64,000 bases of DNA from Tsuneonella rigui. GTDB lineage: Bacteria; Pseudomonadota; Alphaproteobacteria; Sphingomonadales; Sphingomonadaceae. A model generated the notes under the pieces. It was not told where the DNA came from, searched no databases, and saw nothing but the letters and a program-made list of their open reading frames with translations. A program made the position numbers and the translations under genes. The stretch lies in the NCBI RefSeq assembly GCF_003958625.1, contig NZ_RSEL01000018.1:1-64000 (forward strand). The letters are read 5' to 3'. Below, piece by piece: positions 1-64,000 of the stretch. Each line of letters opens with the position of its first letter. Position 1 is the first letter of the stretch.

Positions 1-21
1 GGGTAGTGGGTCCATTTGAAA
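1..21. repeat. Left terminal inverted repeat of the transposable element
   Basis: It reads GGGTAGTGGG followed by TCCATTTGAAA and is the exact reverse complement of 2029-2049. It coincides with the first base of the window, which may mean the contig itself ends at this repeat. Confidence 0.92.
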
Positions 22-22
22 A

Positions 23-898
23 CTAGGCGCCCTTCTTCTTGTAAGGGCCGCGCGGTCCCGGCTTGCTGTCGGCAGCTTCGACCAGCGCAACGATATCCGA
101 GATATCCCAGAGGCGGTCGGTGACGCCAGCGGCCATCGCCGGGGTCACGCGGAGACTCTGATGGATGCGGACGAAGTTGTAATACATGAAGTGAAGCGCG
201 ACGGCGTAGGCGTGGTTCTCGATCTTCTTGGAGAAGCCGTTGGTCAAGCGGGTAAAGCGGCGCATGTGCATCCGCATCGTCAGGTTCTGGCGCTCGACAT
301 GGCTGGTCGAGACTGCATCCAGGTCCGGGTTTCCCTCCACCCGGCGCTTGCGCGTCGAGACGATGTGCGCGGGGCTGTAGCGGCGCTGGCCTTCCGGAGC
401 TTCCCCGTACAGCTTAACGAGCTGCGCGTAATCAACATCGGCGCCAAACGCTTCTTCGACAGCCTCAAGATAGGCTCGGTGGCCGTCTGTGGTGATCTGG
501 ACCCGGTTTGCTAGGCGGCCTGCAAGGTCGTCCATAAATTCGAGAGCGTACTCAGCGTCGCGACCGCCAACGAGGTAGGACACGATCATCTTGCTGTCGC
601 TGTCGAGCGCGGTCCAAGTCCAGGTGTCGCCAGCGTGTTCGGGTGCTGCCTTGGCGGAAGCGACATTCTTTTGCTTCGCGTAGGTGAAGGTCCAGATCTC
701 GTCGCACTGGATGCGCTTTGCGGCAACATCGCGAACATTCTCGTCATGATAGGACATGCAGGCTTTTCCGGCATCAACCAGCAGCCGCGCAACGGTATTC
801 TTGCCTACGCCCAACACGCGCGTGATGGACCGGATGCTGTTGCCCTCGCAAAGCATGTGGATAACTTGAGCGCGATCTTTGGGAGAGAGCCTGTTCAT
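23..898 (-). CDS. DDE transposase, IS1-like
   Basis: This 291-aa protein catalyses movement of the surrounding element. The N-terminal ~45 residues form a helix-turn-helix (SITRVLGVGKNTVARLL) for end recognition. The catalytic domain carries the acidic triad at about D66 (QCDEIW), D138 (TTDGHRAY) and E202 (HVERQN), followed by the usual MYYNFVRIHQSLR segment. The ORF is full length and uninterrupted, so the element may be active. The stop codon lies only a few bases from the left inverted repeat, as usual for an IS. The family name is inferred; IS1 and IS1595 relatives both use this fold. Confidence 0.88.
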   Translation of the reverse strand: MNRLSPKDRAQVIHMLCEGNSIRSITRVLGVGKNTVARLLVDAGKACMSYHDENVRDVAAKRIQCDEIWTFTYAKQKNVASAKAAPEHAGDTWTWTALDSDSKMIVSYLVGGRDAEYALEFMDDLAGRLANRVQITTDGHRAYLEAVEEAFGADVDYAQLVKLYGEAPEGQRRYSPAHIVSTRKRRVEGNPDLDAVSTSHVERQNLTMRMHMRRFTRLTNGFSKKIENHAYAVALHFMYYNFVRIHQSLRVTPAMAAGVTDRLWDISDIVALVEAADSKPGPRGPYKKKGA

Positions 899-904
899 GT
901 ATCC

Positions 905-933
905 CTGATAGACCTGTATCCTTTAGCGGTCAA
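905..933 (-). promoter_or_regulatory. Possible promoter of the transposase
   Basis: Reading the minus strand, TTGACC (928-933) is followed after 17 bases by TATCAG (905-910), a few bases before the ATG at 898. Spacing is ideal and the -35 is good, but the -10 is weak, so this remains a sequence-only guess. Confidence 0.35.
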
Positions 934-1025
934 GCATAAAAGTCCGTTTGAATGTGGACGCGCATTGACATTTGGCCGCTAAGCTTTATCAGGGGCTCAG
1001 CGGCTAGAAGCTTGTCAGAAGCGAG

Positions 1026-1097
1026 AGCGGACGACGGGATTCGAACCCGCAACGCCAGATTGGGAAAAACGGTGTTTTGCCATTAAACTACGCCCGC
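1026..1097 (-). tRNA. tRNA-Gly-like gene carried inside the transposable element
   Basis: The minus strand shows a 7-bp acceptor stem (GCGGGCG with CGTCCGC), a D arm (GTTT..AAAC), a T arm with GGTTCGAATCC and a discriminator T. No 3' CCA is encoded. The acceptor and D arm resemble bacterial tRNA-Gly. With standard numbering the anticodon is TCC, but the anticodon stem then has only three of five pairs and base 37 is C. Read as CCC the stem is worse. It could be a degenerate tRNA, an unusual functional one, or a tRNA mimic. Confidence 0.6.
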
Positions 1098-1115
1098 GTA
1101 GGTAGATGGTTTTGC

Positions 1116-1145
1116 GGCCCCGGAGAGTTTGCCCTCTCCGGGGTC
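1116..1145 (-). terminator. Hairpin after the 165-aa passenger ORF
   Basis: Bases 1118-1127 pair perfectly with 1134-1143 (CCCCGGAGAG and CTCTCCGGGG). The hairpin sits just past the stop of the 165-aa ORF and just upstream of the tRNA-like gene. There is no long U tract on the minus strand, so it could be a terminator or a processing signal. Confidence 0.5.
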
Positions 1146-1148
1146 GCG

Positions 1149-1646
1149 TCACTTCATAAGCGGTAGCTCCTTCTCTGTTTCCACGGTTGCGCGCTGCTGG
1201 TCGCCTCTCAATGCAAACCAGCGGTGCCCCTCGCGCCGGACAAGACCATCATTCGCGAGGCGATAGAGGGTCATGCCGGGCGTCTTGTAGTGAACTTCTC
1301 GACCGAGGCGGCGCTCGATTGCCTTCTTGAGTTCGGCGGCCTTCATCCCTGGCTTCTCCTGAAGCTCGTCGAGGATGATCTCGCGCGCAGTGACCGCGCC
1401 GCCTTCCTGTGGCTCCTCGGGGTCGTCAGGCGTTGCCGCGCCGTCATCATCGAGAGGAATGCCCAGAGCACGAGCTGCGTTCAGCAGGTCGCGCGCACGC
1501 TGGATGGCGGCGGCCTTGCCCGCCGCGGCCTCTTGCTCTTGCTTGGTGAACTCTGCGACCTGGTTCAGTTCCGCAACGAACTTGTCCTGCAACTCGGCAC
1601 GCGCGGCATCACGCCAGTTGGCGCTTTGCGTGATCGTGATGGACAT
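1149..1646 (-). CDS. Passenger protein of the transposable element with a C-terminal winged-helix-like segment
   Basis: I do not recognise this 165-aa protein. Residues ~1-60 are helical and rich in Ala, Gln and Glu. A Pro/Asp/Glu-rich linker follows (~65-82). Residues ~85-145 look like a winged helix: TAREIILDEL, GMKAAELKKAIERRL, then TPGMTLYRLANDGLVRREG and an aromatic GHRWFAL wing. A GGGAG ribosome binding site lies about 10 bases before the ATG. Its position inside the inverted repeats marks it as element cargo. A DNA-binding or regulatory role is inference from the C-terminal segment only. Confidence 0.6.
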   Translation of the reverse strand: MSITITQSANWRDAARAELQDKFVAELNQVAEFTKQEQEAAAGKAAAIQRARDLLNAARALGIPLDDDGAATPDDPEEPQEGGAVTAREIILDELQEKPGMKAAELKKAIERRLGREVHYKTPGMTLYRLANDGLVRREGHRWFALRGDQQRATVETEKELPLMK

Positions 1647-1718
1647 ACGGCTGCGCTCCCTGAGAATCGGCTGTCCGATCCTCTAGGAGTGTTGGATACC
1701 CAACACAAGGGCATCTTG

Positions 1719-1961
1719 TTACTTTTCTTCGACTCCCTGCCATCGCGCCTTGGCGGCCTTCGCGGCAATCTCCGATTTCCTTTCTGACGATAGGCTTTCC
1801 GCGCGGGCGCGGCCCCCGTGGATGCCGCCCTTTCGCCCCAGAGCTACGGCTGCCGGGTCTTTCCCCGTATCCGGGTTTTCGTCAGCTTTATCCCCAACGG
1901 CGATATCGGCAATCAACCGGGCCAGCTCGTTGGGATCGCGAGGGCGTTTCGGGTTTGTCAT
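1719..1961 (-). CDS. Small basic KGG/histone-like passenger protein
   Basis: An 80-aa, Lys/Arg/Ala-rich protein. It begins TNPKRPRDPNELARLI and has a DPAAVALGRKGGIHGGRAR centre, ending in KSEIAAKAAKARW. The GRKGG..GG..AR pattern and helical Lys/Ala tail are typical of small histone-H1-like or KGG-repeat proteins common in alphaproteobacterial genomes and often seen near mobile DNA. It lies 72 bases upstream of the 165-aa ORF in the same direction, so the two may be cotranscribed. Nucleic-acid binding is inferred from composition; no enzymatic motif is visible. Confidence 0.65.
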   Translation of the reverse strand: MTNPKRPRDPNELARLIADIAVGDKADENPDTGKDPAAVALGRKGGIHGGRARAESLSSERKSEIAAKAAKARWQGVEEK

Positions 1962-2028
1962 GGTCAGACTATGCCATGCGGCGCGTCCGGGTGCTAGGTC
2001 GTGCGGCGTCCGACTGCGCGGAGACGAA

Positions 2029-2049
2029 TTTCAAATGGACCCACTACCC
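2029..2049. repeat. Right terminal inverted repeat of the transposable element
   Basis: Exact reverse complement of bases 1-21. It contains an ATG at 2035 that opens outward into the adjacent host reading frame. Confidence 0.92.
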
Positions 2050-2211
2050 GGCCCCGGCAAGCCTCTGCGCGTGACCGACGTCAAGCAGACTCGCGAAGAA
2101 CGCCTCGCCGCCAAGCTGCGCGAAAACCTCCGCCTGCGCAAAGCCCAGGCCCGGGCGATGAAGACCGAGATCGGCAACGCCGAACTTCCCAAGCCGGAAG
2201 GCGACCGCTAG
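2035..2211 (+). CDS. Small conserved basic protein, 5' end disturbed by the insertion
   Basis: The frame from the ATG inside the inverted repeat runs 58 codons. The host part (VTDVKQTREERLAAKLREN, then basic helical sequence with KAQARAMK) is a short Arg/Lys-rich protein of a type I associate with sphingomonads next to gpmA/purE; no function is known to me. The original start is either the in-frame GTG at 2071 (46 aa) or was upstream and lost to the transposon. Expression would depend on the element end. It ends 36 bases before gpmA. Confidence 0.5.
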   Translation: MDPLPGPGKPLRVTDVKQTREERLAAKLRENLRLRKAQARAMKTEIGNAELPKPEGDR

Positions 2212-2247
2212 GGGCAGGCGCTCCGTTCACTCGCGGGAGCGCGCACC

Positions 2248-2934
2248 TTGCCCACGCTGATCCTGGTCCGTCACGGCCAGAGCCAATGGAACCTCGAAAA
2301 CCGCTTCACCGGATGGTGGGACGTCGACCTGACCGAGCAGGGCGTCGCCGAAGCGATCGTCGCGGGCAAGCTACTGGCCGACAAGGGCGTTCTGCCGACC
2401 TGCGCGTTCACCTCGCTGCAGACCCGCGCGATCAAGACGCTGCATCTCGCGCTCGAGGCGTGCGGGCGGCTGTGGATCCCGGAGACCAAGGACTGGCGCC
2501 TCAACGAGCGGCACTACGGCGGGCTGACCGGGCTCGACAAGCAGCAGACGCGCGACAAGCACGGCGACGAGCAGGTGCATATCTGGCGCCGCAGCTTCGA
2601 CGTGCCGCCGCCCGACATGGATGAGGGCAGCGAGTTCGATCTCGCCAAGGATCCGCGCTACGCCGGCATCGAGGTGCCGCGCACCGAGAGCCTCAAGCTC
2701 ACCATCGAGCGCGTGCTGCCGTATTGGGAGCGCGCGATCCTGCCGCAACTTACGCGGGGCGAGACGGTGATCGTCAGCGCGCATGGCAACAGCTTGCGCG
2801 CCCTGGTCAAGCACCTGTCGAGCATTTCCGATGCGGACATCACGGGCCTCGAGATTCCCACCGGCCAGCCGATCGTCTATCACTTCGACGACAACATGAC
2901 GCCGGGCGAACGGCGTTATCTCAAGGACTTGTGA
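2248..2934 (+). CDS. gpmA: 2,3-bisphosphoglycerate-dependent phosphoglycerate mutase
   Basis: Interconverts 3- and 2-phosphoglycerate in glycolysis and gluconeogenesis through a phosphohistidine. The histidine-phosphatase signature [10 protein letters not shown] lies at residues 6-15, followed by [13 protein letters not shown]. The second catalytic histidine is in [17 protein letters not shown] near residue 175. At 228 aa it is the usual size. The start is a TTG; no better in-frame ATG lies close by. It heads a same-strand run into purE, with a five-base gap. Confidence 0.93.
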
Positions 2935-2939
2935 CGCCG

Positions 2940-3419
2940 ATGGCCGATGTCGCGATCGTGATGGGGAGCCAGTCCGACTGGCAGACCATGCGCTGCGCCG
3001 CCGAGGTGCTGGACGAGCTCGGCGTCAGCTACGAGACGCGCATCGTTTCCGCGCACCGCACCCCGGACCGGCTGCACGAGTTCGGCAAGAGCGCGCACGA
3101 GGCGGGGTTCAAGGTGATCGTCGCCGGGGCGGGCGGCGCGGCGCATCTGCCGGGGATGCTCGCGGCGCTGACACATCTTCCGGTCCTCGGCGTGCCGGTG
3201 AAGTCGAAGGCGCTGAAGGGTCTCGATAGCCTGCTGTCGATCGTCCAGATGCCCGCCGGGGTGCCGACCGGGACGCTCGCGATCGGCGAGCCGGGGGCGA
3301 CCAACGCCGGCCTGCTGGCGGCGGCGATCTTGGCGTTGGCTGACCCCGCCCTCTCGCAGCGGCTGCAGGACTGGCGCGCCGCCCGCACCGCGGCGGTGGC
3401 GGACACGCCGGAGGACTGA
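2940..3419 (+). CDS. purE: N5-carboxyaminoimidazole ribonucleotide mutase
   Basis: Converts N5-CAIR to CAIR in de novo purine synthesis, using the product of PurK encoded immediately downstream. The 159-aa protein has the N-terminal IVMGSQSDW phosphate-binding motif, the SAHRTPDRL motif with the catalytic His near residue 43, and [11 protein letters not shown]. The ATG at 2940 is chosen because the family starts directly before the ADVAIVMGS strand. Its stop overlaps the purK start by one base (TGATG), implying translational coupling. Confidence 0.95.
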
Positions 3420-4468
3420 TGCTGCAGCCGGGGGGAACGATCGGCATCCTGGGCGGCGGCCAGCTCGGCCGCATGCTGGCGATGGCCGCCGCGCAGCTCG
3501 GCTACCGCACGCAAATCTACACGCCCGAGCGCGACAGCGTCGCCGCCGAAGTGGCGGCCGAGGCGACCATCGCGCCGTTCACCGATCCGCTGGCATTGGG
3601 CCGCTTCGCTTCGGCGTGCGATGTGTTGACGTTCGAGTTCGAGAACATCCCGACCGGCCAGCTCGCGTTCCTCGCCGACCGGCTCGCGCCCAATCTGCGT
3701 GCGCTCGAAACGGCGCAGGACCGGGTCAAGGAGAAGCGCTTTGCCGAGAGCGTCGGCGGTCGCCCCGCCCCGTTCGCGCCGGTCGAATCGGCCGAGGAGC
3801 TCGCCCGCGCGGTCGAGCGGATCGGCGCTCCCGGCATCCTCAAGACCGCGCGCGACGGCTACGACGGCAAGGGCCAGTGGCGCATCGAATCCGCGCGCGA
3901 CGCCGAGGCGATCCGCCTGCCGCACACCACTTGCGTGTACGAAGGCTTCGTCCAGTTCGAGGCGGAGTTCTCGGTCATCCTGGTGCGCAGCCTCGAAGGC
4001 GAGGTGCGGTTCTGGGATAGCCCGGAGAACCGCCACGTCGACGGCATCCTGGCGCAGTCGCTGCTGCCGGCGGGCGGAGCGATCGCCGGCCAGGTCGAAC
4101 CGGCCCGTGCGCTCGCCAGGCAGATCGCCGACGGGCTCGGCTATGTCGGCGTGCTGACCTGCGAATTCTTCGCCACGGCCCAAGGCCCTGTGTTCAACGA
4201 GATGGCGCCGCGGGTGCACAACTCGGGGCACTGGACCATCGAGGGCGCGGCGACGAGCCAGTTCGAAAACCACATCCGCGCCATCGCGGGGCTGCCGCTG
4301 GGCGACACCGCGACCACCGCGAGCCGGGTGCAGATGGACAACCTGATCGGCGACGCGGCGCTCTCGGCGCAGGGCGTTCTGGCGGACCCGGCGGCGCACT
4401 TGCACCTCTACGGCAAGCAGGTGCGCGAGGGGCGCAAGATGGGCCACGTGACCCGCGTATGGCGGTGA
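3419..4468 (+). CDS. purK: N5-carboxyaminoimidazole ribonucleotide synthase
   Basis: ATP-grasp enzyme carboxylating AIR to N5-CAIR with bicarbonate and ATP, feeding PurE. The 349-aa sequence begins TIGILGGGQLGRMLAMAAA, the family N-terminal nucleotide-fold signature. It contains KTARDGYDGKGQW in the ATP-binding region and FNEMAPRVHNSGHWT with metal and substrate contacts near residue 265. Length is normal. It is coupled to purE at its start and overlaps folA by 10 bases at its end. Confidence 0.95.
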   Translation: MLQPGGTIGILGGGQLGRMLAMAAAQLGYRTQIYTPERDSVAAEVAAEATIAPFTDPLALGRFASACDVLTFEFENIPTGQLAFLADRLAPNLRALETAQDRVKEKRFAESVGGRPAPFAPVESAEELARAVERIGAPGILKTARDGYDGKGQWRIESARDAEAIRLPHTTCVYEGFVQFEAEFSVILVRSLEGEVRFWDSPENRHVDGILAQSLLPAGGAIAGQVEPARALARQIADGLGYVGVLTCEFFATAQGPVFNEMAPRVHNSGHWTIEGAATSQFENHIRAIAGLPLGDTATTASRVQMDNLIGDAALSAQGVLADPAAHLHLYGKQVREGRKMGHVTRVWR

Positions 4469-4944
4469 GCGTGACGGCGGTTCTTGCCCGCGCCGACAAC
4501 GGGGTGATCGGGCGCGACGGCGGGTTGCCGTGGCGGATTTCGGCCGATCTCAAGCGGTTCAAGGCGCTGACGCAGGGCACCGCGATGATCATGGGGCGCA
4601 AGACCTTCGACAGCCTGGGGCGGCTGCTGCCGGGGCGGCGGCATATCGTTTTGACCCGCGATCGCGGCTGGCGGGCGGAGGGCGCGGAGGTGGCGCACGA
4701 TGTCGATGAAGCGCTCGATCTTGCGGGAAACACCGCTGTTTCGGTGATCGGCGGGTCGGACATATTCCGGCTCCTCCTTCCGCACACCACGCGGATCGAA
4801 CTGACCGAGGTTCACGGCGGGATCGAAGGCGACACGTTCGTCCCGCCGTTCGGCCCCGAATGGCGCGAGGTCGCGCGCGAGGATCACGCCGCCGAGGGCG
4901 ATACCCCGGCCTATTCGTTCGTTACTCTGGAGCGCGCGCCATGA
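4459..4944 (+). CDS. folA: Dihydrofolate reductase
   Basis: Reduces dihydrofolate to tetrahydrofolate with NADPH, supplying one-carbon carriers used by purine enzymes encoded nearby. The 161-aa protein shows the family core: NGVIGRDGGLPWRISADLK (with W and the active-site acidic region), MIMGRKTFDSLGRLLPGR for NADPH binding, and VIGGSDIFRLLLP near residue 95. Its start lies within the end of purK and its stop overlaps the next ATG (ATGA). Confidence 0.94.
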   Translation: MAVSVTAVLARADNGVIGRDGGLPWRISADLKRFKALTQGTAMIMGRKTFDSLGRLLPGRRHIVLTRDRGWRAEGAEVAHDVDEALDLAGNTAVSVIGGSDIFRLLLPHTTRIELTEVHGGIEGDTFVPPFGPEWREVAREDHAAEGDTPAYSFVTLERAP

Positions 4945-6137
4945 AAAAGCTCGTCTGGGGCGTGATCGTCCTGCTGCTGGTCGCCCTCGTCGGGTTCTTC
5001 GCGCTCGGCCCGGGGATCGTCGCGCGGTCGATGAACAAGATCGACGGGCAGCCGCTGATCCCGGTCAGCGAGCGGGCCAAGGCGCTGCACAAGACGCTGA
5101 CCATCGTCGACCTGCACTCCGACACGCTGATGTGGAAGCGCAGCCTGCTGTCCCAGAACAAGGGCGGGCACGAGGATCTCGGCCGGCTGGAGCAGGGCAA
5201 CGTCGCGCTGCAAGTGTTCTCGAGCGTGACCAAGACGCCCAAGGGCCAGAACTACGACGCCAACGGCGCCGACACCGACAACATCACCCTGCTGACGATC
5301 GCGCAGCTGCAGCCGGTGCGGACGTGGAGCTCGCTGCTCGAACGCTCGCTGTGGCATGCGGAGAAGCTCAAGCGCGCGGTCGCCAAGGCGGGCGGGCGGA
5401 TGGAGCAGGTGACCGACAACGATACGCTCGCCAAGCTCCTCCGCGATCGGACGAGCGCCAGGAAACCGGTCGGCACGATGCTTTCGATCGAGGGCCTGCA
5501 GAACCTTGAGGGCAACCTCGACAATCTCAACGTGCTGCGCCGCGCCGGCTTTCGCATGGCGAGCCTGACGCACTTCTTCGACAACGACCTCGCCGGCTCG
5601 ATGCACGGGGTGAAGAAGGGCGGCCTGACGCCGAAGGGCCGACAGGCGGTGCGGCGGATGGAAGAACTCGGCATGATCGTCGACGTCGCGCATTGCAGCC
5701 ATGCCTGCGTCGCCGACATCTTGAAGGAGGCACGGCGGCCGGTGGTCTCCAGCCACGGCGGTGTGCAGGCGACCTGCAAGGTCAATCGCAACCTGACCGA
5801 CGAGGAGATCCGCGGGGTCGCGAAGACCGGCGGCGTGGTCGGGATCGGCTACTGGGACGCGGCGGTGTGCGGGACCTCGCCGCGCGATACGGCGCGTGCG
5901 ATGAAGCATGTGCGTGATCTTGTGGGCATCGACTACGTCGCGCTCGGCAGCGACTATGACGGCGCGACCACGGTACGGTTCGACACCTCGCAACTTACGC
6001 AGGTGACGCAGGCGCTTCTCGACGAGGGCTTCACCGACGACGAGGTACGCAAGGCGATGGGCGAGAACGCGCTACGCGTTTTGCGCGTTGGTCTGGAACC
6101 GCTGCGAATGTCCGTTTCGGCCCCGCTCGTCCCATGA
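4941..6137 (+). CDS. Membrane-anchored dipeptidase, peptidase family M19
   Basis: A 398-aa zinc dipeptidase of the renal dipeptidase family. An N-terminal hydrophobic segment (residues ~5-25) acts as a signal or membrane anchor. Metal ligands are visible: the HSD of VDLHSDTLMW, Glu in SIEGLQNLEGN, His in VDVAHCSHACVADI and VSSHGGVQATC, and Asp in LGSDYDGATTV. It therefore looks active and probably works in the periplasm on dipeptides or D-amino-acid-containing dipeptides. The ATG at 4941 is preferred over longer upstream frames because it starts the signal sequence and overlaps folA by four bases. Confidence 0.9.
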   Translation: MKKLVWGVIVLLLVALVGFFALGPGIVARSMNKIDGQPLIPVSERAKALHKTLTIVDLHSDTLMWKRSLLSQNKGGHEDLGRLEQGNVALQVFSSVTKTPKGQNYDANGADTDNITLLTIAQLQPVRTWSSLLERSLWHAEKLKRAVAKAGGRMEQVTDNDTLAKLLRDRTSARKPVGTMLSIEGLQNLEGNLDNLNVLRRAGFRMASLTHFFDNDLAGSMHGVKKGGLTPKGRQAVRRMEELGMIVDVAHCSHACVADILKEARRPVVSSHGGVQATCKVNRNLTDEEIRGVAKTGGVVGIGYWDAAVCGTSPRDTARAMKHVRDLVGIDYVALGSDYDGATTVRFDTSQLTQVTQALLDEGFTDDEVRKAMGENALRVLRVGLEPLRMSVSAPLVP

Positions 6138-7084
6138 GGTGGCTCGACCACCGCAACCCGGTGCCCGAGGCGCTGCGGGGCGCGATCGTCGCGCTGGGCA
6201 ACTTCGACGGGTTCCACCTCGGCCACCAGGCGGTGGTCGGCGAGGCGATCGCGTGGGCGCGCGCCGAGGGACGCCCTTCGATCGTCGCCACCTTCGACCC
6301 GCACCCCGTGCGCCACTTCAAGCCCGACGCGGCGCCGTTCCGCCTCACCACGCTGGAGCAGCGGCAGGAGCTGTTCCTCGCCGCCGGAGCCACCGCGATG
6401 CTGGTGTTCCACTTCGACGGCGAGCTCGCCGGCACCACCGCGGAGGACTTCGTCCGCGTGCTGCTCCACCAGCGGATCGGCGCGGCGGGCGTGGTGACGG
6501 GCGAGGACTTCACCTTCGGCAAGGGCCGCGGCGGCAACCGCGCGGTCCTCGAGAGCCTCGGCGCCGAATGCGGGATCGAAGCGCGCGCGGTCGCGCCGGT
6601 GATGGAGGGCGGCGAGCCGGTCTCCTCCAGCCGCATCCGTGCAGCGCTGCAGGCGGGCGACTGCGAGACCGCCACCCGCCTTCTCACCCGCCCGTTCGCG
6701 ATCCGCGGCGTGGTCCAGCACGGCGACAAGGTCGGGCGGACGATCGGCTACCCCACCGCCAACCTCGGCCTCGAAAACTACCTGCGCCCGCGCTACGGCA
6801 TCTACGCGGTGACCGGACGGCTGCTCGCGAGCGGCGAGGAACTGAAGGGCGCCGCCAACATCGGCATTCGCCCGACCTTCGATCCGCCGAAGGAGCTGCT
6901 CGAGCCGTATTTCTTCGATTTCGCGGGCGATCTCTATGGGCAGGAGATCGAAGTGGCCTTCCGTCACTTCCTGCGTCCGGAGGCGAAGTTCGCCAGTCTC
7001 GAGGCGCTGCAGGAGCAGATGGCGCGCGATTGCGACCAGGCGCGCAAAGTTCTTGCCCAGAACATTTCGTCGGCCCGGGCTTGA
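6134..7084 (+). CDS. ribF: Bifunctional riboflavin kinase/FAD synthetase
   Basis: Phosphorylates riboflavin to FMN and adenylylates FMN to FAD. The N-terminal FAD synthetase domain has GNFDGFHLGHQ (residues ~22-32) and the SSSRIRAAL motif. The C-terminal riboflavin kinase domain has GRTIGYPTANLGL and the NIGIRPTF strand. The 316-aa length is normal. It overlaps the dipeptidase stop by four bases. The last five or six codons and the stop lie inside a dispersed palindromic repeat (7068-7153), so the C-terminal tail (roughly SSARA) is repeat-encoded. Confidence 0.95.
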   Translation: MRWLDHRNPVPEALRGAIVALGNFDGFHLGHQAVVGEAIAWARAEGRPSIVATFDPHPVRHFKPDAAPFRLTTLEQRQELFLAAGATAMLVFHFDGELAGTTAEDFVRVLLHQRIGAAGVVTGEDFTFGKGRGGNRAVLESLGAECGIEARAVAPVMEGGEPVSSSRIRAALQAGDCETATRLLTRPFAIRGVVQHGDKVGRTIGYPTANLGLENYLRPRYGIYAVTGRLLASGEELKGAANIGIRPTFDPPKELLEPYFFDFAGDLYGQEIEVAFRHFLRPEAKFASLEALQEQMARDCDQARKVLAQNISSARA

Positions 7085-7153
7085 TTCGGGCCAGTGCTTC
7101 TTCTGGAAAGGTCGCCAAGGCAGCACCGCCCCGGATCGAGTCCGGGGCGACGA
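7068..7153. repeat. Dispersed double-hairpin palindromic repeat, copy 1
   Basis: Two adjacent hairpins: GGCCCGGG..TTCGGGCC and CCCCGGATCGAGTCCGGGG, joined by about 35 bases. The ends read CGTCGG and GGCGACGA. It starts inside the 3' end of ribF and fills most of the gap to the next gene. Related copies lie at 9922-10009, 12644-12732 and 54264-54352. Confidence 0.85.
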
Positions 7154-7178
7154 GGCATGAAGTGAGGGGCGCAATCGG

Positions 7179-8096
7179 ATGAAACGGGGCCTTCGCATCG
7201 GGCTGTTCGTGCTCGCGCTGGCATTCCTCGCGTTCACCTTCGTCAATGCGAGCTGGCTTGCGCCCAAGCCGGTCGGCCGGGCGGGGCTGATCGCGCACCG
7301 CGCTGCGGCCCCCGGCATCGGGTCGTGCGCCACCCAGCCGGGCGCGGCGCGCTACCCGGTGCTGCCCGACAACTCGCTGCAGGCGATCACCGACGTGCGC
7401 CAACTGGGCGCGGCGATGATCGAGATCGCGATCGCTCCGGACGGCAGCGTCTCCCAGGCCCAGTGCACGCAGAGCTACGGCGCGAAGCCGACGCTGGCGC
7501 AAGTGGCGCAAACCGCAAAGCCCAAGCGGCTGCTGTTCCACTTTACCGGCAGCGACCCGACGGCCGCGGATCGGCTGCTGGCGGAGCTCAAGGCGATCGG
7601 CCGCGATCCGGTTGAGGCGGGCGACGCGTTCTACGCGGCGGACGAAGCCGGGCCGGTGGCGCGGATGCGCACCTTGCTGCCGAACGCGTGGAGTTTCAGC
7701 GCCGAGAAAGCGCTCGCCTGCACTGCCGCCTATCGCCGCAGCGGCTGGACCGGCTTCCTGCCGACCGAGTGCAAGGGCGGGACGATGATGATCCCGCTCG
7801 ACGGGCAGGGCAGCCTGGCCGGCTGGCCCAACCGCCTGCTCGCGCGGATGGCCGAGAGCGGCGGCCGAGTCATCATGGTGCGGTCGGCGAACGCCGGCGG
7901 CGACCCACCCAAAGACCCTGGGGGCCTCGACCTGCCCGAACAGTTCGGCGAGATTCCCGATAGCTTCAACGGGTTCATCTGGGTCGACGACACCTGGAAC
8001 CTCGCCCCGGCGCTGTTCCCTGGCAGCGACAACCGCCGCCGCGCGGAGCAGGACGCCGGCGAAGCTGCAGTGAACGCGCGCCGCGCCGCGCGCTGA
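7179..8096 (+). CDS. Glycerophosphodiester phosphodiesterase-like protein, degenerate active site
   Basis: A 305-aa protein with an N-terminal signal anchor (residues ~5-25). It has a recognisable but altered GDPD pattern: LIAHRAAAPG where the family has HRG, LPDNSLQAI where it has ENT, and GAAMIEIAIAPDG where it has an E.D metal pair. The His-Arg and one Glu survive. The C-terminal half (SFSAEKALACTAAYRRSGW, GSLAGWPNRLLARM) also fits a TIM-barrel GDPD. It may be a divergent periplasmic phosphodiesterase or a non-catalytic relative. It follows ribF after a repeat-filled 94-base gap. Confidence 0.7.
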   Translation: MKRGLRIGLFVLALAFLAFTFVNASWLAPKPVGRAGLIAHRAAAPGIGSCATQPGAARYPVLPDNSLQAITDVRQLGAAMIEIAIAPDGSVSQAQCTQSYGAKPTLAQVAQTAKPKRLLFHFTGSDPTAADRLLAELKAIGRDPVEAGDAFYAADEAGPVARMRTLLPNAWSFSAEKALACTAAYRRSGWTGFLPTECKGGTMMIPLDGQGSLAGWPNRLLARMAESGGRVIMVRSANAGGDPPKDPGGLDLPEQFGEIPDSFNGFIWVDDTWNLAPALFPGSDNRRRAEQDAGEAAVNARRAAR

Positions 8097-8208
8097 GGCT
8101 GCTCGTCAGCGATTGCTGACCGCCAGACAGGAACTGCTCACGCGGCGCTCATGACGCTCACGAGGCCATGCGCGCAATCGGCTGCTCGTCACTCACGGGA
8201 GGCCATTT

Positions 8209-9903
8209 ATGCCGAAGTTCACGTTTCTTCTCACTGCGCTCATTGCCACGTCACTGATCCCCTCTCCCCTTGAGGGACAGGGAGGAGCCGCGCTAGCGGC
8301 GGAGGGAGAGGGGACCGCCGCGCCAGCGGCGGCTGACGCCGTCGCCCCCTCTCCCAACCCTCTCCCTCAGGGGGAGAGGGCTATTGGCGCAGAAGCCGAC
8401 GCGATCCTTGCGGCCGCCTACCCCGCCGACGGACCCGGCGCGGCGGCGATCGTCACGCGTCACGGCCAGCCGGTCTACACCGGCGCGCGCGGTATCTCCG
8501 CGACTGGCCAGCCGCTGACTGCCCAAAGCGTGTTCGGGCTCGGCTCGATCACCAAGCAGTTCACCGCCGCACTGGTCCTGCAGCTCGCGGCCGAGGGCAA
8601 GCTGTCGCTCGACGATCCGCTCGGCAAGTTCTTCCCCGACTGGCCGCAGCCGGGCGCGACCGCCACGGTGCGGCAACTGCTCAATCACACCTCGGGCATC
8701 CAGGATTTCAGCAAAGTGCCCGGCTGGATCAACCAGAACCGCGATCGCGACGTCACCACGCAAGAGCTGCTGGCGATCACCCAGAAGCTCGGCTCGAAGG
8801 CCGCGCCGGGCGAGAGCTGGGAATATAACAACGGCGGCTACGTGATCCTGGGCGCGATCGTGGAGCAGGTGACGGGCAAGCCGTGGTTCGCGGCGATCAT
8901 GAGCCGGATCGCCGAGCCGCTGGGCCTTGCCAGCCTGCGCGGGACGAGTGCGGAATCGGGCGGATCGAAGCTGCTCACCGCCGCCTCGGCCGCGGGCGGG
9001 CTCGAGGCCACGGTCGGCGATCTCGGCAAGTGGGCCGATGCGCTGCACCATGGCAAGGTGGTGACCCCCGCGCTCTATGCCGAGATGACCGCGCCCGCCA
9101 AGCTCACCGGGGGCAAGACCGCGCCTTACGGCTTCGCGCTGCGGCTGCGCTATCTGCGCGGGCACAAGGTATTCGAGCACGGCGGCGCGGGCCAGGGGAT
9201 CGACGCCGACAGCGCCTATCTGCCCGACGATGACGTGTTCGTGGCGGTGCTCGGCAACAGCAACCAGCTCCAGACCGATACCAGCGTGACCCTGCGCAGG
9301 CTGGGCGCGCTGGCGATCGGCGCGCCGCTGCCGATGTTCAGTCCCGCGACGGTCGATCCCCAGGCGGTCGCGCCGCTGATCGGCGAATACAGCGGCGAGG
9401 GGCGCAAGGTGCGCTTTTTCGAGCGCGATGGGACGTGGATCATCGGTGCCGGGCCGGACGAAATGAAGCTGGTCGCGGCCGGGGACGGCAAGTTCTACTC
9501 GGCTTCCACTGGGCTCGCGTGGATCGAGTTCTCGCGCGATGCGAACGGCGGGGTGGTGGCCGACCTCTACGATCCGCAGGACGCGAAGCCGGAGCGCTAT
9601 GTGCGCGTCGGCGACATTCCGGCCGATGCCGAAGTCCGCGTCCCGGCGGAGGTGCTGCAGAGCTACACCGGCGACTACCAGACCGAGACGCTGGCGGTGA
9701 CGGTCTCGCTCACCGACAAGGGCAAGCTGGTGATGGCGCCCAAGGGGCAAGAGCCGATCGGCCTGCGCCCGATCTCGCAGACCGAGTTCATGACCGACGA
9801 CGGCCGGATGAAGGTCGCGTTCTTTGCGGACGGCGGGGCGGTCAACCGCTTCACCATGTACCGCGGCGCGCGCGAGCTGCACGGGACGCGGATTGGGAAG
9901 TAG
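8209..9903 (+). CDS. Periplasmic serine hydrolase of the class C beta-lactamase family, with repeat insertion near the N terminus
   Basis: A 564-aa penicillin-binding-protein-like hydrolase. The catalytic SxxK is S113-K116 (GLGSITKQF), the YxN motif is EYNNGGY near residue 206, and the third motif is EHGGAGQG near 325. A C-terminal beta-rich domain follows (~390-560). The signal peptide begins KFTFLLTALIATSL. Residues ~18-58 (PSPLEGQGG... PSPNPLPQGER) are encoded by a GC-rich direct/inverted repeat and are absent from usual family members; the normal mature start would be IGAEADAILAAAYP. A GGGAGG ribosome site precedes the ATG. Substrate unknown. Confidence 0.87.
   Translation: MPKFTFLLTALIATSLIPSPLEGQGGAALAAEGEGTAAPAAADAVAPSPNPLPQGERAIGAEADAILAAAYPADGPGAAAIVTRHGQPVYTGARGISATGQPLTAQSVFGLGSITKQFTAALVLQLAAEGKLSLDDPLGKFFPDWPQPGATATVRQLLNHTSGIQDFSKVPGWINQNRDRDVTTQELLAITQKLGSKAAPGESWEYNNGGYVILGAIVEQVTGKPWFAAIMSRIAEPLGLASLRGTSAESGGSKLLTAASAAGGLEATVGDLGKWADALHHGKVVTPALYAEMTAPAKLTGGKTAPYGFALRLRYLRGHKVFEHGGAGQGIDADSAYLPDDDVFVAVLGNSNQLQTDTSVTLRRLGALAIGAPLPMFSPATVDPQAVAPLIGEYSGEGRKVRFFERDGTWIIGAGPDEMKLVAAGDGKFYSASTGLAWIEFSRDANGGVVADLYDPQDAKPERYVRVGDIPADAEVRVPAEVLQSYTGDYQTETLAVTVSLTDKGKLVMAPKGQEPIGLRPISQTEFMTDDGRMKVAFFADGGAVNRFTMYRGARELHGTRIGK
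8259..8390. repeat. Low-complexity repeat inserted in frame in the serine hydrolase gene
   Basis: CCCCTCTCCCCTTGAGGG at the left and CTCCCTCAGGGGGAGAGGG at the right flank two GCGCTAGCGGCGG-like inverted blocks. This purine/pyrimidine-skewed pattern is typical of dispersed intergenic repeats, yet here it sits within the reading frame right after the signal peptide core. Confidence 0.75.
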
Positions 9904-9921
9904 CCCCGTCTCCCACGCCTA

Positions 9922-10009
9922 CGTCACCCCGGCCTTGATCCGGGGTGGTGCTTTCTTCTCGACCGCCGCTCGAAGGAAGCACTGGCCCGGATCAGGTCCG
10001 GGCCGACGA
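9922..10009. repeat. Dispersed double-hairpin palindromic repeat, copy 2
   Basis: Opens CGTCACCCCGG and closes GGGCCGACGA, with internal hairpins CCCCGGCCTTGATCCGGGG and GGCCCGGATCAGGTCCGGGCC shown by pairing of their outer six to eight bases. It fills the gap before ileS and is the reverse orientation of the copy inside ileS. Confidence 0.85.
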
Positions 10010-10081
10010 TGGTGGGGGTGCTGAACGGGCGCGACCGAAAAACTTTCCTACTCGCACCGCCCCCGCTAAGGCCCGCGCGCC

Positions 10082-13054
10082 ATGAGCGACGCCGACAAAC
10101 CAGCCCGCGATTACCGCGACACCGTCTTCCTGCCCAAGACCGACTTCCCGATGAAGGCCGGCCTGCCGCAGAAGGAGCCGGGGATTGCGGCGAAGTGGGA
10201 GGCGGAGAAGCTCTACGAGCAACTGCGCGACAGCCGCCGCGGCCGGCCCAAGTTCATGTATCATGACGGCCCGCCCTATGCGAATGGCGACATGCACATC
10301 GGCCACGCGCTCAACCACACGATCAAGGACATGGTCTGCCGCACGCAGAACCTGCTCGGCAAGGACGCGCCCTACGTGCCGGGGTGGGACTGCCACGGGC
10401 TGCCGATCGAGTGGAAAGTCGAAGAGCAGTACCGCAAGGCCAAGCGCGACAAGGACAGCGTCCCGCTGCTCGAATTCCGCGCCGAGTGCCGCGCCTATGC
10501 CCAGCACTGGGTCGACGTGCAGCGCGAGCAGCTGAAGCGCCTCGGCGTGATGGCCGACTGGGACCACCCCTACCTGACCATGCAACCCGAGAGCGAGGCG
10601 ACCATCGTCGCCGAACTGCTCAAGTTCGCCACCAGCGGCCAGCTCTACCGCGGGGCCAAGCCGGTGATGTGGTCCCCGGTCGAAAAGACCGCGCTCGCCG
10701 AGGCCGAGGTTGAATACGAGGACATCGTCTCGACCCAGATCGACGTGGCGTTCGAGATCGTCGATTCACCGATCGAAGAGCTGAAAGGCGCTTACGCGGT
10801 GATCTGGACGACGACGCCATGGACGATCCCGGTGAACCAGGCGATCGCTTACGGGCCGCTGGTTGAGTACGGGCTCTATGATCTCGGAGGCCGGCCCTGC
10901 ATCGCCGAAGTGGAATTGGTCGGTGAGTTGGCCGGACGGATGGGCATTTCTCGCCACATCGATGACCAGCATTCTGAGTTGAAAAGCAGCTTCCGACAGA
11001 TCGCTACCTTCAAAGGCTCAGACCTCGCCGGCACCGTCGCCCGCCACCCGATGCACCATCTCGGCGGGTTCTTCGCCGAGCCGCGGCCGTTCCTGCCGGG
11101 CGAGTTCGTCACCACCGACACCGGCACCGGGCTCGTCCACATGGCGCCCGACCACGGCGAGGACGACTTCGAGCTGTGCAAGGCCTATGGCCTGACCCCG
11201 AAGTTCGCGGTCGAGGGGGACGGCAAGTTCCGCGAGGACTGGGGCTGGCTCGGCGGGCAGGGCAGCGTCATCAACCCCAAGTTCAACGCGCCCGACGGGC
11301 CGATCTGTTCGGACCTGCGCGAAGCCGGCGCGCTGCTGGCGGCGAGCGCGGATTACCGGCACTCCTACCCGCACTCGTGGCGCTCGAAGGCCAAGGTGAT
11401 CTTCCGCTGCACCCCGCAGTGGTTCGTGCCGATGGACAAGCCCCACGCGGTCGAGCCAGTCGAGGGCCGCGCGCGCCAGCGCTGGGACAACGAAGGCGGC
11501 GCGCTGGAGCCGGGCGAGACCTTGCGCGAAGTGGCGCTGGCCGAGATCCAGCGGGTCAAGTTCATCCCCGAAAAGGGCCGCAACCGCATCGGCTCGATGG
11601 TCGAAGGGCGGCCCGACTGGGTGCTCAGCCGCCAGCGCGCGTGGGGCGTGCCGATCACGCTGTTCGTCAACCGCCAGACCGGCGACTACCTGGTCGACGA
11701 GGCGGTCAACGCGCGCATCGTGGCGGCGGTGAAGGCGCAGGGCATCGACGCCTGGACCCCCGAGACCGCGCACAGCTTCCTGGGCGACGACTACAACGCC
11801 GAAGATTGGGAAGCGGTCAGCGACATCCTCGACGTGTGGTTCGATAGCGGGACCAGCCACGCCTACGTGCTCGACAGCGGGCGCTGGCCCGACCTCTCGT
11901 GGCCGGCGGATATCTATGTCGAAGGCTCCGACCAGCACCGCGGCTGGTTCCAATCCTCGCTGCTCGAAAGCTGCGCCACCCGCGGCCGCGCGCCTTACGA
12001 CCAGATCCTCACCCACGGCTTCACGATGGACGCCAAGGGGCTCAAGATGTCGAAGAGCCTCGGCAACACGGTCGACCCCATCAAGGTGATGGAGACCTAC
12101 GGCGCGGACATCATCCGCCTGTGGGCACTGTCGGTCGATTTCACCGAGGACCACCGCATCGGCGACGAGATCCTCAAAGGTGTCGCGGACCAGTATCGCA
12201 AGCTGCGGAACACGTTCCGCTACTTGCTCGGCGCGCTCGACGGGTTCGATGGGGCGGAGCGGGTCAGGCCGGACGAGATGCCCGAGCTCGAACGCTACGT
12301 GCTGGCGCTGCTCGGAGAGGTCGAGGCGACGCTGCGCACCGCGATCGAGAGGTACGACTTCAACACCTACGTCCGCACGCTGATCGACTTCTGCAACGAG
12401 GACCTGTCGGCGTTCTACTTCGATATCCGCAAAGATTCGCTCTACTGCGACGGCGCCAACGACCCCAGGCGGCGCGCGTACCGGACAGTACTCGACACGC
12501 TGTTCCACGCGCTGATCCGCTGGGCCGCCCCGGTGCTGGTGTTTACTGCGGAGGAAGTGTGGGGGACGCGCTACCCGGACGGCGGCAGTGTGCATTTGCT
12601 CGAATGGCCGGAACTGCCCACAACCTCCGCCACCCCCTCCCATCGTCGGCCCGGACTTGATCCGGGCCAGAGCTTCTTTTCTGGCGCAGCGCACGAAGGC
12701 AGCACCACCCCGGATCAAGTCCGGGGTGACGAGAGGTGGGTGGAATTGAGAGCATTGCGCGATCGCGTGCTCGAGGCGATCGAGCCGCTGCGGCGCGACA
12801 AGATCGTCCGCTCGGGGCTGGAGGCTGAGGTCACCGTGCCTGCCTCGGCCGTGCCGGAAGGTTTCACCGACGCCGACCTCGCCGAGCTGTTCATCACCGC
12901 GCAAGTGCGGCGGGGCGATGGCGAGGCGGTGACCGTCACCCGCACATCGGACGAAAAATGCGGCCGCTGCTGGCGGCTGTTGCCCGAGGTCACCGAGGAC
13001 GGCGCGCTGTGTCATCGCTGCGGCGAAGTCGTGGGCGAGGAGGAGCTGGCGTGA
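10082..13054 (+). CDS. ileS: Isoleucyl-tRNA synthetase with an in-frame repeat insertion
   Basis: Class I synthetase charging tRNA-Ile, with CP1 editing. The HIGH signature is at ~74 (GDMHIGHALNHTIKD) and KMSKS is in LKMSKSLGNTVDP near 656. The C-terminal zinc finger has CGRCW and CHRCG near 960-980. At 990 aa it is longer than usual. Residues ~855-884 (HRRPGLDPGQSFF... DQVRGDE) are encoded by a palindromic repeat inserted between the anticodon-binding domain and C-terminal domain without breaking the frame. A stretch near residues 264-316 uses AT-richer codons than the rest. It overlaps lspA by four bases. Confidence 0.95.
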   Translation: MSDADKPARDYRDTVFLPKTDFPMKAGLPQKEPGIAAKWEAEKLYEQLRDSRRGRPKFMYHDGPPYANGDMHIGHALNHTIKDMVCRTQNLLGKDAPYVPGWDCHGLPIEWKVEEQYRKAKRDKDSVPLLEFRAECRAYAQHWVDVQREQLKRLGVMADWDHPYLTMQPESEATIVAELLKFATSGQLYRGAKPVMWSPVEKTALAEAEVEYEDIVSTQIDVAFEIVDSPIEELKGAYAVIWTTTPWTIPVNQAIAYGPLVEYGLYDLGGRPCIAEVELVGELAGRMGISRHIDDQHSELKSSFRQIATFKGSDLAGTVARHPMHHLGGFFAEPRPFLPGEFVTTDTGTGLVHMAPDHGEDDFELCKAYGLTPKFAVEGDGKFREDWGWLGGQGSVINPKFNAPDGPICSDLREAGALLAASADYRHSYPHSWRSKAKVIFRCTPQWFVPMDKPHAVEPVEGRARQRWDNEGGALEPGETLREVALAEIQRVKFIPEKGRNRIGSMVEGRPDWVLSRQRAWGVPITLFVNRQTGDYLVDEAVNARIVAAVKAQGIDAWTPETAHSFLGDDYNAEDWEAVSDILDVWFDSGTSHAYVLDSGRWPDLSWPADIYVEGSDQHRGWFQSSLLESCATRGRAPYDQILTHGFTMDAKGLKMSKSLGNTVDPIKVMETYGADIIRLWALSVDFTEDHRIGDEILKGVADQYRKLRNTFRYLLGALDGFDGAERVRPDEMPELERYVLALLGEVEATLRTAIERYDFNTYVRTLIDFCNEDLSAFYFDIRKDSLYCDGANDPRRRAYRTVLDTLFHALIRWAAPVLVFTAEEVWGTRYPDGGSVHLLEWPELPTTSATPSHRRPGLDPGQSFFSGAAHEGSTTPDQVRGDERWVELRALRDRVLEAIEPLRRDKIVRSGLEAEVTVPASAVPEGFTDADLAELFITAQVRRGDGEAVTVTRTSDEKCGRCWRLLPEVTEDGALCHRCGEVVGEEELA
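12644..12732. repeat. Dispersed double-hairpin palindromic repeat, copy 3, inside ileS
   Basis: GGCCCGGACTTGATCCGGGCC-type arm followed by ACCCCGGATCAAGTCCGGGGT-type arm; ends CGTCGG and GTGACGA. It lies wholly inside the ileS coding frame and is translated. Confidence 0.88.
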
Positions 13055-13572
13055 ACCCGGTGCTCAAGAATCGGCTGATCGGCCTCGCCATCGCGGTGCT
13101 GGTGTTCGCCGCCGATCAGGCGTTCAAGGGCTACATCCTGCATGGATTGAAGCTGCAGCTCGGCCAGTCGCACTACCTGCTGCCGATCTTCAACTACACG
13201 CTGACGCACAACTATGGTGTATCGCTTGGCATGTTCACCGCTGCCTCCGAAGCGCAGCGCTGGGCGCTGGTCGGCTTCACCAGCCTGATCGCGGTGGTCG
13301 TCACCGTATGGATGCTGCGCGAGAAAAAGCTTGCCGATATCGCCGCGCTGGCGCTGATCCTCGGCGGCGCGCTCGGCAACATCAAGGACCGCTACGACCT
13401 TGGCTACGTGGTCGATTTCCTCGACCTGCACTTCGGCGAGTGGCGCCCGTTCCTGGTCTTCAATGTTGCCGATGCGGCCATCACCATCGGCGTGCTGATC
13501 ATCCTTGCCCGATCGCTGCTTATCCGCGAAAAGGCCCCCGAGAAACCGGCCGAGACGGCCGTGGAGAGCTGA
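13051..13572 (+). CDS. lspA: Lipoprotein signal peptidase (signal peptidase II)
   Basis: Inner-membrane aspartyl protease that removes signal peptides from prolipoproteins. Four hydrophobic segments are visible in 173 aa. Conserved blocks are AADQAFKGYI near the N terminus, NYGVSLGMF, and the catalytic aspartates in YVVDFLDLHFG and FNVADAAITIG. The GTG start at 13051 overlaps the ileS stop by four bases and gives a normal N terminus (NPVLKNRLIGL). The ileS-lspA-lipoprotein order is common in alphaproteobacteria. Confidence 0.95.
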   Translation: MNPVLKNRLIGLAIAVLVFAADQAFKGYILHGLKLQLGQSHYLLPIFNYTLTHNYGVSLGMFTAASEAQRWALVGFTSLIAVVVTVWMLREKKLADIAALALILGGALGNIKDRYDLGYVVDFLDLHFGEWRPFLVFNVADAAITIGVLIILARSLLIREKAPEKPAETAVES

Positions 13573-13577
13573 ATACC

Positions 13578-13988
13578 ATGCGCAAGACCGCTACTTTCGC
13601 CTTCGTCACCCTCGCCGCCACCGCGCTGGCGGGCTGCGGCGCCGGGGGCATCCTCAACCGCGAGCGCCCCGACGAGTTCGCCGTGCAGCGCCAGGCGCCG
13701 CTGGTGGTCCCGCCCGATTTCAGCCTCACCCCGCCCGCTCCCGGCGCCCCGCGTCCGACCGAAGGCACCGCGGCCGACCAGGCATTGGACGCGCTGTTCG
13801 GCGGCCCCGCCCCGCGCAGCCAGGTCGAAACCAGCGCCCTCGACCGCGCCGGCACCGCCGACCCGGGCATCCGCACCGCGGTGGGCGATCCGCAGACCAA
13901 CACCGTCGCCAAGGGCGCGGTGACCCGCGACATCATCGCCGCGCCGGAAGGTGATGGCGCAGGCGCGAGCGCGGTTATTCCAAGCTGA
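13578..13988 (+). CDS. DUF3035-type lipoprotein
   Basis: A 136-aa lipoprotein: signal peptide with lipobox LAGCGAGG (Cys ~20), then a Pro/Ala-rich periplasmic chain with the segment RPDEFAVQRQAPLVVPPDF typical of the DUF3035 (BamF-like) family. The rest is low complexity (TPPAPGAPRPTEG) ending in a tail with no recognisable domain. It starts five bases after lspA, whose product would process it. An outer-membrane-linked role is inferred from the lipobox and family, not demonstrated. Confidence 0.85.
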   Translation: MRKTATFAFVTLAATALAGCGAGGILNRERPDEFAVQRQAPLVVPPDFSLTPPAPGAPRPTEGTAADQALDALFGGPAPRSQVETSALDRAGTADPGIRTAVGDPQTNTVAKGAVTRDIIAAPEGDGAGASAVIPS

Positions 13989-13998
13989 TTCTTGGTTG

Positions 13999-14100
13999 CG
14001 ACCCCGCCTCCGCGGGGTCGTCCTCGGCGCGCTTCCTCCGCTCCGCTCCGGAGCGCCTGCGGGCGCGCGTTCGCGCTTGCGGTCGGCTGGTCGCCGACCG
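13999..14100 (-). ncRNA. Four-hairpin structured repeat module, copy 1
   Basis: Read on the minus strand: H1 CGGTCGGC-GACCA-GCCGACCG (14100-14080), H2 GCGC-GAAC-GCGC, H3 closed by GGCGC/GCGCC, H4 CGACCCCG-CGGAGG-CGGGGTCG (14020-13999). Stems differ from copies 2 and 3 yet remain paired, and loops are nearly the same. It lies 10 bases past the DUF3035 gene stop. Whether it is transcribed is unknown; it may be a DNA repeat, a terminator or an RNA element. Confidence 0.6.
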
Positions 14101-14140
14101 TGCTCTTGCGAGACCGACCTAGTTTGGCGTCGCGAGAGCA

Positions 14141-14243
14141 CGGTTCGCGACTAGCGAACCGCAAGGCCGACCGGCCGCCCGCAGGTGCCCTGTAGCGAAG
14201 CGGAAGGAACAGCACCGAGGACGAAGGCGCGGAGGCGCCTTCG
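14141..14243 (+). ncRNA. Four-hairpin structured repeat module, copy 2
   Basis: H1 CGGTTCGC-GACTA-GCGAACCG (14141-14161), H2 GGCC-GACC-GGCC (14165-14176), H3 closed by GGTGC/GCACC (14184-14216), H4 CGAAGGCG-CGGAGG-CGCCTTCG (14222-14243). It is arranged back to back with copy 1 across a 40-base spacer whose ends TGCTCT and AGAGCA also pair. It ends five bases from the stop codon of the convergent CorC-like gene. Confidence 0.6.
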
Positions 14244-14248
14244 AAAAA

Positions 14249-15541
14249 CTAAAGGCAAACCGCCAACAGCTTGTCGATCTTGCGCCCATCCATGTCGACC
14301 ACTTCGATCCGCCAGCCCTGGTCGGTGAAGTGCTCACCCTCCTCTGGCAACTTCTTGAGGCTCCACAGGACGTAGCCAGCCGCAGTCGCGAACTCGCGGT
14401 CTTCGGGGAGGTCGATGCACAGGCGATCGGCCAGCTGGTCGACCGGCAACGCGCCCGAGATCAGCAGCGATCCATCGTCGCGCTCGATGATCGTCGGCGC
14501 CTCGCCCAAATCCTGGTCGCTCGCGAAGTTGCCGACGATCGCGGTCAGCAGGTCGACCGGGGTGACGATCCCCTCGAGGTGCCCGTATTCATCGTGCACC
14601 ATCGCCATCGCCACTTCCGCCTGCTGCAGCGTGCGCAGCGCGTCCATCGCGTCGAGCTGGTCGGGGATCACCTCGGGCTTCTTGATCAGCGCGGCGAGAT
14701 CGACCGGCTGGCCGGCGACCATCGTGCGCAGGACTTCGCGCACCTTGACCACTCCCACCACCTTGTCGGGCGAGCCGTCGGCCACCGGCAGCAGCGAGTG
14801 CGGGCTCGCGTCGATGCGGGCGCGCAGGTCGACCTCGGGGCCCTGCAGGTCGAGCCAGTCGAGCTCGTTGCGCGGGGTCATCAGCTCGCGCACCGGGCGC
14901 TCAGCGAGCTTGACCACGCCGGCAAGAATCTGGCTTTGCCCGGCTTCGATCACCCCTGAGTGGGTCGCCTCGGTGAAGATCATGTGCAGCTCTTCGCTGG
15001 TCACGCTGCCCTGCCCCGCGGGCCGCACGCCGAGCAGGCGGATGATCAGCGCCGACGAGGTGTCGAGCAGCCACACTATCGGCGCGGCCACCCTCGCCAG
15101 CATCGCCATCGGGCGTGAGGCCCAAAGCGCGATCGGCATCGCCGCGCGCAAGGCGACCTGCTTGGGCACCAGCTCGCCGATGACCAGGCTGAAGTAGGTG
15201 GTGAGGACGATCACCAGCGCGAACCCGGCTTCCTCGGCGTACTCGGCCGGCACGCCCAGCGCCGCGAGCCGCTCGGCCGCCGGTCCGCCCAGGCTCGAAC
15301 CCGAATAGGCGCCCGAAACGATCGCGACGATGGTGATCCCGGCCTGCACGGTCGACAGGAACTTGCCCGGATCGCCTTGCAGCGCGAGCGCCGCCTGCGC
15401 CGCCTTGCTGCCCTTGTCGGCGGCGGCTTTGAGGCGCGCGGGCTTGGCGGAGACGATCGCCAGCTCGCTCATCGCGAACAGGCCGTTGAGCACGATCAGC
15501 CCGGCGATGATCAGGACGTCGGTCCAGGGAAACGGTGTCAC
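14249..15541 (-). CDS. CNNM/CorC-HlyC family transporter-associated protein
   Basis: A 430-aa membrane protein. The N-terminal DUF21 domain has three or four transmembrane segments (residues ~5-190) with VLNGLFAMSELAIVSAK and IGELVPKQVALR. Two CBS domains follow (~205-330: RELMTPRNELDWLD, MAMVHDEYGHLEGIVTP), then a C-terminal CorC_HlyC domain (~345-430). This family is linked to Mg/Co efflux or tolerance; haemolysin is a historical name. The start is GTG (TPFPWTDVLI). The gene converges with the DUF3035 gene across a repeat-filled gap. Confidence 0.88.
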   Translation of the reverse strand: MTPFPWTDVLIIAGLIVLNGLFAMSELAIVSAKPARLKAAADKGSKAAQAALALQGDPGKFLSTVQAGITIVAIVSGAYSGSSLGGPAAERLAALGVPAEYAEEAGFALVIVLTTYFSLVIGELVPKQVALRAAMPIALWASRPMAMLARVAAPIVWLLDTSSALIIRLLGVRPAGQGSVTSEELHMIFTEATHSGVIEAGQSQILAGVVKLAERPVRELMTPRNELDWLDLQGPEVDLRARIDASPHSLLPVADGSPDKVVGVVKVREVLRTMVAGQPVDLAALIKKPEVIPDQLDAMDALRTLQQAEVAMAMVHDEYGHLEGIVTPVDLLTAIVGNFASDQDLGEAPTIIERDDGSLLISGALPVDQLADRLCIDLPEDREFATAAGYVLWSLKKLPEEGEHFTDQGWRIEVVDMDGRKIDKLLAVCL

Positions 15542-15696
15542 GATTGAGGCGCTAGCACAAAAGCGCCGCGCTGCCAGCGGGAACCCGAGCGATGCGGCCG
15601 CCGTTTACAGGCACAAGGTGCGGGTAGGGCGCGCCGGCCTTTGGCGTGCCGCACGAGCGGGACGCCGCACGTAACGAGAACAAAGGGGACTACCCA

Positions 15697-16380
15697 ATGA
15701 AGACTTCGCGCAAACTCACCGCGGCGCTGGCCGCGGTTTCGCTCGTCGGCGTTTCGGCCTGCGTCACCGATCCCAACACCGGCGAACGCAAGATTTCGCG
15801 CACCGCGATCGGCGGCGTGCTGGGCGCGGGCGGCGGTGCGCTGCTCGGCGGCCTGATCGGCGGACGCACTGCGCGCATCGCGGGCGCGGTCGCGGGCGGC
15901 GCGCTCGGCGGCTATGTCGGCTACCGGATGGACCAGCAGATCAAGGAACTGAAGGACCAGACCGCGGGCTCGGGCATCGACGTCAGCGAAACCGACGGCG
16001 GCCAGGCGATCCTCGTCAACCTGCCCGACGGCGTGACTTTCGCCACCGGCAGCTATTCGATCAACCCGGCCTTCCAGAGCTCGCTCGACCGGGTCGCCGC
16101 CAGCCTGCAGCAGTACCCGAACAGCTTGGTCGACGTGTATGGCTATACCGACACCGTGGGCAGTGCGAGTTCCAACCAGCGCCTGTCCGAACAGCGCGCG
16201 CAGGCGGTCGCGAACTACCTCATCAGCCGCGGCGTCAGCTCGGCGCGTCTGCGCTGGATGGGCTTCGGCGAGACCAGCCTCAAGGTGCAGACCGGCGACA
16301 ACGTCAACGAGCCGATGAACCGCCGGGTCGAAATCAAGATCATCCCGGTGACTCAGGCGGAGGCCAACGCCGCCAGCTAG
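15697..16380 (+). CDS. OmpA-family peptidoglycan-associated lipoprotein
   Basis: A 227-aa lipoprotein. The lipobox is VGVSACVTD (Cys ~22). A Gly-rich region (AIGGVLGAGGGALLGGLIGG, ~37-75) of the YMGG/glycine-zipper type follows, then an OmpA_C domain (~110-220) with VYGYTDTVGS and NQRLSEQRAQAVANYL that binds diaminopimelate in peptidoglycan. The ATG at 15697 is preferred because AAAGGGGA precedes it and it begins the signal peptide. It tethers the envelope to the wall. A terminator follows. Confidence 0.9.
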   Translation: MKTSRKLTAALAAVSLVGVSACVTDPNTGERKISRTAIGGVLGAGGGALLGGLIGGRTARIAGAVAGGALGGYVGYRMDQQIKELKDQTAGSGIDVSETDGGQAILVNLPDGVTFATGSYSINPAFQSSLDRVAASLQQYPNSLVDVYGYTDTVGSASSNQRLSEQRAQAVANYLISRGVSSARLRWMGFGETSLKVQTGDNVNEPMNRRVEIKIIPVTQAEANAAS

Positions 16381-16409
16381 TCTGCGAGACCGTGTGGTCG
16401 CAGCACGGT

Positions 16410-16442
16410 AGGGCCGGCTCCCGTCAAGGGGGTCGGCCCTTT
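16410..16442 (+). terminator. Rho-independent-like terminator after the OmpA lipoprotein gene
   Basis: AGGGCCG (16410-16416) pairs with CGGCCCT (16434-16440), with further inner CCC/GGG pairing and a short TT run. It lies between convergent genes and could serve both. Confidence 0.7.
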
Positions 16443-16451
16443 CCGTTCACA

Positions 16452-17408
16452 CTAGAGCCCGAACCACTGCGCGATGTGGTACGAAGCGCACAAGTTAACG
16501 TCGAGGTTGTAGCCGGTCGCGCTGCCGCACTGCGCCGCGCCGGTGCCCGGATCGACCGGCTGGCCGTGGCCCATGCCGGTGATCGAGAACGTCTCCACCC
16601 GGGCGTTGCCTGATGCATCCTTGTAGACCTTGTGCGGAAAGCCGCCGACGGTGTCGCTGACGTCCGCCGTCTGATCGATCCCGTTGGCGTTGGTCCACTG
16701 CTCCATCGTCTCGTTGAGATTGCCGTAGTTGACCGTCAGGTCGCTCGTGCCGTGCCAGATGGATACGCGCGGATAGGCTCCGCTCCAAGAGAACGCGCCG
16801 CGGACGAGATCGCCCCACTGCGCGGGCGTCTTGGTGACCGTGCCGCCGTTGCACATCAGCGAGGATCCGACAGTCGTGGCGCACTTGTAGGGCACGCCCG
16901 CCAGGGGCGCGCCGGCGGCAAACACGTCGGGATAGGTCGCCAGCATCACGTTGGTCATCGCCGCGCCGGAGCTGAGGCCGGTGACGAAAATGCGGCTGGT
17001 GTCGCTGCCGTGGTGGCTGACCATCCAGTCGACCTGCTGTTTGATCGACAGCGGCTCGCCCGCGCCGCGCTGGAAGTCGCTCTTGACGAAGAAGTTCCAG
17101 CACTTGGAGCTGTTGTTGGCGGCCTGTTGTTGCGGAAACACCAGCGCGACGCCGTACTGATCGGCCCATTTGGTCCAGCCGGTCTCGTCGTCCATGTCGG
17201 CGGCAGACTGGGTGCAACCGTGGATTACCACCACCAGTGGGCGGCCCGCGGCGAGGTTGGCGGGGACGTATTCGAACATCTGAATGTTGCCGGGATTGCT
17301 CCCGAAGCTGGCCACCTGGGTCAGCGTGGCGGCGGCGGCATCGGTGGCGGTCGTCCCGACCATCGCGGCCGCCATCAGGGCAAACGTCTTTAGTCCTCTC
17401 CAGCGCAT
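16452..17408 (-). CDS. Secreted PHB-depolymerase-family esterase
   Basis: A 318-aa alpha/beta hydrolase of the extracellular PHB depolymerase/LpqC type. After a signal peptide (to about ATDAAAA), residues include VVVIHGCTQSAADMDDETGW (oxyanion region), the nucleophile elbow VTGLSSGAAMTNVM near residue 150, and SIWHGTSDLTVNYGN with the acidic residue near 230; the catalytic His is in TGMGHGQPVD near 290. Start chosen at 17408: GAGGAGA lies seven bases upstream, whereas the ATG at 17426 precedes that site. Substrate could be polyhydroxyalkanoate or an aromatic ester. Confidence 0.85.
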   Translation of the reverse strand: MRWRGLKTFALMAAAMVGTTATDAAAATLTQVASFGSNPGNIQMFEYVPANLAAGRPLVVVIHGCTQSAADMDDETGWTKWADQYGVALVFPQQQAANNSSKCWNFFVKSDFQRGAGEPLSIKQQVDWMVSHHGSDTSRIFVTGLSSGAAMTNVMLATYPDVFAAGAPLAGVPYKCATTVGSSLMCNGGTVTKTPAQWGDLVRGAFSWSGAYPRVSIWHGTSDLTVNYGNLNETMEQWTNANGIDQTADVSDTVGGFPHKVYKDASGNARVETFSITGMGHGQPVDPGTGAAQCGSATGYNLDVNLCASYHIAQWFGL

Positions 17409-17436
17409 GACATTCTCCTCACCCATCGTTCTGGTT

Positions 17437-17458
17437 CTTCACTATCACGATAGCGAAG
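17437..17458. promoter_or_regulatory. Inverted repeat upstream of the esterase gene
   Basis: CTTCACTATC and GATAGCGAAG (one mismatch) flank two bases, about 30 bases upstream of the esterase start on the minus strand. The size and position suit a repressor operator. Confidence 0.35.
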
Positions 17459-17565
17459 CGACGAGTGTGACACGAATGTGCGCGAACGCAAGGTGCGAAA
17501 AATGTGTCGAGCAGCGATGGAGAGGAACCGGCTTTCCCGCGCAGCCGTAGCGTAACTTCGACCGG

Positions 17566-18345
17566 CTAACCGGCGATGGCTTTCGCCCTGTCCGCCAACC
17601 GCGTCACCGCCGCATCGTGGATCGCCGGGGCGCTGATCAGCAAGCCGAAGGCGCGGGGATCGCGCTTGTTGTAATTGAGTGGGTGGCCGAAGGCGTCGGT
17701 TACCGCCGCCCCCGCTTCGCGGGCGATAAGCGCGGCGGCGCCGATGTCCCATTCCCAGCCCCACCGCAGCGTGGCGAGGAGATCGGCCTCGCCGCTCGCG
17801 ACCATCGCCGCGCGCAGCGCGATCGAGTTGGGCTTGTCGACCATCACCAGGTCGCGGTCTTCCTTGGGCAGCGAATCGGCGGGGACGCGCGAGCCGGCGA
17901 ACTCGGTGCGCTGCGATGCCTGCAGCTCCTCGCCGTTACGCCACGCTCCCTGGCCGGAGACCCCGCTCCAGTACTCGTCGCGCGCAGGAGCGGCGAGGAA
18001 GCCCATGAGGGGCCGCCGCTCGCTGATGAGGGCGACCGACACCGCCCAACCCGTGCGCCCGCGGATGAAGTCGCGGGTGCCGTCGACCGGGTCGACCAGC
18101 CAGATCAGGCCCTTGTCGAGGCGCGAGGGATCGTCGGCGGTTTCCTCGCTCAGCCAGCCCGCGGCGGGCAGCAGCGCTCCGAGCTCGCGCTTGAGGAAGG
18201 CGTCGACCTCGATATCCGCCGCGCACACCGGGTTGCCGGGCGCTTTCTCCCACGCCTCCAGCGCGTGGCCGCCGCCGGGCCACATGCCGAACGCGATCTC
18301 GCCGGCTTGCCGGACGATCGCTTCGAGGCGTTTTGCATCAATCAC
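17566..18345 (-). CDS. Inositol monophosphatase family protein, CysQ-like 3'(2'),5'-bisphosphate nucleotidase
   Basis: A 259-aa metal-dependent phosphatase. Metal-binding motifs are visible: [10 protein letters not shown] (~residue 65), [15 protein letters not shown] (~85-99) and [17 protein letters not shown] (~208). This arrangement fits CysQ, which removes 3'-phosphate from PAP made by sulfate assimilation, but IMPase activity cannot be excluded. The GTG at 18345 ([14 protein letters not shown]) is chosen; the open frame continues upstream across the sucC start but has no family similarity there. It is divergent from sucC, with 100 bases between starts. Confidence 0.82.
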
Positions 18346-18445
18346 AGCTTGGGCATTGGCGAGGCACAGTGTGCTTTTCAAGCGCGCCGAACCGTGCTTA
18401 GGCCCCGCGCAAACTCCCCCAGCACAAGAAAGCCCGACGGCTCCC

Positions 18446-19645
<1,200 letters not shown>

Positions 19646-19650
19646 GCGAG

Positions 19651-19666
19651 TTGACGCTTACGTAAA
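19651..19666 (+). promoter_or_regulatory. Possible LiuR-type (MerR family) operator upstream of etfB
   Basis: TTGACG and CGTAAA are near-perfect inverted halves (TTKACG/CGTMAA) separated by CTTA, six bases after the sucC stop and 44 before etfB. The architecture matches what I recall of LiuR sites governing branched-chain amino acid and fatty acid catabolism, whose regulons can include etf genes. It also contains a TTGACG that could act as a -35. Confidence 0.35.
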
Positions 19667-19709
19667 GGTTATCTAGAGGCGCACGCACGAACGAAGGAGC
19701 GCGATTGCC

Positions 19710-20456
19710 ATGAAAATCCTCGTCCCCGTCAAGCGGGTGATCGATTACAACGTGAAGCCGCGGGTCAAGGCCGACGGCACCGGGGTCGATCTCGCCAACG
19801 TCAAGATGAGCATGAACCCGTTCGACGAGATCGCGGTCGAGGAAGCCCTGCGCCTGCGCGAGAAGGGCGCGGCGACCGAGGTGATCGCGGTGTCGGTCGG
19901 CCCGGCCAAGGCGACCGAGACGCTGCGCACCGCGCTCGCGATGGGCGCCGACCGCGCGATCCTGGTCCAGACCGATGACGAGGTCGAGCCGCTGGCGGTC
20001 GCCAAGATCCTCAAGGCTATCGCCGACGCCGAAGCGCCCGGCCTGGTCATCCTCGGCAAGCAGGCGATCGATGACGATTCGAACCAGACCGGCCAGATGC
20101 TCGCCGCGCTAATGGGCCGACCGCAGGGCACTTTCGCCAACGAAGTCACCGTCGAGGGCGACAGCGTCACCGTGAAGCGCGAGATCGACGGCGGGCTCGA
20201 GACGGTGAAGCTATCGCTCCCCGCGATCGTCACCACCGACCTGCGCCTCAACGAGCCGCGCTACGCCTCGCTGCCCAACATCATGAAGGCCAAGTCCAAG
20301 CCGCTCGATACCAAGAGCCCGGCCGACTACGGCGTCGACACCGCCCCGCGTTTGAAGACCGTCAAGGTCAACGAGCCGCCGGTGCGCCAGGCCGGCATCA
20401 AGGTCGCCGATGTCGACGAGCTAGTCGGCAAGCTCAAAGCCCTCGGCATCGCCTGA
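19710..20456 (+). CDS. etfB: Electron transfer flavoprotein beta subunit
   Basis: Together with EtfA it accepts electrons from acyl-CoA and other dehydrogenases and passes them to ETF-ubiquinone oxidoreductase. The 248-aa protein has the family start [15 protein letters not shown], the AMP-binding [17 protein letters not shown] near residue 115, and the recognition segment [19 protein letters not shown] near 190. A GAAGGAG site precedes the ATG. It is 25 bases from etfA. Confidence 0.96.
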
Positions 20457-20481
20457 GCCCTGATCGGAAAGGATTAGATAG

Positions 20482-21411
20482 ATGAAGACTCTCGTTCTGG
20501 TCGAGCACGACAACAGCAGCGTCAAGGACGCCACCCTCAGCACGGTGACCGCCGCTTCCAAGCTCGGCGAAGTGCACCTGCTGGTCGCCGGCAAGGGCTG
20601 CGCGGGCGTGGCCGATGCCGCGGCCAAGATCGCGGGCGTGGGCAAGGTCCACCTCGCCGACGACGCCGCCTACGAGCACCAGCTGGCCGAGAACCTCGCG
20701 CCGCTAATCGTCGACCTGATGGGCCACCACGACGCGTTCCTCGCGCCCGCCACCACCACCGGCAAGAACGTCGCCCCGCGGGTCGCCGCGCTGCTCGACG
20801 TGATGCAGGTGTCGGAGATCATCGGCATCGAGGGCGACAAGACCTTCGTCCGCCCGATCTATGCCGGCAACGCCATCGCCACGGTCGAATCGTCCGATCC
20901 CAAGCTCGTCATCACAGTGCGCGGCACCGCGTTCGACAAGGCGGCGAGCGAGGGCGGCGCGGGCACCGTCGAGGCCGTCAGCGGCGCGGGCGATGCCGGG
21001 CTGTCGACCTTCCAGGGCAGCGAGCTCGCCAAGAGCGAGCGCCCCGAGCTGACCAGCGCCAAGGTCATCGTCTCGGGCGGCCGCGCGCTCAAGGACAGCG
21101 AGACGTTCAAGGAGCTGATCTTCCCGCTGGCCGACAAGCTCAACGCCGGCGTCGGTGCCAGCCGCGCGGCGGTCGACGCGGGCTACGTGCCCAACGACTT
21201 CCAGGTCGGCCAGACCGGCAAGATCGTCGCGCCGGAAGTCTACATCGCAGTCGGCATCTCGGGCGCGATCCAGCACTTGGCCGGCATGAAGGACTCCAAG
21301 ACCATCATCGCCATCAACAAGGACGAGGACGCCCCGATCTTCCAGGTTGCGGACATCGGCCTGGTCGGCGACTTGTTCAAGATCGTGCCGGAGCTGACCG
21401 GGAAGCTCTGA
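20482..21411 (+). CDS. etfA: Electron transfer flavoprotein alpha subunit
   Basis: FAD-binding partner of EtfB. The 309-aa sequence has an N-terminal adenine-nucleotide-hydrolase-like domain ([17 protein letters not shown]). The C-terminal FAD domain shows [38 protein letters not shown] and [24 protein letters not shown] near residues 190-285. It is complete and cotranscribed with etfB. Confidence 0.96.
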
Positions 21412-21454
21412 TTGCAATCGCTAATCCGCTCACTAAAGTGGGAGCGGGGGCGGT

Positions 21455-22369
21455 ATGATCGGTCGCTTAAGTCTTTTATTGCTGATGTCGTTAGGTGCGG
21501 CCGACGTCGCCTTTGCGAAAGACCGGCCAAGCACGGTTGTCTTACAGCCGAGTTCCAATTGGTACCTCGACTATGCCGATGGATATTGTCGCTTGGCGCG
21601 GCAGTTCGGCGTTGGCGACCATAAGACCGTCTTCTACCTCGAACAGTATGAGCCGGACAATCGGTTCACAGTGCTAGTAGCCGGCCCGGATTTCGTTGCG
21701 GAGAAAGTTCACCGCGGAAAATTGCGCTTTGGCGTCGACGGCGCGGAAGCGCTTGGCGAGCGGCTGAAGGCCAAACTAATGGACGGTTACGGTGAAGGCG
21801 TGTCCATCGGGGGAATGGGACTGCTCCCCAACGCGAACCCACTTCCAGGAAAGCGCATTCCTGCTGGTTCGACTGACTATCAAGCCCCGCCAAGTCCGAC
21901 CTCGCTCGCGCCCGCCGACGTTGCGCATATTTCCTATTTCGAGTTGCTTGAAGGGGATCGCCCCGTCGCCAGGCTGGAACTCGGCCGGATGAGTGAGCCG
22001 GTCAAAGCAATGAACGCCTGTACGGAGGAACTGCTCACACATTGGGGGATCGACGTCGTGGCGAACCGCACGCGGAAGCGCGCTCCAGAGCCCACGACGA
22101 GCCCGGCCACCTGGATCTCTTACTCTGATTACCCGAAGGAGCTCTTACGCGAAGGAAGAGAGGGTACAGTCTACTTTCGGTTCGATGTGGACGAGACCGG
22201 CAAGGCCACTGGTTGCCATGTCCAACAATCAACACGGCCAGATGGTTTCGACGAAGCAGTGTGCAAGAGCCTAATGCGGCGGGCTCGATTCGAACCGGCA
22301 CTCGGCGCCGATGGGAAACCGATTGCCTCATACTGGCGGAGCTCGGTGAGCTTCCAGATTCCGAGCTAG
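21455..22369 (+). CDS. Secreted protein with a C-terminal TonB-like domain
   Basis: A 304-aa protein with a cleavable signal peptide (to about DVAFAK). A middle region of ~190 residues has no recognised domain but several aromatic strands ([18 protein letters not shown]). The C-terminal ~85 residues ([53 protein letters not shown]) match the TonB C-terminal fold. It lacks a TM anchor and proline-rich spacer, so it is probably not a canonical energy transducer. Codon use is AT-richer than neighbours. Its stop overlaps the convergent GNAT gene by four bases. Confidence 0.75.
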
Positions 22370-22896
22370 GCGCTCGCGCGGCTGAAAAGCTGAATTTCTG
22401 CACCGTCCGGTAACTGTGCTTCGCGCGTGGGCTTGAAGCCGAGGCGCTCCGCGAGCGCGATCGAGGGTCCATTCGCTGGCTCGATCATGCACACCACTTC
22501 GCGCGGACCGTGCTCGTGGTCGAACCAGCTTAGCGCGGCCGTCATCGCTTCGCGGGCGATGCCTTTGCCGAAGTGGCTTTCCGCCAAAATCCATCCGGCT
22601 TCCGGCTTGTCGTCGAAGTCTTCGCCCAATCCGCGCCACGAGTGGAATACGCCGCAGTTGCCGATGATGGCCTCGCCGCCGCGCTCGCGGACCATGAAGG
22701 TGCCGTAGCCGTAGAGCGACCACGAGCCGGCGTTGCGTAGCAGGCGGGCGTGCATGTCGACCGAATCCGGGACCATGTTGCCGAGGAAGCGGCGGACGGC
22801 GTCGGGCGCCATCATTGCCTCGAGCAACGGCCGGTCGCTCGCGCGCGGGCGCCACAGCTCGAGCCGCTCGGTGGTCAGGAACGGGCCTTCCTTCAC
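22366..22896 (-). CDS. GNAT family N-acetyltransferase, RimJ/RimL-like
   Basis: A 176-aa acetyltransferase with LTTERLELWRPRASDRPLL at the N terminus, IIGNCGVFHSWRG in the central strand, the acetyl-CoA-binding FGKGIAREAMTAALSWF near residue 115, and the ANGPSIALAERLGFKPTRE C-terminal block. This pattern is typical of RimJ/RimL-like enzymes that modify protein N termini or small molecules; the substrate cannot be told. The start overlaps the stop of the DUF445 gene by four bases, so it is the last gene of the RND-pump run. Confidence 0.87.
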   Translation of the reverse strand: MKEGPFLTTERLELWRPRASDRPLLEAMMAPDAVRRFLGNMVPDSVDMHARLLRNAGSWSLYGYGTFMVRERGGEAIIGNCGVFHSWRGLGEDFDDKPEAGWILAESHFGKGIAREAMTAALSWFDHEHGPREVVCMIEPANGPSIALAERLGFKPTREAQLPDGAEIQLFSRASA

Positions 22897-24185
22897 AGCA
22901 GGACGTCGGCCGTATGGATCGCGACCCCGACCAGACCGCCCACCAGCGTGCCGTTCATGCGGATGAACTGGAGGTCGCGGCCGACCGCACTCTCAATCCG
23001 GTCGGTCACGGTGCGCGCGTCCCACCGGCGGACGGTTTCCGACACGAGGCGCACGATCTGTCCACCGTAGCGGGTCGCGATGCCGACTGCCGTGCGACGG
23101 GCGAAGCGATTGAGCTGCAGCTGCATGCGCGGATCGTCGCGCAGGACTTTGCCCAGCTCCGCCAGGCTTTCGCCGAGTTGGCCGCCCAAGGCGCTACCCG
23201 GCTCGCGCGCGGTCTTGATCAGCGAGGCGCGGATACGCTCCCATACGCCGATCCACCACGTCGCGACCGCCGGGTTGTCGAGCAGCTCGTTCTTCATCCG
23301 CTCGATCTTCTCGCGCGTCTCGGGATCGTGCAGCAGGTCGCTCGCGAGTTTGCTGAGGCCTTCGTCGAGCTTGCCGCGTAGAGGGTGGTCGGGATCGACC
23401 AGCACCTCGGCGAGCAACTTGTAGAGCCCGTCGAGCACTGAGTTGGCGAGCTTTTCGTCAAGGCCGGTCCAGCGCACGAGGCCGTTGGCCTTCTCGTGGA
23501 TCATGTCGCGGATCATGCCTTCGTTGGCCTCGATCGTGAGGCCCGCCCAGCGCACCGCCGAATCGATCAGCGGCAGGTGCCGCCGGTCGGCAATCGCGGC
23601 GGTCAGCATCTGGCCGAGCAGCGGCGCGACCTCGACCTTGGCGGCGAGCGTTTTCAGCCCGCCGCGTACTTGCGTGCCCAACCGCTCGGGATCGAGCGAT
23701 TCGAGAAACTCGGCCAGCAATTCGCTAGCCCCCGCGCGAAGGCGGGCGCCGGTCTCGCCCTGCGTCGGTGCAGCGAGATACTCGCCGACCGCCTTGGCGA
23801 GGTTCATGTCGCGCATCCGACGGGCGACGACCGAAGGGGTCAGGAAGTTGTCCTGCAGGAACGCCGCCATCGTATCGGCGATGCGATCCTTGTTCTCCGG
23901 AATGATCGCGGTGTGCGGGATCGGCAACCCCAGCGGGCGGCGGAACAGCGCGGTGACCGCGAACCAGTCGGCCAGCCCGCCGACCATCGCAGCCTCGGCA
24001 AACGCGCGGACGAAGCCCCACGCGGGATGCAAGTCGAGCCAGTGGCTGCTGGCAACGAACAGCGCCGCCATCGCCACCAGCATGCCGGTGGCGGTCCGGC
24101 GCATGGTCCGCGCGCGATCTGGAACGGTCGGGATGCCCCCCATCCCCCGCCAACGCTGGCGGGCCGGCAGGGTTTCGCCACTCAC
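22893..24185 (-). CDS. DUF445 (YjiN-like) membrane protein
   Basis: A 430-aa member of the DUF445 family. A hydrophobic segment (GMLVAMAALFVASSHW) is followed by GFVRAFAEAAMVGGLADWFA and TALFRRPLGLPIPHTAIIP, the family hallmark. A long helical central region and a C-terminal membrane segment (LVGGLVGVAIHTADVLL) complete it. The ORF opens with GTG at 24185 overlapping the RND gene stop, but the family usually begins nearer MRRTATGM (~residue 28), so the start is uncertain. Function is unknown. Confidence 0.83.
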   Translation of the reverse strand: MSGETLPARQRWRGMGGIPTVPDRARTMRRTATGMLVAMAALFVASSHWLDLHPAWGFVRAFAEAAMVGGLADWFAVTALFRRPLGLPIPHTAIIPENKDRIADTMAAFLQDNFLTPSVVARRMRDMNLAKAVGEYLAAPTQGETGARLRAGASELLAEFLESLDPERLGTQVRGGLKTLAAKVEVAPLLGQMLTAAIADRRHLPLIDSAVRWAGLTIEANEGMIRDMIHEKANGLVRWTGLDEKLANSVLDGLYKLLAEVLVDPDHPLRGKLDEGLSKLASDLLHDPETREKIERMKNELLDNPAVATWWIGVWERIRASLIKTAREPGSALGGQLGESLAELGKVLRDDPRMQLQLNRFARRTAVGIATRYGGQIVRLVSETVRRWDARTVTDRIESAVGRDLQFIRMNGTLVGGLVGVAIHTADVLL

Positions 24186-27100
24186 TCCGCGGGCAGGCCT
24201 TCCGCGCCGTGGCGAGGCGGCGTGACCACGTTTTCGTCACCCGGCTTGTAGGTGAGGAAGCGGGTGCGCAGCCACGGCCCGATGCGCTTCTCGAACCCGT
24301 CGGCCAGGCTGAAGCCTGCCGGGATCAGCACCAGCGTGAGGATGGTCGACAGGATCAGTCCACCGATCACCACGATGCCCATCGGCGCGCGCCAGGCGCC
24401 GTCGCCCGATAGCGACAGCGCGGTCGGCACCATGCCGGCGGTCATCGCGACGGTCGTCATGACGATCGGCTGCGCGCGCTTGTGGCCCGCGTCGATGATC
24501 GCTGTCTTCTTGGGCACGCCGTGCGCCATCTCCTCGATCGCGAAGTCGATCAGCAGGATCGAGTTCTTGGCGACGATCCCCAGCAGCATCAGCAGGCCGA
24601 TGTAGACCGGCATCGAGATCGGCTCTCCGCTGATCGCCAAAGCGAGCACGCCGCCCAAGGGCGCGAGCAGGAGCGAGGTCATGTTCACCAGCGGCGAGAC
24701 GAACCGCTTGTAGAGCAGCACCAGCACCGCGAAGACGAGGAAGATCCCGCTGACCACGGCGATGCCGAAGTTGGTGATCATCTCGGCCTGCCACTTGTCC
24801 TCGCCGACGGGGGCGTTCGACACGCCCTGCGGCAGGTTCTCCATGATCGGCAGCTTCTGGATCGACTGCATGACCGGGCCCTTGACCACGCCCTGGCCAA
24901 GGTCCGCGCCGACGAACACGCGGCGCGACTGGTTATAGCGCTGGATCTGCGTCGGGCCGGCGCCGAAGCGGATCTCCGCCACGCGGCTCAATGGTACCGA
25001 GCCGCCGGCGGTGGTCGGGACGGGCAGGTTCTCGATCGTCGACAGGTCCTGGCGCGACGAGCGCGGCAGCTTCACCCGGATCGGCACCTGCCGGTCCGAA
25101 AGCGAGAACTTGGCCGCGTTCTGGTCGATCTCGCCGAGGGTCGCGATGCGGATCGTCTGGCTGAGCGCCGCGGTGGTGACGCCGAGCTGCGCAGCGAGGT
25201 CGAGCCGCGGCACGATCACGAGCTCAGGCCGCTGCAGGTCCGCCGCGATGCGCGGGGCGACGACGCCGGGGATCGTGCGCATCTGCTCGATCAGCGTCTG
25301 CGCGGTCTTTTCCAGGAGCTCGGAGTTGGAGCCCGACAGCATCACCGAAATGTCGCGGCCGGAACCGCCCCCGCCACCGCCGCCGTTCTGCGACTGGAAG
25401 CTGACCCGCGCATCGGCGATTGCCTGGAGCTCGGGGCCGAGGCGGCGCTCGAAATCGACGCTCTTGGTTTCGCGCTCTTCGGGGTCCTTGAGCGCGGCGT
25501 ACAGAGTGGCATTGCCTTCGCGGACGCTCTCCATCACCCGCTCGACCTCGGGCTGGCGCTCCATGATCTTGGTCACCCGGTCGGCGACCGCGGTGGTCTG
25601 CTCGAGCGTGGTGCCCGGGACCATCTCGATCGAGACGATGCTGGTGTCCTGGTTCTCGTTCGGCTGGAACTGCTGCGGCAGCGTCGCCAGCATGCCGAAG
25701 GTCACCACCAGCGCGTACACCCCGAGCAGGAAGGCGTAGAACCGGTGATCGCGCATGCGCGCACCGAAACGGTCGGCAAAGGTACGGTACCATTCGCCGA
25801 AGGAGCCGAACTTGCCGAGAAACCAGCGTAAGGCTCGGCCCACGAGGTAGGCGAGGCCGAATGCCACGAACGGCGCGACCAGCACCGCCAGGATCGTCGG
25901 GATCACCTTGCTGAGGAGCTGGATTGTCGTCTGCGCCCCGACGAAACCGATCACGAGGATGAGCAGGACGGGGAGGATGGCGAGCAGCCGGTACCACCAA
26001 GTGCCGGGCACCCGCACGATCTGCGCGCGCAGTTCCTGGCTGCGCGTGCCGTCGAGCGTCCAGCGCAGGACGTTCATGTAGACGTCCATCGCCCGGCCTT
26101 CGCCGTGCTCCGCCTGACCGTGGGCCTTGAGGAAGTACGCCGAGATCATCGGCGTGATCAGGCGCGCGACCGCAAGGCTCATCAGCACCGCCACCACCAC
26201 GGTGAGGCCAAATGCCTTGAAGAACTGGCCCGAGACGCCCGGCATCAGCCCGACCGGCAGGAACACCGCGACAATCGAGAAGGTGGTAGCGACCACCGCG
26301 AGGCCGATCTCGTCAGCCGCGTCGATCGACGCCTGGTAGGCCGATTTGCCCATGCGCATGTGTCGGACGATGTTCTCAATCTCGACGATGGCGTCGTCGA
26401 CCAGCACCCCCGCGACCAGGCTCAGCGCGAGCAGCGAGAGGAAGTTGAGCGTGAACCCGAGCAGGTCCATGAACCAGAAGGTCGGGATCGCCGACAGCGG
26501 GATCGCGATCGCGCTGATGATCGTCGCGCGCCAGTCGCGCAGGAACAGGAACACCACCACGATCGCCAGCACCGCGCCTTCGACCAGCGCTTCCATCGAG
26601 CTCGAATACTGGCCCTTGGTGTAGGTCACCTGGGTGAACAGGCGGGTGAAGTGGACCTGCGGGTTGTCCTTCTGGATCTGCTCCAGCTTCTTCATCGCCT
26701 CGTCGTAGACGGTGACGTCGGAGGCGCCGCGCGCACGCTCGAAGCCGAAGGTTACCACCTCGCGCCCGTGCAGCTTGGCGGTGCGGGTCTTTTCCGAATA
26801 GCCGTCGGTGACGGTGGCGACATCGGACAGCTTGGCCGTGCGGCCACCGCCGAGGTTGATACGCGTATTGCCGAGGTCGTACGCGCTCTTGGCATTACCC
26901 AGCACGCGGACCGACTGGCGCGAGCCGCCGATCTCGGCCGCGCCGCCCGCTGCGTCGACGTTGGTCGTCCGCAGCGCCTGGTTGATCGCGCTTGCGGTGA
27001 CGCCGAGCGACTGCATGCGCGCCGGATCGAGCACCACGCTGATCTCGCGGTCCACGCCGCCCGCACGGCTGACGGTGGCCATGCCGTCGATCGACAGCAG

Positions 27101-27604
27101 TTCCTTCGACACGGTGTCGTCGATGAACCAGCTCAGCTGCTCGATCGTCATGTCGTCGGCGCTGACCGCGAAGTAGGCGATCGAGCCGCCACCGCCGGCT
27201 TCCACCTTGAACACGCGCGGCTCGAGGATGCCGTCGGGCAGGTCGCCGCGGATCTGGTCGACCGCGTTCTTCACCTCGTTGACCGCGTCGTCGATGTCGG
27301 TGCCGATGGAGAACTGCACCATCGACTGCGAATTGCCCTCAGCCGCGGTCGAGGAGATTTCCTCCACTCCGCTGATCGAACGGGCCGCCGCTTCCACCTT
27401 CTGCGTGATCTGTGTCTCGATCTCGGTCGGCGCCGCGCCCGGCTGCGAGATCGAGACGATCACTGCCGGGAATTCGACGTCCGGCATCTGGTTCACGTCC
27501 ATCCGGATGAACGAGACGATGCCGGCGATGCACAGGCCGATGAAGAACACGATCGGAATGACCGGGTTGCGGATCGACCAGGCCGAGATGTTGCGCATGT
27601 TCAT
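24182..27604 (-). CDS. RND efflux pump, HAE1-type inner-membrane permease, with extra membrane segment
   Basis: Proton-driven exporter working with the adaptor encoded just upstream. It begins with the cytoplasmic/TM1 [16 protein letters not shown]. Pore domains, the TM block with [20 protein letters not shown] (conserved TM4 aspartates) and the C-terminal TM set are all present. At 1140 aa it is about 100 residues longer than typical. The extra length lies around residues 500-620, where two additional hydrophobic stretches ([37 protein letters not shown]) interrupt the usual TM6-TM7 connection. A run of seven Gly lies near residue 745. Substrate unknown. Confidence 0.92.
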
Positions 27605-27621
27605 GGGTCGTATCCCGGCGC

Positions 27622-28827
27622 TTACTTCGCGCGCTGCGGCTTGACCTTGTCACCGTCGGCGAGGAACCCGCCGGCGCGCAGGACCACGCGTTCGTTGCCC
27701 GATAGGCCTTCGGTCACCGCGACGCCCTCGCCGGTGACGATACCGGTCTTGACCGCCTTGCGGTGCACCCGGTCGTCGTTGCCGACGACGTAGACGAAGC
27801 GGCCCTTGTCGTCCGACTGGATTGCCGACTCCGGCAGCAACGGGGCGACGATGATGCCGCTGTTGAGCACTGCCGAAGCGAAACCGCCCGGACGCAGGCC
27901 CGGCGCGTAGGCGAGCGCGATGCGCGCCTCGCCCTGACGGCTGGTTTCGTCGATCGTCGGGCTGATCTGCCAGATCTGGCCGGTGTAGCTCTTGTCGCTC
28001 GAAACCGGGGTGACGGTAGCCGACTGGCCGACCGAGACCTTCGCGAGGTCTTCCTCGCTGAGCTTGGCGGCAAGCTCCATCTCACCGCCCTGGGCGATGG
28101 TGAACAGCGGCGCACCGCCGGCGCCGACCGTCTGCCCGGGCTCGACCGCACGGGTGAGGATCAGGCCCGACGCGGGCGCGTAGATGTTGAGGCGGGCGGT
28201 GCGTGCCTGCAGCTCCCCGAGCGTCGCGCGGGCCACGCCGACCCGCGCACGGGCTGCATCGCGGGTGGCGGTCAGGCGGTCGACATCGGCCTTGGAGATG
28301 AACCCGCGGTCGACCAGCTTGAGCGCGCGGTCGAGGTTCGCCTGCGCGAGATTGAGATCGGCCTGCGCGACGCCGATCTGGGCGCGCGCGCCTTCGATCT
28401 GCTGCGCCTGGACCGAGCGGTCGATCGACACCAGCACCTGGCCCTGCCGAACCCACTGTCCCTCGTCTACCGGCACCGAGATCACCCGGCCGCCCTCGCC
28501 CACCGAACCCACCGGCAGCTCGCGCCGCGCGGTCAGCGTCCCAGTCGCCTGGATCGTGCCCGCAATCGTGGTGCGGCCCGGGGTGACCACGGTGACCAGC
28601 GGGACCTGGCTGGCGCCCTGGGTCGCCGCGAACGGATCGTCGTCTTCGCCGCCGCTCATGAAGAAGAACGCCGCCACCAGCGCGATCGCCGCGACGATCG
28701 CGATAATCGCGTACTTGCGGCGCTTGGACGAAACGTCCTCGCCGGGCACCGCCGACAATTCTGCATCGGCGCCTTCGAGCGGATAGCGCTCCCCGTCCTG
28801 CGCTTCGAGGGTGGTTTCGTAGTTCAT
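27622..28827 (-). CDS. RND efflux periplasmic adaptor (membrane fusion protein)
   Basis: A 401-aa HlyD/AcrA-type adaptor. It has an N-terminal cytoplasmic stretch and one TM helix (IIAIVAAIALVAAFFFM, ~38-56). A lipoyl/barrel-sandwich half follows (TARRELPVGSVGEGGRVI), then a coiled-coil hairpin (~130-200), the second lipoyl half (IYAPASGLILTRAVEPGQTV) and beta-barrel and membrane-proximal domains. It ends 17 bases before the permease gene. No outer-membrane factor gene is nearby, so the pump must recruit TolC from elsewhere. Confidence 0.92.
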   Translation of the reverse strand: MNYETTLEAQDGERYPLEGADAELSAVPGEDVSSKRRKYAIIAIVAAIALVAAFFFMSGGEDDDPFAATQGASQVPLVTVVTPGRTTIAGTIQATGTLTARRELPVGSVGEGGRVISVPVDEGQWVRQGQVLVSIDRSVQAQQIEGARAQIGVAQADLNLAQANLDRALKLVDRGFISKADVDRLTATRDAARARVGVARATLGELQARTARLNIYAPASGLILTRAVEPGQTVGAGGAPLFTIAQGGEMELAAKLSEEDLAKVSVGQSATVTPVSSDKSYTGQIWQISPTIDETSRQGEARIALAYAPGLRPGGFASAVLNSGIIVAPLLPESAIQSDDKGRFVYVVGNDDRVHRKAVKTGIVTGEGVAVTEGLSGNERVVLRAGGFLADGDKVKPQRAK

Positions 28828-28986
28828 CTGACTGCCTTAAGCCCCCCAACGGGCCGTGTATTACGCGCATAACGCACCAGGCGCAAGCGGAGCCACCGGC
28901 CCATAGACCGTGGCGGGTTGGAGGGCAATCGAAGGCTCGACCGGCGGGCCAGCAGGACCGACGAAAAGCCGGTCTCCGCAGGCGCT

Positions 28987-30765
28987 TTAGTGGCGGATGC
29001 GCCACACCTCGAGGCTGCCGTCGCCGGCGACCTGGACCGGCTCGAGCCAGCTCGGCGCGCGATGGGCGAGCATCTGGGCCATGAAGCCGACAGGCGCGGC
29101 GGTGCGGTAGCGGGCCGGTTCGGCAAGGTCGGGGCAGAGCACGATATAGCTGGTTCCGCGCTCCGCGAGCGTAACATGAGCAGCGTCGGTCGAACCGGTA
29201 AACGTCCCGATGACCGTGCGCATCGCGCTCTGGCCGCGGTGATGCCCAGTGGCGATCACCGTGTGCTGCGTTTCGTAGAGCAGCTGCGGGCCGATATCGA
29301 GCGGAGCTAGGATCTCGCCTTTGGGTAGCTTTTTCAGCATCGCCGCGTTGGCAGGAATCGCGCAGCTCGACACCCGCGGCTGCGCGCCCCCGATCGCCGC
29401 CTGTGCGGGAATTGCGAGGGTGAGGAGCGTGATCGGCATCGCCGGCAAAAGGGCCAGCGCCATGCCCGCGAGCACCAGCGCGCGCTTGCCGGGCCGGCGC
29501 AGCATGCGGGCCGAGCGCAGCCACTCACGCACCTGCCAGCCGAGCGGCACCGCAGCCAGTGCGCCTGCGATCGCACCGGCCCGCGATACGAAAAGGGCGA
29601 TCAGGAGCGAGGCCGCGAGTACCAACGCATAGTCTTGCCAGAACCGCCGCAACCAATCCGAGCTGCGGCCCGCCAGGCGGATGCAGGCGAGGAGCCCGAT
29701 CAGCGGCGGAATGACGATCTGCAGCGCAAGCCCGGCTTCTTGATGCCACACGGGCAGGCCCTCACCCACGCCGTCGTACCAGAACCGCGCGACCAGCGGG
29801 TCGAGCTGTGCGAACGCGCCGCCGCTGCACTGCGGGGCGAACGACAGCATGGTCGCCGCGCCCACGGCGGCGATTGCGGCGAGGCCGGCGACCAAGGCAA
29901 AGCGCGGCAGCGGCTCAAGCCGCGCTAGGCCGGTCGCGGCAAGCGCGGCGACGCCGAAGCAGGCGAGGTGCGCGGGCGAAATCGCGTCGCAATGCTCGGC
30001 CAGCGACCCGAACCCCCGAGTGGCGGCGAAGAAGCCGAGTGAGCCGACCGCCAGACCCTGCATGGTGGCGGTGAACCACACGGCGTCATGACGGTCGCGC
30101 AGCCAGCGCAGCGCGGTGACTCCGCAGATCGCGGCGGCGAGCGGCAGTCCTTCGATCGAGATCGACAGCCCCGCCGCCAAAGCGACACCGGTCACCCATC
30201 CGCCAAAACGCGGCGAGCGGGACATGAGCGCGTTCATCGCCGCAAGCACGCAGACGATCTGCCAGCCGTGGTGGTCGATCCGCATCGGGCGCAGCTGCTG
30301 CACCAGCGGCACCGACAGCGCCATCGCAAGACAGGCGAACCCGGCCGCCTCGTCACCGATCACCCGCCAGGCGATACGCCCTGCCAGCAGCAGCGCACAG
30401 CCGAAGGTCAGTAGCGGCACGAAAATGAGCGCAACCGTCTCCGCCGCATGTTGGCCGATCAATCCGCGCAGCGCGAGGATGACGCCGGCGAGCGGCAGAT
30501 CGACCAGGCGCGACCAGTGCATCGGCACCCCGCCGTTGACGGCATCGATCCGGTGCTGGGTCAAGTCGAACCACGCTTGCCCCGCGATCAGGTCGCGCAC
30601 CTGCACCAGGCGCAGCGTGTCGTCGGGATCAGGAAAGTGGTAGGCGAGGATCGCCTGCAGGTTCGTCACGAGCAGCAGCGCCGCGATCATCGCCCACGCG
30701 AGGGCGACGCGCAGCAGCAGGTCCGGCGTCAGCGCCGGCCTCCGCCGCTCGACGAACAATGTCAT
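28987..30765 (-). CDS. Polytopic GT-C-like membrane glycosyltransferase candidate
   Basis: A 592-aa protein with about 11-12 hydrophobic helices, then a soluble C-terminal ~130 residues. Near residues 46-60 it has an acidic FPDPDDTLRLVQVRDL loop, followed by GGVPMHWSRLVDLP and RPMRIDHHGWQ near 160-170. The first-loop acidic motif plus many TMs resembles GT-C glycosyltransferases and oligosaccharyltransferases, but I cannot name a family. It overlaps gtrA by four bases, suggesting a lipid-linked sugar substrate at the membrane. Confidence 0.6.
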   Translation of the reverse strand: MTLFVERRRPALTPDLLLRVALAWAMIAALLLVTNLQAILAYHFPDPDDTLRLVQVRDLIAGQAWFDLTQHRIDAVNGGVPMHWSRLVDLPLAGVILALRGLIGQHAAETVALIFVPLLTFGCALLLAGRIAWRVIGDEAAGFACLAMALSVPLVQQLRPMRIDHHGWQIVCVLAAMNALMSRSPRFGGWVTGVALAAGLSISIEGLPLAAAICGVTALRWLRDRHDAVWFTATMQGLAVGSLGFFAATRGFGSLAEHCDAISPAHLACFGVAALAATGLARLEPLPRFALVAGLAAIAAVGAATMLSFAPQCSGGAFAQLDPLVARFWYDGVGEGLPVWHQEAGLALQIVIPPLIGLLACIRLAGRSSDWLRRFWQDYALVLAASLLIALFVSRAGAIAGALAAVPLGWQVREWLRSARMLRRPGKRALVLAGMALALLPAMPITLLTLAIPAQAAIGGAQPRVSSCAIPANAAMLKKLPKGEILAPLDIGPQLLYETQHTVIATGHHRGQSAMRTVIGTFTGSTDAAHVTLAERGTSYIVLCPDLAEPARYRTAAPVGFMAQMLAHRAPSWLEPVQVAGDGSLEVWRIRH

Positions 30766-31181
30766 GCCGCGGCGCCCGCGCTGCGGAACACGACCCTGTT
30801 GCGCAGCATCCAGGTAACCGTGAAGCTCACCCCGATCGCAACCAGCTTGGCGAGGCGCGGATCGATCCCGCCGAGGTCGGCCAGGCCGACGATCCCGGTC
30901 GTGAGGCCGAGGCCGATCATCGCCGAGACGACGAACAGCGCCTTCTGCTTGGTCCGTTCACGGCCGCGTTCGGCGACCGTGTCGGCGAACACCGCGCGGC
31001 TCGACAGCAGCCAATGCGCGACAATCCCGAGCGCGTAACCGAACGCCGAAGCCGCCGCTGCCGGCACCGCCAGCGACAGCAGCGCAAGGAAACTGCCGAC
31101 ATCGACCGCCAGCGCGCCGACGCTGGCGAGCACGTAGCGCACCAGCCGCAAGTCGGCGATCTTGATAATCCTGGCAATCAT
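30762..31181 (-). CDS. GtrA-like membrane protein
   Basis: A 139-aa protein of four transmembrane helices in the GtrA pattern: RYVLASVGALAVDVGSFLALL, a short loop, FGYALGIVAHWLLSSRAVF, then two helices ending TVTWMLRNRVVF. GtrA proteins are thought to flip or position polyprenyl-phosphate-linked sugars. Its coupling to the GT-C-like gene (four-base overlap) and proximity to the FAD oxidoreductase gene suggest a surface glycan modification pathway. Confidence 0.85.
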   Translation of the reverse strand: MIARIIKIADLRLVRYVLASVGALAVDVGSFLALLSLAVPAAAASAFGYALGIVAHWLLSSRAVFADTVAERGRERTKQKALFVVSAMIGLGLTTGIVGLADLGGIDPRLAKLVAIGVSFTVTWMLRNRVVFRSAGAAA

Positions 31182-31262
31182 CGCGTGGCCCCCGCCAACA
31201 ATCTCGATAATTCGCGTGTATGGGCCGGTTCTCGGCGCATACGGTTAAGGATTGAACAACGG

Positions 31263-32834
31263 CTAGGCCGCTTTGCGGCCGACCCGCTGCGGCACCTCGC
31301 GCACCGATGCCAGCGCGGCGGCCTGGTCCTCGGAAACGGGCGTGGTTTCGCGCGCCGGCAGCGCCTTCTCCGCGCCCTCGTCGCCCGCCTCGTGGTATTC
31401 GGCGTCCTCGTTGACGCACCAGGTGTCGTAGAGCCGTGTCCCGGCGAGGATGTTCTCCACTGTCAGCATCGCGGTCATCATCGCGTGATCCTGGTTGTTG
31501 TAGCGGTGCATGCCGTTGCGCCCGACGAGGTGCAGCGTGGGATGCTTGTCCTCCAGCTCGTGGCGCATGGCGGCGACGTTGGCGGCATAGTCTTCGTCAT
31601 AGACCGGATAGGCCTTTTCCTGCCGCACCACCGCCCCGCCGATGACGTCCCTGGGATCGAGCAGGCCGAGGATTTCCATCTCCGTGGTCGCCAGTTCGAC
31701 AAGCTCATCATCGCTCGACGACCACAGGCCATCGCCTTCGAAGCAGAAGTACTCGAGACCGACACAAGCGACGCTCGGATCGGGCACCATTTCCGGCGAC
31801 CAGGAGCGAAAGTTCTGCACCCGGCCGACCTTGACCTTGCTGTCGTGAATGTAGATCCAGTTGTCGGGGAACAGGTCTTCCGACTTGATCTTGAGCGCGA
31901 CGGTGAGGAAGTCACGGTACTTGAGCTCGCTCGCGTTCCACGCGGTATCGGGCAGCGGATGCATCCGCACGGCGAGCTCGCGCATCGGCGCGCTGCTGAT
32001 CGCGTGGGCGGCCTTGATCACCACCTTGCCGGCGGGTCCGTTGGCGGAGACGCGCCAGCCACCTTCGCCGTCGGCAGCGACCTGATCGAGCGCATGGCCC
32101 ATCAGCACCTGACCCTTACCGGTGGCGACGATCTTGTCGCGCGCCGCGTCCCACATCATACCGGGGCCGAGCCGCGGATAGCGGAAGGTCTCGAGCAGGG
32201 TCTTGACGCCCTGCCCGTCGTTCGGCCGCTTGTTGAGGCCGAGGCTGCGCTTGAGGCCGTCGGTCACCGCCCCCCACAGCGACAGGCCCTTGATGCGTTG
32301 GGCGGCCCAGTCGGCGCTCATCTCGTTACAGGGCATGCCCCACACCTTCTCGGTGTAGGTCTTGAAGAAGATCGAATAGAGCTTCTTGCCGAACTGGTTG
32401 CTGGTCCAGTCCTCGAAGCTCCGAATGTCTTTGATCGGAAACAGCTGCGACCAGGCGAAGCTCGCCATGCATACGGTCGAACGCCACAACCCCAGGTTGC
32501 CGAGCGCCTCGAACGCGCGCAGCGGGTAGCTGTAGAACTTGCCCTCGTAATAGATGCGGCTCATCCGCGGGCGCTGGATGAAGTCGTCGGGCAGGATCTC
32601 GTTCCACATGTCGACGACCTGTTGCGACTTGGAAAAGAACCGGTGCCCGCCGATGTCGAAGCGGTAGCCTTCGTGCTCTACCGTGCGGCTGATGCCGCCG
32701 ACGTAGGTCGCGTCCTTCTCGATGATTGCGACGGTCTTGCCCGCCTTGGTCAGCAGGTAGCCCGCCGTCAGGCCCGCGGGCCCGGCGCCGATGATCGCGA
32801 CGTCGACGGTCAACTGTGTGGAATTCGTGCTCAC
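31263..32834 (-). CDS. FAD-dependent oxidoreductase, UDP-galactopyranose-mutase/protoporphyrinogen-oxidase-like
   Basis: A 523-aa flavoprotein. The Rossmann motif VAIIGAGPAGLTAGYLL is at 12-28 and IEKDATYVGGISRTVEHEG at ~39-57, then FDIGGHRFFSK, the second family signature shared with UGM-like amine oxidases. The C-terminal FAD contact is RNGMHRYNNQDHAMMTAM near 455. Members of this group in sugar clusters are annotated as UGM-like or HemY-like, and the reaction is not established. It sits upstream of gtrA and the GT-C gene in the same direction. Confidence 0.8.
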   Translation of the reverse strand: MSTNSTQLTVDVAIIGAGPAGLTAGYLLTKAGKTVAIIEKDATYVGGISRTVEHEGYRFDIGGHRFFSKSQQVVDMWNEILPDDFIQRPRMSRIYYEGKFYSYPLRAFEALGNLGLWRSTVCMASFAWSQLFPIKDIRSFEDWTSNQFGKKLYSIFFKTYTEKVWGMPCNEMSADWAAQRIKGLSLWGAVTDGLKRSLGLNKRPNDGQGVKTLLETFRYPRLGPGMMWDAARDKIVATGKGQVLMGHALDQVAADGEGGWRVSANGPAGKVVIKAAHAISSAPMRELAVRMHPLPDTAWNASELKYRDFLTVALKIKSEDLFPDNWIYIHDSKVKVGRVQNFRSWSPEMVPDPSVACVGLEYFCFEGDGLWSSSDDELVELATTEMEILGLLDPRDVIGGAVVRQEKAYPVYDEDYAANVAAMRHELEDKHPTLHLVGRNGMHRYNNQDHAMMTAMLTVENILAGTRLYDTWCVNEDAEYHEAGDEGAEKALPARETTPVSEDQAAALASVREVPQRVGRKAA

Positions 32835-32919
32835 TCAAGCCCCCCGGATGATTGCCAGGGGAATGAAGGAAATTGGTTACCGGGGAGTAAACGCGCGCCG
32901 CTGGCGCCGATTGCGCGGG

Positions 32920-33570
32920 TCAGCGCCGCTGGGTGGCGCCGCAAACCGGCGCTTCGAGCAGTTCGGGAGCTTGAGCGCCGACGGCAAACACCGCCAGCTG
33001 GCTGAGGCTGAAGGTGTCGTCGAACACCAACCCATACTCGACATCGCGCCGCCACCGGACCCGCGCCCGCACCTCGGGCAGGATGCCCGAGCAGAGCCGC
33101 ACCGGCTGGTCGATCGCCAGCAGCGCATTGCAAGTGATCCGCGCGCCTTGCTGCGAAAGATTGACGACCTGCGCGCGAAAGCGGCCGCCGATCAGCGCGA
33201 GCTCGATCGGAAAGGCGATGTTGAGGCGCAATTGCCGCTTCGGAAAACGGCCCGCCTCGGCCACCAGCGCCGCGACCTCGACAGCGTTGACGAAGCGGTA
33301 GCCGCCCTCGAGCCCGCGGCTCCAAACCGGCTCGATCTCGTGGCGTTCGCCGGTTTGCAGCTCAAGCCACTGCGGCCCGCCCTCGGGCAGCGTGTGGAAG
33401 CCGCGCAGGCTGATGCCGCTTTCGGATACGTCACGGATAACACAGATGAATTCGCCGCCCGGCGCGATCAGCTTGGCCGCCCGGATGAGCAGCGTGAAGC
33501 GCGGGGCGACCCGCTCTTCGCACGGCTCCGGGTCCGCTTCTCGCGGCACGATGATGCGCCCTTGTTCCAT
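32920..33570 (-). CDS. Double PilZ-domain protein
   Basis: A 216-aa protein with two PilZ-like halves. The first (~20-100) has EERVAPRFTLLIRAAKLI and DVSESGISLRGF. The second (~110-200) has RQLRLNIAFPIELALIG, VVNLSQQGARITC and VRARVRWRRDVEYGLVF. PilZ domains bind cyclic-di-GMP through an RxxxR plus D/NxSxxG pattern; the second motif is present as DVSESG and NLSQQG, while the arginine motif is only partly visible. A role in signalling for the adjacent glycan cluster is inference. Confidence 0.78.
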   Translation of the reverse strand: MEQGRIIVPREADPEPCEERVAPRFTLLIRAAKLIAPGGEFICVIRDVSESGISLRGFHTLPEGGPQWLELQTGERHEIEPVWSRGLEGGYRFVNAVEVAALVAEAGRFPKRQLRLNIAFPIELALIGGRFRAQVVNLSQQGARITCNALLAIDQPVRLCSGILPEVRARVRWRRDVEYGLVFDDTFSLSQLAVFAVGAQAPELLEAPVCGATQRR

Positions 33571-33720
33571 ACCACCTCAATGGCCGGCGACATTGCTGCC
33601 GCCCTGCGTGCCCGCAACCCCGGGAACGGTCTCGCTGTTCGAGGTAGACCCTCGCGGTAAATGGGGGGTTAGCGCCGGCCCCGCGCAACTACGGGGGCGA
33701 GCGGTGCAAATTGAGCAACG

Positions 33721-33802
33721 TGCGGGCGGTGGGACTCGAACCCACACGAGCAAGGCTCAGGGGATTTTAAGTCCCCGGCGTCTACCATTCCGCCACGCCC
33801 GC
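33721..33802 (-). tRNA. tRNA-Leu (UAA anticodon)
   Basis: The minus strand starts GCGGGCGTGGCGGAATGG, has anticodon arm GGGGACTTAAAATCCCC (anticodon TAA), a long class II variable arm typical of Leu, GGTTCGAGTCC in the T arm, a 7-bp acceptor and discriminator A. CCA is not encoded. Confidence 0.95.
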
Positions 33803-33868
33803 GCAGGGCAGCGCCTAGCGCGGGCGGTGGATGGGGGCAAACTGCGAGTGGATGACCGCTTGCGTGGA

Positions 33869-34150
33869 TCAGCCGTCGTTGACGACGCGGCGCATTTCCT
33901 TGCCGGGCTTGAAATACGGCACTTTCTTCTCGGGTACGTCGACCGCCTCGCCGGTGCGCGGGTTGCGGCCCTTGCGGGCGCCGCGCTCACGGGTGGAGAA
34001 CGCGCCAAAGCCGCGCAGCTCGACCCGGCCGCCGTCGGCCAGCCGTTTGCCGATCTCGTCGAAGAAAGTGTCGAGCACCTGCTCGACCTCGTCCGCCCGC
34101 AGATCGGGGTTCTCACGCGCCAGTGCCTGCAACAGCTCCGACCTGATCAT
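33869..34150 (-). CDS. ihfB: Integration host factor beta subunit
   Basis: A 93-aa DNA-bending protein of the HU/IHF family. It has the dimerisation helices [20 protein letters not shown], the [18 protein letters not shown] strand-arm motif with the intercalating proline in RNPRTG, and the C-terminal [10 protein letters not shown]. The arginine-rich arm and the SELLQALA start point to the beta subunit rather than HU. The ATG at 34150 has GGAGGGAA just upstream; the upstream in-frame extension lacks similarity. Confidence 0.92.
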
Positions 34151-34266
34151 CGCGTTCCCTCCAGATCGCGGCGCGACCCGCTTGGGGACGCAAGGTGCCA
34201 GAGAGGGCGCGCTAGCGCAACGACCGTTTACACCGGTCATTTACCGCGAAGAAACGATGGGGGCGG

Positions 34267-34608
34267 TCAGGCTTCAGCGGCGAGCTCTGCCGGATCGAGG
34301 CCGAGGCGGCGGATGCGCGCCTTCAGTTCGGGCCATTCCTCCTCGAGAAAGCGCGTGCGCTCCGCCCGGCGCAGCTTCTCCGCCGCGCCCGTGGCCACAT
34401 ACATTCCCACGCCGCGCTGGACCTCGACCAGCCCATCGGCCTGGAACTGCTGGTAGGCCTTGGCGACCGTCAGTGGATTGGCCCCCTGCTCAGCGGCGAG
34501 CGCGCGGACCGAGGGTAGCATCTCGCCCTCGCGATAACGGCCTTCGATGATCGCCGCGGCGACGAGGTCGCGCAGCTTCAGGTACACCGGCCGGCTCTGC
34601 TGGGTCAT
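34267..34608 (-). CDS. GntR-family regulator, YtrA subfamily
   Basis: A 113-aa repressor: an N-terminal winged helix (VYLKLRDLVAAAIIEGRY, LPSVRALAAEQGANPLTVAKAY, VEVQRGVGMYV) followed by a ~45-residue helical dimerisation tail (EEEWPELKARIRRLGLDP). The short tail defines the YtrA group, which usually controls a neighbouring ABC transporter and itself. No such transporter is adjacent, so the target is unknown; it is divergent from the peptide transporter gene with ~190 bases between them. Confidence 0.85.
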   Translation of the reverse strand: MTQQSRPVYLKLRDLVAAAIIEGRYREGEMLPSVRALAAEQGANPLTVAKAYQQFQADGLVEVQRGVGMYVATGAAEKLRRAERTRFLEEEWPELKARIRRLGLDPAELAAEA

Positions 34609-34801
34609 GGAAGGTCCTTTGATCGGTGCATCAGTGACATAATACAGCGGGGCGCGTCAAGGTTCCCGGTAACAGAAGGTTCAGGCGGTTACGGGTGAAA
34701 CAAGTGCTTCACATGGGCGAAGCAGCCGTTAGGGTGCGCGCCATTCCGGCCCCTTCGCTTGCGAACGGGGCCGTCAAAACAATTTCGAGGGAATGGATCG
34801 C

Positions 34802-36433
34802 ATGAAGGATATGGCCACTTGGAATGAGGGCGACTGGATCGCGGCACTAGCCGCGGTATTCCTGTTCGCCGTTCTGGCCGTCGGCGGCCTCATCGCCGCG
34901 CGCAAGAGCGAAGAAGTGGTCGGTCATCCGCGCGGCCTGTTCGTGCTGTTCTACGCCGAGATGTGGGAGCGGTTTTCCTACTACGGCATGCGCGCGCTGC
35001 TGGTGCTTTACCTCACCAAGCACTGGTTGTTCGACGACTCCAAGGCGACGCTGATCTACGGCGCGTACGGTGCGCTGGTCTACATCACCCCGGTGCTCGG
35101 CGGGATCATGGCCGACCGCTGGCTCGGCCAGCGCAAGGCGGTGCTGTTCGGCGGCATCCTCCTCGCCATGGGCCACGGCCTCATGGCGGTCGAGGGCAAC
35201 GGCGGTCAGACCGACCCGGCGATCAACGTGTTCTGGGCCGCGCTCGCCTTCATCATCGTCGGCTCGGGCTTCCTGAAGGCGAACATCTCGGTGATCGTCG
35301 GCCAGCTCTATAACATGAAGGACACCCGCCGCGACGCCGCCTACACCATCTTCTACATGGGGGTGAACGTCGGCGCGGCGCTCGGCACGATCCTCGTCGG
35401 CTACCTCGGCGAAACGATCGGCTGGGCATACGGCTTCGGCCTCGCGGGCATCGGCATGGTCATCGGCCTGATCATCTTCGTGCTCGGCAGGCCCGCGCTG
35501 CGCGGACGGGGCGAGGCGCCGCACGGCCTGACCTCCAGCCGCGAGATGACGCTTTATGCCATCGGCCTCGCAGGCGTCGCGGTGATCTGGGGCCTGATCC
35601 AGTATCAGGACGTCATTCAGACGCTGCTTATCGTCACCGGCGTGGCGATGCTGCTGTTCGTCCTGTGGGAAGCCTTCAAGCTGCCCAAGGAGCCGCGCGA
35701 GCGCATGTTCGCGATGCTGTTTTTGATCGCGCTCAACCCGCTGTTCTGGGGCCTGTTCGAACAGGCGGGCGGTAGCCTGAACCTCTACACCGACAAGTTC
35801 GTCGACAAGGGCGGAGTGCCGACCAGCCTGTTCCAGTCGATCAACCCGATCTACATCGTGCTGTTCGCGCCGATCTTCGCGGCGCTGTGGCAGTGGCTGG
35901 GCAAGAAAGGCCTGGAGCCGAGCGCGCCCGCCAAGTTCGGCCTCGCGCTGCTGCAGTTGGGCCTCGGCTTCCTGATCTTCGTGTGGGGCGCCGGCACGGC
36001 CGATCCGGCGGTGATGACCTCGGTCATCTTCGTGTTCCTGATTTACCTGCTGCACACCACCGGCGAACTCTGCCTCAGCCCTGTCGGCCTGTCGGCGATG
36101 GCGCGGCTCTCGCCGATCCACCTCGCCAGCTTCGTGATGGGCGCGTGGTTCTACATGACCGCGGTGGGCAACTTCGTCGCGGGCAAGATCGGCGAAGCGA
36201 CCGGTGGCGAAGGCGGCGAGATGTCGAAGGGACTCGTGCTCGACATCTACTGGGAGATCGGCCTGGTCGCGATCGGCGTCGGGGTCGTCGTGCTCCTGCT
36301 GAGCCCCTTCGTGAAGCGCTGGATGCACCTCGACACACTGGAGGACCGCAACGTGAGCGACGATCTCGCGGGGCAGAGTCAGGCAGGCATCGAGGCGCAG
36401 GAAGCCGGCGTCCATCCGGCGACACGCGGTTAA
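34802..36433 (+). CDS. Proton-dependent oligopeptide transporter (POT/PTR2 family)
   Basis: A 543-aa inner-membrane symporter with about 14 TM helices. The PTR2 signature FYAEMWERFSYYGMRALLVLYL lies near residues 45-65 (with the ExxERFxYY proton-coupling motif), and NVGAALGTILVGYLGETIGW near 195. Late helices include HTTGELCLSPVGLSAMARLSP. It imports di- and tripeptides, fitting the amidohydrolase and peptidase genes nearby. Start 34802 is preferred because GAGGGA lies about nine bases upstream; the ATG at 34793 is too close to it. A strong terminator follows. Confidence 0.92.
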   Translation: MKDMATWNEGDWIAALAAVFLFAVLAVGGLIAARKSEEVVGHPRGLFVLFYAEMWERFSYYGMRALLVLYLTKHWLFDDSKATLIYGAYGALVYITPVLGGIMADRWLGQRKAVLFGGILLAMGHGLMAVEGNGGQTDPAINVFWAALAFIIVGSGFLKANISVIVGQLYNMKDTRRDAAYTIFYMGVNVGAALGTILVGYLGETIGWAYGFGLAGIGMVIGLIIFVLGRPALRGRGEAPHGLTSSREMTLYAIGLAGVAVIWGLIQYQDVIQTLLIVTGVAMLLFVLWEAFKLPKEPRERMFAMLFLIALNPLFWGLFEQAGGSLNLYTDKFVDKGGVPTSLFQSINPIYIVLFAPIFAALWQWLGKKGLEPSAPAKFGLALLQLGLGFLIFVWGAGTADPAVMTSVIFVFLIYLLHTTGELCLSPVGLSAMARLSPIHLASFVMGAWFYMTAVGNFVAGKIGEATGGEGGEMSKGLVLDIYWEIGLVAIGVGVVVLLLSPFVKRWMHLDTLEDRNVSDDLAGQSQAGIEAQEAGVHPATRG

Positions 36434-36446
36434 CCAAACCGATCAG

Positions 36447-36476
36447 GGCGCGGGGGCAATGGCTCCCGCGCCTTTT
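36447..36476 (+). terminator. Rho-independent terminator after the peptide transporter gene
   Basis: GGCGCGGG (36447-36454) pairs with CCCGCGCC (36465-36472) and is followed directly by TTTT. It separates the transporter from the amidohydrolase operon. Confidence 0.85.
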
Positions 36477-36488
36477 CTTCATGGGGGC

Positions 36489-37864
<1,376 letters not shown>

Positions 37865-37868
<4 letters not shown>

Positions 37869-39274
37869 GCGCCTCTCCCACCAAGAGCCTGCGCCCGTTC
37901 GGCGCCATCGGTCTCGCCCTCGGCCTCGCCGGAGCGTTCGTCGGTTACAAAGCGAGTGCGCAGGACTTCGCGATCACCAACGCGACCGTTGCCACCGGCG
38001 ACGGCTCCGCACCGATCCAGGGCGCAACCGTCGTCGTGCGTGGCGGAAAGGTGGTCGCGGCCGGCTCCGGCGTTGCCGTACCTGCGGACGTGCAGACGAT
38101 CGACGGCAGCGGCAAGTGGGTCACGCCCGGGCTGTTCGCCGCGATGACCGCGCTCGGCCTCTACGATGCGGAGGGGATCGAGGAATCGGACGATTCCGGC
38201 GCCCGCAATTCGCCCTTCGGCGCCGCGCTCGACGTGACGCCCGCGCTCAATCCGGTCTCGCAGCACGTGGCGGTGGCGCGCGACGGCGGCATCACCCGGG
38301 CGAGCGTGTTCTCGCGTCCGGCAAGCTCGATCTTCGGCGGACAAGGCGCGGTAGTCGATCTCGGGGCCGACCCGAACATGGTCGTGCGCCCGCGCGCGTT
38401 CCAGCTCGTGGCGCTCGGCGAATACGGCGCACAACTCGCCGGCGGCAGCCGGGTGAGCGCGCACGCGGTGCTCCGCAACGCGCTGCGTGAGGCTCGCCAA
38501 TACAGCTCCGACAGCCGCATTCCCGGCGGTAGCGGGCCGCGCCAAGTTTCGACCGGCGACGACATCCCGGTCGATACGCGCCTGATCGACAACAGCGCCG
38601 AACGCGATGACGTGCTCCTGACGCGCTTCGACGCCGCGGCGTTGATCCCGGTCGTGAACGGCCAGCAGCCGCTCTACGTCGCGGTCGAGCGCGCCGCCGA
38701 CATTCGCGCGGTGCTCGCGCTACGAAGCGAGTTCCCCAAGCTCAAGCTCGTGCTGGTCGGAGTCAGTGAGGGCTGGCGCGTGGCAAGCGAGATCGCCGCC
38801 GCCGGCGTGCCGGTTATCGCCGACCCAGTCGACGACCTGCCCTCGCGTTTCGAGCAGCTCGCCGCGACGCAGAGCAACGTCGGCCGCATGGTTGCCGCCG
38901 GGGTTAAGGTCGCGCTCGGCGGACTCGCGGGCTCGACCGGCGACCAGCCAAAGAACCTTGCGCAATATGCCGGCAACCTGGTCGCCCTAACCAAGGTGCC
39001 AGGAGCGTCCGGCCTTTCATGGGGCCAGGCGTTCGCAGCGATCTCATCCATCCCGGCGGAAATCTCCGGTCAGGGCGGCCGCGCGGGCGTGCTCAAGGCC
39101 GGCGCTGCAGGTGACGTTGTGATCTGGGACGGCGACCCGCTCGAACTATCGAGCGCACCCGAGCGGGTGTTCATCGATGGGGTCGAGCAGCCCAAGGACG
39201 ACCACCAATCCCGGCTCAAGGATCGCTACCGCGACCTCGACGACCGCGACCAGCCCAAGGCGTTCGACTGGTGA
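37865..39274 (+). CDS. Amidohydrolase-like protein lacking the HxH metal motif
   Basis: A 469-aa exported paralogue of the preceding gene. It has a signal sequence to about YKASAQ, the same N-terminal sandwich (FAITNATVATGDG) and C-terminal sandwich (GAAGDVVIWDGDPLELSS). However, after GKWVTPGLF the expected His-x-His is replaced by AAMTALGLYDAEG, so the binuclear site is lost or remodelled. A similar two-gene arrangement is familiar from other proteobacteria. It may be a partner subunit or pseudoenzyme. Translationally coupled on both sides. Confidence 0.82.
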
Positions 39275-39777
39275 AGTGGCGCATCGCAGGCGAGGGTGGA
39301 ACGACCCTGGCGCTGGGTGCCGCGCTGATCGCGGCCGCCGCGGCCATGGCCCAGCCGGTCGAGACTCCGCCCGACCACAGCCAGGACATCGTCTGGATGA
39401 ACGCCCAGCAGGCCGCCTTGGCGGAGCGGGCGGCGCAGCCGGGCTGGCAGACCGTCGAGGGCGGCACGCTGTGGCGCCGCGTGGCGGGCGATGGCTCGGG
39501 TAAGCATCCGACTCCCGCCGACACGGTGACCGTGCATTACACCGGCACGTTCGTCGAGGGCGGGGTGTTCGACACCTCGGAAGGCGGCGAGCCGGCGACC
39601 TTCCCGCTCGGGCGGCTGATACCGGCGTGGACCAAGGCGATTCCGCAGATGGGCGTGGGCGATACGATCGAAATCGCCGCCCCGGCGAGCGAGGCCTACG
39701 GCACCAAGGGCAAGGGCCCGATCCCCGGCGGCGCGACGCTGCTGTTCACCGTGCGGCTGCTCAAGATCGGCAACTGA
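39271..39777 (+). CDS. FKBP-type peptidyl-prolyl cis-trans isomerase
   Basis: A 168-aa exported prolyl isomerase. It has an N-terminal signal-like segment (TTLALGAALIAAAAAMA) and a ~50-residue linker. The FKBP domain (~75-168) has VTVHYTGTFVEGGVFDTS, FPLGRLIPAWTKAIPQMGVG and IPGGATLLFTVRLLKI. It starts at GTG 39271, overlapping the amidohydrolase by four bases, so it may assist folding of the exported enzymes encoded upstream. Confidence 0.9.
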   Translation: MKWRIAGEGGTTLALGAALIAAAAAMAQPVETPPDHSQDIVWMNAQQAALAERAAQPGWQTVEGGTLWRRVAGDGSGKHPTPADTVTVHYTGTFVEGGVFDTSEGGEPATFPLGRLIPAWTKAIPQMGVGDTIEIAAPASEAYGTKGKGPIPGGATLLFTVRLLKIGN

Positions 39778-39826
39778 AGGGACAGCAGGCCGCGCCGGAT
39801 TGCAATCGCCGGCAAGTCTGATACCC

Positions 39827-40527
39827 ATGTTGACACCGTTCACATGGGGAGATGCGGTGTGGACCCTGCCCTTGCTGACCGCCGCGAGTATCGCCTTCGT
39901 CGGCACGCACTTCGCGCTGTCGCATCCGCTGCGCGCGCCGATCGTCGCGCGGATCGGCGAGAAGGGGTTCCTGCCGCTCTATTGGCTCGTCGCGTTCGCT
40001 ACGCTCGGCTGGATGGTTCTCGCGTTCCGCGCCGCCCCACCGCTCGACCTCCCTGGTTCGGGCGAGATCGGCTGGATCGCCGCGACCGTCGTCACCCTGC
40101 CCGCGCTGCTGCTGTTTCTCGGTAGCTTGCGCGGCAACCCTGCCATCCCCGGCCCCGCTGCGCCAAAGCCCATCACCCGCGCGCCGACCGGCGTGTTCGC
40201 CGTCACCCGCCACCCGATGATGTGGGGCTTTGCGCTCTGGGCGCTCAGCCACGTCATCCTGTGGTGGAGCTGGCGCACGGTCATCGTTGGCGCGACGATC
40301 CTGTTCCTCGCCCTCGTCGGCGCGCACCTGCAGACCGCAAGAAGGCAGCGCTGCATGGCGAGAACTGGGCCGGATGGGCAACTACGACGAGCTACTGGCC
40401 GCGCTGGGGCCGGCTGCTCGGTGCGGGCGCCGTGCTTTGGACGATAGCGATTGCATTGTGGCTTGCGATCACATGGGCGCATGCGCCATCGGCAGGCGTG
40501 CCGGCAGGCCTGTGGCGGTGGTTATGA
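39827..40527 (+). pseudogene. NnrU-family membrane protein gene with a frameshift
   Basis: The first frame (39827 to ~40335) encodes a multi-TM NnrU-like protein: FVGTHFALSHPLRAPIV, then TRHPMMWGFALWALSHVILWW. Continuing in that frame gives nonsense, but the +1-related frame from about 40335 to 40527 gives the expected C terminus: DRKKAALHGENWAGW, TTSYWPRWGRLLGAG and a final TM helix. Restoring one base (G in CAG-ACCGCAAG near 40335) would join the halves into about 233 aa. It is either a real recent mutation or a sequencing error. Confidence 0.8.
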
Positions 40528-40539
40528 CGCGGATTTCGT

Positions 40540-41028
40540 TCAGCCTACCAATCCAGGGAAAACGTTGAGCGGTAGGCCGAGCGCCACTTTGCGCATGATG
40601 TCATCCGCCGGATCGCCCAGCTCGACGCCAGAAAGCGCATGATCGCGGAGAAGATCTCCGAACGCCTGGGCTACGAGGACTAGACCGTAGGGATCGCGCT
40701 TAAAAATCGGCGCCCCCTCGTCGAAACTGAGGACATTGAGCGCGAAATAGGAATGCCGTCCGATCGGATGAAATGGCAGAAATTCAGCGAGACCGGCGCA
40801 GATGCCGGCCAACGCGTCCTTTGCCCTCTCCGAAACGACAGGCGCCATCACCATCCAGATAACGAAATCGGCCGGCTTATAGCTGGTGCCGATCAACTTC
40901 GCGGGTGGGATCTGCCAGCCTGACGCCATGGGCTGGCCCACGAAATGATCGTGGAAATAGCGCAGGTCGTGTGGGATAAAGGACGGACGCCGCTTCCCAA
41001 GGCAGACAAGTTCGTATGGCGGTGTCAT
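40540..41028 (-). CDS. Small protein, possibly of the Imm11/MXAN_0049 immunity-like group
   Basis: A 162-aa soluble protein with no signal peptide. The segment APVVSERAKDALAGICAGLAEFLPFHP followed by SYFALNVLSFDEGAP (each shown shortened: VVSERAKDAL, EFLPFHPIG, YFALNVLSF) resembles the pattern of Imm11/DUF1629 proteins, some of which neutralise toxins. No toxin gene is adjacent. It has more A/T at third positions than flanking genes, so recent acquisition is plausible. Identification is tentative. Confidence 0.45.
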   Translation of the reverse strand: MTPPYELVCLGKRRPSFIPHDLRYFHDHFVGQPMASGWQIPPAKLIGTSYKPADFVIWMVMAPVVSERAKDALAGICAGLAEFLPFHPIGRHSYFALNVLSFDEGAPIFKRDPYGLVLVAQAFGDLLRDHALSGVELGDPADDIMRKVALGLPLNVFPGLVG

Positions 41029-41058
41029 CGAGACCGGCAGGACGGCTCACCCATCCTT

Positions 41059-42981
41059 TCAGGCCCGCGCCTCTTCCACCCCCGCGCTGTTGTGGCGCAG
41101 CGCCTTGAGTACCGTGTCGATGATGTGCGGGGCGTTGAGGCCGGCTTCGTCGTATTGCTTCGCCGGGTCGTCGTGGTCCTGGAACACGTCGGGCAGGCGC
41201 ATGGTGCGGATTTTCAGGCCCGCATCGAGCAGGCCCTCGTCGCTGGCATGCGTCAGGACATGCGCGCCGAGGCCGCCGATGGCGGCTTCCTCGACGGTCA
41301 CCACTACCTCATGGGTGCGCATCAGGCGGTCGATCAACGCGGTGTCGAGCGGCTTGGCGAAGCGCAGGTCGGCGACGGTGGTCGACAGGCCCTTGGCTTC
41401 GAGCGCATCCGCCGCCTTGAGCGCCTCGGCAAGGCGGGTACCGAGCGACAGCAGCGCCACCTTGGTCCCTTCGCGAACCACCCGGCCCTTGCCGATTTCG
41501 AGCAGTTGCGGCGTCTCGGGCAGCGCCACCCCGGTGCCGTTGCCGCGCGGATAGCGGAAGGCGATCGGGCCGGCGTCGTACTCGGCGGCGGTATAGGTCA
41601 TGTGGACCAGCTCGGCCTCGTCCGCCGCGGCCATCACCACCATGTTGGGCAGAGTCGTAAGGTAGGTCACATCGAACGAGCCGGCGTGCGTCGCCCCGTC
41701 CGCCCCCACCAGCCCCGCGCGGTCGATCGCGAAGCGGACCGGCAGGTTCTGGATCGCGACGTCGTGTACAACCTGGTCGAAGGCACGCTGCAAGAAGGTC
41801 GAATAGATCGCGCAGAACGGCCGCATGCCCTGCGCCGCGAGCCCGGCGGCGAAGGTCACCGCGTGCTGCTCGGCAATGCCCACGTCGAAGCTGCGCTCGG
41901 GGTGCGCTTTGGCGAAACGGTCCACCCCGGTGCCGCTAGGCATCGCCGCGGTGATCGCGCAGATGCGGTCGTCGGTTTCGGCGAGCTTCGCCAGCGTATC
42001 CCCGAACACGTTCTGATAAGCGGGCGGGCCCCCGGCGCTTTTCTTCTGTTCGCCGGTGATGACGTCGAACTTCTGCACCCCATGGTATTTGTCGGCGCTG
42101 TTCTCCGCCGGGGCGTAGCCCTTGCCCTTCTTGGTCACCACGTGGACCAGGATCGGCCCCTGCTCGCTGTCGCGCACGTTCTCCAGCACCGGGATCAGGT
42201 GGTCGAGGTTATGCCCGTCGATCGGACCGACGTAGTAGAAGCCGAGCTCCTCGAACAGCGTGCCCCCGGTGACCATCCCGCGGGTGAATTCCTCGGCCTT
42301 CTCGAGCCCGTGGTTCAGACGCCGGCTGAGCTTGGCCGAAAGCCGCTTGGCGAGGCTGCGCAGCCCGAGGTACTCGCTGCTCGACACCATTCGCGCCAGA
42401 TAGGCGGAGAGCCCGCCCACCGGCGGCGCGATCGACATGTCGTTGTCGTTGAGGATCACGACCAGCCGGTTGCCCGCGGCCTCGGCGTTGTTCATCGCCT
42501 CGTAGGCCATGCCGGCGCTCATCGCGCCGTCGCCGATCACCGCGATGCCCTTGCCGGGCTGGCCCTTCAATTTGTTGGCCACCGCGAAGCCGAGCGCGGC
42601 GCTGATCGAGGTCGACGAGTGCGCGGCGCCGAACGGATCGTACTCGCTCTCGCTGCGCTTGGTGAAGCCCGAGAGGCCGCCGCCTTGGCGCAGGGTGCGG
42701 ATGCGGTCGCGGCGGCCAGTCAGGATCTTGTGCGGATAGGCCTGGTGGCCGACGTCCCACACCAGCTTGTCGGTCGGGGTATCGAACACGTAGTGGATCG
42801 CTACGGTCAGCTCGACCACGCCGAGGCCCGAACCCAAGTGCCCGCCGGTCGAGCCGACCGCGCTGATCATCTCCGAGCGCAGTTCGTCGGCGAGCTGGCG
42901 CAGGTCTTCCGGCTTGAGCTTGCGGAGGTCTTCAGGAGTATCGACGGTGTCGAGCAGAGGCGTCACGGGGCGCGAAGTCAT
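41059..42981 (-). CDS. dxs: 1-deoxy-D-xylulose-5-phosphate synthase
   Basis: Thiamine-diphosphate enzyme condensing pyruvate with glyceraldehyde 3-phosphate, the first step of the MEP isoprenoid pathway. The 640-aa protein shows [18 protein letters not shown] with the catalytic His, the ThDP motif [18 protein letters not shown] (GDG..., about residue 152), [15 protein letters not shown], and the transketolase-like C-terminal half with [15 protein letters not shown] and [14 protein letters not shown]. Complete. It supplies precursors for carotenoids and quinones. Confidence 0.97.
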
Positions 42982-43065
42982 GCGTCCCGTCCTACACGCC
43001 CACGCGATTGCTGTCGATGAAAGGTCTCTGATGAAACCATGAGGGTTCGGTGAAATCGCCGCGCG

Positions 43066-43524
43066 TCAGTGGCATTGGGCGCAGAGACCGCGGATCTCGA
43101 TTACCGGGCGCTCGGGCTTGAAGTCGGCCTTTTCGGCGAGGCCGCGCACCGACTTGGTCAGCGCGTCGTCGTCGATGTGGGTGGCTTCGCCGCATTCGTC
43201 GCATACCAGGAAGATGCAGTCGTGCAGGCAGCCAGGATGGCTGTTGGCGAGGTAGGCGTTGCTGCTCTCGACCCGGAGCGCGAGGTTGTTGGCCACGAAC
43301 ACATCGAGGATGCGGTAGATCGAGTTGGGCGCGATGCGCTTGCCGCGCTTGGCCGAGACCTCGTCGGCGATGTCGTAGGCGCTCGCGGGCGAGGCGTGGG
43401 TGGCGAGCGCGTCGAACACGTCGGCGCGCAGCTCGGTCCACTGCTCGCCTGCGGCGATCAACGCGTCCCGCGCTGCGGGGGCAAGGCTGTCGCCCGAGTG
43501 CTCGTGATGATGGTGGCCCGACAT
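43066..43524 (-). CDS. Fur-family regulator, Zur-like
   Basis: A 152-aa metalloregulator. A His-rich start (SGHHHHEHSGD) is followed by a winged helix (VFDALATHASPASAYDIADE, PNSIYRILDVFVANNLA). The C-terminal dimerisation domain has HDCIFLVCDECGEATHID and ends GLCAQCH, two CxxC structural zinc pairs. The HDCIFLVCDECG block is closer to Zur than to Fur. Start 43524 opens the His-rich N terminus. It lies 44 bases downstream of msrA. Zinc uptake genes are the expected targets but none are in view. Confidence 0.85.
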   Translation of the reverse strand: MSGHHHHEHSGDSLAPAARDALIAAGEQWTELRADVFDALATHASPASAYDIADEVSAKRGKRIAPNSIYRILDVFVANNLALRVESSNAYLANSHPGCLHDCIFLVCDECGEATHIDDDALTKSVRGLAEKADFKPERPVIEIRGLCAQCH

Positions 43525-43568
43525 GGCGCGCAATGTAGTGCCTGGCGCGCCTCCGCGCCAGTGCAGGG

Positions 43569-44237
43569 TCAGTTGCGGACGAAGGCGGTCTGATAGACGC
43601 CGGGGTACATGCCCTTGAGCGCGGCGACCTTGGGCGCGTCCCACCGGATGATGTAGCCGTGCTTCGGATTGTTGAGCGCGAAATCCTGGTGATACGCTTC
43701 GGCCGGGTAGAACGCGCCGCTTTCGATGGTGGTGACGATCGGACGGCTCCACAGCTTGGCGGCGGACAGCTGCGCGATGTAGGCCTTGGCGACCGCGGTC
43801 TGCTCGGCGCTCTGCGGGAACAGCGCGGTGCGGTATTGGGTGCCGCTGTCGGGGCCTTGGCGGTTCTTGAGCGTGGGATCGGCGATCACCGAGAAGTAGA
43901 TGCGCAGCAACTGGTCGTAGCGAATCACGGCGGGATCGTAGGTCACCTTGACCGCTTCGGCATGGCCGGTGCCGCCGCCCGACACGGTGTCGTAGCTGGC
44001 GTTGGCCTTGCTGCCGCCGGCGAACCCGCTGACTGCGCTCTTCACGCCCTTCACGTGGCTGAAAACCGCCTCGACGCCCCAGAAGCAGCCGCCGGCAAAG
44101 ACCGCGGTCTTGAGGCCCTTTTCGGCCGCCTCGCGCTTCGCCATCGGCGCGTGGACGGTGCCCTCGCCCGCGATCGCGGCGCTTTGGCATCCGGCCAGCG
44201 CCAGTGCGGCGGCGGCGAGGAGCGCCGCGCGCTTCAC
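43569..44237 (-). CDS. msrA: Peptide methionine sulfoxide reductase A, lipoprotein-type
   Basis: Reduces methionine-S-sulfoxide in proteins. The 222-aa precursor has a lipoprotein signal (ALALAGCQSA), then the catalytic AVFAGGCFWGVEAVFSHVKG near residue 55 and TGHAEAVKVTYDP, YFSVIADPTLKNRQGPD and GTQYRTALFP. It is thus likely periplasmic or outer-membrane anchored rather than cytoplasmic. The GTG start at 44237 overlaps the stop of the upstream 48-aa gene (GTGA), and begins the signal sequence KRAALLAAA. Confidence 0.93.
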   Translation of the reverse strand: MKRAALLAAAALALAGCQSAAIAGEGTVHAPMAKREAAEKGLKTAVFAGGCFWGVEAVFSHVKGVKSAVSGFAGGSKANASYDTVSGGGTGHAEAVKVTYDPAVIRYDQLLRIYFSVIADPTLKNRQGPDSGTQYRTALFPQSAEQTAVAKAYIAQLSAAKLWSRPIVTTIESGAFYPAEAYHQDFALNNPKHGYIIRWDAPKVAALKGMYPGVYQTAFVRN

Positions 44238-44380
44238 CGGGTGGCGACCACGGGCGCGGCGTGCGCCTGGCTCACCAGGCCCGCCTCGCCCTGCGGTGCC
44301 ATCTGCCACACCGCGATCGCGGTGCCGATGGCAAAGCCGATGCCGAGGTTGCGGGTGAGATCGGACGAGAACAGGCGCAT
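44234..44380 (-). CDS. 48-aa single-pass membrane protein coupled to msrA
   Basis: Sequence RLFSSDLTRNLGIGFAIG with one hydrophobic stretch (IGFAIGTAIAVWQMA) and a short periplasmic tail rich in Ala. AAGGAA lies about seven bases before the ATG at 44380; the longer frame from 44419 lacks a ribosome site. Its TGA overlaps the msrA GTG, so translation is probably coupled. I do not recognise a family; it could be a leader that sets MsrA expression or a small membrane partner. Confidence 0.6.
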   Translation of the reverse strand: MRLFSSDLTRNLGIGFAIGTAIAVWQMAPQGEAGLVSQAHAAPVVATR

Positions 44381-44463
44381 TTCAGATTCCTTTGGCTGCG
44401 CGATATGGGTAGCCGTCAAGGAATTGCGAGGCCCTTAACCCGGCCGTTGGGGGAGGTTCATGG

Positions 44464-46032
44464 ATGCTCGACGCCGCGATCATCGGGGCGGGCCATAATG
44501 GGCTGGTGTGCGCGTTCTACCTCGCCCGGGCGGGGCAAAAGGTGCGGCTGTACGAGGCGCGCGGAGTGCCCGGCGGGGCGGCGGTGACCGAGGAGTTTGC
44601 GCCGGGTTTCCGCAACTCGACCGCGAGTTACACCGTCAGCCTGCTCCAGCCCAAGGTCATCGCCGACATGGGCTTGGTTCAGCGGGGCTACCGGGTGATC
44701 GAGCGGCCGTTCGCCAACTTCCTTCCACTGGAGGGCGACTATCTGCTGGTCGGTGGCGGCTTGGCGGCGACGCAAGCCCAGTTTGCACGGTTTTCAAGCA
44801 AAGATGCGGAGGCGCTCCCCGACTACTACGCGATGCTCGAAACGGTGGCTGAGGTGCTGCGCGACCTCGCGCTCAAGGTACCGCCTGACATCAACGGCGG
44901 CCCGCGGGCGCTGCTCGATGCGGTCATGCAATCGCGCAGGGTCGCCAAGCTGCCGCTCGCCGCCAAGCGCGACGTGCTGGCGCTGTTCACCCGCTCGGCG
45001 CGCGAGGTGCTGGAGCAGCGGTTCGAGAGCGAGCCGGTCAAGGCCGCGTTCGGGTTCGATGCCTGCGTCGGCAATTACGCCAGCCCCGACGCGCCGGGCA
45101 GCGCCTATGTGCTCCTCCATCATGTGTTCGGCGAGGTGAACGGCAAGAAGGGCGCATGGGGCCATGTGCCGGGCGGAATGGGCACGGTCACCAGGCTGAT
45201 GGCCGAGGCGGTGCGCGAGGCGGGCGGCGAGATCGTCACCGACGCGCCGGTTGAGCGCGTGCTGGTCGAGGACGGAAAGGCCGTCGGCCTGCGCCTGGCG
45301 AGCGGCGAGGAGGTGCGGGCGAAGCGCGTCATCGCCAACCTCGGGCCCAAGCCGCTGTTCGATCGCCTCGTGCCAAGCGAGGCGGTGACACACGACTTCG
45401 CGCGGGCGATGGCGGGATACCAGAGCGGATCGGGTTCCTTGCGGATAAACGTCGCGCTGTCCGGATTGCCGCGCTTCACCCATGCGCCGGCGGGCGAGGA
45501 ACATCTCAAGGCCGGCATCATCATCGCCCCAAGCCTCGCTTACATGGACCGCGCCTGGCGCGACGCGACCGAGCAAGGCTTCAGCCGCGAGCCGATTGTC
45601 GAGATGCTGATCCCGAGCCTCGTCGATGACAGCCTCGCGCCACCGGGCCAACACGTCGCGAGCCTGTTCTGCCAGCACGTCGATCCGGACCTGCCGGAGG
45701 ATCGCGAGGATGACGCGGTCGAAGCGGTATTCGACACGATCGAGGCGCATGCCCCTGGATTCCGTGCACTGGTTTTGCACAAGCAAGTCCACACCCCCCG
45801 CGCGCTCGAAGCCAAATTCGGCCTGTGGCGCGGCGATATCTTCCACGGCCGCATGAGCCTCGACCAGCTCTGGGCCGCGCGGCCGGCGCTGGGTGCAGGG
45901 AGCTACCGGACCCCGTTGCCGGGCTTGTGGCTATGCGGCGCGGGCGCCCATCCCGGCGGCGGAGTTACCGGCGCGCCCGGCCACAACTGCGCCCACGCGA
46001 TCCTGCGCGAAGGGAAGTGGTGGCGCCGTTAG
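44464..46032 (+). CDS. Phytoene-dehydrogenase-like FAD oxidoreductase
   Basis: A 522-aa NAD(P)/FAD-dependent oxidoreductase of the CrtI/PYROXD2 type. The dinucleotide motif [21 protein letters not shown] is at residues 4-22 (given here as [10 protein letters not shown]). It is followed by [15 protein letters not shown], the family GG motif, and ends with [20 protein letters not shown], the C-terminal FAD contact. PYROXD2-like members are not proven carotenoid desaturases, and no crt genes are adjacent. A structured repeat begins four bases after the stop. Confidence 0.83.
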
Positions 46033-46035
46033 AGA

Positions 46036-46138
46036 CGGTTCGCGACTAGCGAGCCGCAAGGGCGACCGCCCGCCCGCAGGCGCACCGGAGCGAAGCGTAG
46101 GAAACCGCGCCGAGGACGAGCGCGCGGAGGCGCGCTCG
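46036..46138 (+). ncRNA. Four-hairpin structured repeat module, copy 3
   Basis: H1 CGGTTCGC-GACTA-GCGAGCCG (46036-46056), H2 GGGC-GACC-GCCC (46060-46071), H3 closed by GGCGC/GCGCC (46079-46111), H4 CGAGCGCG-CGGAGG-CGCGCTCG (46117-46138), then TCGAAAA. It occupies the whole gap between two convergent stops. Compared with copy 2, H2, H3 and H4 stems change on both sides and keep pairing. Confidence 0.62.
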
Positions 46139-46146
46139 AAAAGCAA

Positions 46147-47742
46147 TCAATGCCGGAAGTGGCGCATGCCGGTGAAGACCATCGCCAGGCCCGCGTCGTC
46201 GGCGGCCTTGATCACTTCCTCGTCGCGGATTGAACCGCCCGGTTGGATCACCGCGGTCGCGCCCGCCTCGGCCGCGGCGAGCAGGCCGTCGGCGAAGGGG
46301 AAGAAGGCATCGGAAGCGACTGCGCTGCCGACTGTGCGGGGCGCGTCCCAGCCGTGCTTCTCGGCCGCCTCGGCCGCTTTCATCGCGGCGATGCGCGAGC
46401 TGTCGCGGCGGTTCATCTGGCCCGCGCCGATGCCGGCGGTGACGCCGTCCTTGGCATAGACGATCGCGTTCGATTTCACGTGGCGGGCGACGGTCCAGGC
46501 GAACAGGCAGTCGTGCAATTCCTGTTCGGTGGGCGCGCGTTTTGTTACGACTTTCAAGTCGTTACGGGTGATCGCCCCGTTGTCGCGGTCCTGCACCAGG
46601 ATGCCCCCGGCGATGACCGCCATCGTCTGGCCGGGGCGGCGCGGGTCGGGCAGGCTATCGACGAGGAGCAGGCGCAAGTTCTTCTTTTTGGCAAAGAAAT
46701 CGAGCGCCGCTTGGTCCGCGCCGGGGGCGACGACCACTTCAGTGAAGATCTGGCAGATCGCCTCGGCGGTTGGGCCGTCGAGCGGGACGTTGGTGGCGAC
46801 GATGCCGCCGAACGCCGAAACGTCGTCGCAATGAAGCGCTTCATTCCAAGCGGCGAACAGCGTCGAACACTGGGCGACACCGCACGGATTGGCGTGCTTG
46901 ACGATTACCACCGCCGGATCCTGCCCGCGAAATTCGGCCGCTAGCTCCAGCGCCGCGGCGGCGTCGTTGTAGTTGTTGTAGCTGAGTTCCTTGCCTTGCA
47001 CCTGCTGCGCCTGCGGCAGCCCTTGGGTGTGCGGGCCGGCGGGCAGGTACAGCGCGGCGTTCTGGTGCGGGTTCTCGCCATAGCGCAGCGTGCCGGCGAG
47101 CTTCCGTGTCATCGATACCATCGGCGGGAAGCGCTCGCCCTGGTCGGCGAAGGCGAACCACTGGCTGATCATGCTGTCGTAGGCGGCGGTCGCGGCGAAG
47201 GCCTTGGCCGCCATCCGCTTGCGGAAATCGAGCGAGGTCGCGCCGTCGTTGGCGCCGAGCTCCTCCAGCAGCCTATCGTAGTCGGCGGGGTCGGTGACGA
47301 TGGTCACGAACTGGTGGTTCTTCGCCGCCGAGCGGACCATGCTCGGCCCGCCGATGTCGATGTTCTCGATCACCTCGTCCCGCTCAGCACCTCGCATCAC
47401 GGTCGCCTCGAACGGGTAGAGGTTGACCACCACCAGGTCGATCCCGCCGATCTCGTGCGCGTCCATCGCCGCGGCATGGTCCGGGTTGTCGCGCACCGCC
47501 AGCAGGCCGCCGTGGATCATCGGGTGGAGCGTCTTTACGCGCCCGTCCATCATCTCGGGAAAGCCGGTCACGTCGGACACGTCGCGCACCGTCAGCCCTT
47601 CGTCGCGCAGTGCCTTGGCCGTGCCGCCGGTCGAGATCAGCTCGACCCCGGCGTCGGCCAGCGTACGGCCGAGTTCGGCCAAGCCGTCCTTGTCGGACAC
47701 CGACAGCAGCGCCCGCTTGATAGTCACGTCAGTCACTTGCAC
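46147..47742 (-). CDS. purH: Bifunctional AICAR transformylase/IMP cyclohydrolase
   Basis: Catalyses the last two steps of IMP synthesis. The N-terminal IMP cyclohydrolase domain begins [20 protein letters not shown] with [22 protein letters not shown]. The C-terminal AICAR transformylase has [13 protein letters not shown], the catalytic [10 protein letters not shown] near residue 270 and [21 protein letters not shown]. At 531 aa it is normal. A GTG start is used. It faces the phytoene-dehydrogenase-like gene across the four-hairpin repeat. Confidence 0.97.
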
Positions 47743-47746
47743 TTAC

Positions 47747-47831
47747 CTCGTCATTGCGAGCGCAGCGAAGCAATCCATGATCGCGCGCTCGGGAGATGGA
47801 TCACGTCGTCGCTACGCTCCTCGCGATGAGG
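47747..47831. repeat. Dispersed palindromic repeat (GCGAGCGCAGCGAAGCAATCC type)
   Basis: Left arm CTCGTCATTGCGAGCGCAGC, right arm CGTCGCTACGCTCCTCGCGA with ATGAG: imperfect inverted halves around a variable centre. This is a widely seen intergenic repeat type. It lies between the heparinase-like stop and the purH start. Confidence 0.75.
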
Positions 47832-47843
47832 AAGGAAGTTGGC

Positions 47844-49700
47844 TCAGCTCATCTTCTTGAACAACCAGGAGAATGTCGCTCCGGCGCGCGGCGCGAGGCC
47901 CTGGATCACCAGCTGCTCGATCGGCTGTGGGCGGCCCTGGCCGTCGACCCACAGGCTTTCCTCGACCGACAGCGTCACACCCTCACCCAGCTCGCCGCAG
48001 CGGAACTGCCAGTAGCTGCCGTCGGGCAGCGCGAGGCCGGCGCCGCGGCCGTTCTGCGTCAGCCCGAGTTCGATCCCGGGGCCGATGTGGAAGCGGATCG
48101 CGAAGGCGATCTTGCCGCGCTTGCCCTTCTTGCCCGCGGGCACCAGCAGGTCGTCGCCGCGCAGCTCGCTGCCGTCGTCGCGCAATGTGAGGATGCGGCG
48201 ATGGAGCAGGCCATGCCTCGCTGCATAGCCGTCATGGCTCGCCTCCAGCCGGGTCGCCCCGCCGTTCTCGAGTGCGAGAACGCGGCGATCGATCTCGACC
48301 TCGCCGACGCCCGCGCCGAGCTTTCCGTTTAGGACCACCGCGGTCGAGTTGGCATCGCCCAGCGTCATCGTAGAGTGCGCCGCGGTCGCGCGCAGGCCCT
48401 GCTCGATGCGCGCCGGGACGAGACCGCCGGCAAACGCCGCACCCCCGCAGTTGACCACGATCCGCTGGGGACCGTGGCTGAATTCGAACGCGAGGGTGGA
48501 GGCGCAGCCGCTGCGCGCGTGCTTGGCGAGCGGCGGAGGGGCTGCATCGAACTGCAGCACCGCTTTCCCCCCGGTCGCACGCTGGTAGCCCCACTGGCGC
48601 GCGTCCTTGAGCGGCCGGGTGCGCACGCCGCTCGCCGAGACCAGCGCGGCGATTCGCTCGGCCGAAACCGCCCCCGCGCCCTGCCACGAGCCCAATCCAC
48701 CGTCGCCGTGCGTCAGCGCCAGCAGCGGCGGCACCAGCATCCCCAGCATCGCCTCGATCGCCTGCGGAGGCTCGCGCCGCACGGCGCGGTAGGCGGCCTT
48801 CAACTCGACCAGCAGCGCGATCGCCTCGGCCTGGGCGAGCGGGCTGCGGGAGAGCACGCCGCCGTCATCGGCCACCAGCTCGCCCAGCGCGCGGACCAGG
48901 CCCGCCTCGCCGAACAGCCGGCGCGGCTTGCCGTCGGGCAGGAGCAGCCCGGCAGCGACGATCGCGCACCAGCCGGCGACTTCGCCGAGGCCGTCATTGG
49001 CCTTGCCGACGTTGCGGTCGAGCCAGCGCGCGGTCTCGCTCATCGCCCTCAGCGCCTTCGAACGCAGCCGCGCATCCTGCCCCGAGAGGATCAGCGGGGC
49101 GTGGACTAGCCAGCCGAGCAGGCGCAGCCCCGTGTTCTCGACGCTCCACGCCGCGCCCGCCTTGCGTGGCGACACGCCACCCACTCTTGGATTGGCGGCG
49201 AGCCAGGCGGTGAGCACCCGCTCGGCGGTCGCAGTGCATTGCTCGCGCGGGGCGGAGGCGCACAAGTCGCGCAGCCAGGTGAAGCCGTGGACGGTGCGCT
49301 CGAACGGCGGGGTCAGCCGGGCGTTCGGGCCGAAGTCCATCTGGGTGATTGGCGCCTTGACCCCGTAGACCAGGAAATGCCCGGCCCGCAGTGCCACTCC
49401 GGCGGCGCGGTCGCCCGCCAGCGGGCTCTCGACGGTCGCCAGCAGGCGCGCCTTGGCCGGTTTGCCGAAGGGGCGGGTGAGGCTCGCCCCAGAAAAGCCC
49501 ATGCGATAGGCGAGCCGGATCAGCGCTTCGCCCGCGCCGACCGACGGCGGGGAAAAATCGGCAATCGCCAGCGCGCGGCCGGGCTCGATCAGTTCGCTCG
49601 GCGCCTCGGCCACTTGCGGCTCGGGACGATCGTGGAGCGGGATCGCGCGCGTCTCGGGCTGGTGAGTGGTTCGCCGGGCGGTGACGGCAGCCTCGGCCAC
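47844..49700 (-). CDS. Heparinase II/III-family protein
   Basis: A 618-aa protein with an N-terminal alpha-helical toroid (~60-330) and a C-terminal beta-sandwich (~370-600). The region LGWLVHAPLILSGQDARLR and WLDRNVGKANDGLGEVAGW covers the helical catalytic part, and GCASTLAFEFSHGPQRIVVNCG the start of the sandwich. Heparinase II/III folds are polysaccharide lyases, but in alphaproteobacteria this gene sits conserved near purH/rpe and its substrate is not known. It starts at GTG one base after the rpe stop. Confidence 0.83.
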   Translation of the reverse strand: MAEAAVTARRTTHQPETRAIPLHDRPEPQVAEAPSELIEPGRALAIADFSPPSVGAGEALIRLAYRMGFSGASLTRPFGKPAKARLLATVESPLAGDRAAGVALRAGHFLVYGVKAPITQMDFGPNARLTPPFERTVHGFTWLRDLCASAPREQCTATAERVLTAWLAANPRVGGVSPRKAGAAWSVENTGLRLLGWLVHAPLILSGQDARLRSKALRAMSETARWLDRNVGKANDGLGEVAGWCAIVAAGLLLPDGKPRRLFGEAGLVRALGELVADDGGVLSRSPLAQAEAIALLVELKAAYRAVRREPPQAIEAMLGMLVPPLLALTHGDGGLGSWQGAGAVSAERIAALVSASGVRTRPLKDARQWGYQRATGGKAVLQFDAAPPPLAKHARSGCASTLAFEFSHGPQRIVVNCGGAAFAGGLVPARIEQGLRATAAHSTMTLGDANSTAVVLNGKLGAGVGEVEIDRRVLALENGGATRLEASHDGYAARHGLLHRRILTLRDDGSELRGDDLLVPAGKKGKRGKIAFAIRFHIGPGIELGLTQNGRGAGLALPDGSYWQFRCGELGEGVTLSVEESLWVDGQGRPQPIEQLVIQGLAPRAGATFSWLFKKMS

Positions 49701-49701
49701 C

Positions 49702-50364
49702 TTACGCCTCGCCCTTCAGCGCGGCGATGTTGGCGGCGTAGCGATCGGGTCCGCCCTTGAAGGTCGCCGAGCCGGCGACGAGCACATCCGCCCCGGCGTC
49801 GACGCATTGGCGCGCGGTGACCGCATCGACCCCGCCGTCGACCTCGAGGTGGATCGACCGGCCGGCCTTGTCGATCATCTTCCTCACCGCCTCGATCTTG
49901 CGGAGCTGGTTCGAAATGAAGCTCTGCCCGCCGAAGCCGGGGTTGACGCTCATCACCAGGACCAGGTCGATATCGTCGATCAGGTAATCGAGCATCTTGG
50001 CCGGGGTCGCCGGGTTGAGGCTGATGCCGGCCTGCTTCCCCAGTGCCTTGATCGCTTGCACCGTGCGGTGCACGTGCGGGCCGGCCTCTGGATGGACGGT
50101 TATGATGTCGGCGCCAGCTTCCGCGAACGATTCCAGCCACATATCGACCGGGCTGACCATCAGGTGGACGTCGAACGGCTTGGTCGTTTGCGGGCGCAGC
50201 GCCTTCACCACGCCGGGGCCGATGGTGAGGTTGGGGACGAAATGCCCGTCCATCACGTCGACGTGGATCCAGTCGGCGCCGGCGGCGTCGATCGCGCGCA
50301 CCTCTTCGCCGAGCCGGGCGAAGTCGGCCGACAGGATCGATGGGCTGATCAACGGGCGGGCCAT
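49702..50364 (-). CDS. rpe: Ribulose-phosphate 3-epimerase
   Basis: Interconverts ribulose- and xylulose-5-phosphate in the pentose phosphate pathway. The 220-aa TIM barrel begins [20 protein letters not shown], with [19 protein letters not shown] (metal His and Asp) near residue 32, [20 protein letters not shown] and [15 protein letters not shown] near 135, and [12 protein letters not shown] near 170. The ATG at 50364 gives the standard N terminus. Confidence 0.96.
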
Positions 50365-50586
50365 GGGCGGCCTTTGCGCTCCTCGGGAGATGCCTTTCAA
50401 GCGCTTAACCATCGCCTTCCGAGGCGCACAAGCGATTCAACCTGCCTTTTCCACGAGGTCGGCGGGCAAATTCTTCGATTGTCCCGATTAAGGGCAAATT
50501 CAGGCCACCGCTGGCAACTGCGCGCTCAATCCCCGGGGCCACCCCTTTCGCGCCGATGCCTTGAGCCGCGCACCTTGCCCCGCCAT

Positions 50587-51093
50587 ATGGACGGACCCAT
50601 GACCTTGCGTACGCCTCGCCTTCCCCTCAGCATGATCGCGCTCGGCGCGCTGGCGCTCGGCGCGGCGGTGCCGCTGCATGCACAGTACCGGCAGACGATC
50701 GGCAACAACATGGCGACGTGCCGCGGCAACGGGCCGGCGGTGCTGGTCACGGTCGATGGGGTGAAGGCGTCGAAGGGCCGGATCCGCGTGCAGAGCTACC
50801 GCGCCAACGCCGCCGACTGGCTCAAGAAGGGCCGGTGGATCAATCGCATCGATTCCGCCGCGCGTGCCGGGACCATGACCTTCTGCGTGCCGGTGCCGAG
50901 CTCCGGCAGTTACGGCATCGCGGTGCGCCACGACCTCGACGGCGACGGCGAGACCGACCTGTCGAGCGACGGCGGCGGCATGTCGAACAACCCTTCGATC
51001 AACATCTTCAACCTCGGCAAGCCGAGCTACACGAAGACGGCGATCTCGGTCGACGGGGTCAAGTCGATCCGCATCAAGATGCGCTACATGTAG
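50587..51093 (+). CDS. DUF2141 secreted protein
   Basis: A 168-aa protein with a signal peptide ending near PLHAQY. The DUF2141 beta-sandwich follows: LVTVDGVKASKGRIRVQSY, GSYGIAVRHDLDGDGETDLS, NIFNLGKPSYTKTAISVDG and the terminal IRIKMRYM. A second start ATG lies at 50599; neither has a clear ribosome site. A paralogue lies at 59585. Function is unknown; the fold is periplasmic or outer-membrane associated. The two bases after the stop separate it from a convergent gene. Confidence 0.83.
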   Translation: MDGPMTLRTPRLPLSMIALGALALGAAVPLHAQYRQTIGNNMATCRGNGPAVLVTVDGVKASKGRIRVQSYRANAADWLKKGRWINRIDSAARAGTMTFCVPVPSSGSYGIAVRHDLDGDGETDLSSDGGGMSNNPSINIFNLGKPSYTKTAISVDGVKSIRIKMRYM

Positions 51094-51094
51094 G

Positions 51095-51982
51095 CTACTT
51101 GCGGGCGCGCCAGACCCGCCACAGCACGGCGGGCGCCGCGAGCACCGGGTGCTTCTCGCGCCACGGGGTGAGCTCGACCGGAACGCCGGTGTGCCGCTCG
51201 ATCTTCCACGCGGCATAGCGCGCCGCGCCGTCGAAGGTGGTGCTCGCCTTGACCAGCCGCAGCAGGTTCAATGGCTTGCCGAGCCGGGTGCGGGTGCGCC
51301 ACCAGCGTGCGATTTCGGCGCGCGTGTAAGGCGACAGGGTGGGCGACAGGACCTCGCCGTCGCGCTCGAACGCAATTCCTTGCGCTTCCCACGCGAGCGG
51401 TAGCAGCCCGTCAAAGTGGCCGGCGTTGACTGACAGGATATCGTTCTCCCGGCCCGGCTTCTCGACCCGGAATTCAGCCTGATACGTCGCGCGGAATAGC
51501 GCCCGCCAATACTCTTCGGCACGGCCCTTGGCTGGCCCGAGCGCTGCTGCCAGACGCGCCGCCGTCTGCGCCGCACCCGCGACCGCCGAACTGACCTCGC
51601 GCCGCGCCGCGTCGTCCGCCGCCCACGCCAGTGCGGAGGGCTGGACGAACCGCGCCCAGATCGTCGTGTCGCGCGATTCCCCGCGCGCCGCGCGGACGAA
51701 GGTCTCCACCGCCATCGTCGCGATCTTCGCGCGCAGGGTCACGCCGTCGATGGTCCATTCGCGGTACGACACGCGCGGCCAGATCCGCTCCACCTGCGGT
51801 CCAGGCAGGAGGACGTAAAAGTCGAGCACCCCCTCGAGCGATCCCGTGCGCAGGTTCGAACCGTAGAACAGCACCGCCCGCGCGCCCGCGTCGCGCCCCA
51901 GCTCCCCGGCGATCGCGCGGACCTGCGGCACGACGGCCGCATCGAGCGCGGCCGCGATGCGATCGTCGAGCGCCTCGCTCAT
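51095..51982 (-). CDS. Nucleotidyltransferase-fold protein, possibly Tam41-like CDP-diacylglycerol synthase
   Basis: A 295-aa cytosolic protein. Residues ~36-58 (AVLFYGSNLRTGSLEGVLDF) carry the GS..D.D-like core of nucleotidyltransferases. Later blocks are RAKIATMAVETFVRAARG, TTIWARFVQPSALAWA and EYWRALFRATYQAEFRVE. The GS motif, central helical region and a C-terminal YxxE block recall Tam41/Mmp37 proteins that make CDP-diacylglycerol. The neighbour (four-base overlap) is a diacylglycerol-kinase-type enzyme that would supply phosphatidic acid. The assignment is an inference from motif and context. Confidence 0.55.
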   Translation of the reverse strand: MSEALDDRIAAALDAAVVPQVRAIAGELGRDAGARAVLFYGSNLRTGSLEGVLDFYVLLPGPQVERIWPRVSYREWTIDGVTLRAKIATMAVETFVRAARGESRDTTIWARFVQPSALAWAADDAARREVSSAVAGAAQTAARLAAALGPAKGRAEEYWRALFRATYQAEFRVEKPGRENDILSVNAGHFDGLLPLAWEAQGIAFERDGEVLSPTLSPYTRAEIARWWRTRTRLGKPLNLLRLVKASTTFDGAARYAAWKIERHTGVPVELTPWREKHPVLAAPAVLWRVWRARK

Positions 51983-52953
51983 GGCACCACGAACGTGAGC
52001 GGCGGGCCCTGGGTGATCTCGTACGAGCCTTCGGGAAATGCCTCGCCGTCGAGGATGAACCGCCCGCCGAGATCGAGCAGGATGCGGTCGGTCTCGCACC
52101 GGTGCAGGCCGAGCCGTTCAAGCAGCGGCCGGTCCCAGCCGCAGGCGATCATCGGGATCAGCGCCATCAGCCGCCGGCGCGGGTGATCGATCACCCCGAG
52201 CTTCAATCCCGTGCGGTCCCCGAACGGCTTCATCCCGAACGAAAAGGCTTCGAGCGTGGCCGCCAGCAGCATCGCCCGCCGCGCCGGATCGCCCTTCGCG
52301 CTGCGCGGCAACTCGTGCGCGTCCTGGCCGACCCGCACCCGCATCGACGCGCCGCGCCGCCACAAGTTGCGATCGGTCCCGAAGATCGTCTGCAAGACAC
52401 CCCAGGCAGCGGTTGCGCCGATGGCGAGGCTGTCGAACGCACCCAGCCGGTGCGCGTCCTGTCCGGCACTGACCGCGACCGTGAACAGTCCTGCGCCGAA
52501 CACGAACCCGACCAGCTCGCCGCCGTTCTCGACATCGCGCACCACTAGCGGGCGCCGCACCACTCGCTCGCCGTCGCGGATGGCGTCGATCGCCTCGGCC
52601 AGCGTCCAGTGCTTCGGCGCGCCGAGATCGACGTTGAGCGCGTTGGTCTTGCCCGCCGGCACCAATGCGAGCAGCGGCCAGCGGTCGCCGAACACCGGCA
52701 TCCCCGCGGTGAGCACGTCGCGCACGGTCCCGTCGCCGCCGCTGATAGCGATGCACTCGACCCGCTGCTCGGCGAATCCGGCCAGCACCGCGCGCAGCTC
52801 GCCGCGCTTGGCGGGGGAGGCGACGATGACGTTGGGGAGCGCGTGCGCCGCATCGACCACCTTGCGGTTGCGGTGGCTGCGCGGGTTGAAAATCACCCCC
52901 ACCTTGGGCTCGGCCTTCGGCGAGTTCGGCAGTTCGGACGGCGCGGGCAGCAT
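51979..52953 (-). CDS. Diacylglycerol kinase/lipid kinase family protein
   Basis: A 324-aa DAGK_cat-type kinase. VGVIFNPRSHRNR opens the nucleotide-binding lobe, ECIAISGGDGTVRDVLTAG (~75-90) is the GGDGT signature, and LALVPAGKTNALNVDLG is a variant of the GTxND motif. The C-terminal lobe (RPLVVRDVENGGELVGFVFG, FGMKPFGDRTGLKLG) completes the fold. It likely phosphorylates diacylglycerol or another long-chain lipid alcohol. Its stop overlaps the start of the nucleotidyltransferase gene. Confidence 0.85.
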   Translation of the reverse strand: MLPAPSELPNSPKAEPKVGVIFNPRSHRNRKVVDAAHALPNVIVASPAKRGELRAVLAGFAEQRVECIAISGGDGTVRDVLTAGMPVFGDRWPLLALVPAGKTNALNVDLGAPKHWTLAEAIDAIRDGERVVRRPLVVRDVENGGELVGFVFGAGLFTVAVSAGQDAHRLGAFDSLAIGATAAWGVLQTIFGTDRNLWRRGASMRVRVGQDAHELPRSAKGDPARRAMLLAATLEAFSFGMKPFGDRTGLKLGVIDHPRRRLMALIPMIACGWDRPLLERLGLHRCETDRILLDLGGRFILDGEAFPEGSYEITQGPPLTFVVP

Positions 52954-53040
52954 GCCCCCCGCGCCTTAGCCGCGCCGCCGAACGCGCACCACCATACTTT
53001 TGCTGTCCTACAGCCCGCCACCCGCGCTAGCGTGCGCGCC

Positions 53041-54237
53041 ATGCTGCATCCGAACCTGCTCGATTCGGCGCGCGCGATCTCGGACCGGATCGTTTCGCTG
53101 CGCCGCGCCATCCACGCCGAGCCCGAGCTGGGCCTCGAGACTCCCAAGACGCTGGCCAAGGTGCGCGCAGCGCTCGCCAACCTGCCATTGGAATGGCGCG
53201 AGGGCGGCAGCACGACGGGCGCGGTCGCGACGCTCAAGGGTGCCAAACCCGGTCGCCGCGTGCTGCTGCGCGGCGACATGGACGCGCTGCCGATGGACGA
53301 GCACACCGGGCTCGACTTCGCTTCGACAACGCCGGGCCGGATGCATTCGTGCGGCCACGATACCCATACTGCGATGCTCGCGGGAGCGGCCGAACTGCTG
53401 TGCGCGCGCCGCGAGGAGCTGGCGGGCGAAGTCCAGTTCATGTTCCAGCCGGGCGAGGAAGGCTTCCATGGCGCGAAGCACATGCTGGAAGACGGGCTGA
53501 TCGATCCGCTGCCCGAAGCCGCCTTCGCGCTCCACATCATGCCCAATTCGCGCCACGGCATCGTCGCGGGCCGCGCGGGCGCGCTGATGGCGAGCGCCGA
53601 CCAGCTCGATATCGTGGTCGAAGGGCGCGGCGGTCACGCCTCGATGCCGCACGACACGCTCGACCCGGTGCCCGCCGCCTGCGCGATCGTCACCGCGCTG
53701 CAGGCGCTGGTCACCCGCCGCTTCAACGCCGCCGACGCGGTGGTGATCACGGTGACAATGATCGAGGCTGGGACCGCGCACAACGTGATCCCCGACGGGG
53801 TCGCCCTCCGTGGTACGATCCGCACGCTGACCCCGCGCAACCGCGACACCGTCCACCGCCTGATCGCCGAGACCGCGCAAGGGGTCGCGGCGGGCTATGG
53901 CGTCGAGGCCAAGGTTACCGTCACCCCCGGCTTTCCGGTGACGATGTGCGATCCGCGCGCGGTGGCGATCGGGCAAGAGGTCGCCAGCGGCCTGTTCGGC
54001 GAGCAGGACTGGGTCACCCTCCCCGCGCCGATCATGGGCGCGGAGGACTTCTCCTACGTGCTCGAGGCGGTGCCGGGAGCGATGTTCTTCCTCGGCGTGG
54101 CACGTGAGGGTGACGATTACCGCAACGCCTGCGCGATCCACTCGCCGCGCATGTTCGTCGACGAGGCGGCCCTCCCGCGCGGCAGCGCGGTGCTTGCGGG
54201 ATGTGCGTTGCGGTTCTTGGAGCGCGGGTTCGACTAA
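53041..54237 (+). CDS. M20 family amidohydrolase (hippurate-hydrolase/ILL type)
   Basis: A 398-aa zinc amidohydrolase. It has LRRAIHAEPELGLETPKT at the N terminus, metal ligands in LRGDMDALPMDEHTGLDF and HSCGHDTHTAMLAGAA (~105-120), FMFQPGEEGFHGAKHM (~140) and FALHIMPN. The lid domain is around GRGGHASMPHDTLDPVPA. It probably cleaves N-acyl amino acids or amino-acid conjugates. The start at 53041 is the first ATG consistent with the family; the larger upstream frame is antisense to the lipid kinase. Confidence 0.9.
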   Translation: MLHPNLLDSARAISDRIVSLRRAIHAEPELGLETPKTLAKVRAALANLPLEWREGGSTTGAVATLKGAKPGRRVLLRGDMDALPMDEHTGLDFASTTPGRMHSCGHDTHTAMLAGAAELLCARREELAGEVQFMFQPGEEGFHGAKHMLEDGLIDPLPEAAFALHIMPNSRHGIVAGRAGALMASADQLDIVVEGRGGHASMPHDTLDPVPAACAIVTALQALVTRRFNAADAVVITVTMIEAGTAHNVIPDGVALRGTIRTLTPRNRDTVHRLIAETAQGVAAGYGVEAKVTVTPGFPVTMCDPRAVAIGQEVASGLFGEQDWVTLPAPIMGAEDFSYVLEAVPGAMFFLGVAREGDDYRNACAIHSPRMFVDEAALPRGSAVLAGCALRFLERGFD

Positions 54238-54263
54238 CTCCTGACCCCAGCCCGCAAACTCTA

Positions 54264-54352
54264 CGTCACCCCGGACTTGATCCGGGGTGGTGCATCCTTC
54301 CAGCGCCGCACCTCAAGAAAAGCACTGGCCCGGATCAGGTCCGGGCCGACGA
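54264..54352. repeat. Dispersed double-hairpin palindromic repeat, copy 4
   Basis: Opens CGTCACCCCGG, with arms CCCCGGACTTGATCCGGGG and GGCCCGGATC..GGTCCGGGCC, closing CCGACGA. Same orientation as the copy at 9922. It lies between the amidohydrolase stop and the ligase operator. Confidence 0.87.
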
Positions 54353-54373
54353 ACGAGGGAATCGCCTCGGCCG

Positions 54374-54395
54374 CTGTTATCACTTGCGATAACAG
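54374..54395. promoter_or_regulatory. Perfect inverted repeat upstream of the acyl-CoA ligase gene
   Basis: CTGTTATC (54374-54381) and GATAACAG (54388-54395) flank ACTTGC. It lies about 62 bases before the ligase ATG, a good position for a TetR- or GntR-type operator. The regulator is not identified. Confidence 0.5.
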
Positions 54396-54457
54396 GTTTC
54401 TCACAGCAACTTGCCTCGCAAGATTCGCCGCAGCAGACGGCGACCAAGGAGAGGCGA

Positions 54458-55996
54458 ATGGAATACACCGACAAGTCGCGCGTGCTCGGCGACGCGCTGA
54501 CGCAATGGGCAAGCGAAACCCCCGACAACATCGCGCTGCGCGACGGCGAGGTGACGATCGACTGGACCACCTACGACCGCCACGTCACCCAGGTCGCCAA
54601 CGGCCTCGCGGCGATGGGGCTCAAGAAGGGCGATCGGGTCGCCTACCTCGGCAAGAATGGCTACCGCGCAGCCGAACTCGCACTGGCCTGCGCGCGCGCC
54701 GGAATGGTTCTGGTGCCGGTGATCTGGCGCCTCGCCCCGGCGGAGATCGAGTACATCCTCAAGGACTGCCAGGCCGCCGCGCTGTTCGTCGAGCCGCTGT
54801 TCGCGAAACAGGCCTTCGACGGCCCGCGGGTGACGATGGACGGCAGCTTCGATGCCTGGCGCGACATGCAATCGGCCGATCCGGTCACCACCCCGGTGGA
54901 AACCGGCGACGTGTTCCTGATGCTCTATACCTCGGGCACCACCGGCATGCCCAAGGGGGTCATGCTGACCCACCGCAACGCCACCGTGCTGCGGCCGATC
55001 GTGCAGGAGACCGGGCTCGGCTGGTTCACCTCGGAGCCGGGCGACGCGCTGATCCACGCGATGCCGTTCGGGCATATCGCGGGCGTCGGCTCGGTGGTCG
55101 GCGCGGCCAACGCGGGCCAGCACCTGATCATCCACACCGAGTTCGATCCCGGCCTGATCATCCGCGACATCCAGCGGCACAATGCCAAGCAGGCGTTTCT
55201 CGTCCCCGCAGCGCTCGCCATGATGCTCGACCACCCGGACGCCAAGGACGCCGATTTCTCCAACCTCCAGGGCATGGGCTACGGCGCCAGCCCGATCCCG
55301 CTCGACCTGCTCCAGCGCGGGGTCGAGCGGCTGCAGTGCGACTTCGCGCAGATGTACGGGATGACCGAGACGTTCGGCACCGTCGTCTGCCTGCGCCCCG
55401 AGGACCACGGGCCGGGCAAGGAGAAGGTCATGCGCTCGGCCGGGCAGGCGCTGCCGTCGGTTAGCCTGCGCATCCTCGACGAAGAGGGCAACGTCCTCCC
55501 GCCCGGGCAGATCGGCGAGGTGGCGATCAACAGCCCGACCAATATGGCCGGTTACTGGAACAAGCCGGAGGAAACCGCGCGCGTCCTGAGCGCAGACAAC
55601 TGGCTGCGCACCGGCGACGCCGGCATCATGGACGAGGACGGCTACCTCTACATCCAGGACCGCATCAAGGACATGATCATCTCGGGCGGCGAGAACGTCT
55701 ACCCGGCCGAGGTCGAGAGCGCGATCTATGGCCACCCGGACATCGCCGACGTTGCGGTGATCGGCGTGCCCGACGATAAGTGGGGCGAGGCGGTCAAGGC
55801 GGTGGTCGTCCGCCGCCCGGGTGCGAGCCTCGAGGCCGACGGGGTGATCTCCTACGCCCGCGAGAAGATCGCCGGATTCAAGTGCCCCAAGTCGGTCGAC
55901 TTCATCGACGCGCTGCCGCGCAACCCGTCCGGCAAGATCCTCCGCCGCGAACTGCGCGCACCCTATTGGGAAGGGCGCGAGCGGCAGGTAAACTAG
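54458..55996 (+). CDS. AMP-dependent acyl-CoA synthetase (fatty-acid-CoA ligase)
   Basis: A 512-aa adenylate-forming enzyme. The P-loop-like YTSGTTGMPKGVMLTHRN is near residue 157, the A5 motif QMYGMTETFGT near 300, the A7/A8 motifs LRTGDAGIMDEDGYLYIQDR and KDMIISGGENVYP near 390-410, and the catalytic lysine in PRNPSGKILRREL near 495. Fatty or aromatic acids are plausible substrates. AAGGAGAG precedes the ATG. Regulation by the upstream palindrome and electron disposal through etfBA are inferred. Confidence 0.9.
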   Translation: MEYTDKSRVLGDALTQWASETPDNIALRDGEVTIDWTTYDRHVTQVANGLAAMGLKKGDRVAYLGKNGYRAAELALACARAGMVLVPVIWRLAPAEIEYILKDCQAAALFVEPLFAKQAFDGPRVTMDGSFDAWRDMQSADPVTTPVETGDVFLMLYTSGTTGMPKGVMLTHRNATVLRPIVQETGLGWFTSEPGDALIHAMPFGHIAGVGSVVGAANAGQHLIIHTEFDPGLIIRDIQRHNAKQAFLVPAALAMMLDHPDAKDADFSNLQGMGYGASPIPLDLLQRGVERLQCDFAQMYGMTETFGTVVCLRPEDHGPGKEKVMRSAGQALPSVSLRILDEEGNVLPPGQIGEVAINSPTNMAGYWNKPEETARVLSADNWLRTGDAGIMDEDGYLYIQDRIKDMIISGGENVYPAEVESAIYGHPDIADVAVIGVPDDKWGEAVKAVVVRRPGASLEADGVISYAREKIAGFKCPKSVDFIDALPRNPSGKILRRELRAPYWEGRERQVN

Positions 55997-55998
55997 GG

Positions 55999-57002
55999 TC
56001 AGGCGTGCTGCAGCGTGGTGGAGTAGCGTAGCCCTTCGGGGCGCAGGTCGAGCACCGGGTTGCTGCCGACGCGCTTCAACAGCTTAGTGCCGAAGCCGCC
56101 CCGCCCGCTGGTGGTGACCGGCGGGCCGTCGCCTTCGTGCCAGGCGATCCCGATCGCGGAGCCGTCCTGCGCGATCGTCAGCGCAACGTTGCCGTGATCG
56201 TGCGACCAGGCGCCGTACTTGCAAGCGTTGGTCGCGAGCTCATGCAGCACCAGCGAGAGCGAGACGACATCCTGCCCGCCGAGCGTGAGGTCGGGGCACG
56301 ACAGGTCGAGCCTCCGGCGGTCCTGCAGGAACGGCTGGAGCGAGGAATCCACCACGTCGCGCACTTTCGCCGTCGGCCGGTCGACATGCTCGGTCAGCAG
56401 GTCGTGCGCCGAGGCCATCGCCCGCAGCCGCGCCGAAAACGCGGTCAGTTGGCCCTGGTCATTGGGCAGCGTCTGCATCGCGATCGACTGCACCACCGCG
56501 AGCGCATTCTTCAGCCGGTGGGCGAGCTCGCGGGCGAACAGCTCGGCGGTCTCGGCGTCCTTGCGCGCGGCCTCCATGCTGGCGTGGTAGTTGCGGTAGG
56601 CTTGCGTGCGGTAGAAATGCGAAGTGGTCAGCAATGACGCGGCGATGACCGCGAACCCGAGCAGCGGGATCAGCCCCGCCTCCCCCATGTCGAAGGTGAA
56701 CGGCGAGAAGAAGAAATACCACGACAGCACGCCGCCGACGATCGCGGCCGTGACACCTGCCGCAAGGCCGACGAAGGTGCCCATCAGCATGATCGCGACC
56801 ACCACCGTCAGCGTCGGCAGCTGGGTTGGCAGGATCGGCAGCGGATGGCGACCGCGAGCAGCGCGGCCGCAGCCCCCACCGGCACTTCCCACCAATGGAA
56901 CTTCGCCGGATCGCGCGACATGCGCGACGCGATCCGCACCGACAGCGGCTCACGCTTGCCGCGCGCGTCGGTGGTGCGGGTCTCCTCTGCCATCGCGCGC
57001 AT
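55999..57002 (-). pseudogene. HWE/HisKA_2-type sensor histidine kinase gene with a frameshift
   Basis: A 64-codon frame (57002 to ~56847) encodes the N terminus RIASRMSRDPAKFHWWEVP and VGAAAALLAVAIR; the frame then shifts. The downstream frame continues LPILPTQLPTLTVVVAIML (DUF4118-type TM region), then the H-box AELFARELAHRLKNALAVVQ near 56540, and the ATPase motifs LVLHELATNACKYGA and GRGGFGTKLLKR. One extra base near 56847 (CGCC-TGCCG expected, CGCTGCCG present) would give one protein of about 333 aa. Ends three bases from the ligase stop. Confidence 0.8.
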
Positions 57003-57090
57003 TTCTGCCCGAGGGCATGGCAGCGCGCAACCGCAGCGGGATAAGTGCTGGCAAGCACGAAAGCCCTTTGCTAAGCGCCCGCGCCTAGTT

Positions 57091-57162
<72 letters not shown>

Positions 57163-57167
<5 letters not shown>

Positions 57168-57210
57168 TACCGGAAGGGCCGACCGCAAGGGCGGCCCTTC
57201 CGGTATGGCG
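57163..57210. repeat. Long hairpin overlapping the tRNA-Arg CCA end
   Basis: Seventeen consecutive pairs join 57165-57181 (CCATACCGGAAGGGCCG) with 57192-57208, extended by two more on the outside. It may terminate the tRNA transcript, or be a repeat that inserted at the tRNA end. Confidence 0.75.
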
Positions 57211-57286
57211 TATCATGAAGGTTCGAAGCTAAGGTTCGGAGTCGAAGCGCCAAAGGCGCGTAGACGTGCGCAGCGAAGCGAAGCAC

Positions 57287-57301
57287 AATCCTGTCGGGTG
57301 C
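57287..57301 (+). repeat. Direct repeat of the tRNA-Arg 3' portion
   Basis: AATCCTGTCGGGTGC here matches 57149-57163 of the tRNA exactly, 138 bases downstream. This resembles an attachment-site duplication. Confidence 0.7.
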
Positions 57302-57321
57302 CCGCGGCCTCCCCAGCAATC

Positions 57322-57696
57322 TCAGTCCGGCACCACCCGCATCTGTGCGCTCAGCGGCGGCAGCTCACTACCGAACTGATCGCGCATCGCCGACTGATCC
57401 CCGTCGAAATCGTCCTTGCACTCGCGCAAGACCGACAGCAGCTCGTCCGCCGACAGCCGGTCGTAGAACTCGATCCCGATCCGGTTCGCATCCGCCCAGA
57501 CTGCCCGGCCAGCCGCCTCGACCGTCCTGGTGAGCTCGAGCAAAATCGTCGTCCCCGGAGGAATCGCTACCGCCCCCACCTCGATCGCGCAGCCGCCGGT
57601 CGACAGGTCGAGCACGGTCACTCTGATCGGAGTCGCCGGGATGCGCCCCACCACCGTGCGGTTGATCTTCGTCCGATAGCTCTTTCGCTGGTCCAT
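57322..57696 (-). CDS. Single PilZ-domain protein
   Basis: A 124-aa protein. QRKSYRTKINRTVVGRIP carries the arginine side of a PilZ motif, and VLDLSTGGCAIEVG the DxSxxG side. The rest is beta strands and a C-terminal helix (DRLSADELLSVLRECKDDF). A cyclic-di-GMP receptor role is likely from the motif; partner unknown. It lies alone downstream of the tRNA-Arg region. Confidence 0.82.
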   Translation of the reverse strand: MDQRKSYRTKINRTVVGRIPATPIRVTVLDLSTGGCAIEVGAVAIPPGTTILLELTRTVEAAGRAVWADANRIGIEFYDRLSADELLSVLRECKDDFDGDQSAMRDQFGSELPPLSAQMRVVPD

Positions 57697-57840
57697 GATC
57701 CCCGCACCCGCCCCTAGGCGCCTGTGATATAAGTTATTTTGCGTAGTGCGGATTGTAAGGAAACGTCAGCGCGCGCGGCGGCGAGGGGGCAGCGCGCATT
57801 AGCGATTTGGCAAGCGACTCCGGTTAACAGGGCGGTCACG

Positions 57841-58245
57841 ATGAACGCTCCGCCGACCGATTTCGCCGCCGCCTCGCGGCAAGAGGGTGCCGCGCTTCGC
57901 GGCCCCAGCGCGATGAGCGTGCAGTGGGCCGCGTTGCAAGATGCTGCCGCCGCGGTCGCTTCGCTGGCCGGGCTCGCAGCCGAGAAGCCGAGCGCGCAAG
58001 TGCGCAACTTCCCCGCGCTCATCAAGGATGTCGGCGGCTGGCGGCTGGAGCTGGCGACCAACGGCGTCGCCGATCTCACCGCGATGATGAAGCCCGGGGT
58101 CAAGGCGCTGCTGGCGGTCTCGGCGCGCGGGCAGGACCCGACCCCGGCCGCGCTCAGCCTGTGGCGGGAGTATCACCACGCGCGCGCCGCGCTGCTGGAG
58201 CTGGTGCCCGAGCAGGGGCACATGGGACCGCTACGGAAGGCGTGA
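57841..58245 (+). CDS. Uncharacterised Ala-rich protein
   Basis: A 134-aa protein, no signal peptide or TM. An Ala-rich N-terminal half (SVQWAALQDAAAAVASLAGL) is followed by NFPALIKDVGGWRLELATNGVADLTAMMKPG and a helical tail. I do not recognise it. The ATG at 57841 is preferred; 57913 is an alternative. The pattern of helices and the LxxxExGHMGPLRKA end give no function. Confidence 0.55.
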   Translation: MNAPPTDFAAASRQEGAALRGPSAMSVQWAALQDAAAAVASLAGLAAEKPSAQVRNFPALIKDVGGWRLELATNGVADLTAMMKPGVKALLAVSARGQDPTPAALSLWREYHHARAALLELVPEQGHMGPLRKA

Positions 58246-58280
58246 CGGCGGGTCTCTCACTCAACCGCTAAATCAGAATC

Positions 58281-58364
58281 CGTCATCCCAGCGAAAGCTG
58301 GGATCTCGTTGTACAATGCGTGGCGTCAACCGGGACGAGGTCCCAGCTTTCGCTGGGACGACGG
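58281..58364. repeat. Dispersed palindromic repeat (CCCAGCGAAAGCTGGG type)
   Basis: Two arms, CGTCATCCCAGCGAAAGCTG and GTCCCAGCTTTCGCTGGGAC, each self-complementary, around a ~40-base centre. A common intergenic repeat form in sphingomonads. It separates the Ala-rich protein gene from mmcB. Confidence 0.85.
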
Positions 58365-58418
58365 CCATGGGTTCGATGGCGTGTTGACCTAGTTCTCATT
58401 TCGTTCCACTCGGGACGG

Positions 58419-58910
58419 ATGCCCGATTCTGCGCTTGCCCTTGCTTCCGAACGACACGACGCCATCGCGGTGGCGCGGGGGATTTGCCGGTTGTTCGCGC
58501 GCAACGACATCTGGTGCCTGTCGGAAATGCCGTTGCGCAACGGGCGGCGGGCGGACCTGATGGGAGTCGATCCCAAGGGGCGGATCGTGATCGTCGAGAT
58601 CAAGGTCAGCCGGGCGGACCTGGTGGGCGATGGCAAGTGGCCCGACTACCTCGACTTCTGCGACCGGTTCTACTGGGGTGTGCCGCCGGGCATCGATTGC
58701 GCGATCCTCGACGGCCTCGACTTCAAGCCTGACTGCTGCGGGGTGATCGTCGCCGACGGCTACGATGCCGAGATCGTGCGCCCTGCACCCAGCCACCCGC
58801 TCGCCGCCGCGCGCCGCAAGGTCGAGATCGAGCGTCTCGCGCGCACTTCGCTGCGCCGCTCGATCGTCGCGGGCGATCCGCACTGCGCGCCGTGGGGCCA
58901 AGGGTTGTAA
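58419..58910 (+). CDS. MmcB-family DNA repair protein
   Basis: A 163-aa protein of the MmcB family, linked in Caulobacter to mitomycin C tolerance under the SOS response. It has IAVARGICRLFARND, then a restriction-endonuclease-like core: PLRNGRRADLMGVDPKG and IVIVEIKVSRADLVGDGKW (the D...ExK pattern), with YLDFCDRFYWGVPPGIDC after it. The ATG at 58419 gives the family N terminus. It lies 33 bases from the hydroxylase gene. Confidence 0.85.
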   Translation: MPDSALALASERHDAIAVARGICRLFARNDIWCLSEMPLRNGRRADLMGVDPKGRIVIVEIKVSRADLVGDGKWPDYLDFCDRFYWGVPPGIDCAILDGLDFKPDCCGVIVADGYDAEIVRPAPSHPLAAARRKVEIERLARTSLRRSIVAGDPHCAPWGQGL

Positions 58911-58943
58911 CTCCAGCGGCGTGCCGCGCATAAGCGTCGCACG

Positions 58944-59657
58944 ATGCTGACCGCCGTCATTCTATCCGCGCTGGCAATGACCCTGATCGTCGCGCTGCGC
59001 TATCTGGCGGCGAGCGGCGTGTTCGCCTGGGCGACCAGGCGCGTGCGGCCGGGCCACTACAACGGGCTCGACGCGCAGATCCGGCGCGAGATCGGCTGGT
59101 CGCTCGCCTCGGCGGCGATCTACGGCATCCCCGCGGGCGTGGTCGCGTGGGGCTGGCAAGCTCACGGGTGGACGCTCGTCTACACCGAGTGGGACGCCTA
59201 CCCGCTGTGGTACCTTCCCCTAGCGCCGCTGCTCTACCTGCTCGCGCACGACACCTGGTTTTACTGGACTCACCGGCTGATGCACCGGCCCACGGCGTTT
59301 CGCGTCGCACATGCCGTCCATCATGCCAGCCGCCCGCCGACCGCGTGGGCGGCGATGAGCTTCCATCCGATCGAGGCACTGACCGGCGCGGTCGTCATCC
59401 CCGCGCTGGTGTTCGCGATCCCGATCCACGCCGCGATGCTCGGCCTTGTCCTGTTGATTATGACCGTGATGGGGGTGACCAATCACATGGGATGGGAGAT
59501 GTTCCCCCGCGCGCTGGTTCATTCCCGCGCAGGAAACTGGCTGATAACCGCCAGCCACCATCAACGGCACCACGATCTCTACCGATGCAATTACGGCCTC
59601 TACTTCCGCTTCTGGGACAAGCTGTGCGGCACCGACCGCGGGCTCGCGGTGCCCTGA
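58944..59657 (+). CDS. Fatty acid hydroxylase/sterol desaturase superfamily membrane protein
   Basis: A 237-aa di-iron membrane enzyme with four or five TM helices. The histidine clusters are HDTWFYWTHRLMHRP (~110-124), HAVHHASRPPTAW (~130-142) and TASHHQRHHDLYRCNYG (~205-221), the standard HX3H/HX2HH set. Such enzymes hydroxylate or desaturate lipids, sterols or carotenoids; the substrate cannot be told. Its end overlaps the start region of the next gene. Confidence 0.87.
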   Translation: MLTAVILSALAMTLIVALRYLAASGVFAWATRRVRPGHYNGLDAQIRREIGWSLASAAIYGIPAGVVAWGWQAHGWTLVYTEWDAYPLWYLPLAPLLYLLAHDTWFYWTHRLMHRPTAFRVAHAVHHASRPPTAWAAMSFHPIEALTGAVVIPALVFAIPIHAAMLGLVLLIMTVMGVTNHMGWEMFPRALVHSRAGNWLITASHHQRHHDLYRCNYGLYFRFWDKLCGTDRGLAVP

Positions 59658-60073
59658 TCGTAGCGCTCGCCGGCGCGATGCTGGCGGGGGCGAGCGCGCC
59701 GGAAGGGACGGTCAACCTCACCGTCACCGGGCTGCGCTCGGCCAAGGGCCAGGTGCTCGTGTGCCTGACGCGCGAGGCCGATCACTTCCCCGATTGCAGC
59801 GGCAGCAAGACGGCGCGCAGCGCGATCGTGCCCGCGTCGCGCCCGCAAGCGACTTTCGCCGACCTGCCGCAGGGGCGCTATGCCATCTCGGTCCTGCATG
59901 ACGAGAACGCCAACGGCCGGGCCGACAAGACGCTCGGGCTGATCCCGCGCGAGGGGTTCGGCTTTTCACGCGATGCGCCTGTGCGGATGGGTCCGCCCAA
60001 GTTCGACCAGGCCGCATTCGCCATCGATGGCGGCGACGTCACGCAGTCGATCCGGATGCGCTACCTGATGTGA
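59585..60073 (+). CDS. DUF2141 secreted protein, second copy
   Basis: A DUF2141 beta-sandwich: TVNLTVTGLRSAKGQVLVCL, LPQGRYAISVLHDENANGRAD, GLIPREGFGFSRDAPVRMG and the terminal IRMRYLM, as in the copy at 50587. The hydrophobic signal core is ALIVALAGAMLAGASA. The ATG at 59585, 73 bases inside the hydroxylase gene, gives a long basic n-region; the next ATG (59678) would cut the signal core, so the start is uncertain. Confidence 0.78.
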   Translation: MQLRPLLPLLGQAVRHRPRARGALIVALAGAMLAGASAPEGTVNLTVTGLRSAKGQVLVCLTREADHFPDCSGSKTARSAIVPASRPQATFADLPQGRYAISVLHDENANGRADKTLGLIPREGFGFSRDAPVRMGPPKFDQAAFAIDGGDVTQSIRMRYLM

Positions 60074-60179
60074 CCCGACCGGCCGCGAGCGGAAAAGTCG
60101 CGGCGCAACTTAACGGGATGTTTACCACGCCGCGGCACAACCGCCCCGATCGCTTAGAGCATAGGGGCAGCGACGGGTA

Positions 60180-61880
60180 ATGGACACTCTGCGGGGACAA
60201 TTCGGCAGCATCAGCGTCGATTACGACGAGCCGCTCGATCTGACCGTCGAGGATGAGGCGGACCGCGAACTGCCGCCGAGCCCTGTCGGCCAGGACGAGC
60301 GCCGCATGCAGGTGCGCGCCTACAATCATTGGGCGAGCCTGTTGGCCGACCGCAACCTGCCCTCGATCGAGGATCTCGATCCCGACAGCCTGCCCGATTT
60401 CGGGCCCTACTCGGTCCTACTCGATTTCAGCCATGGGATCGAGGATCCGGCGGTGCGCTATCTCGGCGCCGCGCTCGCGGTGGAGTGCGATGCGCCGCAA
60501 GGCATCGCCCAGTTGTCCGACGTGCCGGCCCGCTCGCTGCTGAGCCGGATCACCGACCACTACATGCAGATCCTCGCCAACCAGGCGCCGATCGGGTTCG
60601 AGGCCGAGTTCGTCAATCAGCGCGGCGCGACGATCCTCTATCGCGGGATCCTGCTGCCGTATTCGAGCGACGACGACACGATCGATTTCATCTACGGCGT
60701 GATCAACTGGAAGGAGATGGCCGACCAGCTGACCAGCGACACGCTGCTGCTGGAGATCGACCAGGCGCTCGAAACCGCACCCGAACCGGAAATCCGCGCG
60801 CCCGATCCGGTGACCGACTGGGCCGACGGCCCGGGCGCCGTCGAAGAGATTCCTGAAATCGCCGTAGCTGTGGCCGACGCGAACGATCCTTTCCCCCTGC
60901 CCGCCTTCGGCGAGGACGACGAGGACGAGGACGACGATTCGGGGGACCTCTACGAAGCCATCGAAGCGGTCGACGAAGAGCCGGCGGGCAGCAACCGCTT
61001 CGGCTCGCTGCTGTCGCTCGGCGGCAGCAAGGTTGGCCGTGCGCCGCTCGAACTGGGCGACGCCGATGAATTCGGCGGTGACGAGTTCGGCGACGACGAC
61101 GAGGAATACGACTACGCCGACCAGGACGCCGCGCTTGCTGCCTGGCAATCGCCCGCGCGTGCCGCGGCGCCGGTCGAAGAGGCGGAGTTCGAGGTCGCTG
61201 ATGTCGACACGGTCGAGGAGGTCGCCTACCCCGTCGCGGTGGTGCCGACCCCGCTGGTGGTCGCCAACGAGAACTTCGGCGCCGACGAAGGCCTCTACGA
61301 TTGCCTCGCCGCCGCGCGCGAGCTGGCGCTCGCCGCCCGTTCGAGCGAGGACCGCACCCGCAGCGCGCTCTACGCCGCGGTCAGCCGCGCCTACGACTTC
61401 AGCCTCGCCGCGCAAGCCGAGCCGGAGGCGTTCGCCGAACTGATCGCCGACAGCGGCCTGACCGTGCAGGAACGCGCGCCGATGACCCCGGTGGTCAAGC
61501 TCGTGTTCGGCGCCGACTACGACAAGACCCGCCTCACCGAATACGCCGCCGTGCTCAACCACGCGCACCGGATGGGCGTGGAGCGCGGCACCCTCGCCGG
61601 CCTGCTCGCCGAAGCCGAAGGCGGCCTCAAGGGCGTCGTCCAGGCCGAGCGCGACTATCGCCGTGCCGATGGCGGCGAGGTGGTCGTCCGCGAAACCCCG
61701 CGCGAGGCGCTCGCCCGCAAGCTGCGCGCAATCGCTCCGCTGGGCTTCGAGGACATCGACACGGAGGGCGAGGAATTCGCGCTGGTGATGGTCCGCCGGG
61801 TCGAGGGCAAGGTGGTAGTGCTGGGCGAGATCGCCGACCTGCCGCTGGTCGAGAAGGCCGCCAAGAAGCTCGTCGCCTAA
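60180..61880 (+). CDS. Large protein with an N-terminal PAS_5-like domain
   Basis: A 566-aa cytosolic protein. Residues ~40-190 look like the PAS_5 family: LLADRNLPSIEDLDPDSLP, VRYLGAALAVECDAP and EFVNQRGATILYRGILLP with FIYGVINWKEMADQL. A strongly acidic linker (~240-320, runs of Asp/Glu) follows, then a helical C-terminal domain (~365-560). No kinase or cyclase domain is visible. I do not recognise the C-terminal part. PAS_5 domains are alphaproteobacterial sensors, so this may be a regulator of the linked envelope genes. Confidence 0.65.
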   Translation: MDTLRGQFGSISVDYDEPLDLTVEDEADRELPPSPVGQDERRMQVRAYNHWASLLADRNLPSIEDLDPDSLPDFGPYSVLLDFSHGIEDPAVRYLGAALAVECDAPQGIAQLSDVPARSLLSRITDHYMQILANQAPIGFEAEFVNQRGATILYRGILLPYSSDDDTIDFIYGVINWKEMADQLTSDTLLLEIDQALETAPEPEIRAPDPVTDWADGPGAVEEIPEIAVAVADANDPFPLPAFGEDDEDEDDDSGDLYEAIEAVDEEPAGSNRFGSLLSLGGSKVGRAPLELGDADEFGGDEFGDDDEEYDYADQDAALAAWQSPARAAAPVEEAEFEVADVDTVEEVAYPVAVVPTPLVVANENFGADEGLYDCLAAARELALAARSSEDRTRSALYAAVSRAYDFSLAAQAEPEAFAELIADSGLTVQERAPMTPVVKLVFGADYDKTRLTEYAAVLNHAHRMGVERGTLAGLLAEAEGGLKGVVQAERDYRRADGGEVVVRETPREALARKLRAIAPLGFEDIDTEGEEFALVMVRRVEGKVVVLGEIADLPLVEKAAKKLVA

Positions 61881-61936
61881 ATCCCGGATTTCAAAGCGCT
61901 GTCATTGCCGCCGCGCGCCCGCTAGCGCGGGCAGCG

Positions 61937-63043
61937 ATGGCCCTGTTCGACCGCGCTCCCGTCCGCCTGCAGCCGTTCTTCGGCTACCGCAGCCAGACTC
62001 GCCTCACGATCACCGCCCGCGCGCTACGCGCCGGACCGCCGCGCGACGACGTGTTCGCCCGCCGCGGCCGCCTGCAGGCGATGCGCACGATGCTCGCCCA
62101 ATTCGCCTCGCGCGAGGTTCCCGGGCTGGCCGTGCGGCTCGAGCTGCGGCGGCTCGACGGCACCATGATCGAGCATCACGGCGTCACCGATGGCGAGGGC
62201 TACGTCCGCTTCGACGTCGTGCTCGACCCCGTATGGCCGCTACCGAGCGATCCCGCGTGGGAGATCGCCTGCCTGCACTGGATCACGCCCGACGGCGCGC
62301 AGTGCGTCGAAGGCTTCGTGCTCGCACCGGGCAGCGCGACCAAGCTCGCCGTCGTCTCCGACATCGACGACACGATCGTCGAGACCGGGATCACCGGCGG
62401 CCCGCGCGCCATCGCGCGCAACTGGCGCCGCGTGCTGGCCGAATTGCCCGACGAGCGGATCGCGGTGCCGGGGGCGGACGTGTTCTACGGCGCGCTCGGC
62501 GGCGGCGCGGTGCTCGCCGGGCCGGGCGGTGCGGGGACCCGCTACGCCGCGACGCACCGGCCGTTCTTCTACGTCTCGTCGAGCCCGTGGAACCTGTTCT
62601 CCTATCTCGTCGCCTTCCAGCAAAGCCGCGGCCTGCCCCTCGGTCCGCTGCTGCTGCGCGACTGGGGATTGGACCGGGCAACCTTTGGCGGCGAAAGCCA
62701 CGGGGCGCACAAGCGCGCAGCGCTCGACGCGCTGCTCGCGTTCTACCCCGACATGCGCTTCGCGCTGATCGGCGACGACACGCAGGGCGACCTCCCCGCC
62801 TACGCCGACACCGTTCAGGCCAATCCGGGCCGGATCGCCGCGGTGTTCATCCGCACGGGCGCCGGTCCGCTGTCGCCCGAGGAAATTGCCGGGCGGTCGA
62901 TTATCGAGGCCGCGGGGGTGCCGCTGTGGTTGGGAGACGACTACGCGACCGGTGACGACTTCCTGCGCGCCAACGGCATCTCGACCGAGGGCGAGACCGC
63001 GCAGATCGTGCAGACGATTCAGGACAAGGGGACCGCGAGGTGA
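61937..63043 (+). CDS. App1-family phosphatidate phosphatase-like protein
   Basis: A 368-aa protein with the App1 (DUF2183) layout. A beta-rich N-terminal part (RLTITARALRAG, VRFDVVLDPVWPLP) is followed by the catalytic VVSDIDDTIVETG near residue 142 (DxDDT), RPFFYVSSSPWNLF and ALIGDDTQGDLPAY with the distal Asp pair. This fits the HAD-like phosphatase fold of yeast App1, which dephosphorylates phosphatidic acid. The ATG at 61937 gives the normal start. Overlaps the hydrolase gene by four bases. Confidence 0.83.
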   Translation: MALFDRAPVRLQPFFGYRSQTRLTITARALRAGPPRDDVFARRGRLQAMRTMLAQFASREVPGLAVRLELRRLDGTMIEHHGVTDGEGYVRFDVVLDPVWPLPSDPAWEIACLHWITPDGAQCVEGFVLAPGSATKLAVVSDIDDTIVETGITGGPRAIARNWRRVLAELPDERIAVPGADVFYGALGGGAVLAGPGGAGTRYAATHRPFFYVSSSPWNLFSYLVAFQQSRGLPLGPLLLRDWGLDRATFGGESHGAHKRAALDALLAFYPDMRFALIGDDTQGDLPAYADTVQANPGRIAAVFIRTGAGPLSPEEIAGRSIIEAAGVPLWLGDDYATGDDFLRANGISTEGETAQIVQTIQDKGTAR

Positions 63044-63987
63044 GGCGAGGCAAGAAGGGGCGCTGGCTGGTGGGAATCGCGATCGTGCTGCTGGTGCTGG
63101 CGGCGGCGGGCTACGGCACCTGGCGCTGGGCGGTCGCGCGGGGATCGGCGGCCACGCTCGACTGGATCGATGCGCGCTTCTCCCGCGCGACACCGGTGCG
63201 GCTGGCGGAGGAGGGCCGCTACGGCGCGAGCCATCACCAGAACGTCGAGCTGTGGGTGCCGCAAGGACAGCCGCCCGCGGGCGGCTGGCCGCTGGTGGTG
63301 TTCGTCTATGGCGGCGGCTGGCATGACGGCGCGACCGAGGAATACCGCTTCGTCGCGCGCACGCTGGGCGACCGTGGGTACGCCACCGCGCTGGTCGGCT
63401 ATCGCCTGGTGCCCGAGGGGCGCTTTCCGGCGATGCTGCGGGACACCGCGGCGGGCGTGCGCTGGACGCGCGACCATGCCGCCGGTGCTAGCATCGACGC
63501 CAAGCGGCTCGTCCTGACCGGCCACTCGGCGGGCGCCTACAATGTCCTCATGCTCACGCTCGATCCGCAGTGGCTGGAAGAGGCAGGCGTACCCGGAAGC
63601 GCAATCGCGGGCACGGTCAGCCTGGCCGGACCGGCGGACTTCTATCCCTTCACCAGCGCTTCGGCGAAGAACGCGATGGCGGGCGCGCCAGATCCCAAGG
63701 GGACGCAGCCGATCAGCTTCGCTCGCGCGGGCGCGCCGCCGATCCTGCTGCTGCATGGGACCGCCGATGACGTCGTGCGGGTTCGCAACTCGCGCAACCT
63801 GGCCACGGCGATCACGCGGGCCGGCGGGAGGGTGCAGGAGATCGAGTTCGACGGGATGGGCCACGCGGGCGTCGTGATGGGCCTGTCGCGCCCGTTCGCG
63901 CAGGGCGGCAAGGTGCTCGATCCGATGCTGGCGTTCATCCGCAGCTCGCTCGCGGCTTCAGTTCCGGTTCAGCGCGAAAACCGCTAA
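63040..63987 (+). CDS. Alpha/beta hydrolase of the esterase/lipase (HSL-like) type
   Basis: A 315-aa hydrolase with an N-terminal signal anchor (WLVGIAIVLLVLAAAGYG). The oxyanion motif is in VFVYGGGWHDGATEE, the nucleophile elbow in LTGHSAGAYNVLML near residue 170, the acid in HGTADDVVRVRNS and the His in FDGMGHAGVVMG. Likely a membrane-anchored lipase or carboxylesterase. Translational coupling to the App1-like phosphatase suggests that the two act on lipids together. It begins at GTG. Only 13 bases follow. Confidence 0.87.
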   Translation: MRRGKKGRWLVGIAIVLLVLAAAGYGTWRWAVARGSAATLDWIDARFSRATPVRLAEEGRYGASHHQNVELWVPQGQPPAGGWPLVVFVYGGGWHDGATEEYRFVARTLGDRGYATALVGYRLVPEGRFPAMLRDTAAGVRWTRDHAAGASIDAKRLVLTGHSAGAYNVLMLTLDPQWLEEAGVPGSAIAGTVSLAGPADFYPFTSASAKNAMAGAPDPKGTQPISFARAGAPPILLLHGTADDVVRVRNSRNLATAITRAGGRVQEIEFDGMGHAGVVMGLSRPFAQGGKVLDPMLAFIRSSLAASVPVQRENR

Positions 63988-64000
63988 CCCGCACCCCGAT

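What the first reader, a model, noticed from the sequence alone, without database searches (positions are those of the whole stretch)
13999..46138. A four-hairpin, covarying repeat module in convergent 3' regions
Three copies (13999-14100 on the minus strand, 14141-14243, 46036-46138), each ~103 nt, fold as four consecutive hairpins. H4 stems are CGACCCCG/CGGGGTCG, CGAAGGCG/CGCCTTCG and CGAGCGCG/CGCGCTCG, all around the same loop CGGAGG. H2 stems are GCGC/GCGC, GGCC/GGCC and GGGC/GCCC around GAAC or GACC. H1 stems CGGTCGGC/GCCGACCG, CGGTTCGC/GCGAACCG and CGGTTCGC/GCGAGCCG surround GACCA or GACTA. Sequence changes on both sides of the stem keep pairing, the usual signature of selection on structure. 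Every copy fills a gap between convergent genes and starts or ends within 4-11 bases of a stop codon. I know of no named family with this layout.
Basis: partly seen in the sequence, partly recalled or inferred. Interest (0 to 1): 0.82.

Follow-up and report, generated by a model that had tools for sequence, protein, structure and literature searches.

The report
Hairpin repeats behind bacterial stop codons
These three sequences belong to a family of short DNA repeats, seen here in one group of bacteria, that sit just behind the stop codons of particular genes and keep their hairpin shape although the paired letters keep changing; they resemble the known bacterial REP repeats.

Summary
The three ~105-nt copies fold as four hairpins. 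Across 109 copies not used to build the model, 97.3% of stem cells pair, with 735 two-sided changes against 214 when shuffled. Rfam gives only tRNAs in the window.

The reading changes. Copies 1 and 2 are one head-to-head dimer. Convergent placement is no rule: of 262 copies with context, 103 are convergent, 145 tandem, 14 divergent. The rule is that hairpin H4 faces a stop codon, 113 of 188 such copies within 15 nt. The same genes carry copies in different genera (151 site pairs against 3.65 expected), yet whole orthologous copies are no more alike than other copies in the same genome.

The covariation is not clearly RNA-like: G-U and A-C cells are equal in a sequence-only alignment, and only DNA folding parameters prefer one strand. 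Near-identical copies lie at different sites; no RAYT-type protein was found in the 19 copy-bearing genomes.

Best reading: a modular REP/BIME-like, non-autonomous palindromic DNA element of Erythrobacteraceae that puts a hairpin behind stop codons. Function is inferred.

The parts
13998..14101 (-). Element copy 1 (H1-H4; H4 end 9 nt from the stop of the DUF3035 gene)
   Evidence: R1 98.1 bits; distance; fold z -3.0
14102..14139 (.). Imperfectly palindromic spacer between the two head-to-head copies
   Evidence: Pairs with itself within the dimer fold
14140..14244 (+). Element copy 2, head-to-head with copy 1; H4 end 4 nt from the TAG stop of the CNNM gene
   Evidence: R1 123.8 bits; distance; fold z -3.5
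13990..14250 (.). Whole dimer: two outer H4 hairpins and one ~200-nt inverted repeat between them
   Evidence: Fold -192.1 kcal/mol, z -12.07
46035..46139 (+). Element copy 3, single; H4 end 7 nt from the TGA stop of purH, H1 end 2 nt from the stop of the oxidoreductase gene
   Evidence: R1 111.2 bits; distances; fold z -2.0
13578..13988 (+). DUF3035 gene, H4-side neighbour of copy 1
   Evidence: PF11233, 2e-17
14249..15541 (-). CNNM/CorC-type membrane protein gene, H4-side neighbour of copy 2
   Evidence: PF01595 and PF03471
44464..46032 (+). FAD/NAD oxidoreductase gene resembling carotenoid enzymes, H1-side neighbour of copy 3
   Evidence: PF01593; CrtO/CrtI-type NCBIfam matches all below cut-off
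46147..47742 (-). purH, H4-side neighbour of copy 3
   Evidence: TIGR00355 above cut-off

Best explanation
The copies are members of a non-coding, modular, palindromic DNA repeat family of Erythrobacteraceae that behaves like REP/BIME/REPIN elements. One unit is about 105-125 bp (105 modelled plus a short motif before H1 and a tail after H4): H1, GCAAG, H2, CCCGCAG, an exchangeable H3, GAGGACG, H4, then an A-rich tail AAAACAA. Two units often stand head to head as a ~250-bp dimer with the H4 ends outside. Shown: most H4 ends that face a stop codon lie within 15 nt of it; the same orthologous 3' ends carry copies in several genera; stems change as complementary pairs while loops and linkers persist; near-identical copies occur at different sites in one genome; orthologous sites range from full to reduced to empty. 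Inferred: the element spreads or is converted as a DNA hairpin by an enzyme not identified here that is not a RAYT; template switching or gene conversion between copies keeps the arms complementary. Also inferred: once placed, the transcript has a 9-bp G+C-rich hairpin (the complement of H4) typically 4-8 nt after the stop codon behind a U-rich linker, which acts as a stop-proximal REP does in E. coli (barrier to 3' exonucleases and read-through, possible stalling of terminating ribosomes).
For: Placement: H4 end within 15 nt of a facing stop in 113 of 188 copies, H1 end in 18 of 163 (270 unique copies, 262 with context). Neighbouring copies: 22 of 25 multi-copy clusters head to head, none tail to tail; 20 of 25 in the named loci, 1 tail to tail (this set overlaps the first a little, since G024 and one G026 contig are in both). 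No copy lies wholly inside a called gene. Orthologous addresses: 151 cross-genome site pairs against 3.65 expected, 92 of 148 sites in 29 shared families. Stem turnover: mean core identity 0.714 orthologous, 0.715 same genome other site, 0.689 other genome other site (cores of 85-120 nt). Spread: 57 same-genome pairs at least 90% identical. DNA-level pairing: GU 167, AC 167; DNA-parameter strand preference 212 of 257. Functional analogy: passages of PMC12306157 state that E. [quoted passage not shown]
Against: No transposase or target-site duplication was found. Of the 14 most alike same-genome pairs printed, 12 are from G026 and one is from a local array (L085), so recent spread is shown mainly in one genome. 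In H4 alone GU exceeds AC about twofold (52 to 26 cells; 14 to 6 in distinct inner stems), which leaves room for RNA selection. Against simple within-genome homogenisation, H1 arms are more alike between orthologous copies (0.640) than within a genome (0.531). Conserved addresses are odd for a purely selfish repeat. 27 of 83 lone tandem copies point H4 at a start, not a stop. No expression data were available. On the gene-sense strand copy 3 folds no better than shuffles (z 0.16).
Confidence: 0.7

Rival explanations
1. A structured cis-acting RNA in 3' regions: the four hairpins are selected as RNA, for 3'-end protection or protein binding, and inherited vertically at particular genes.
For: Very strong covariation; orthologous positions across genera; tight spacing to the stop codon; conserved loops (GGAG 107, GGAT 71 of the 178 anchored H4, where the anchor itself asks for GGAG or GGAT); GU above AC in H4 (52 to 26); orthologous H1 arms somewhat more alike than others.
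Against: GU does not exceed AC over the whole element; no strand preference with RNA parameters (133 of 257); at single convergent copies such as copy 3 the two neighbouring genes would read opposite strands; presence and absence vary between close relatives.
Confidence: 0.2
2. A transcription terminator module that ends convergent transcripts.
For: Position just behind stop codons; enrichment in convergent gaps (103 of 262 copies against 26 of 325 copy-free gaps of 100 nt or more).
Against: The terminator scan reports no hairpin-plus-T-tract site inside the elements of the window on either strand; the T-rich stretch lies before, not after, the H4 complement on the gene-sense strand; orthologous sites in relatives are often empty.
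Confidence: 0.1
3. The covariation is purely mutational: quasipalindrome template switching and gene conversion keep the arms alike, with no selection on structure at all.
For: Few mismatched intermediates: of 86 distinct H4 stems 39 are perfect and 39 have one non-Watson-Crick pair, against 0.94 perfect with shuffled arms; GU = AC; H4 arms more alike within a genome (0.736) than between orthologous copies (0.686); the mechanism is proposed for RNA hairpins in PMC8794818 (abstract and passages).
Against: Loops and linkers are conserved in sequence, which template switching alone does not explain; positions behind stop codons are conserved; H1 arms show the opposite pattern to H4 arms (0.531 within a genome, 0.640 orthologous).
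Confidence: 0.3

Closest known systems
CGTC- and GTAG-tagged REPs (Di Nocera et al. 2013, PMC3733652; parts 1-4 of 8 and passages read)
   Same: Palindromic, mostly intergenic, downstream of genes and often within 20 bp of the 3' end, between convergent and unidirectional genes, frequent head-to-head dimers, stems with complementary alternatives; CGTC REPs known in sphingomonads and without a dedicated transposase.
   Different: REPs there are 20-40 bp with one hairpin and a GTAG or CGTC tag; CGTC stems almost invariably start with AT pairs and most end in a CCA tail. Here four hairpins, ~105 bp, an A-rich tail and no such tag.
REPINs and BIMEs (PMC3116915 and PMC2817692, seen only as search listings with abstract starts; details recalled)
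   Same: Head-to-head palindrome pairs acting as one copying unit.
   Different: REPINs are recalled as moved by RAYTs; no RAYT-type protein was found in the 19 copy-bearing genomes.
E. coli stop-proximal REPs that stall ribosomes (Liang et al. 2015, known here through passages of PMC12306157 and PMC5082802; the paper itself not seen)
   Same: Hairpin within 15 nt of a stop codon.
   Different: Unrelated sequence; no functional test here.
Caulobacter CIR repeats, Brucella Bru-RS, Sinorhizobium RIME/mosaic palindromes (recalled, no call)
   Same: Roughly 100-bp palindromic intergenic repeats in alphaproteobacteria.
   Different: CIR elements are recalled as tied to GANTC sites; here GANTC follows H4 in 34 of 178 copies, at least 22 of them from one genome.

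Membership tests
REP (GTAG/CGTC superfamilies) | 20-40 bp single palindrome | tested here: not met
   ~105-nt unit with four hairpins
REP (GTAG/CGTC superfamilies) | Unpaired GTAG or CGTC tag at one end; CGTC stems start with AT pairs, tail mostly CCA | tested here: not met
   H4 stem mostly starts CG and the tail is AAAACAA; a CGTC string follows H4 on the opposite strand but on the wrong side of the stem (own reading)
REP (GTAG/CGTC superfamilies) | Located downstream of genes, between convergent or unidirectional genes | tested here: met
   103 convergent, 145 tandem, 14 divergent of 262
REP (GTAG/CGTC superfamilies) | Head-to-head dimers common | tested here: met
   22 of 25 clusters and 20 of 25 neighbouring pairs
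RAYT-mobilised REP/REPIN | RAYT (Y1_Tnp, PF01797) in the genome | tested here: not met
   PF01797 in 10 of 60 genomes at E <= 0.001, none of the 19 with the repeat
MITE | Terminal inverted repeats and target-site duplication | tested here: inconclusive
   Tails at both H4 ends of a dimer form inverted TTTGTTT/AAACAAA-like ends; filled and empty orthologous sites could not be aligned precisely enough to see a duplication
Intrinsic terminator | G+C-rich hairpin followed by a T-tract | tested here: not met
   No such site within the elements of the window
Known Rfam RNA family | Score above a family's gathering threshold | tested here: not met
   Only three tRNAs in the window; lowest E-value 2.4 in a permissive scan of 13900-14300
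Caulobacter CIR repeats | GANTC in an inverted repeat (recalled) | tested here: not met
   34 of 178 copies have GANTC within 16 nt after H4, at least 22 of them in G026

The most novel reading that the evidence does not exclude
A non-RAYT, single-stranded-DNA hairpin mobility or conversion system repeatedly writes exchangeable hairpin modules at fixed addresses directly behind the stop codons of the same orthologous genes across Erythrobacteraceae, sometimes supplying the TAG stop itself. The stems are replaced as complementary pairs while the address and loops persist, giving the cell a swappable 3'-end device.
Probability: 0.2. Interest if true: 0.8.

Novelty: new variant of a known kind. 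Interest (0 to 1): 0.52.

Why it matters
The family gives many natural replicates of paired stem change at fixed genomic addresses, a direct way to ask whether covariation reflects selection on RNA, DNA hairpin processing or template switching. It warns that strong covariation does not by itself mean a functional RNA. It also offers a test, outside enterobacteria, of whether stop-proximal hairpins tune translation or mRNA ends, and it points to an unidentified way of spreading for REP-like DNA in genomes where no RAYT was found.

Tried and rejected
Rfam at gathering scores (whole window) and with permissive thresholds (13900-14300 only): nothing. Plasmids and phages, blastn distant mode with copy 2: no match. 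RAYT hypothesis: rejected for lack of PF01797 in copy-bearing genomes. CcrM-site (GANTC) element: rejected as a general feature, because the enrichment (34 of 178 in the first 16 nt, shuffled mean 4.7) comes mostly from one genome. Terminator: no T-tract site. A transposase flanked by copies: the 536 flanking proteins fall into 216 clusters; among the cluster representatives printed I recognised no transposase, but I did not scan them against a family library. Evidence weaker than hoped: the tRNA control (33 tRNAs, 42 GU and 0 AC of 708 cells) is biased, since ARAGORN chiefly accepts standard pairs; pair counts on model-fitted alignments (GU 88, AC 33 of 3649 cells; the 116 best-scoring of 167 rows of A4 and A5, the rest dropped) lean to GU, which is why I also counted on a sequence-only MAFFT alignment of the 183 cores of 95-110 nt, itself noisy (504 'other' cells of 5544, half of them in H1: there GU 43, AC 75). 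The anchored H4 counts use only the 178 of 268 distinct cores that fit the anchor. The background of gap types (26 convergent of 325) comes from the same loci by my own simple gene caller and underestimates convergent gaps, since a convergent gap cannot follow another; counting all copy-free gaps in the named loci gives 70 of 458. The family and class censuses scored at most 13 candidates per genome, so copy counts there are lower bounds. R1 was run on 80 of the 117 stretches found.
Full report
1. The observation. The three copies are present at the stated coordinates. A covariance model (R1, 105 positions, 33 pairs) was built from the seven own-genome copies (in that alignment L003 lacks part of H1 and L006 lacks H1 and part of H2). 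On these seven, 98.6% of 211 cells pair and 17 of 33 pairs change on both sides; none of 500 shuffles reaches this, and slid partners give 29-42% paired. The structure was derived from these sequences, so I repeated the count on 109 matches in the 80 listed loci of named genomes, not used for the model: 97.3% of 3391 cells paired, 735 two-sided changes against 214 shuffled, score 0.511 against 0.118. That alignment was fitted to the model and leans to it; the margin is far larger than I would expect from such a lean.

2. Anatomy. H3 comes in several versions between the same linkers, and a second type keeps H1 and H2 but has another H3/H4 (own reading). Copies 1 and 2 of the window are one head-to-head dimer; 13990-14250 folds to -192.1 kcal/mol, z -12.07.

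3. Where copies sit. R1 finds the family in 19 of 60 relatives at E <= 0.001: 19 of 36 genomes of the window's family and 0 of 24 others. A wider draw gives 62 of 298 genomes of that family at E <= 1e-6 and 3 of 289 genomes drawn from the class, all three of the same family. Plasmid and phage collections gave no match. Of 270 unique copies, 262 have context: 145 tandem, 103 convergent, 14 divergent, none wholly inside a called gene. Copy-free gaps of 100 nt or more in the same loci are 26 convergent and 121 divergent of 325.

4. The stop-codon rule. H4 faces a stop in 188 copies and a start in 74. 113 of 188 H4 ends lie within 15 nt of the stop, against 18 of 163 H1 ends; peaks are at 8 nt (23) and 4 nt (15). 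Lone tandem copies point H4 at the upstream gene's stop in 56 of 83. The commonest linkers read stop-TTTGTTTT at 8 nt and stop-TTTT at 4 nt. At 4 or 8 nt the stop is TAG in 24 of 38, against 218 of 838 called genes, so the element may sometimes bring the TAG. Neighbouring copies are head to head in 22 of 25 clusters and 20 of 25 pairs.

5. Same addresses, different stems. I deduplicated 148 sites in 49 genomes where H4 lies -10 to 60 nt from a facing stop. There are 151 cross-genome pairs with homologous genes; random placement over 2800 shared genes would give 3.65. 46 pairs are below 75% protein identity, 7 of these below 40% and possibly not orthologous. Close relatives share sites by descent, so pairs are not independent, but seven genomes, most of them from different genera, carry a copy 5-8 nt behind the same LytTR-type response regulator gene (domain assignment for the G025 copy). 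At these addresses whole copies are not recognisably the same: orthologous cores average 0.714 identity, other sites of the same genome 0.715, other sites of other genomes 0.689. The arms disagree: H4 arms are more alike within a genome (0.736) than between orthologues (0.686), H1 arms the reverse (0.531 and 0.640). At the regulator site I read 29 relatives by eye (30 loci were returned for 49 genomes with a match, one was clipped): 4 full, 2 reduced, 2 of the second type, 2 more distant, the rest empty or with other repeats, including a CGTC-type REP in G024. At purH, 2 full, 1 reduced and 1 of the second type in the 30 genomes read. At the CNNM/DUF3035 gap in 11 genomes of the genus: dimers in G000, G002 and G009, partial in G006, a remnant in G010.

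6. Spread. 57 same-genome pairs of copies are at least 90% identical. Of the 14 printed, 12 are from G026, one from G019 and one from an array in G014. In most of these the shared stretch ends at the A-rich tail or up to about ten bases past it. On the other side it mostly runs towards or into the partner unit; in one printed pair (L147, L150) it spans the whole head-to-head dimer from a TTTGTT end, while others begin inside the spacer or partner or reach the edge of the 150-nt flank that I had extracted. No RAYT-type protein (PF01797) was found in any of the 19 copy-bearing genomes. The mobilising enzyme is unknown.

7. RNA or DNA? In a sequence-only alignment of 183 copies, cells are 4706 Watson-Crick, 167 GU, 167 AC, 504 other; by helix GU and AC are 43 and 75 (H1), 5 and 6 (H2), 67 and 60 (H3), 52 and 26 (H4). 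In anchored distinct H4 stems GU is 25 and AC 15 of 774, or 14 and 6 of 568 for the inner eight pairs; neither ratio departs clearly from 1 (p about 0.15 and 0.12). 33 tRNAs gave 42 GU and 0 AC, a biased control. Copies are related, so these are indications, not tests. GNA triloops, recalled as unusually stable in DNA, are common apices on that strand (GCA 46, GAA 31, GGA 6, GTA 5 of 245 triloops). I read this as pairing maintained mainly at the DNA level.

8. How it may work. The class (REP/BIME-like modular DNA repeat) is well supported. The mechanism is inferred: a DNA hairpin copied or converted between sites, with arms kept complementary by template switching (proposed for hairpins in PMC8794818, abstract and passages) or by selection. 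In the mRNA of the H4-side gene a 9-bp hairpin starts typically 4-8 nt after the stop codon; passages of PMC12306157 and PMC5082802 report that E. coli REPs within 15 nt of a stop codon stall ribosomes, and the latter adds exonuclease protection and termination. By analogy, these are the functions I would test first.

9. Verdict. What would surprise a specialist is the combination of shared orthologous stop-codon addresses with extensive turnover of the stems.

Noticed in passing
window 12635-12740: An in-frame REP-like inverted dimer (45-nt arms) lies inside the ileS reading frame (gene name by own reading). The motif CCGGACTTGATCCGG recurs as inverted pairs at 7075/7131, 9929/9987 and 54271/54330 (8 matches, 0.2 expected). 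PMC3733652 mentions REPs in tRNA synthetases of 'E. lithoralis'.
   Followed up: partly
window 47749-47831: What looks like a CGTC-type REP pair (CGTCATTGCGAG and a two-mismatch inverted partner) lies between purH and the next gene; the motif count in the window as a whole is no more than chance.
   Followed up: partly
G026 loci, e.g. L152, L155, L157, L160: In this genome (its contig C10 has the length of a named uncultured Altererythrobacter MAG contig) 22 of 31 anchored copies have GANTC, recalled as the CcrM site, within 16 nt after H4, often as AAAACAAGGACTC.
   Followed up: partly
L085 (G014) 1918-2538: A local array of four direct copies about 155 nt apart plus one inverted copy, scoring 37-41.5 bits with R1.
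   Followed up: no
L181, L338, L340 and others: A second element type with similar H1/H2 but another H3/H4 block, often with GAGCTTATGCGAGGA and CCGGCG(C/T)TTGAGG, occupies some of the same gene ends.
   Followed up: no
stop codons 4 or 8 nt from H4: TAG in 24 of 38, against 218 of 838 called genes, as if the element tail sometimes supplies the stop codon.
   Followed up: partly
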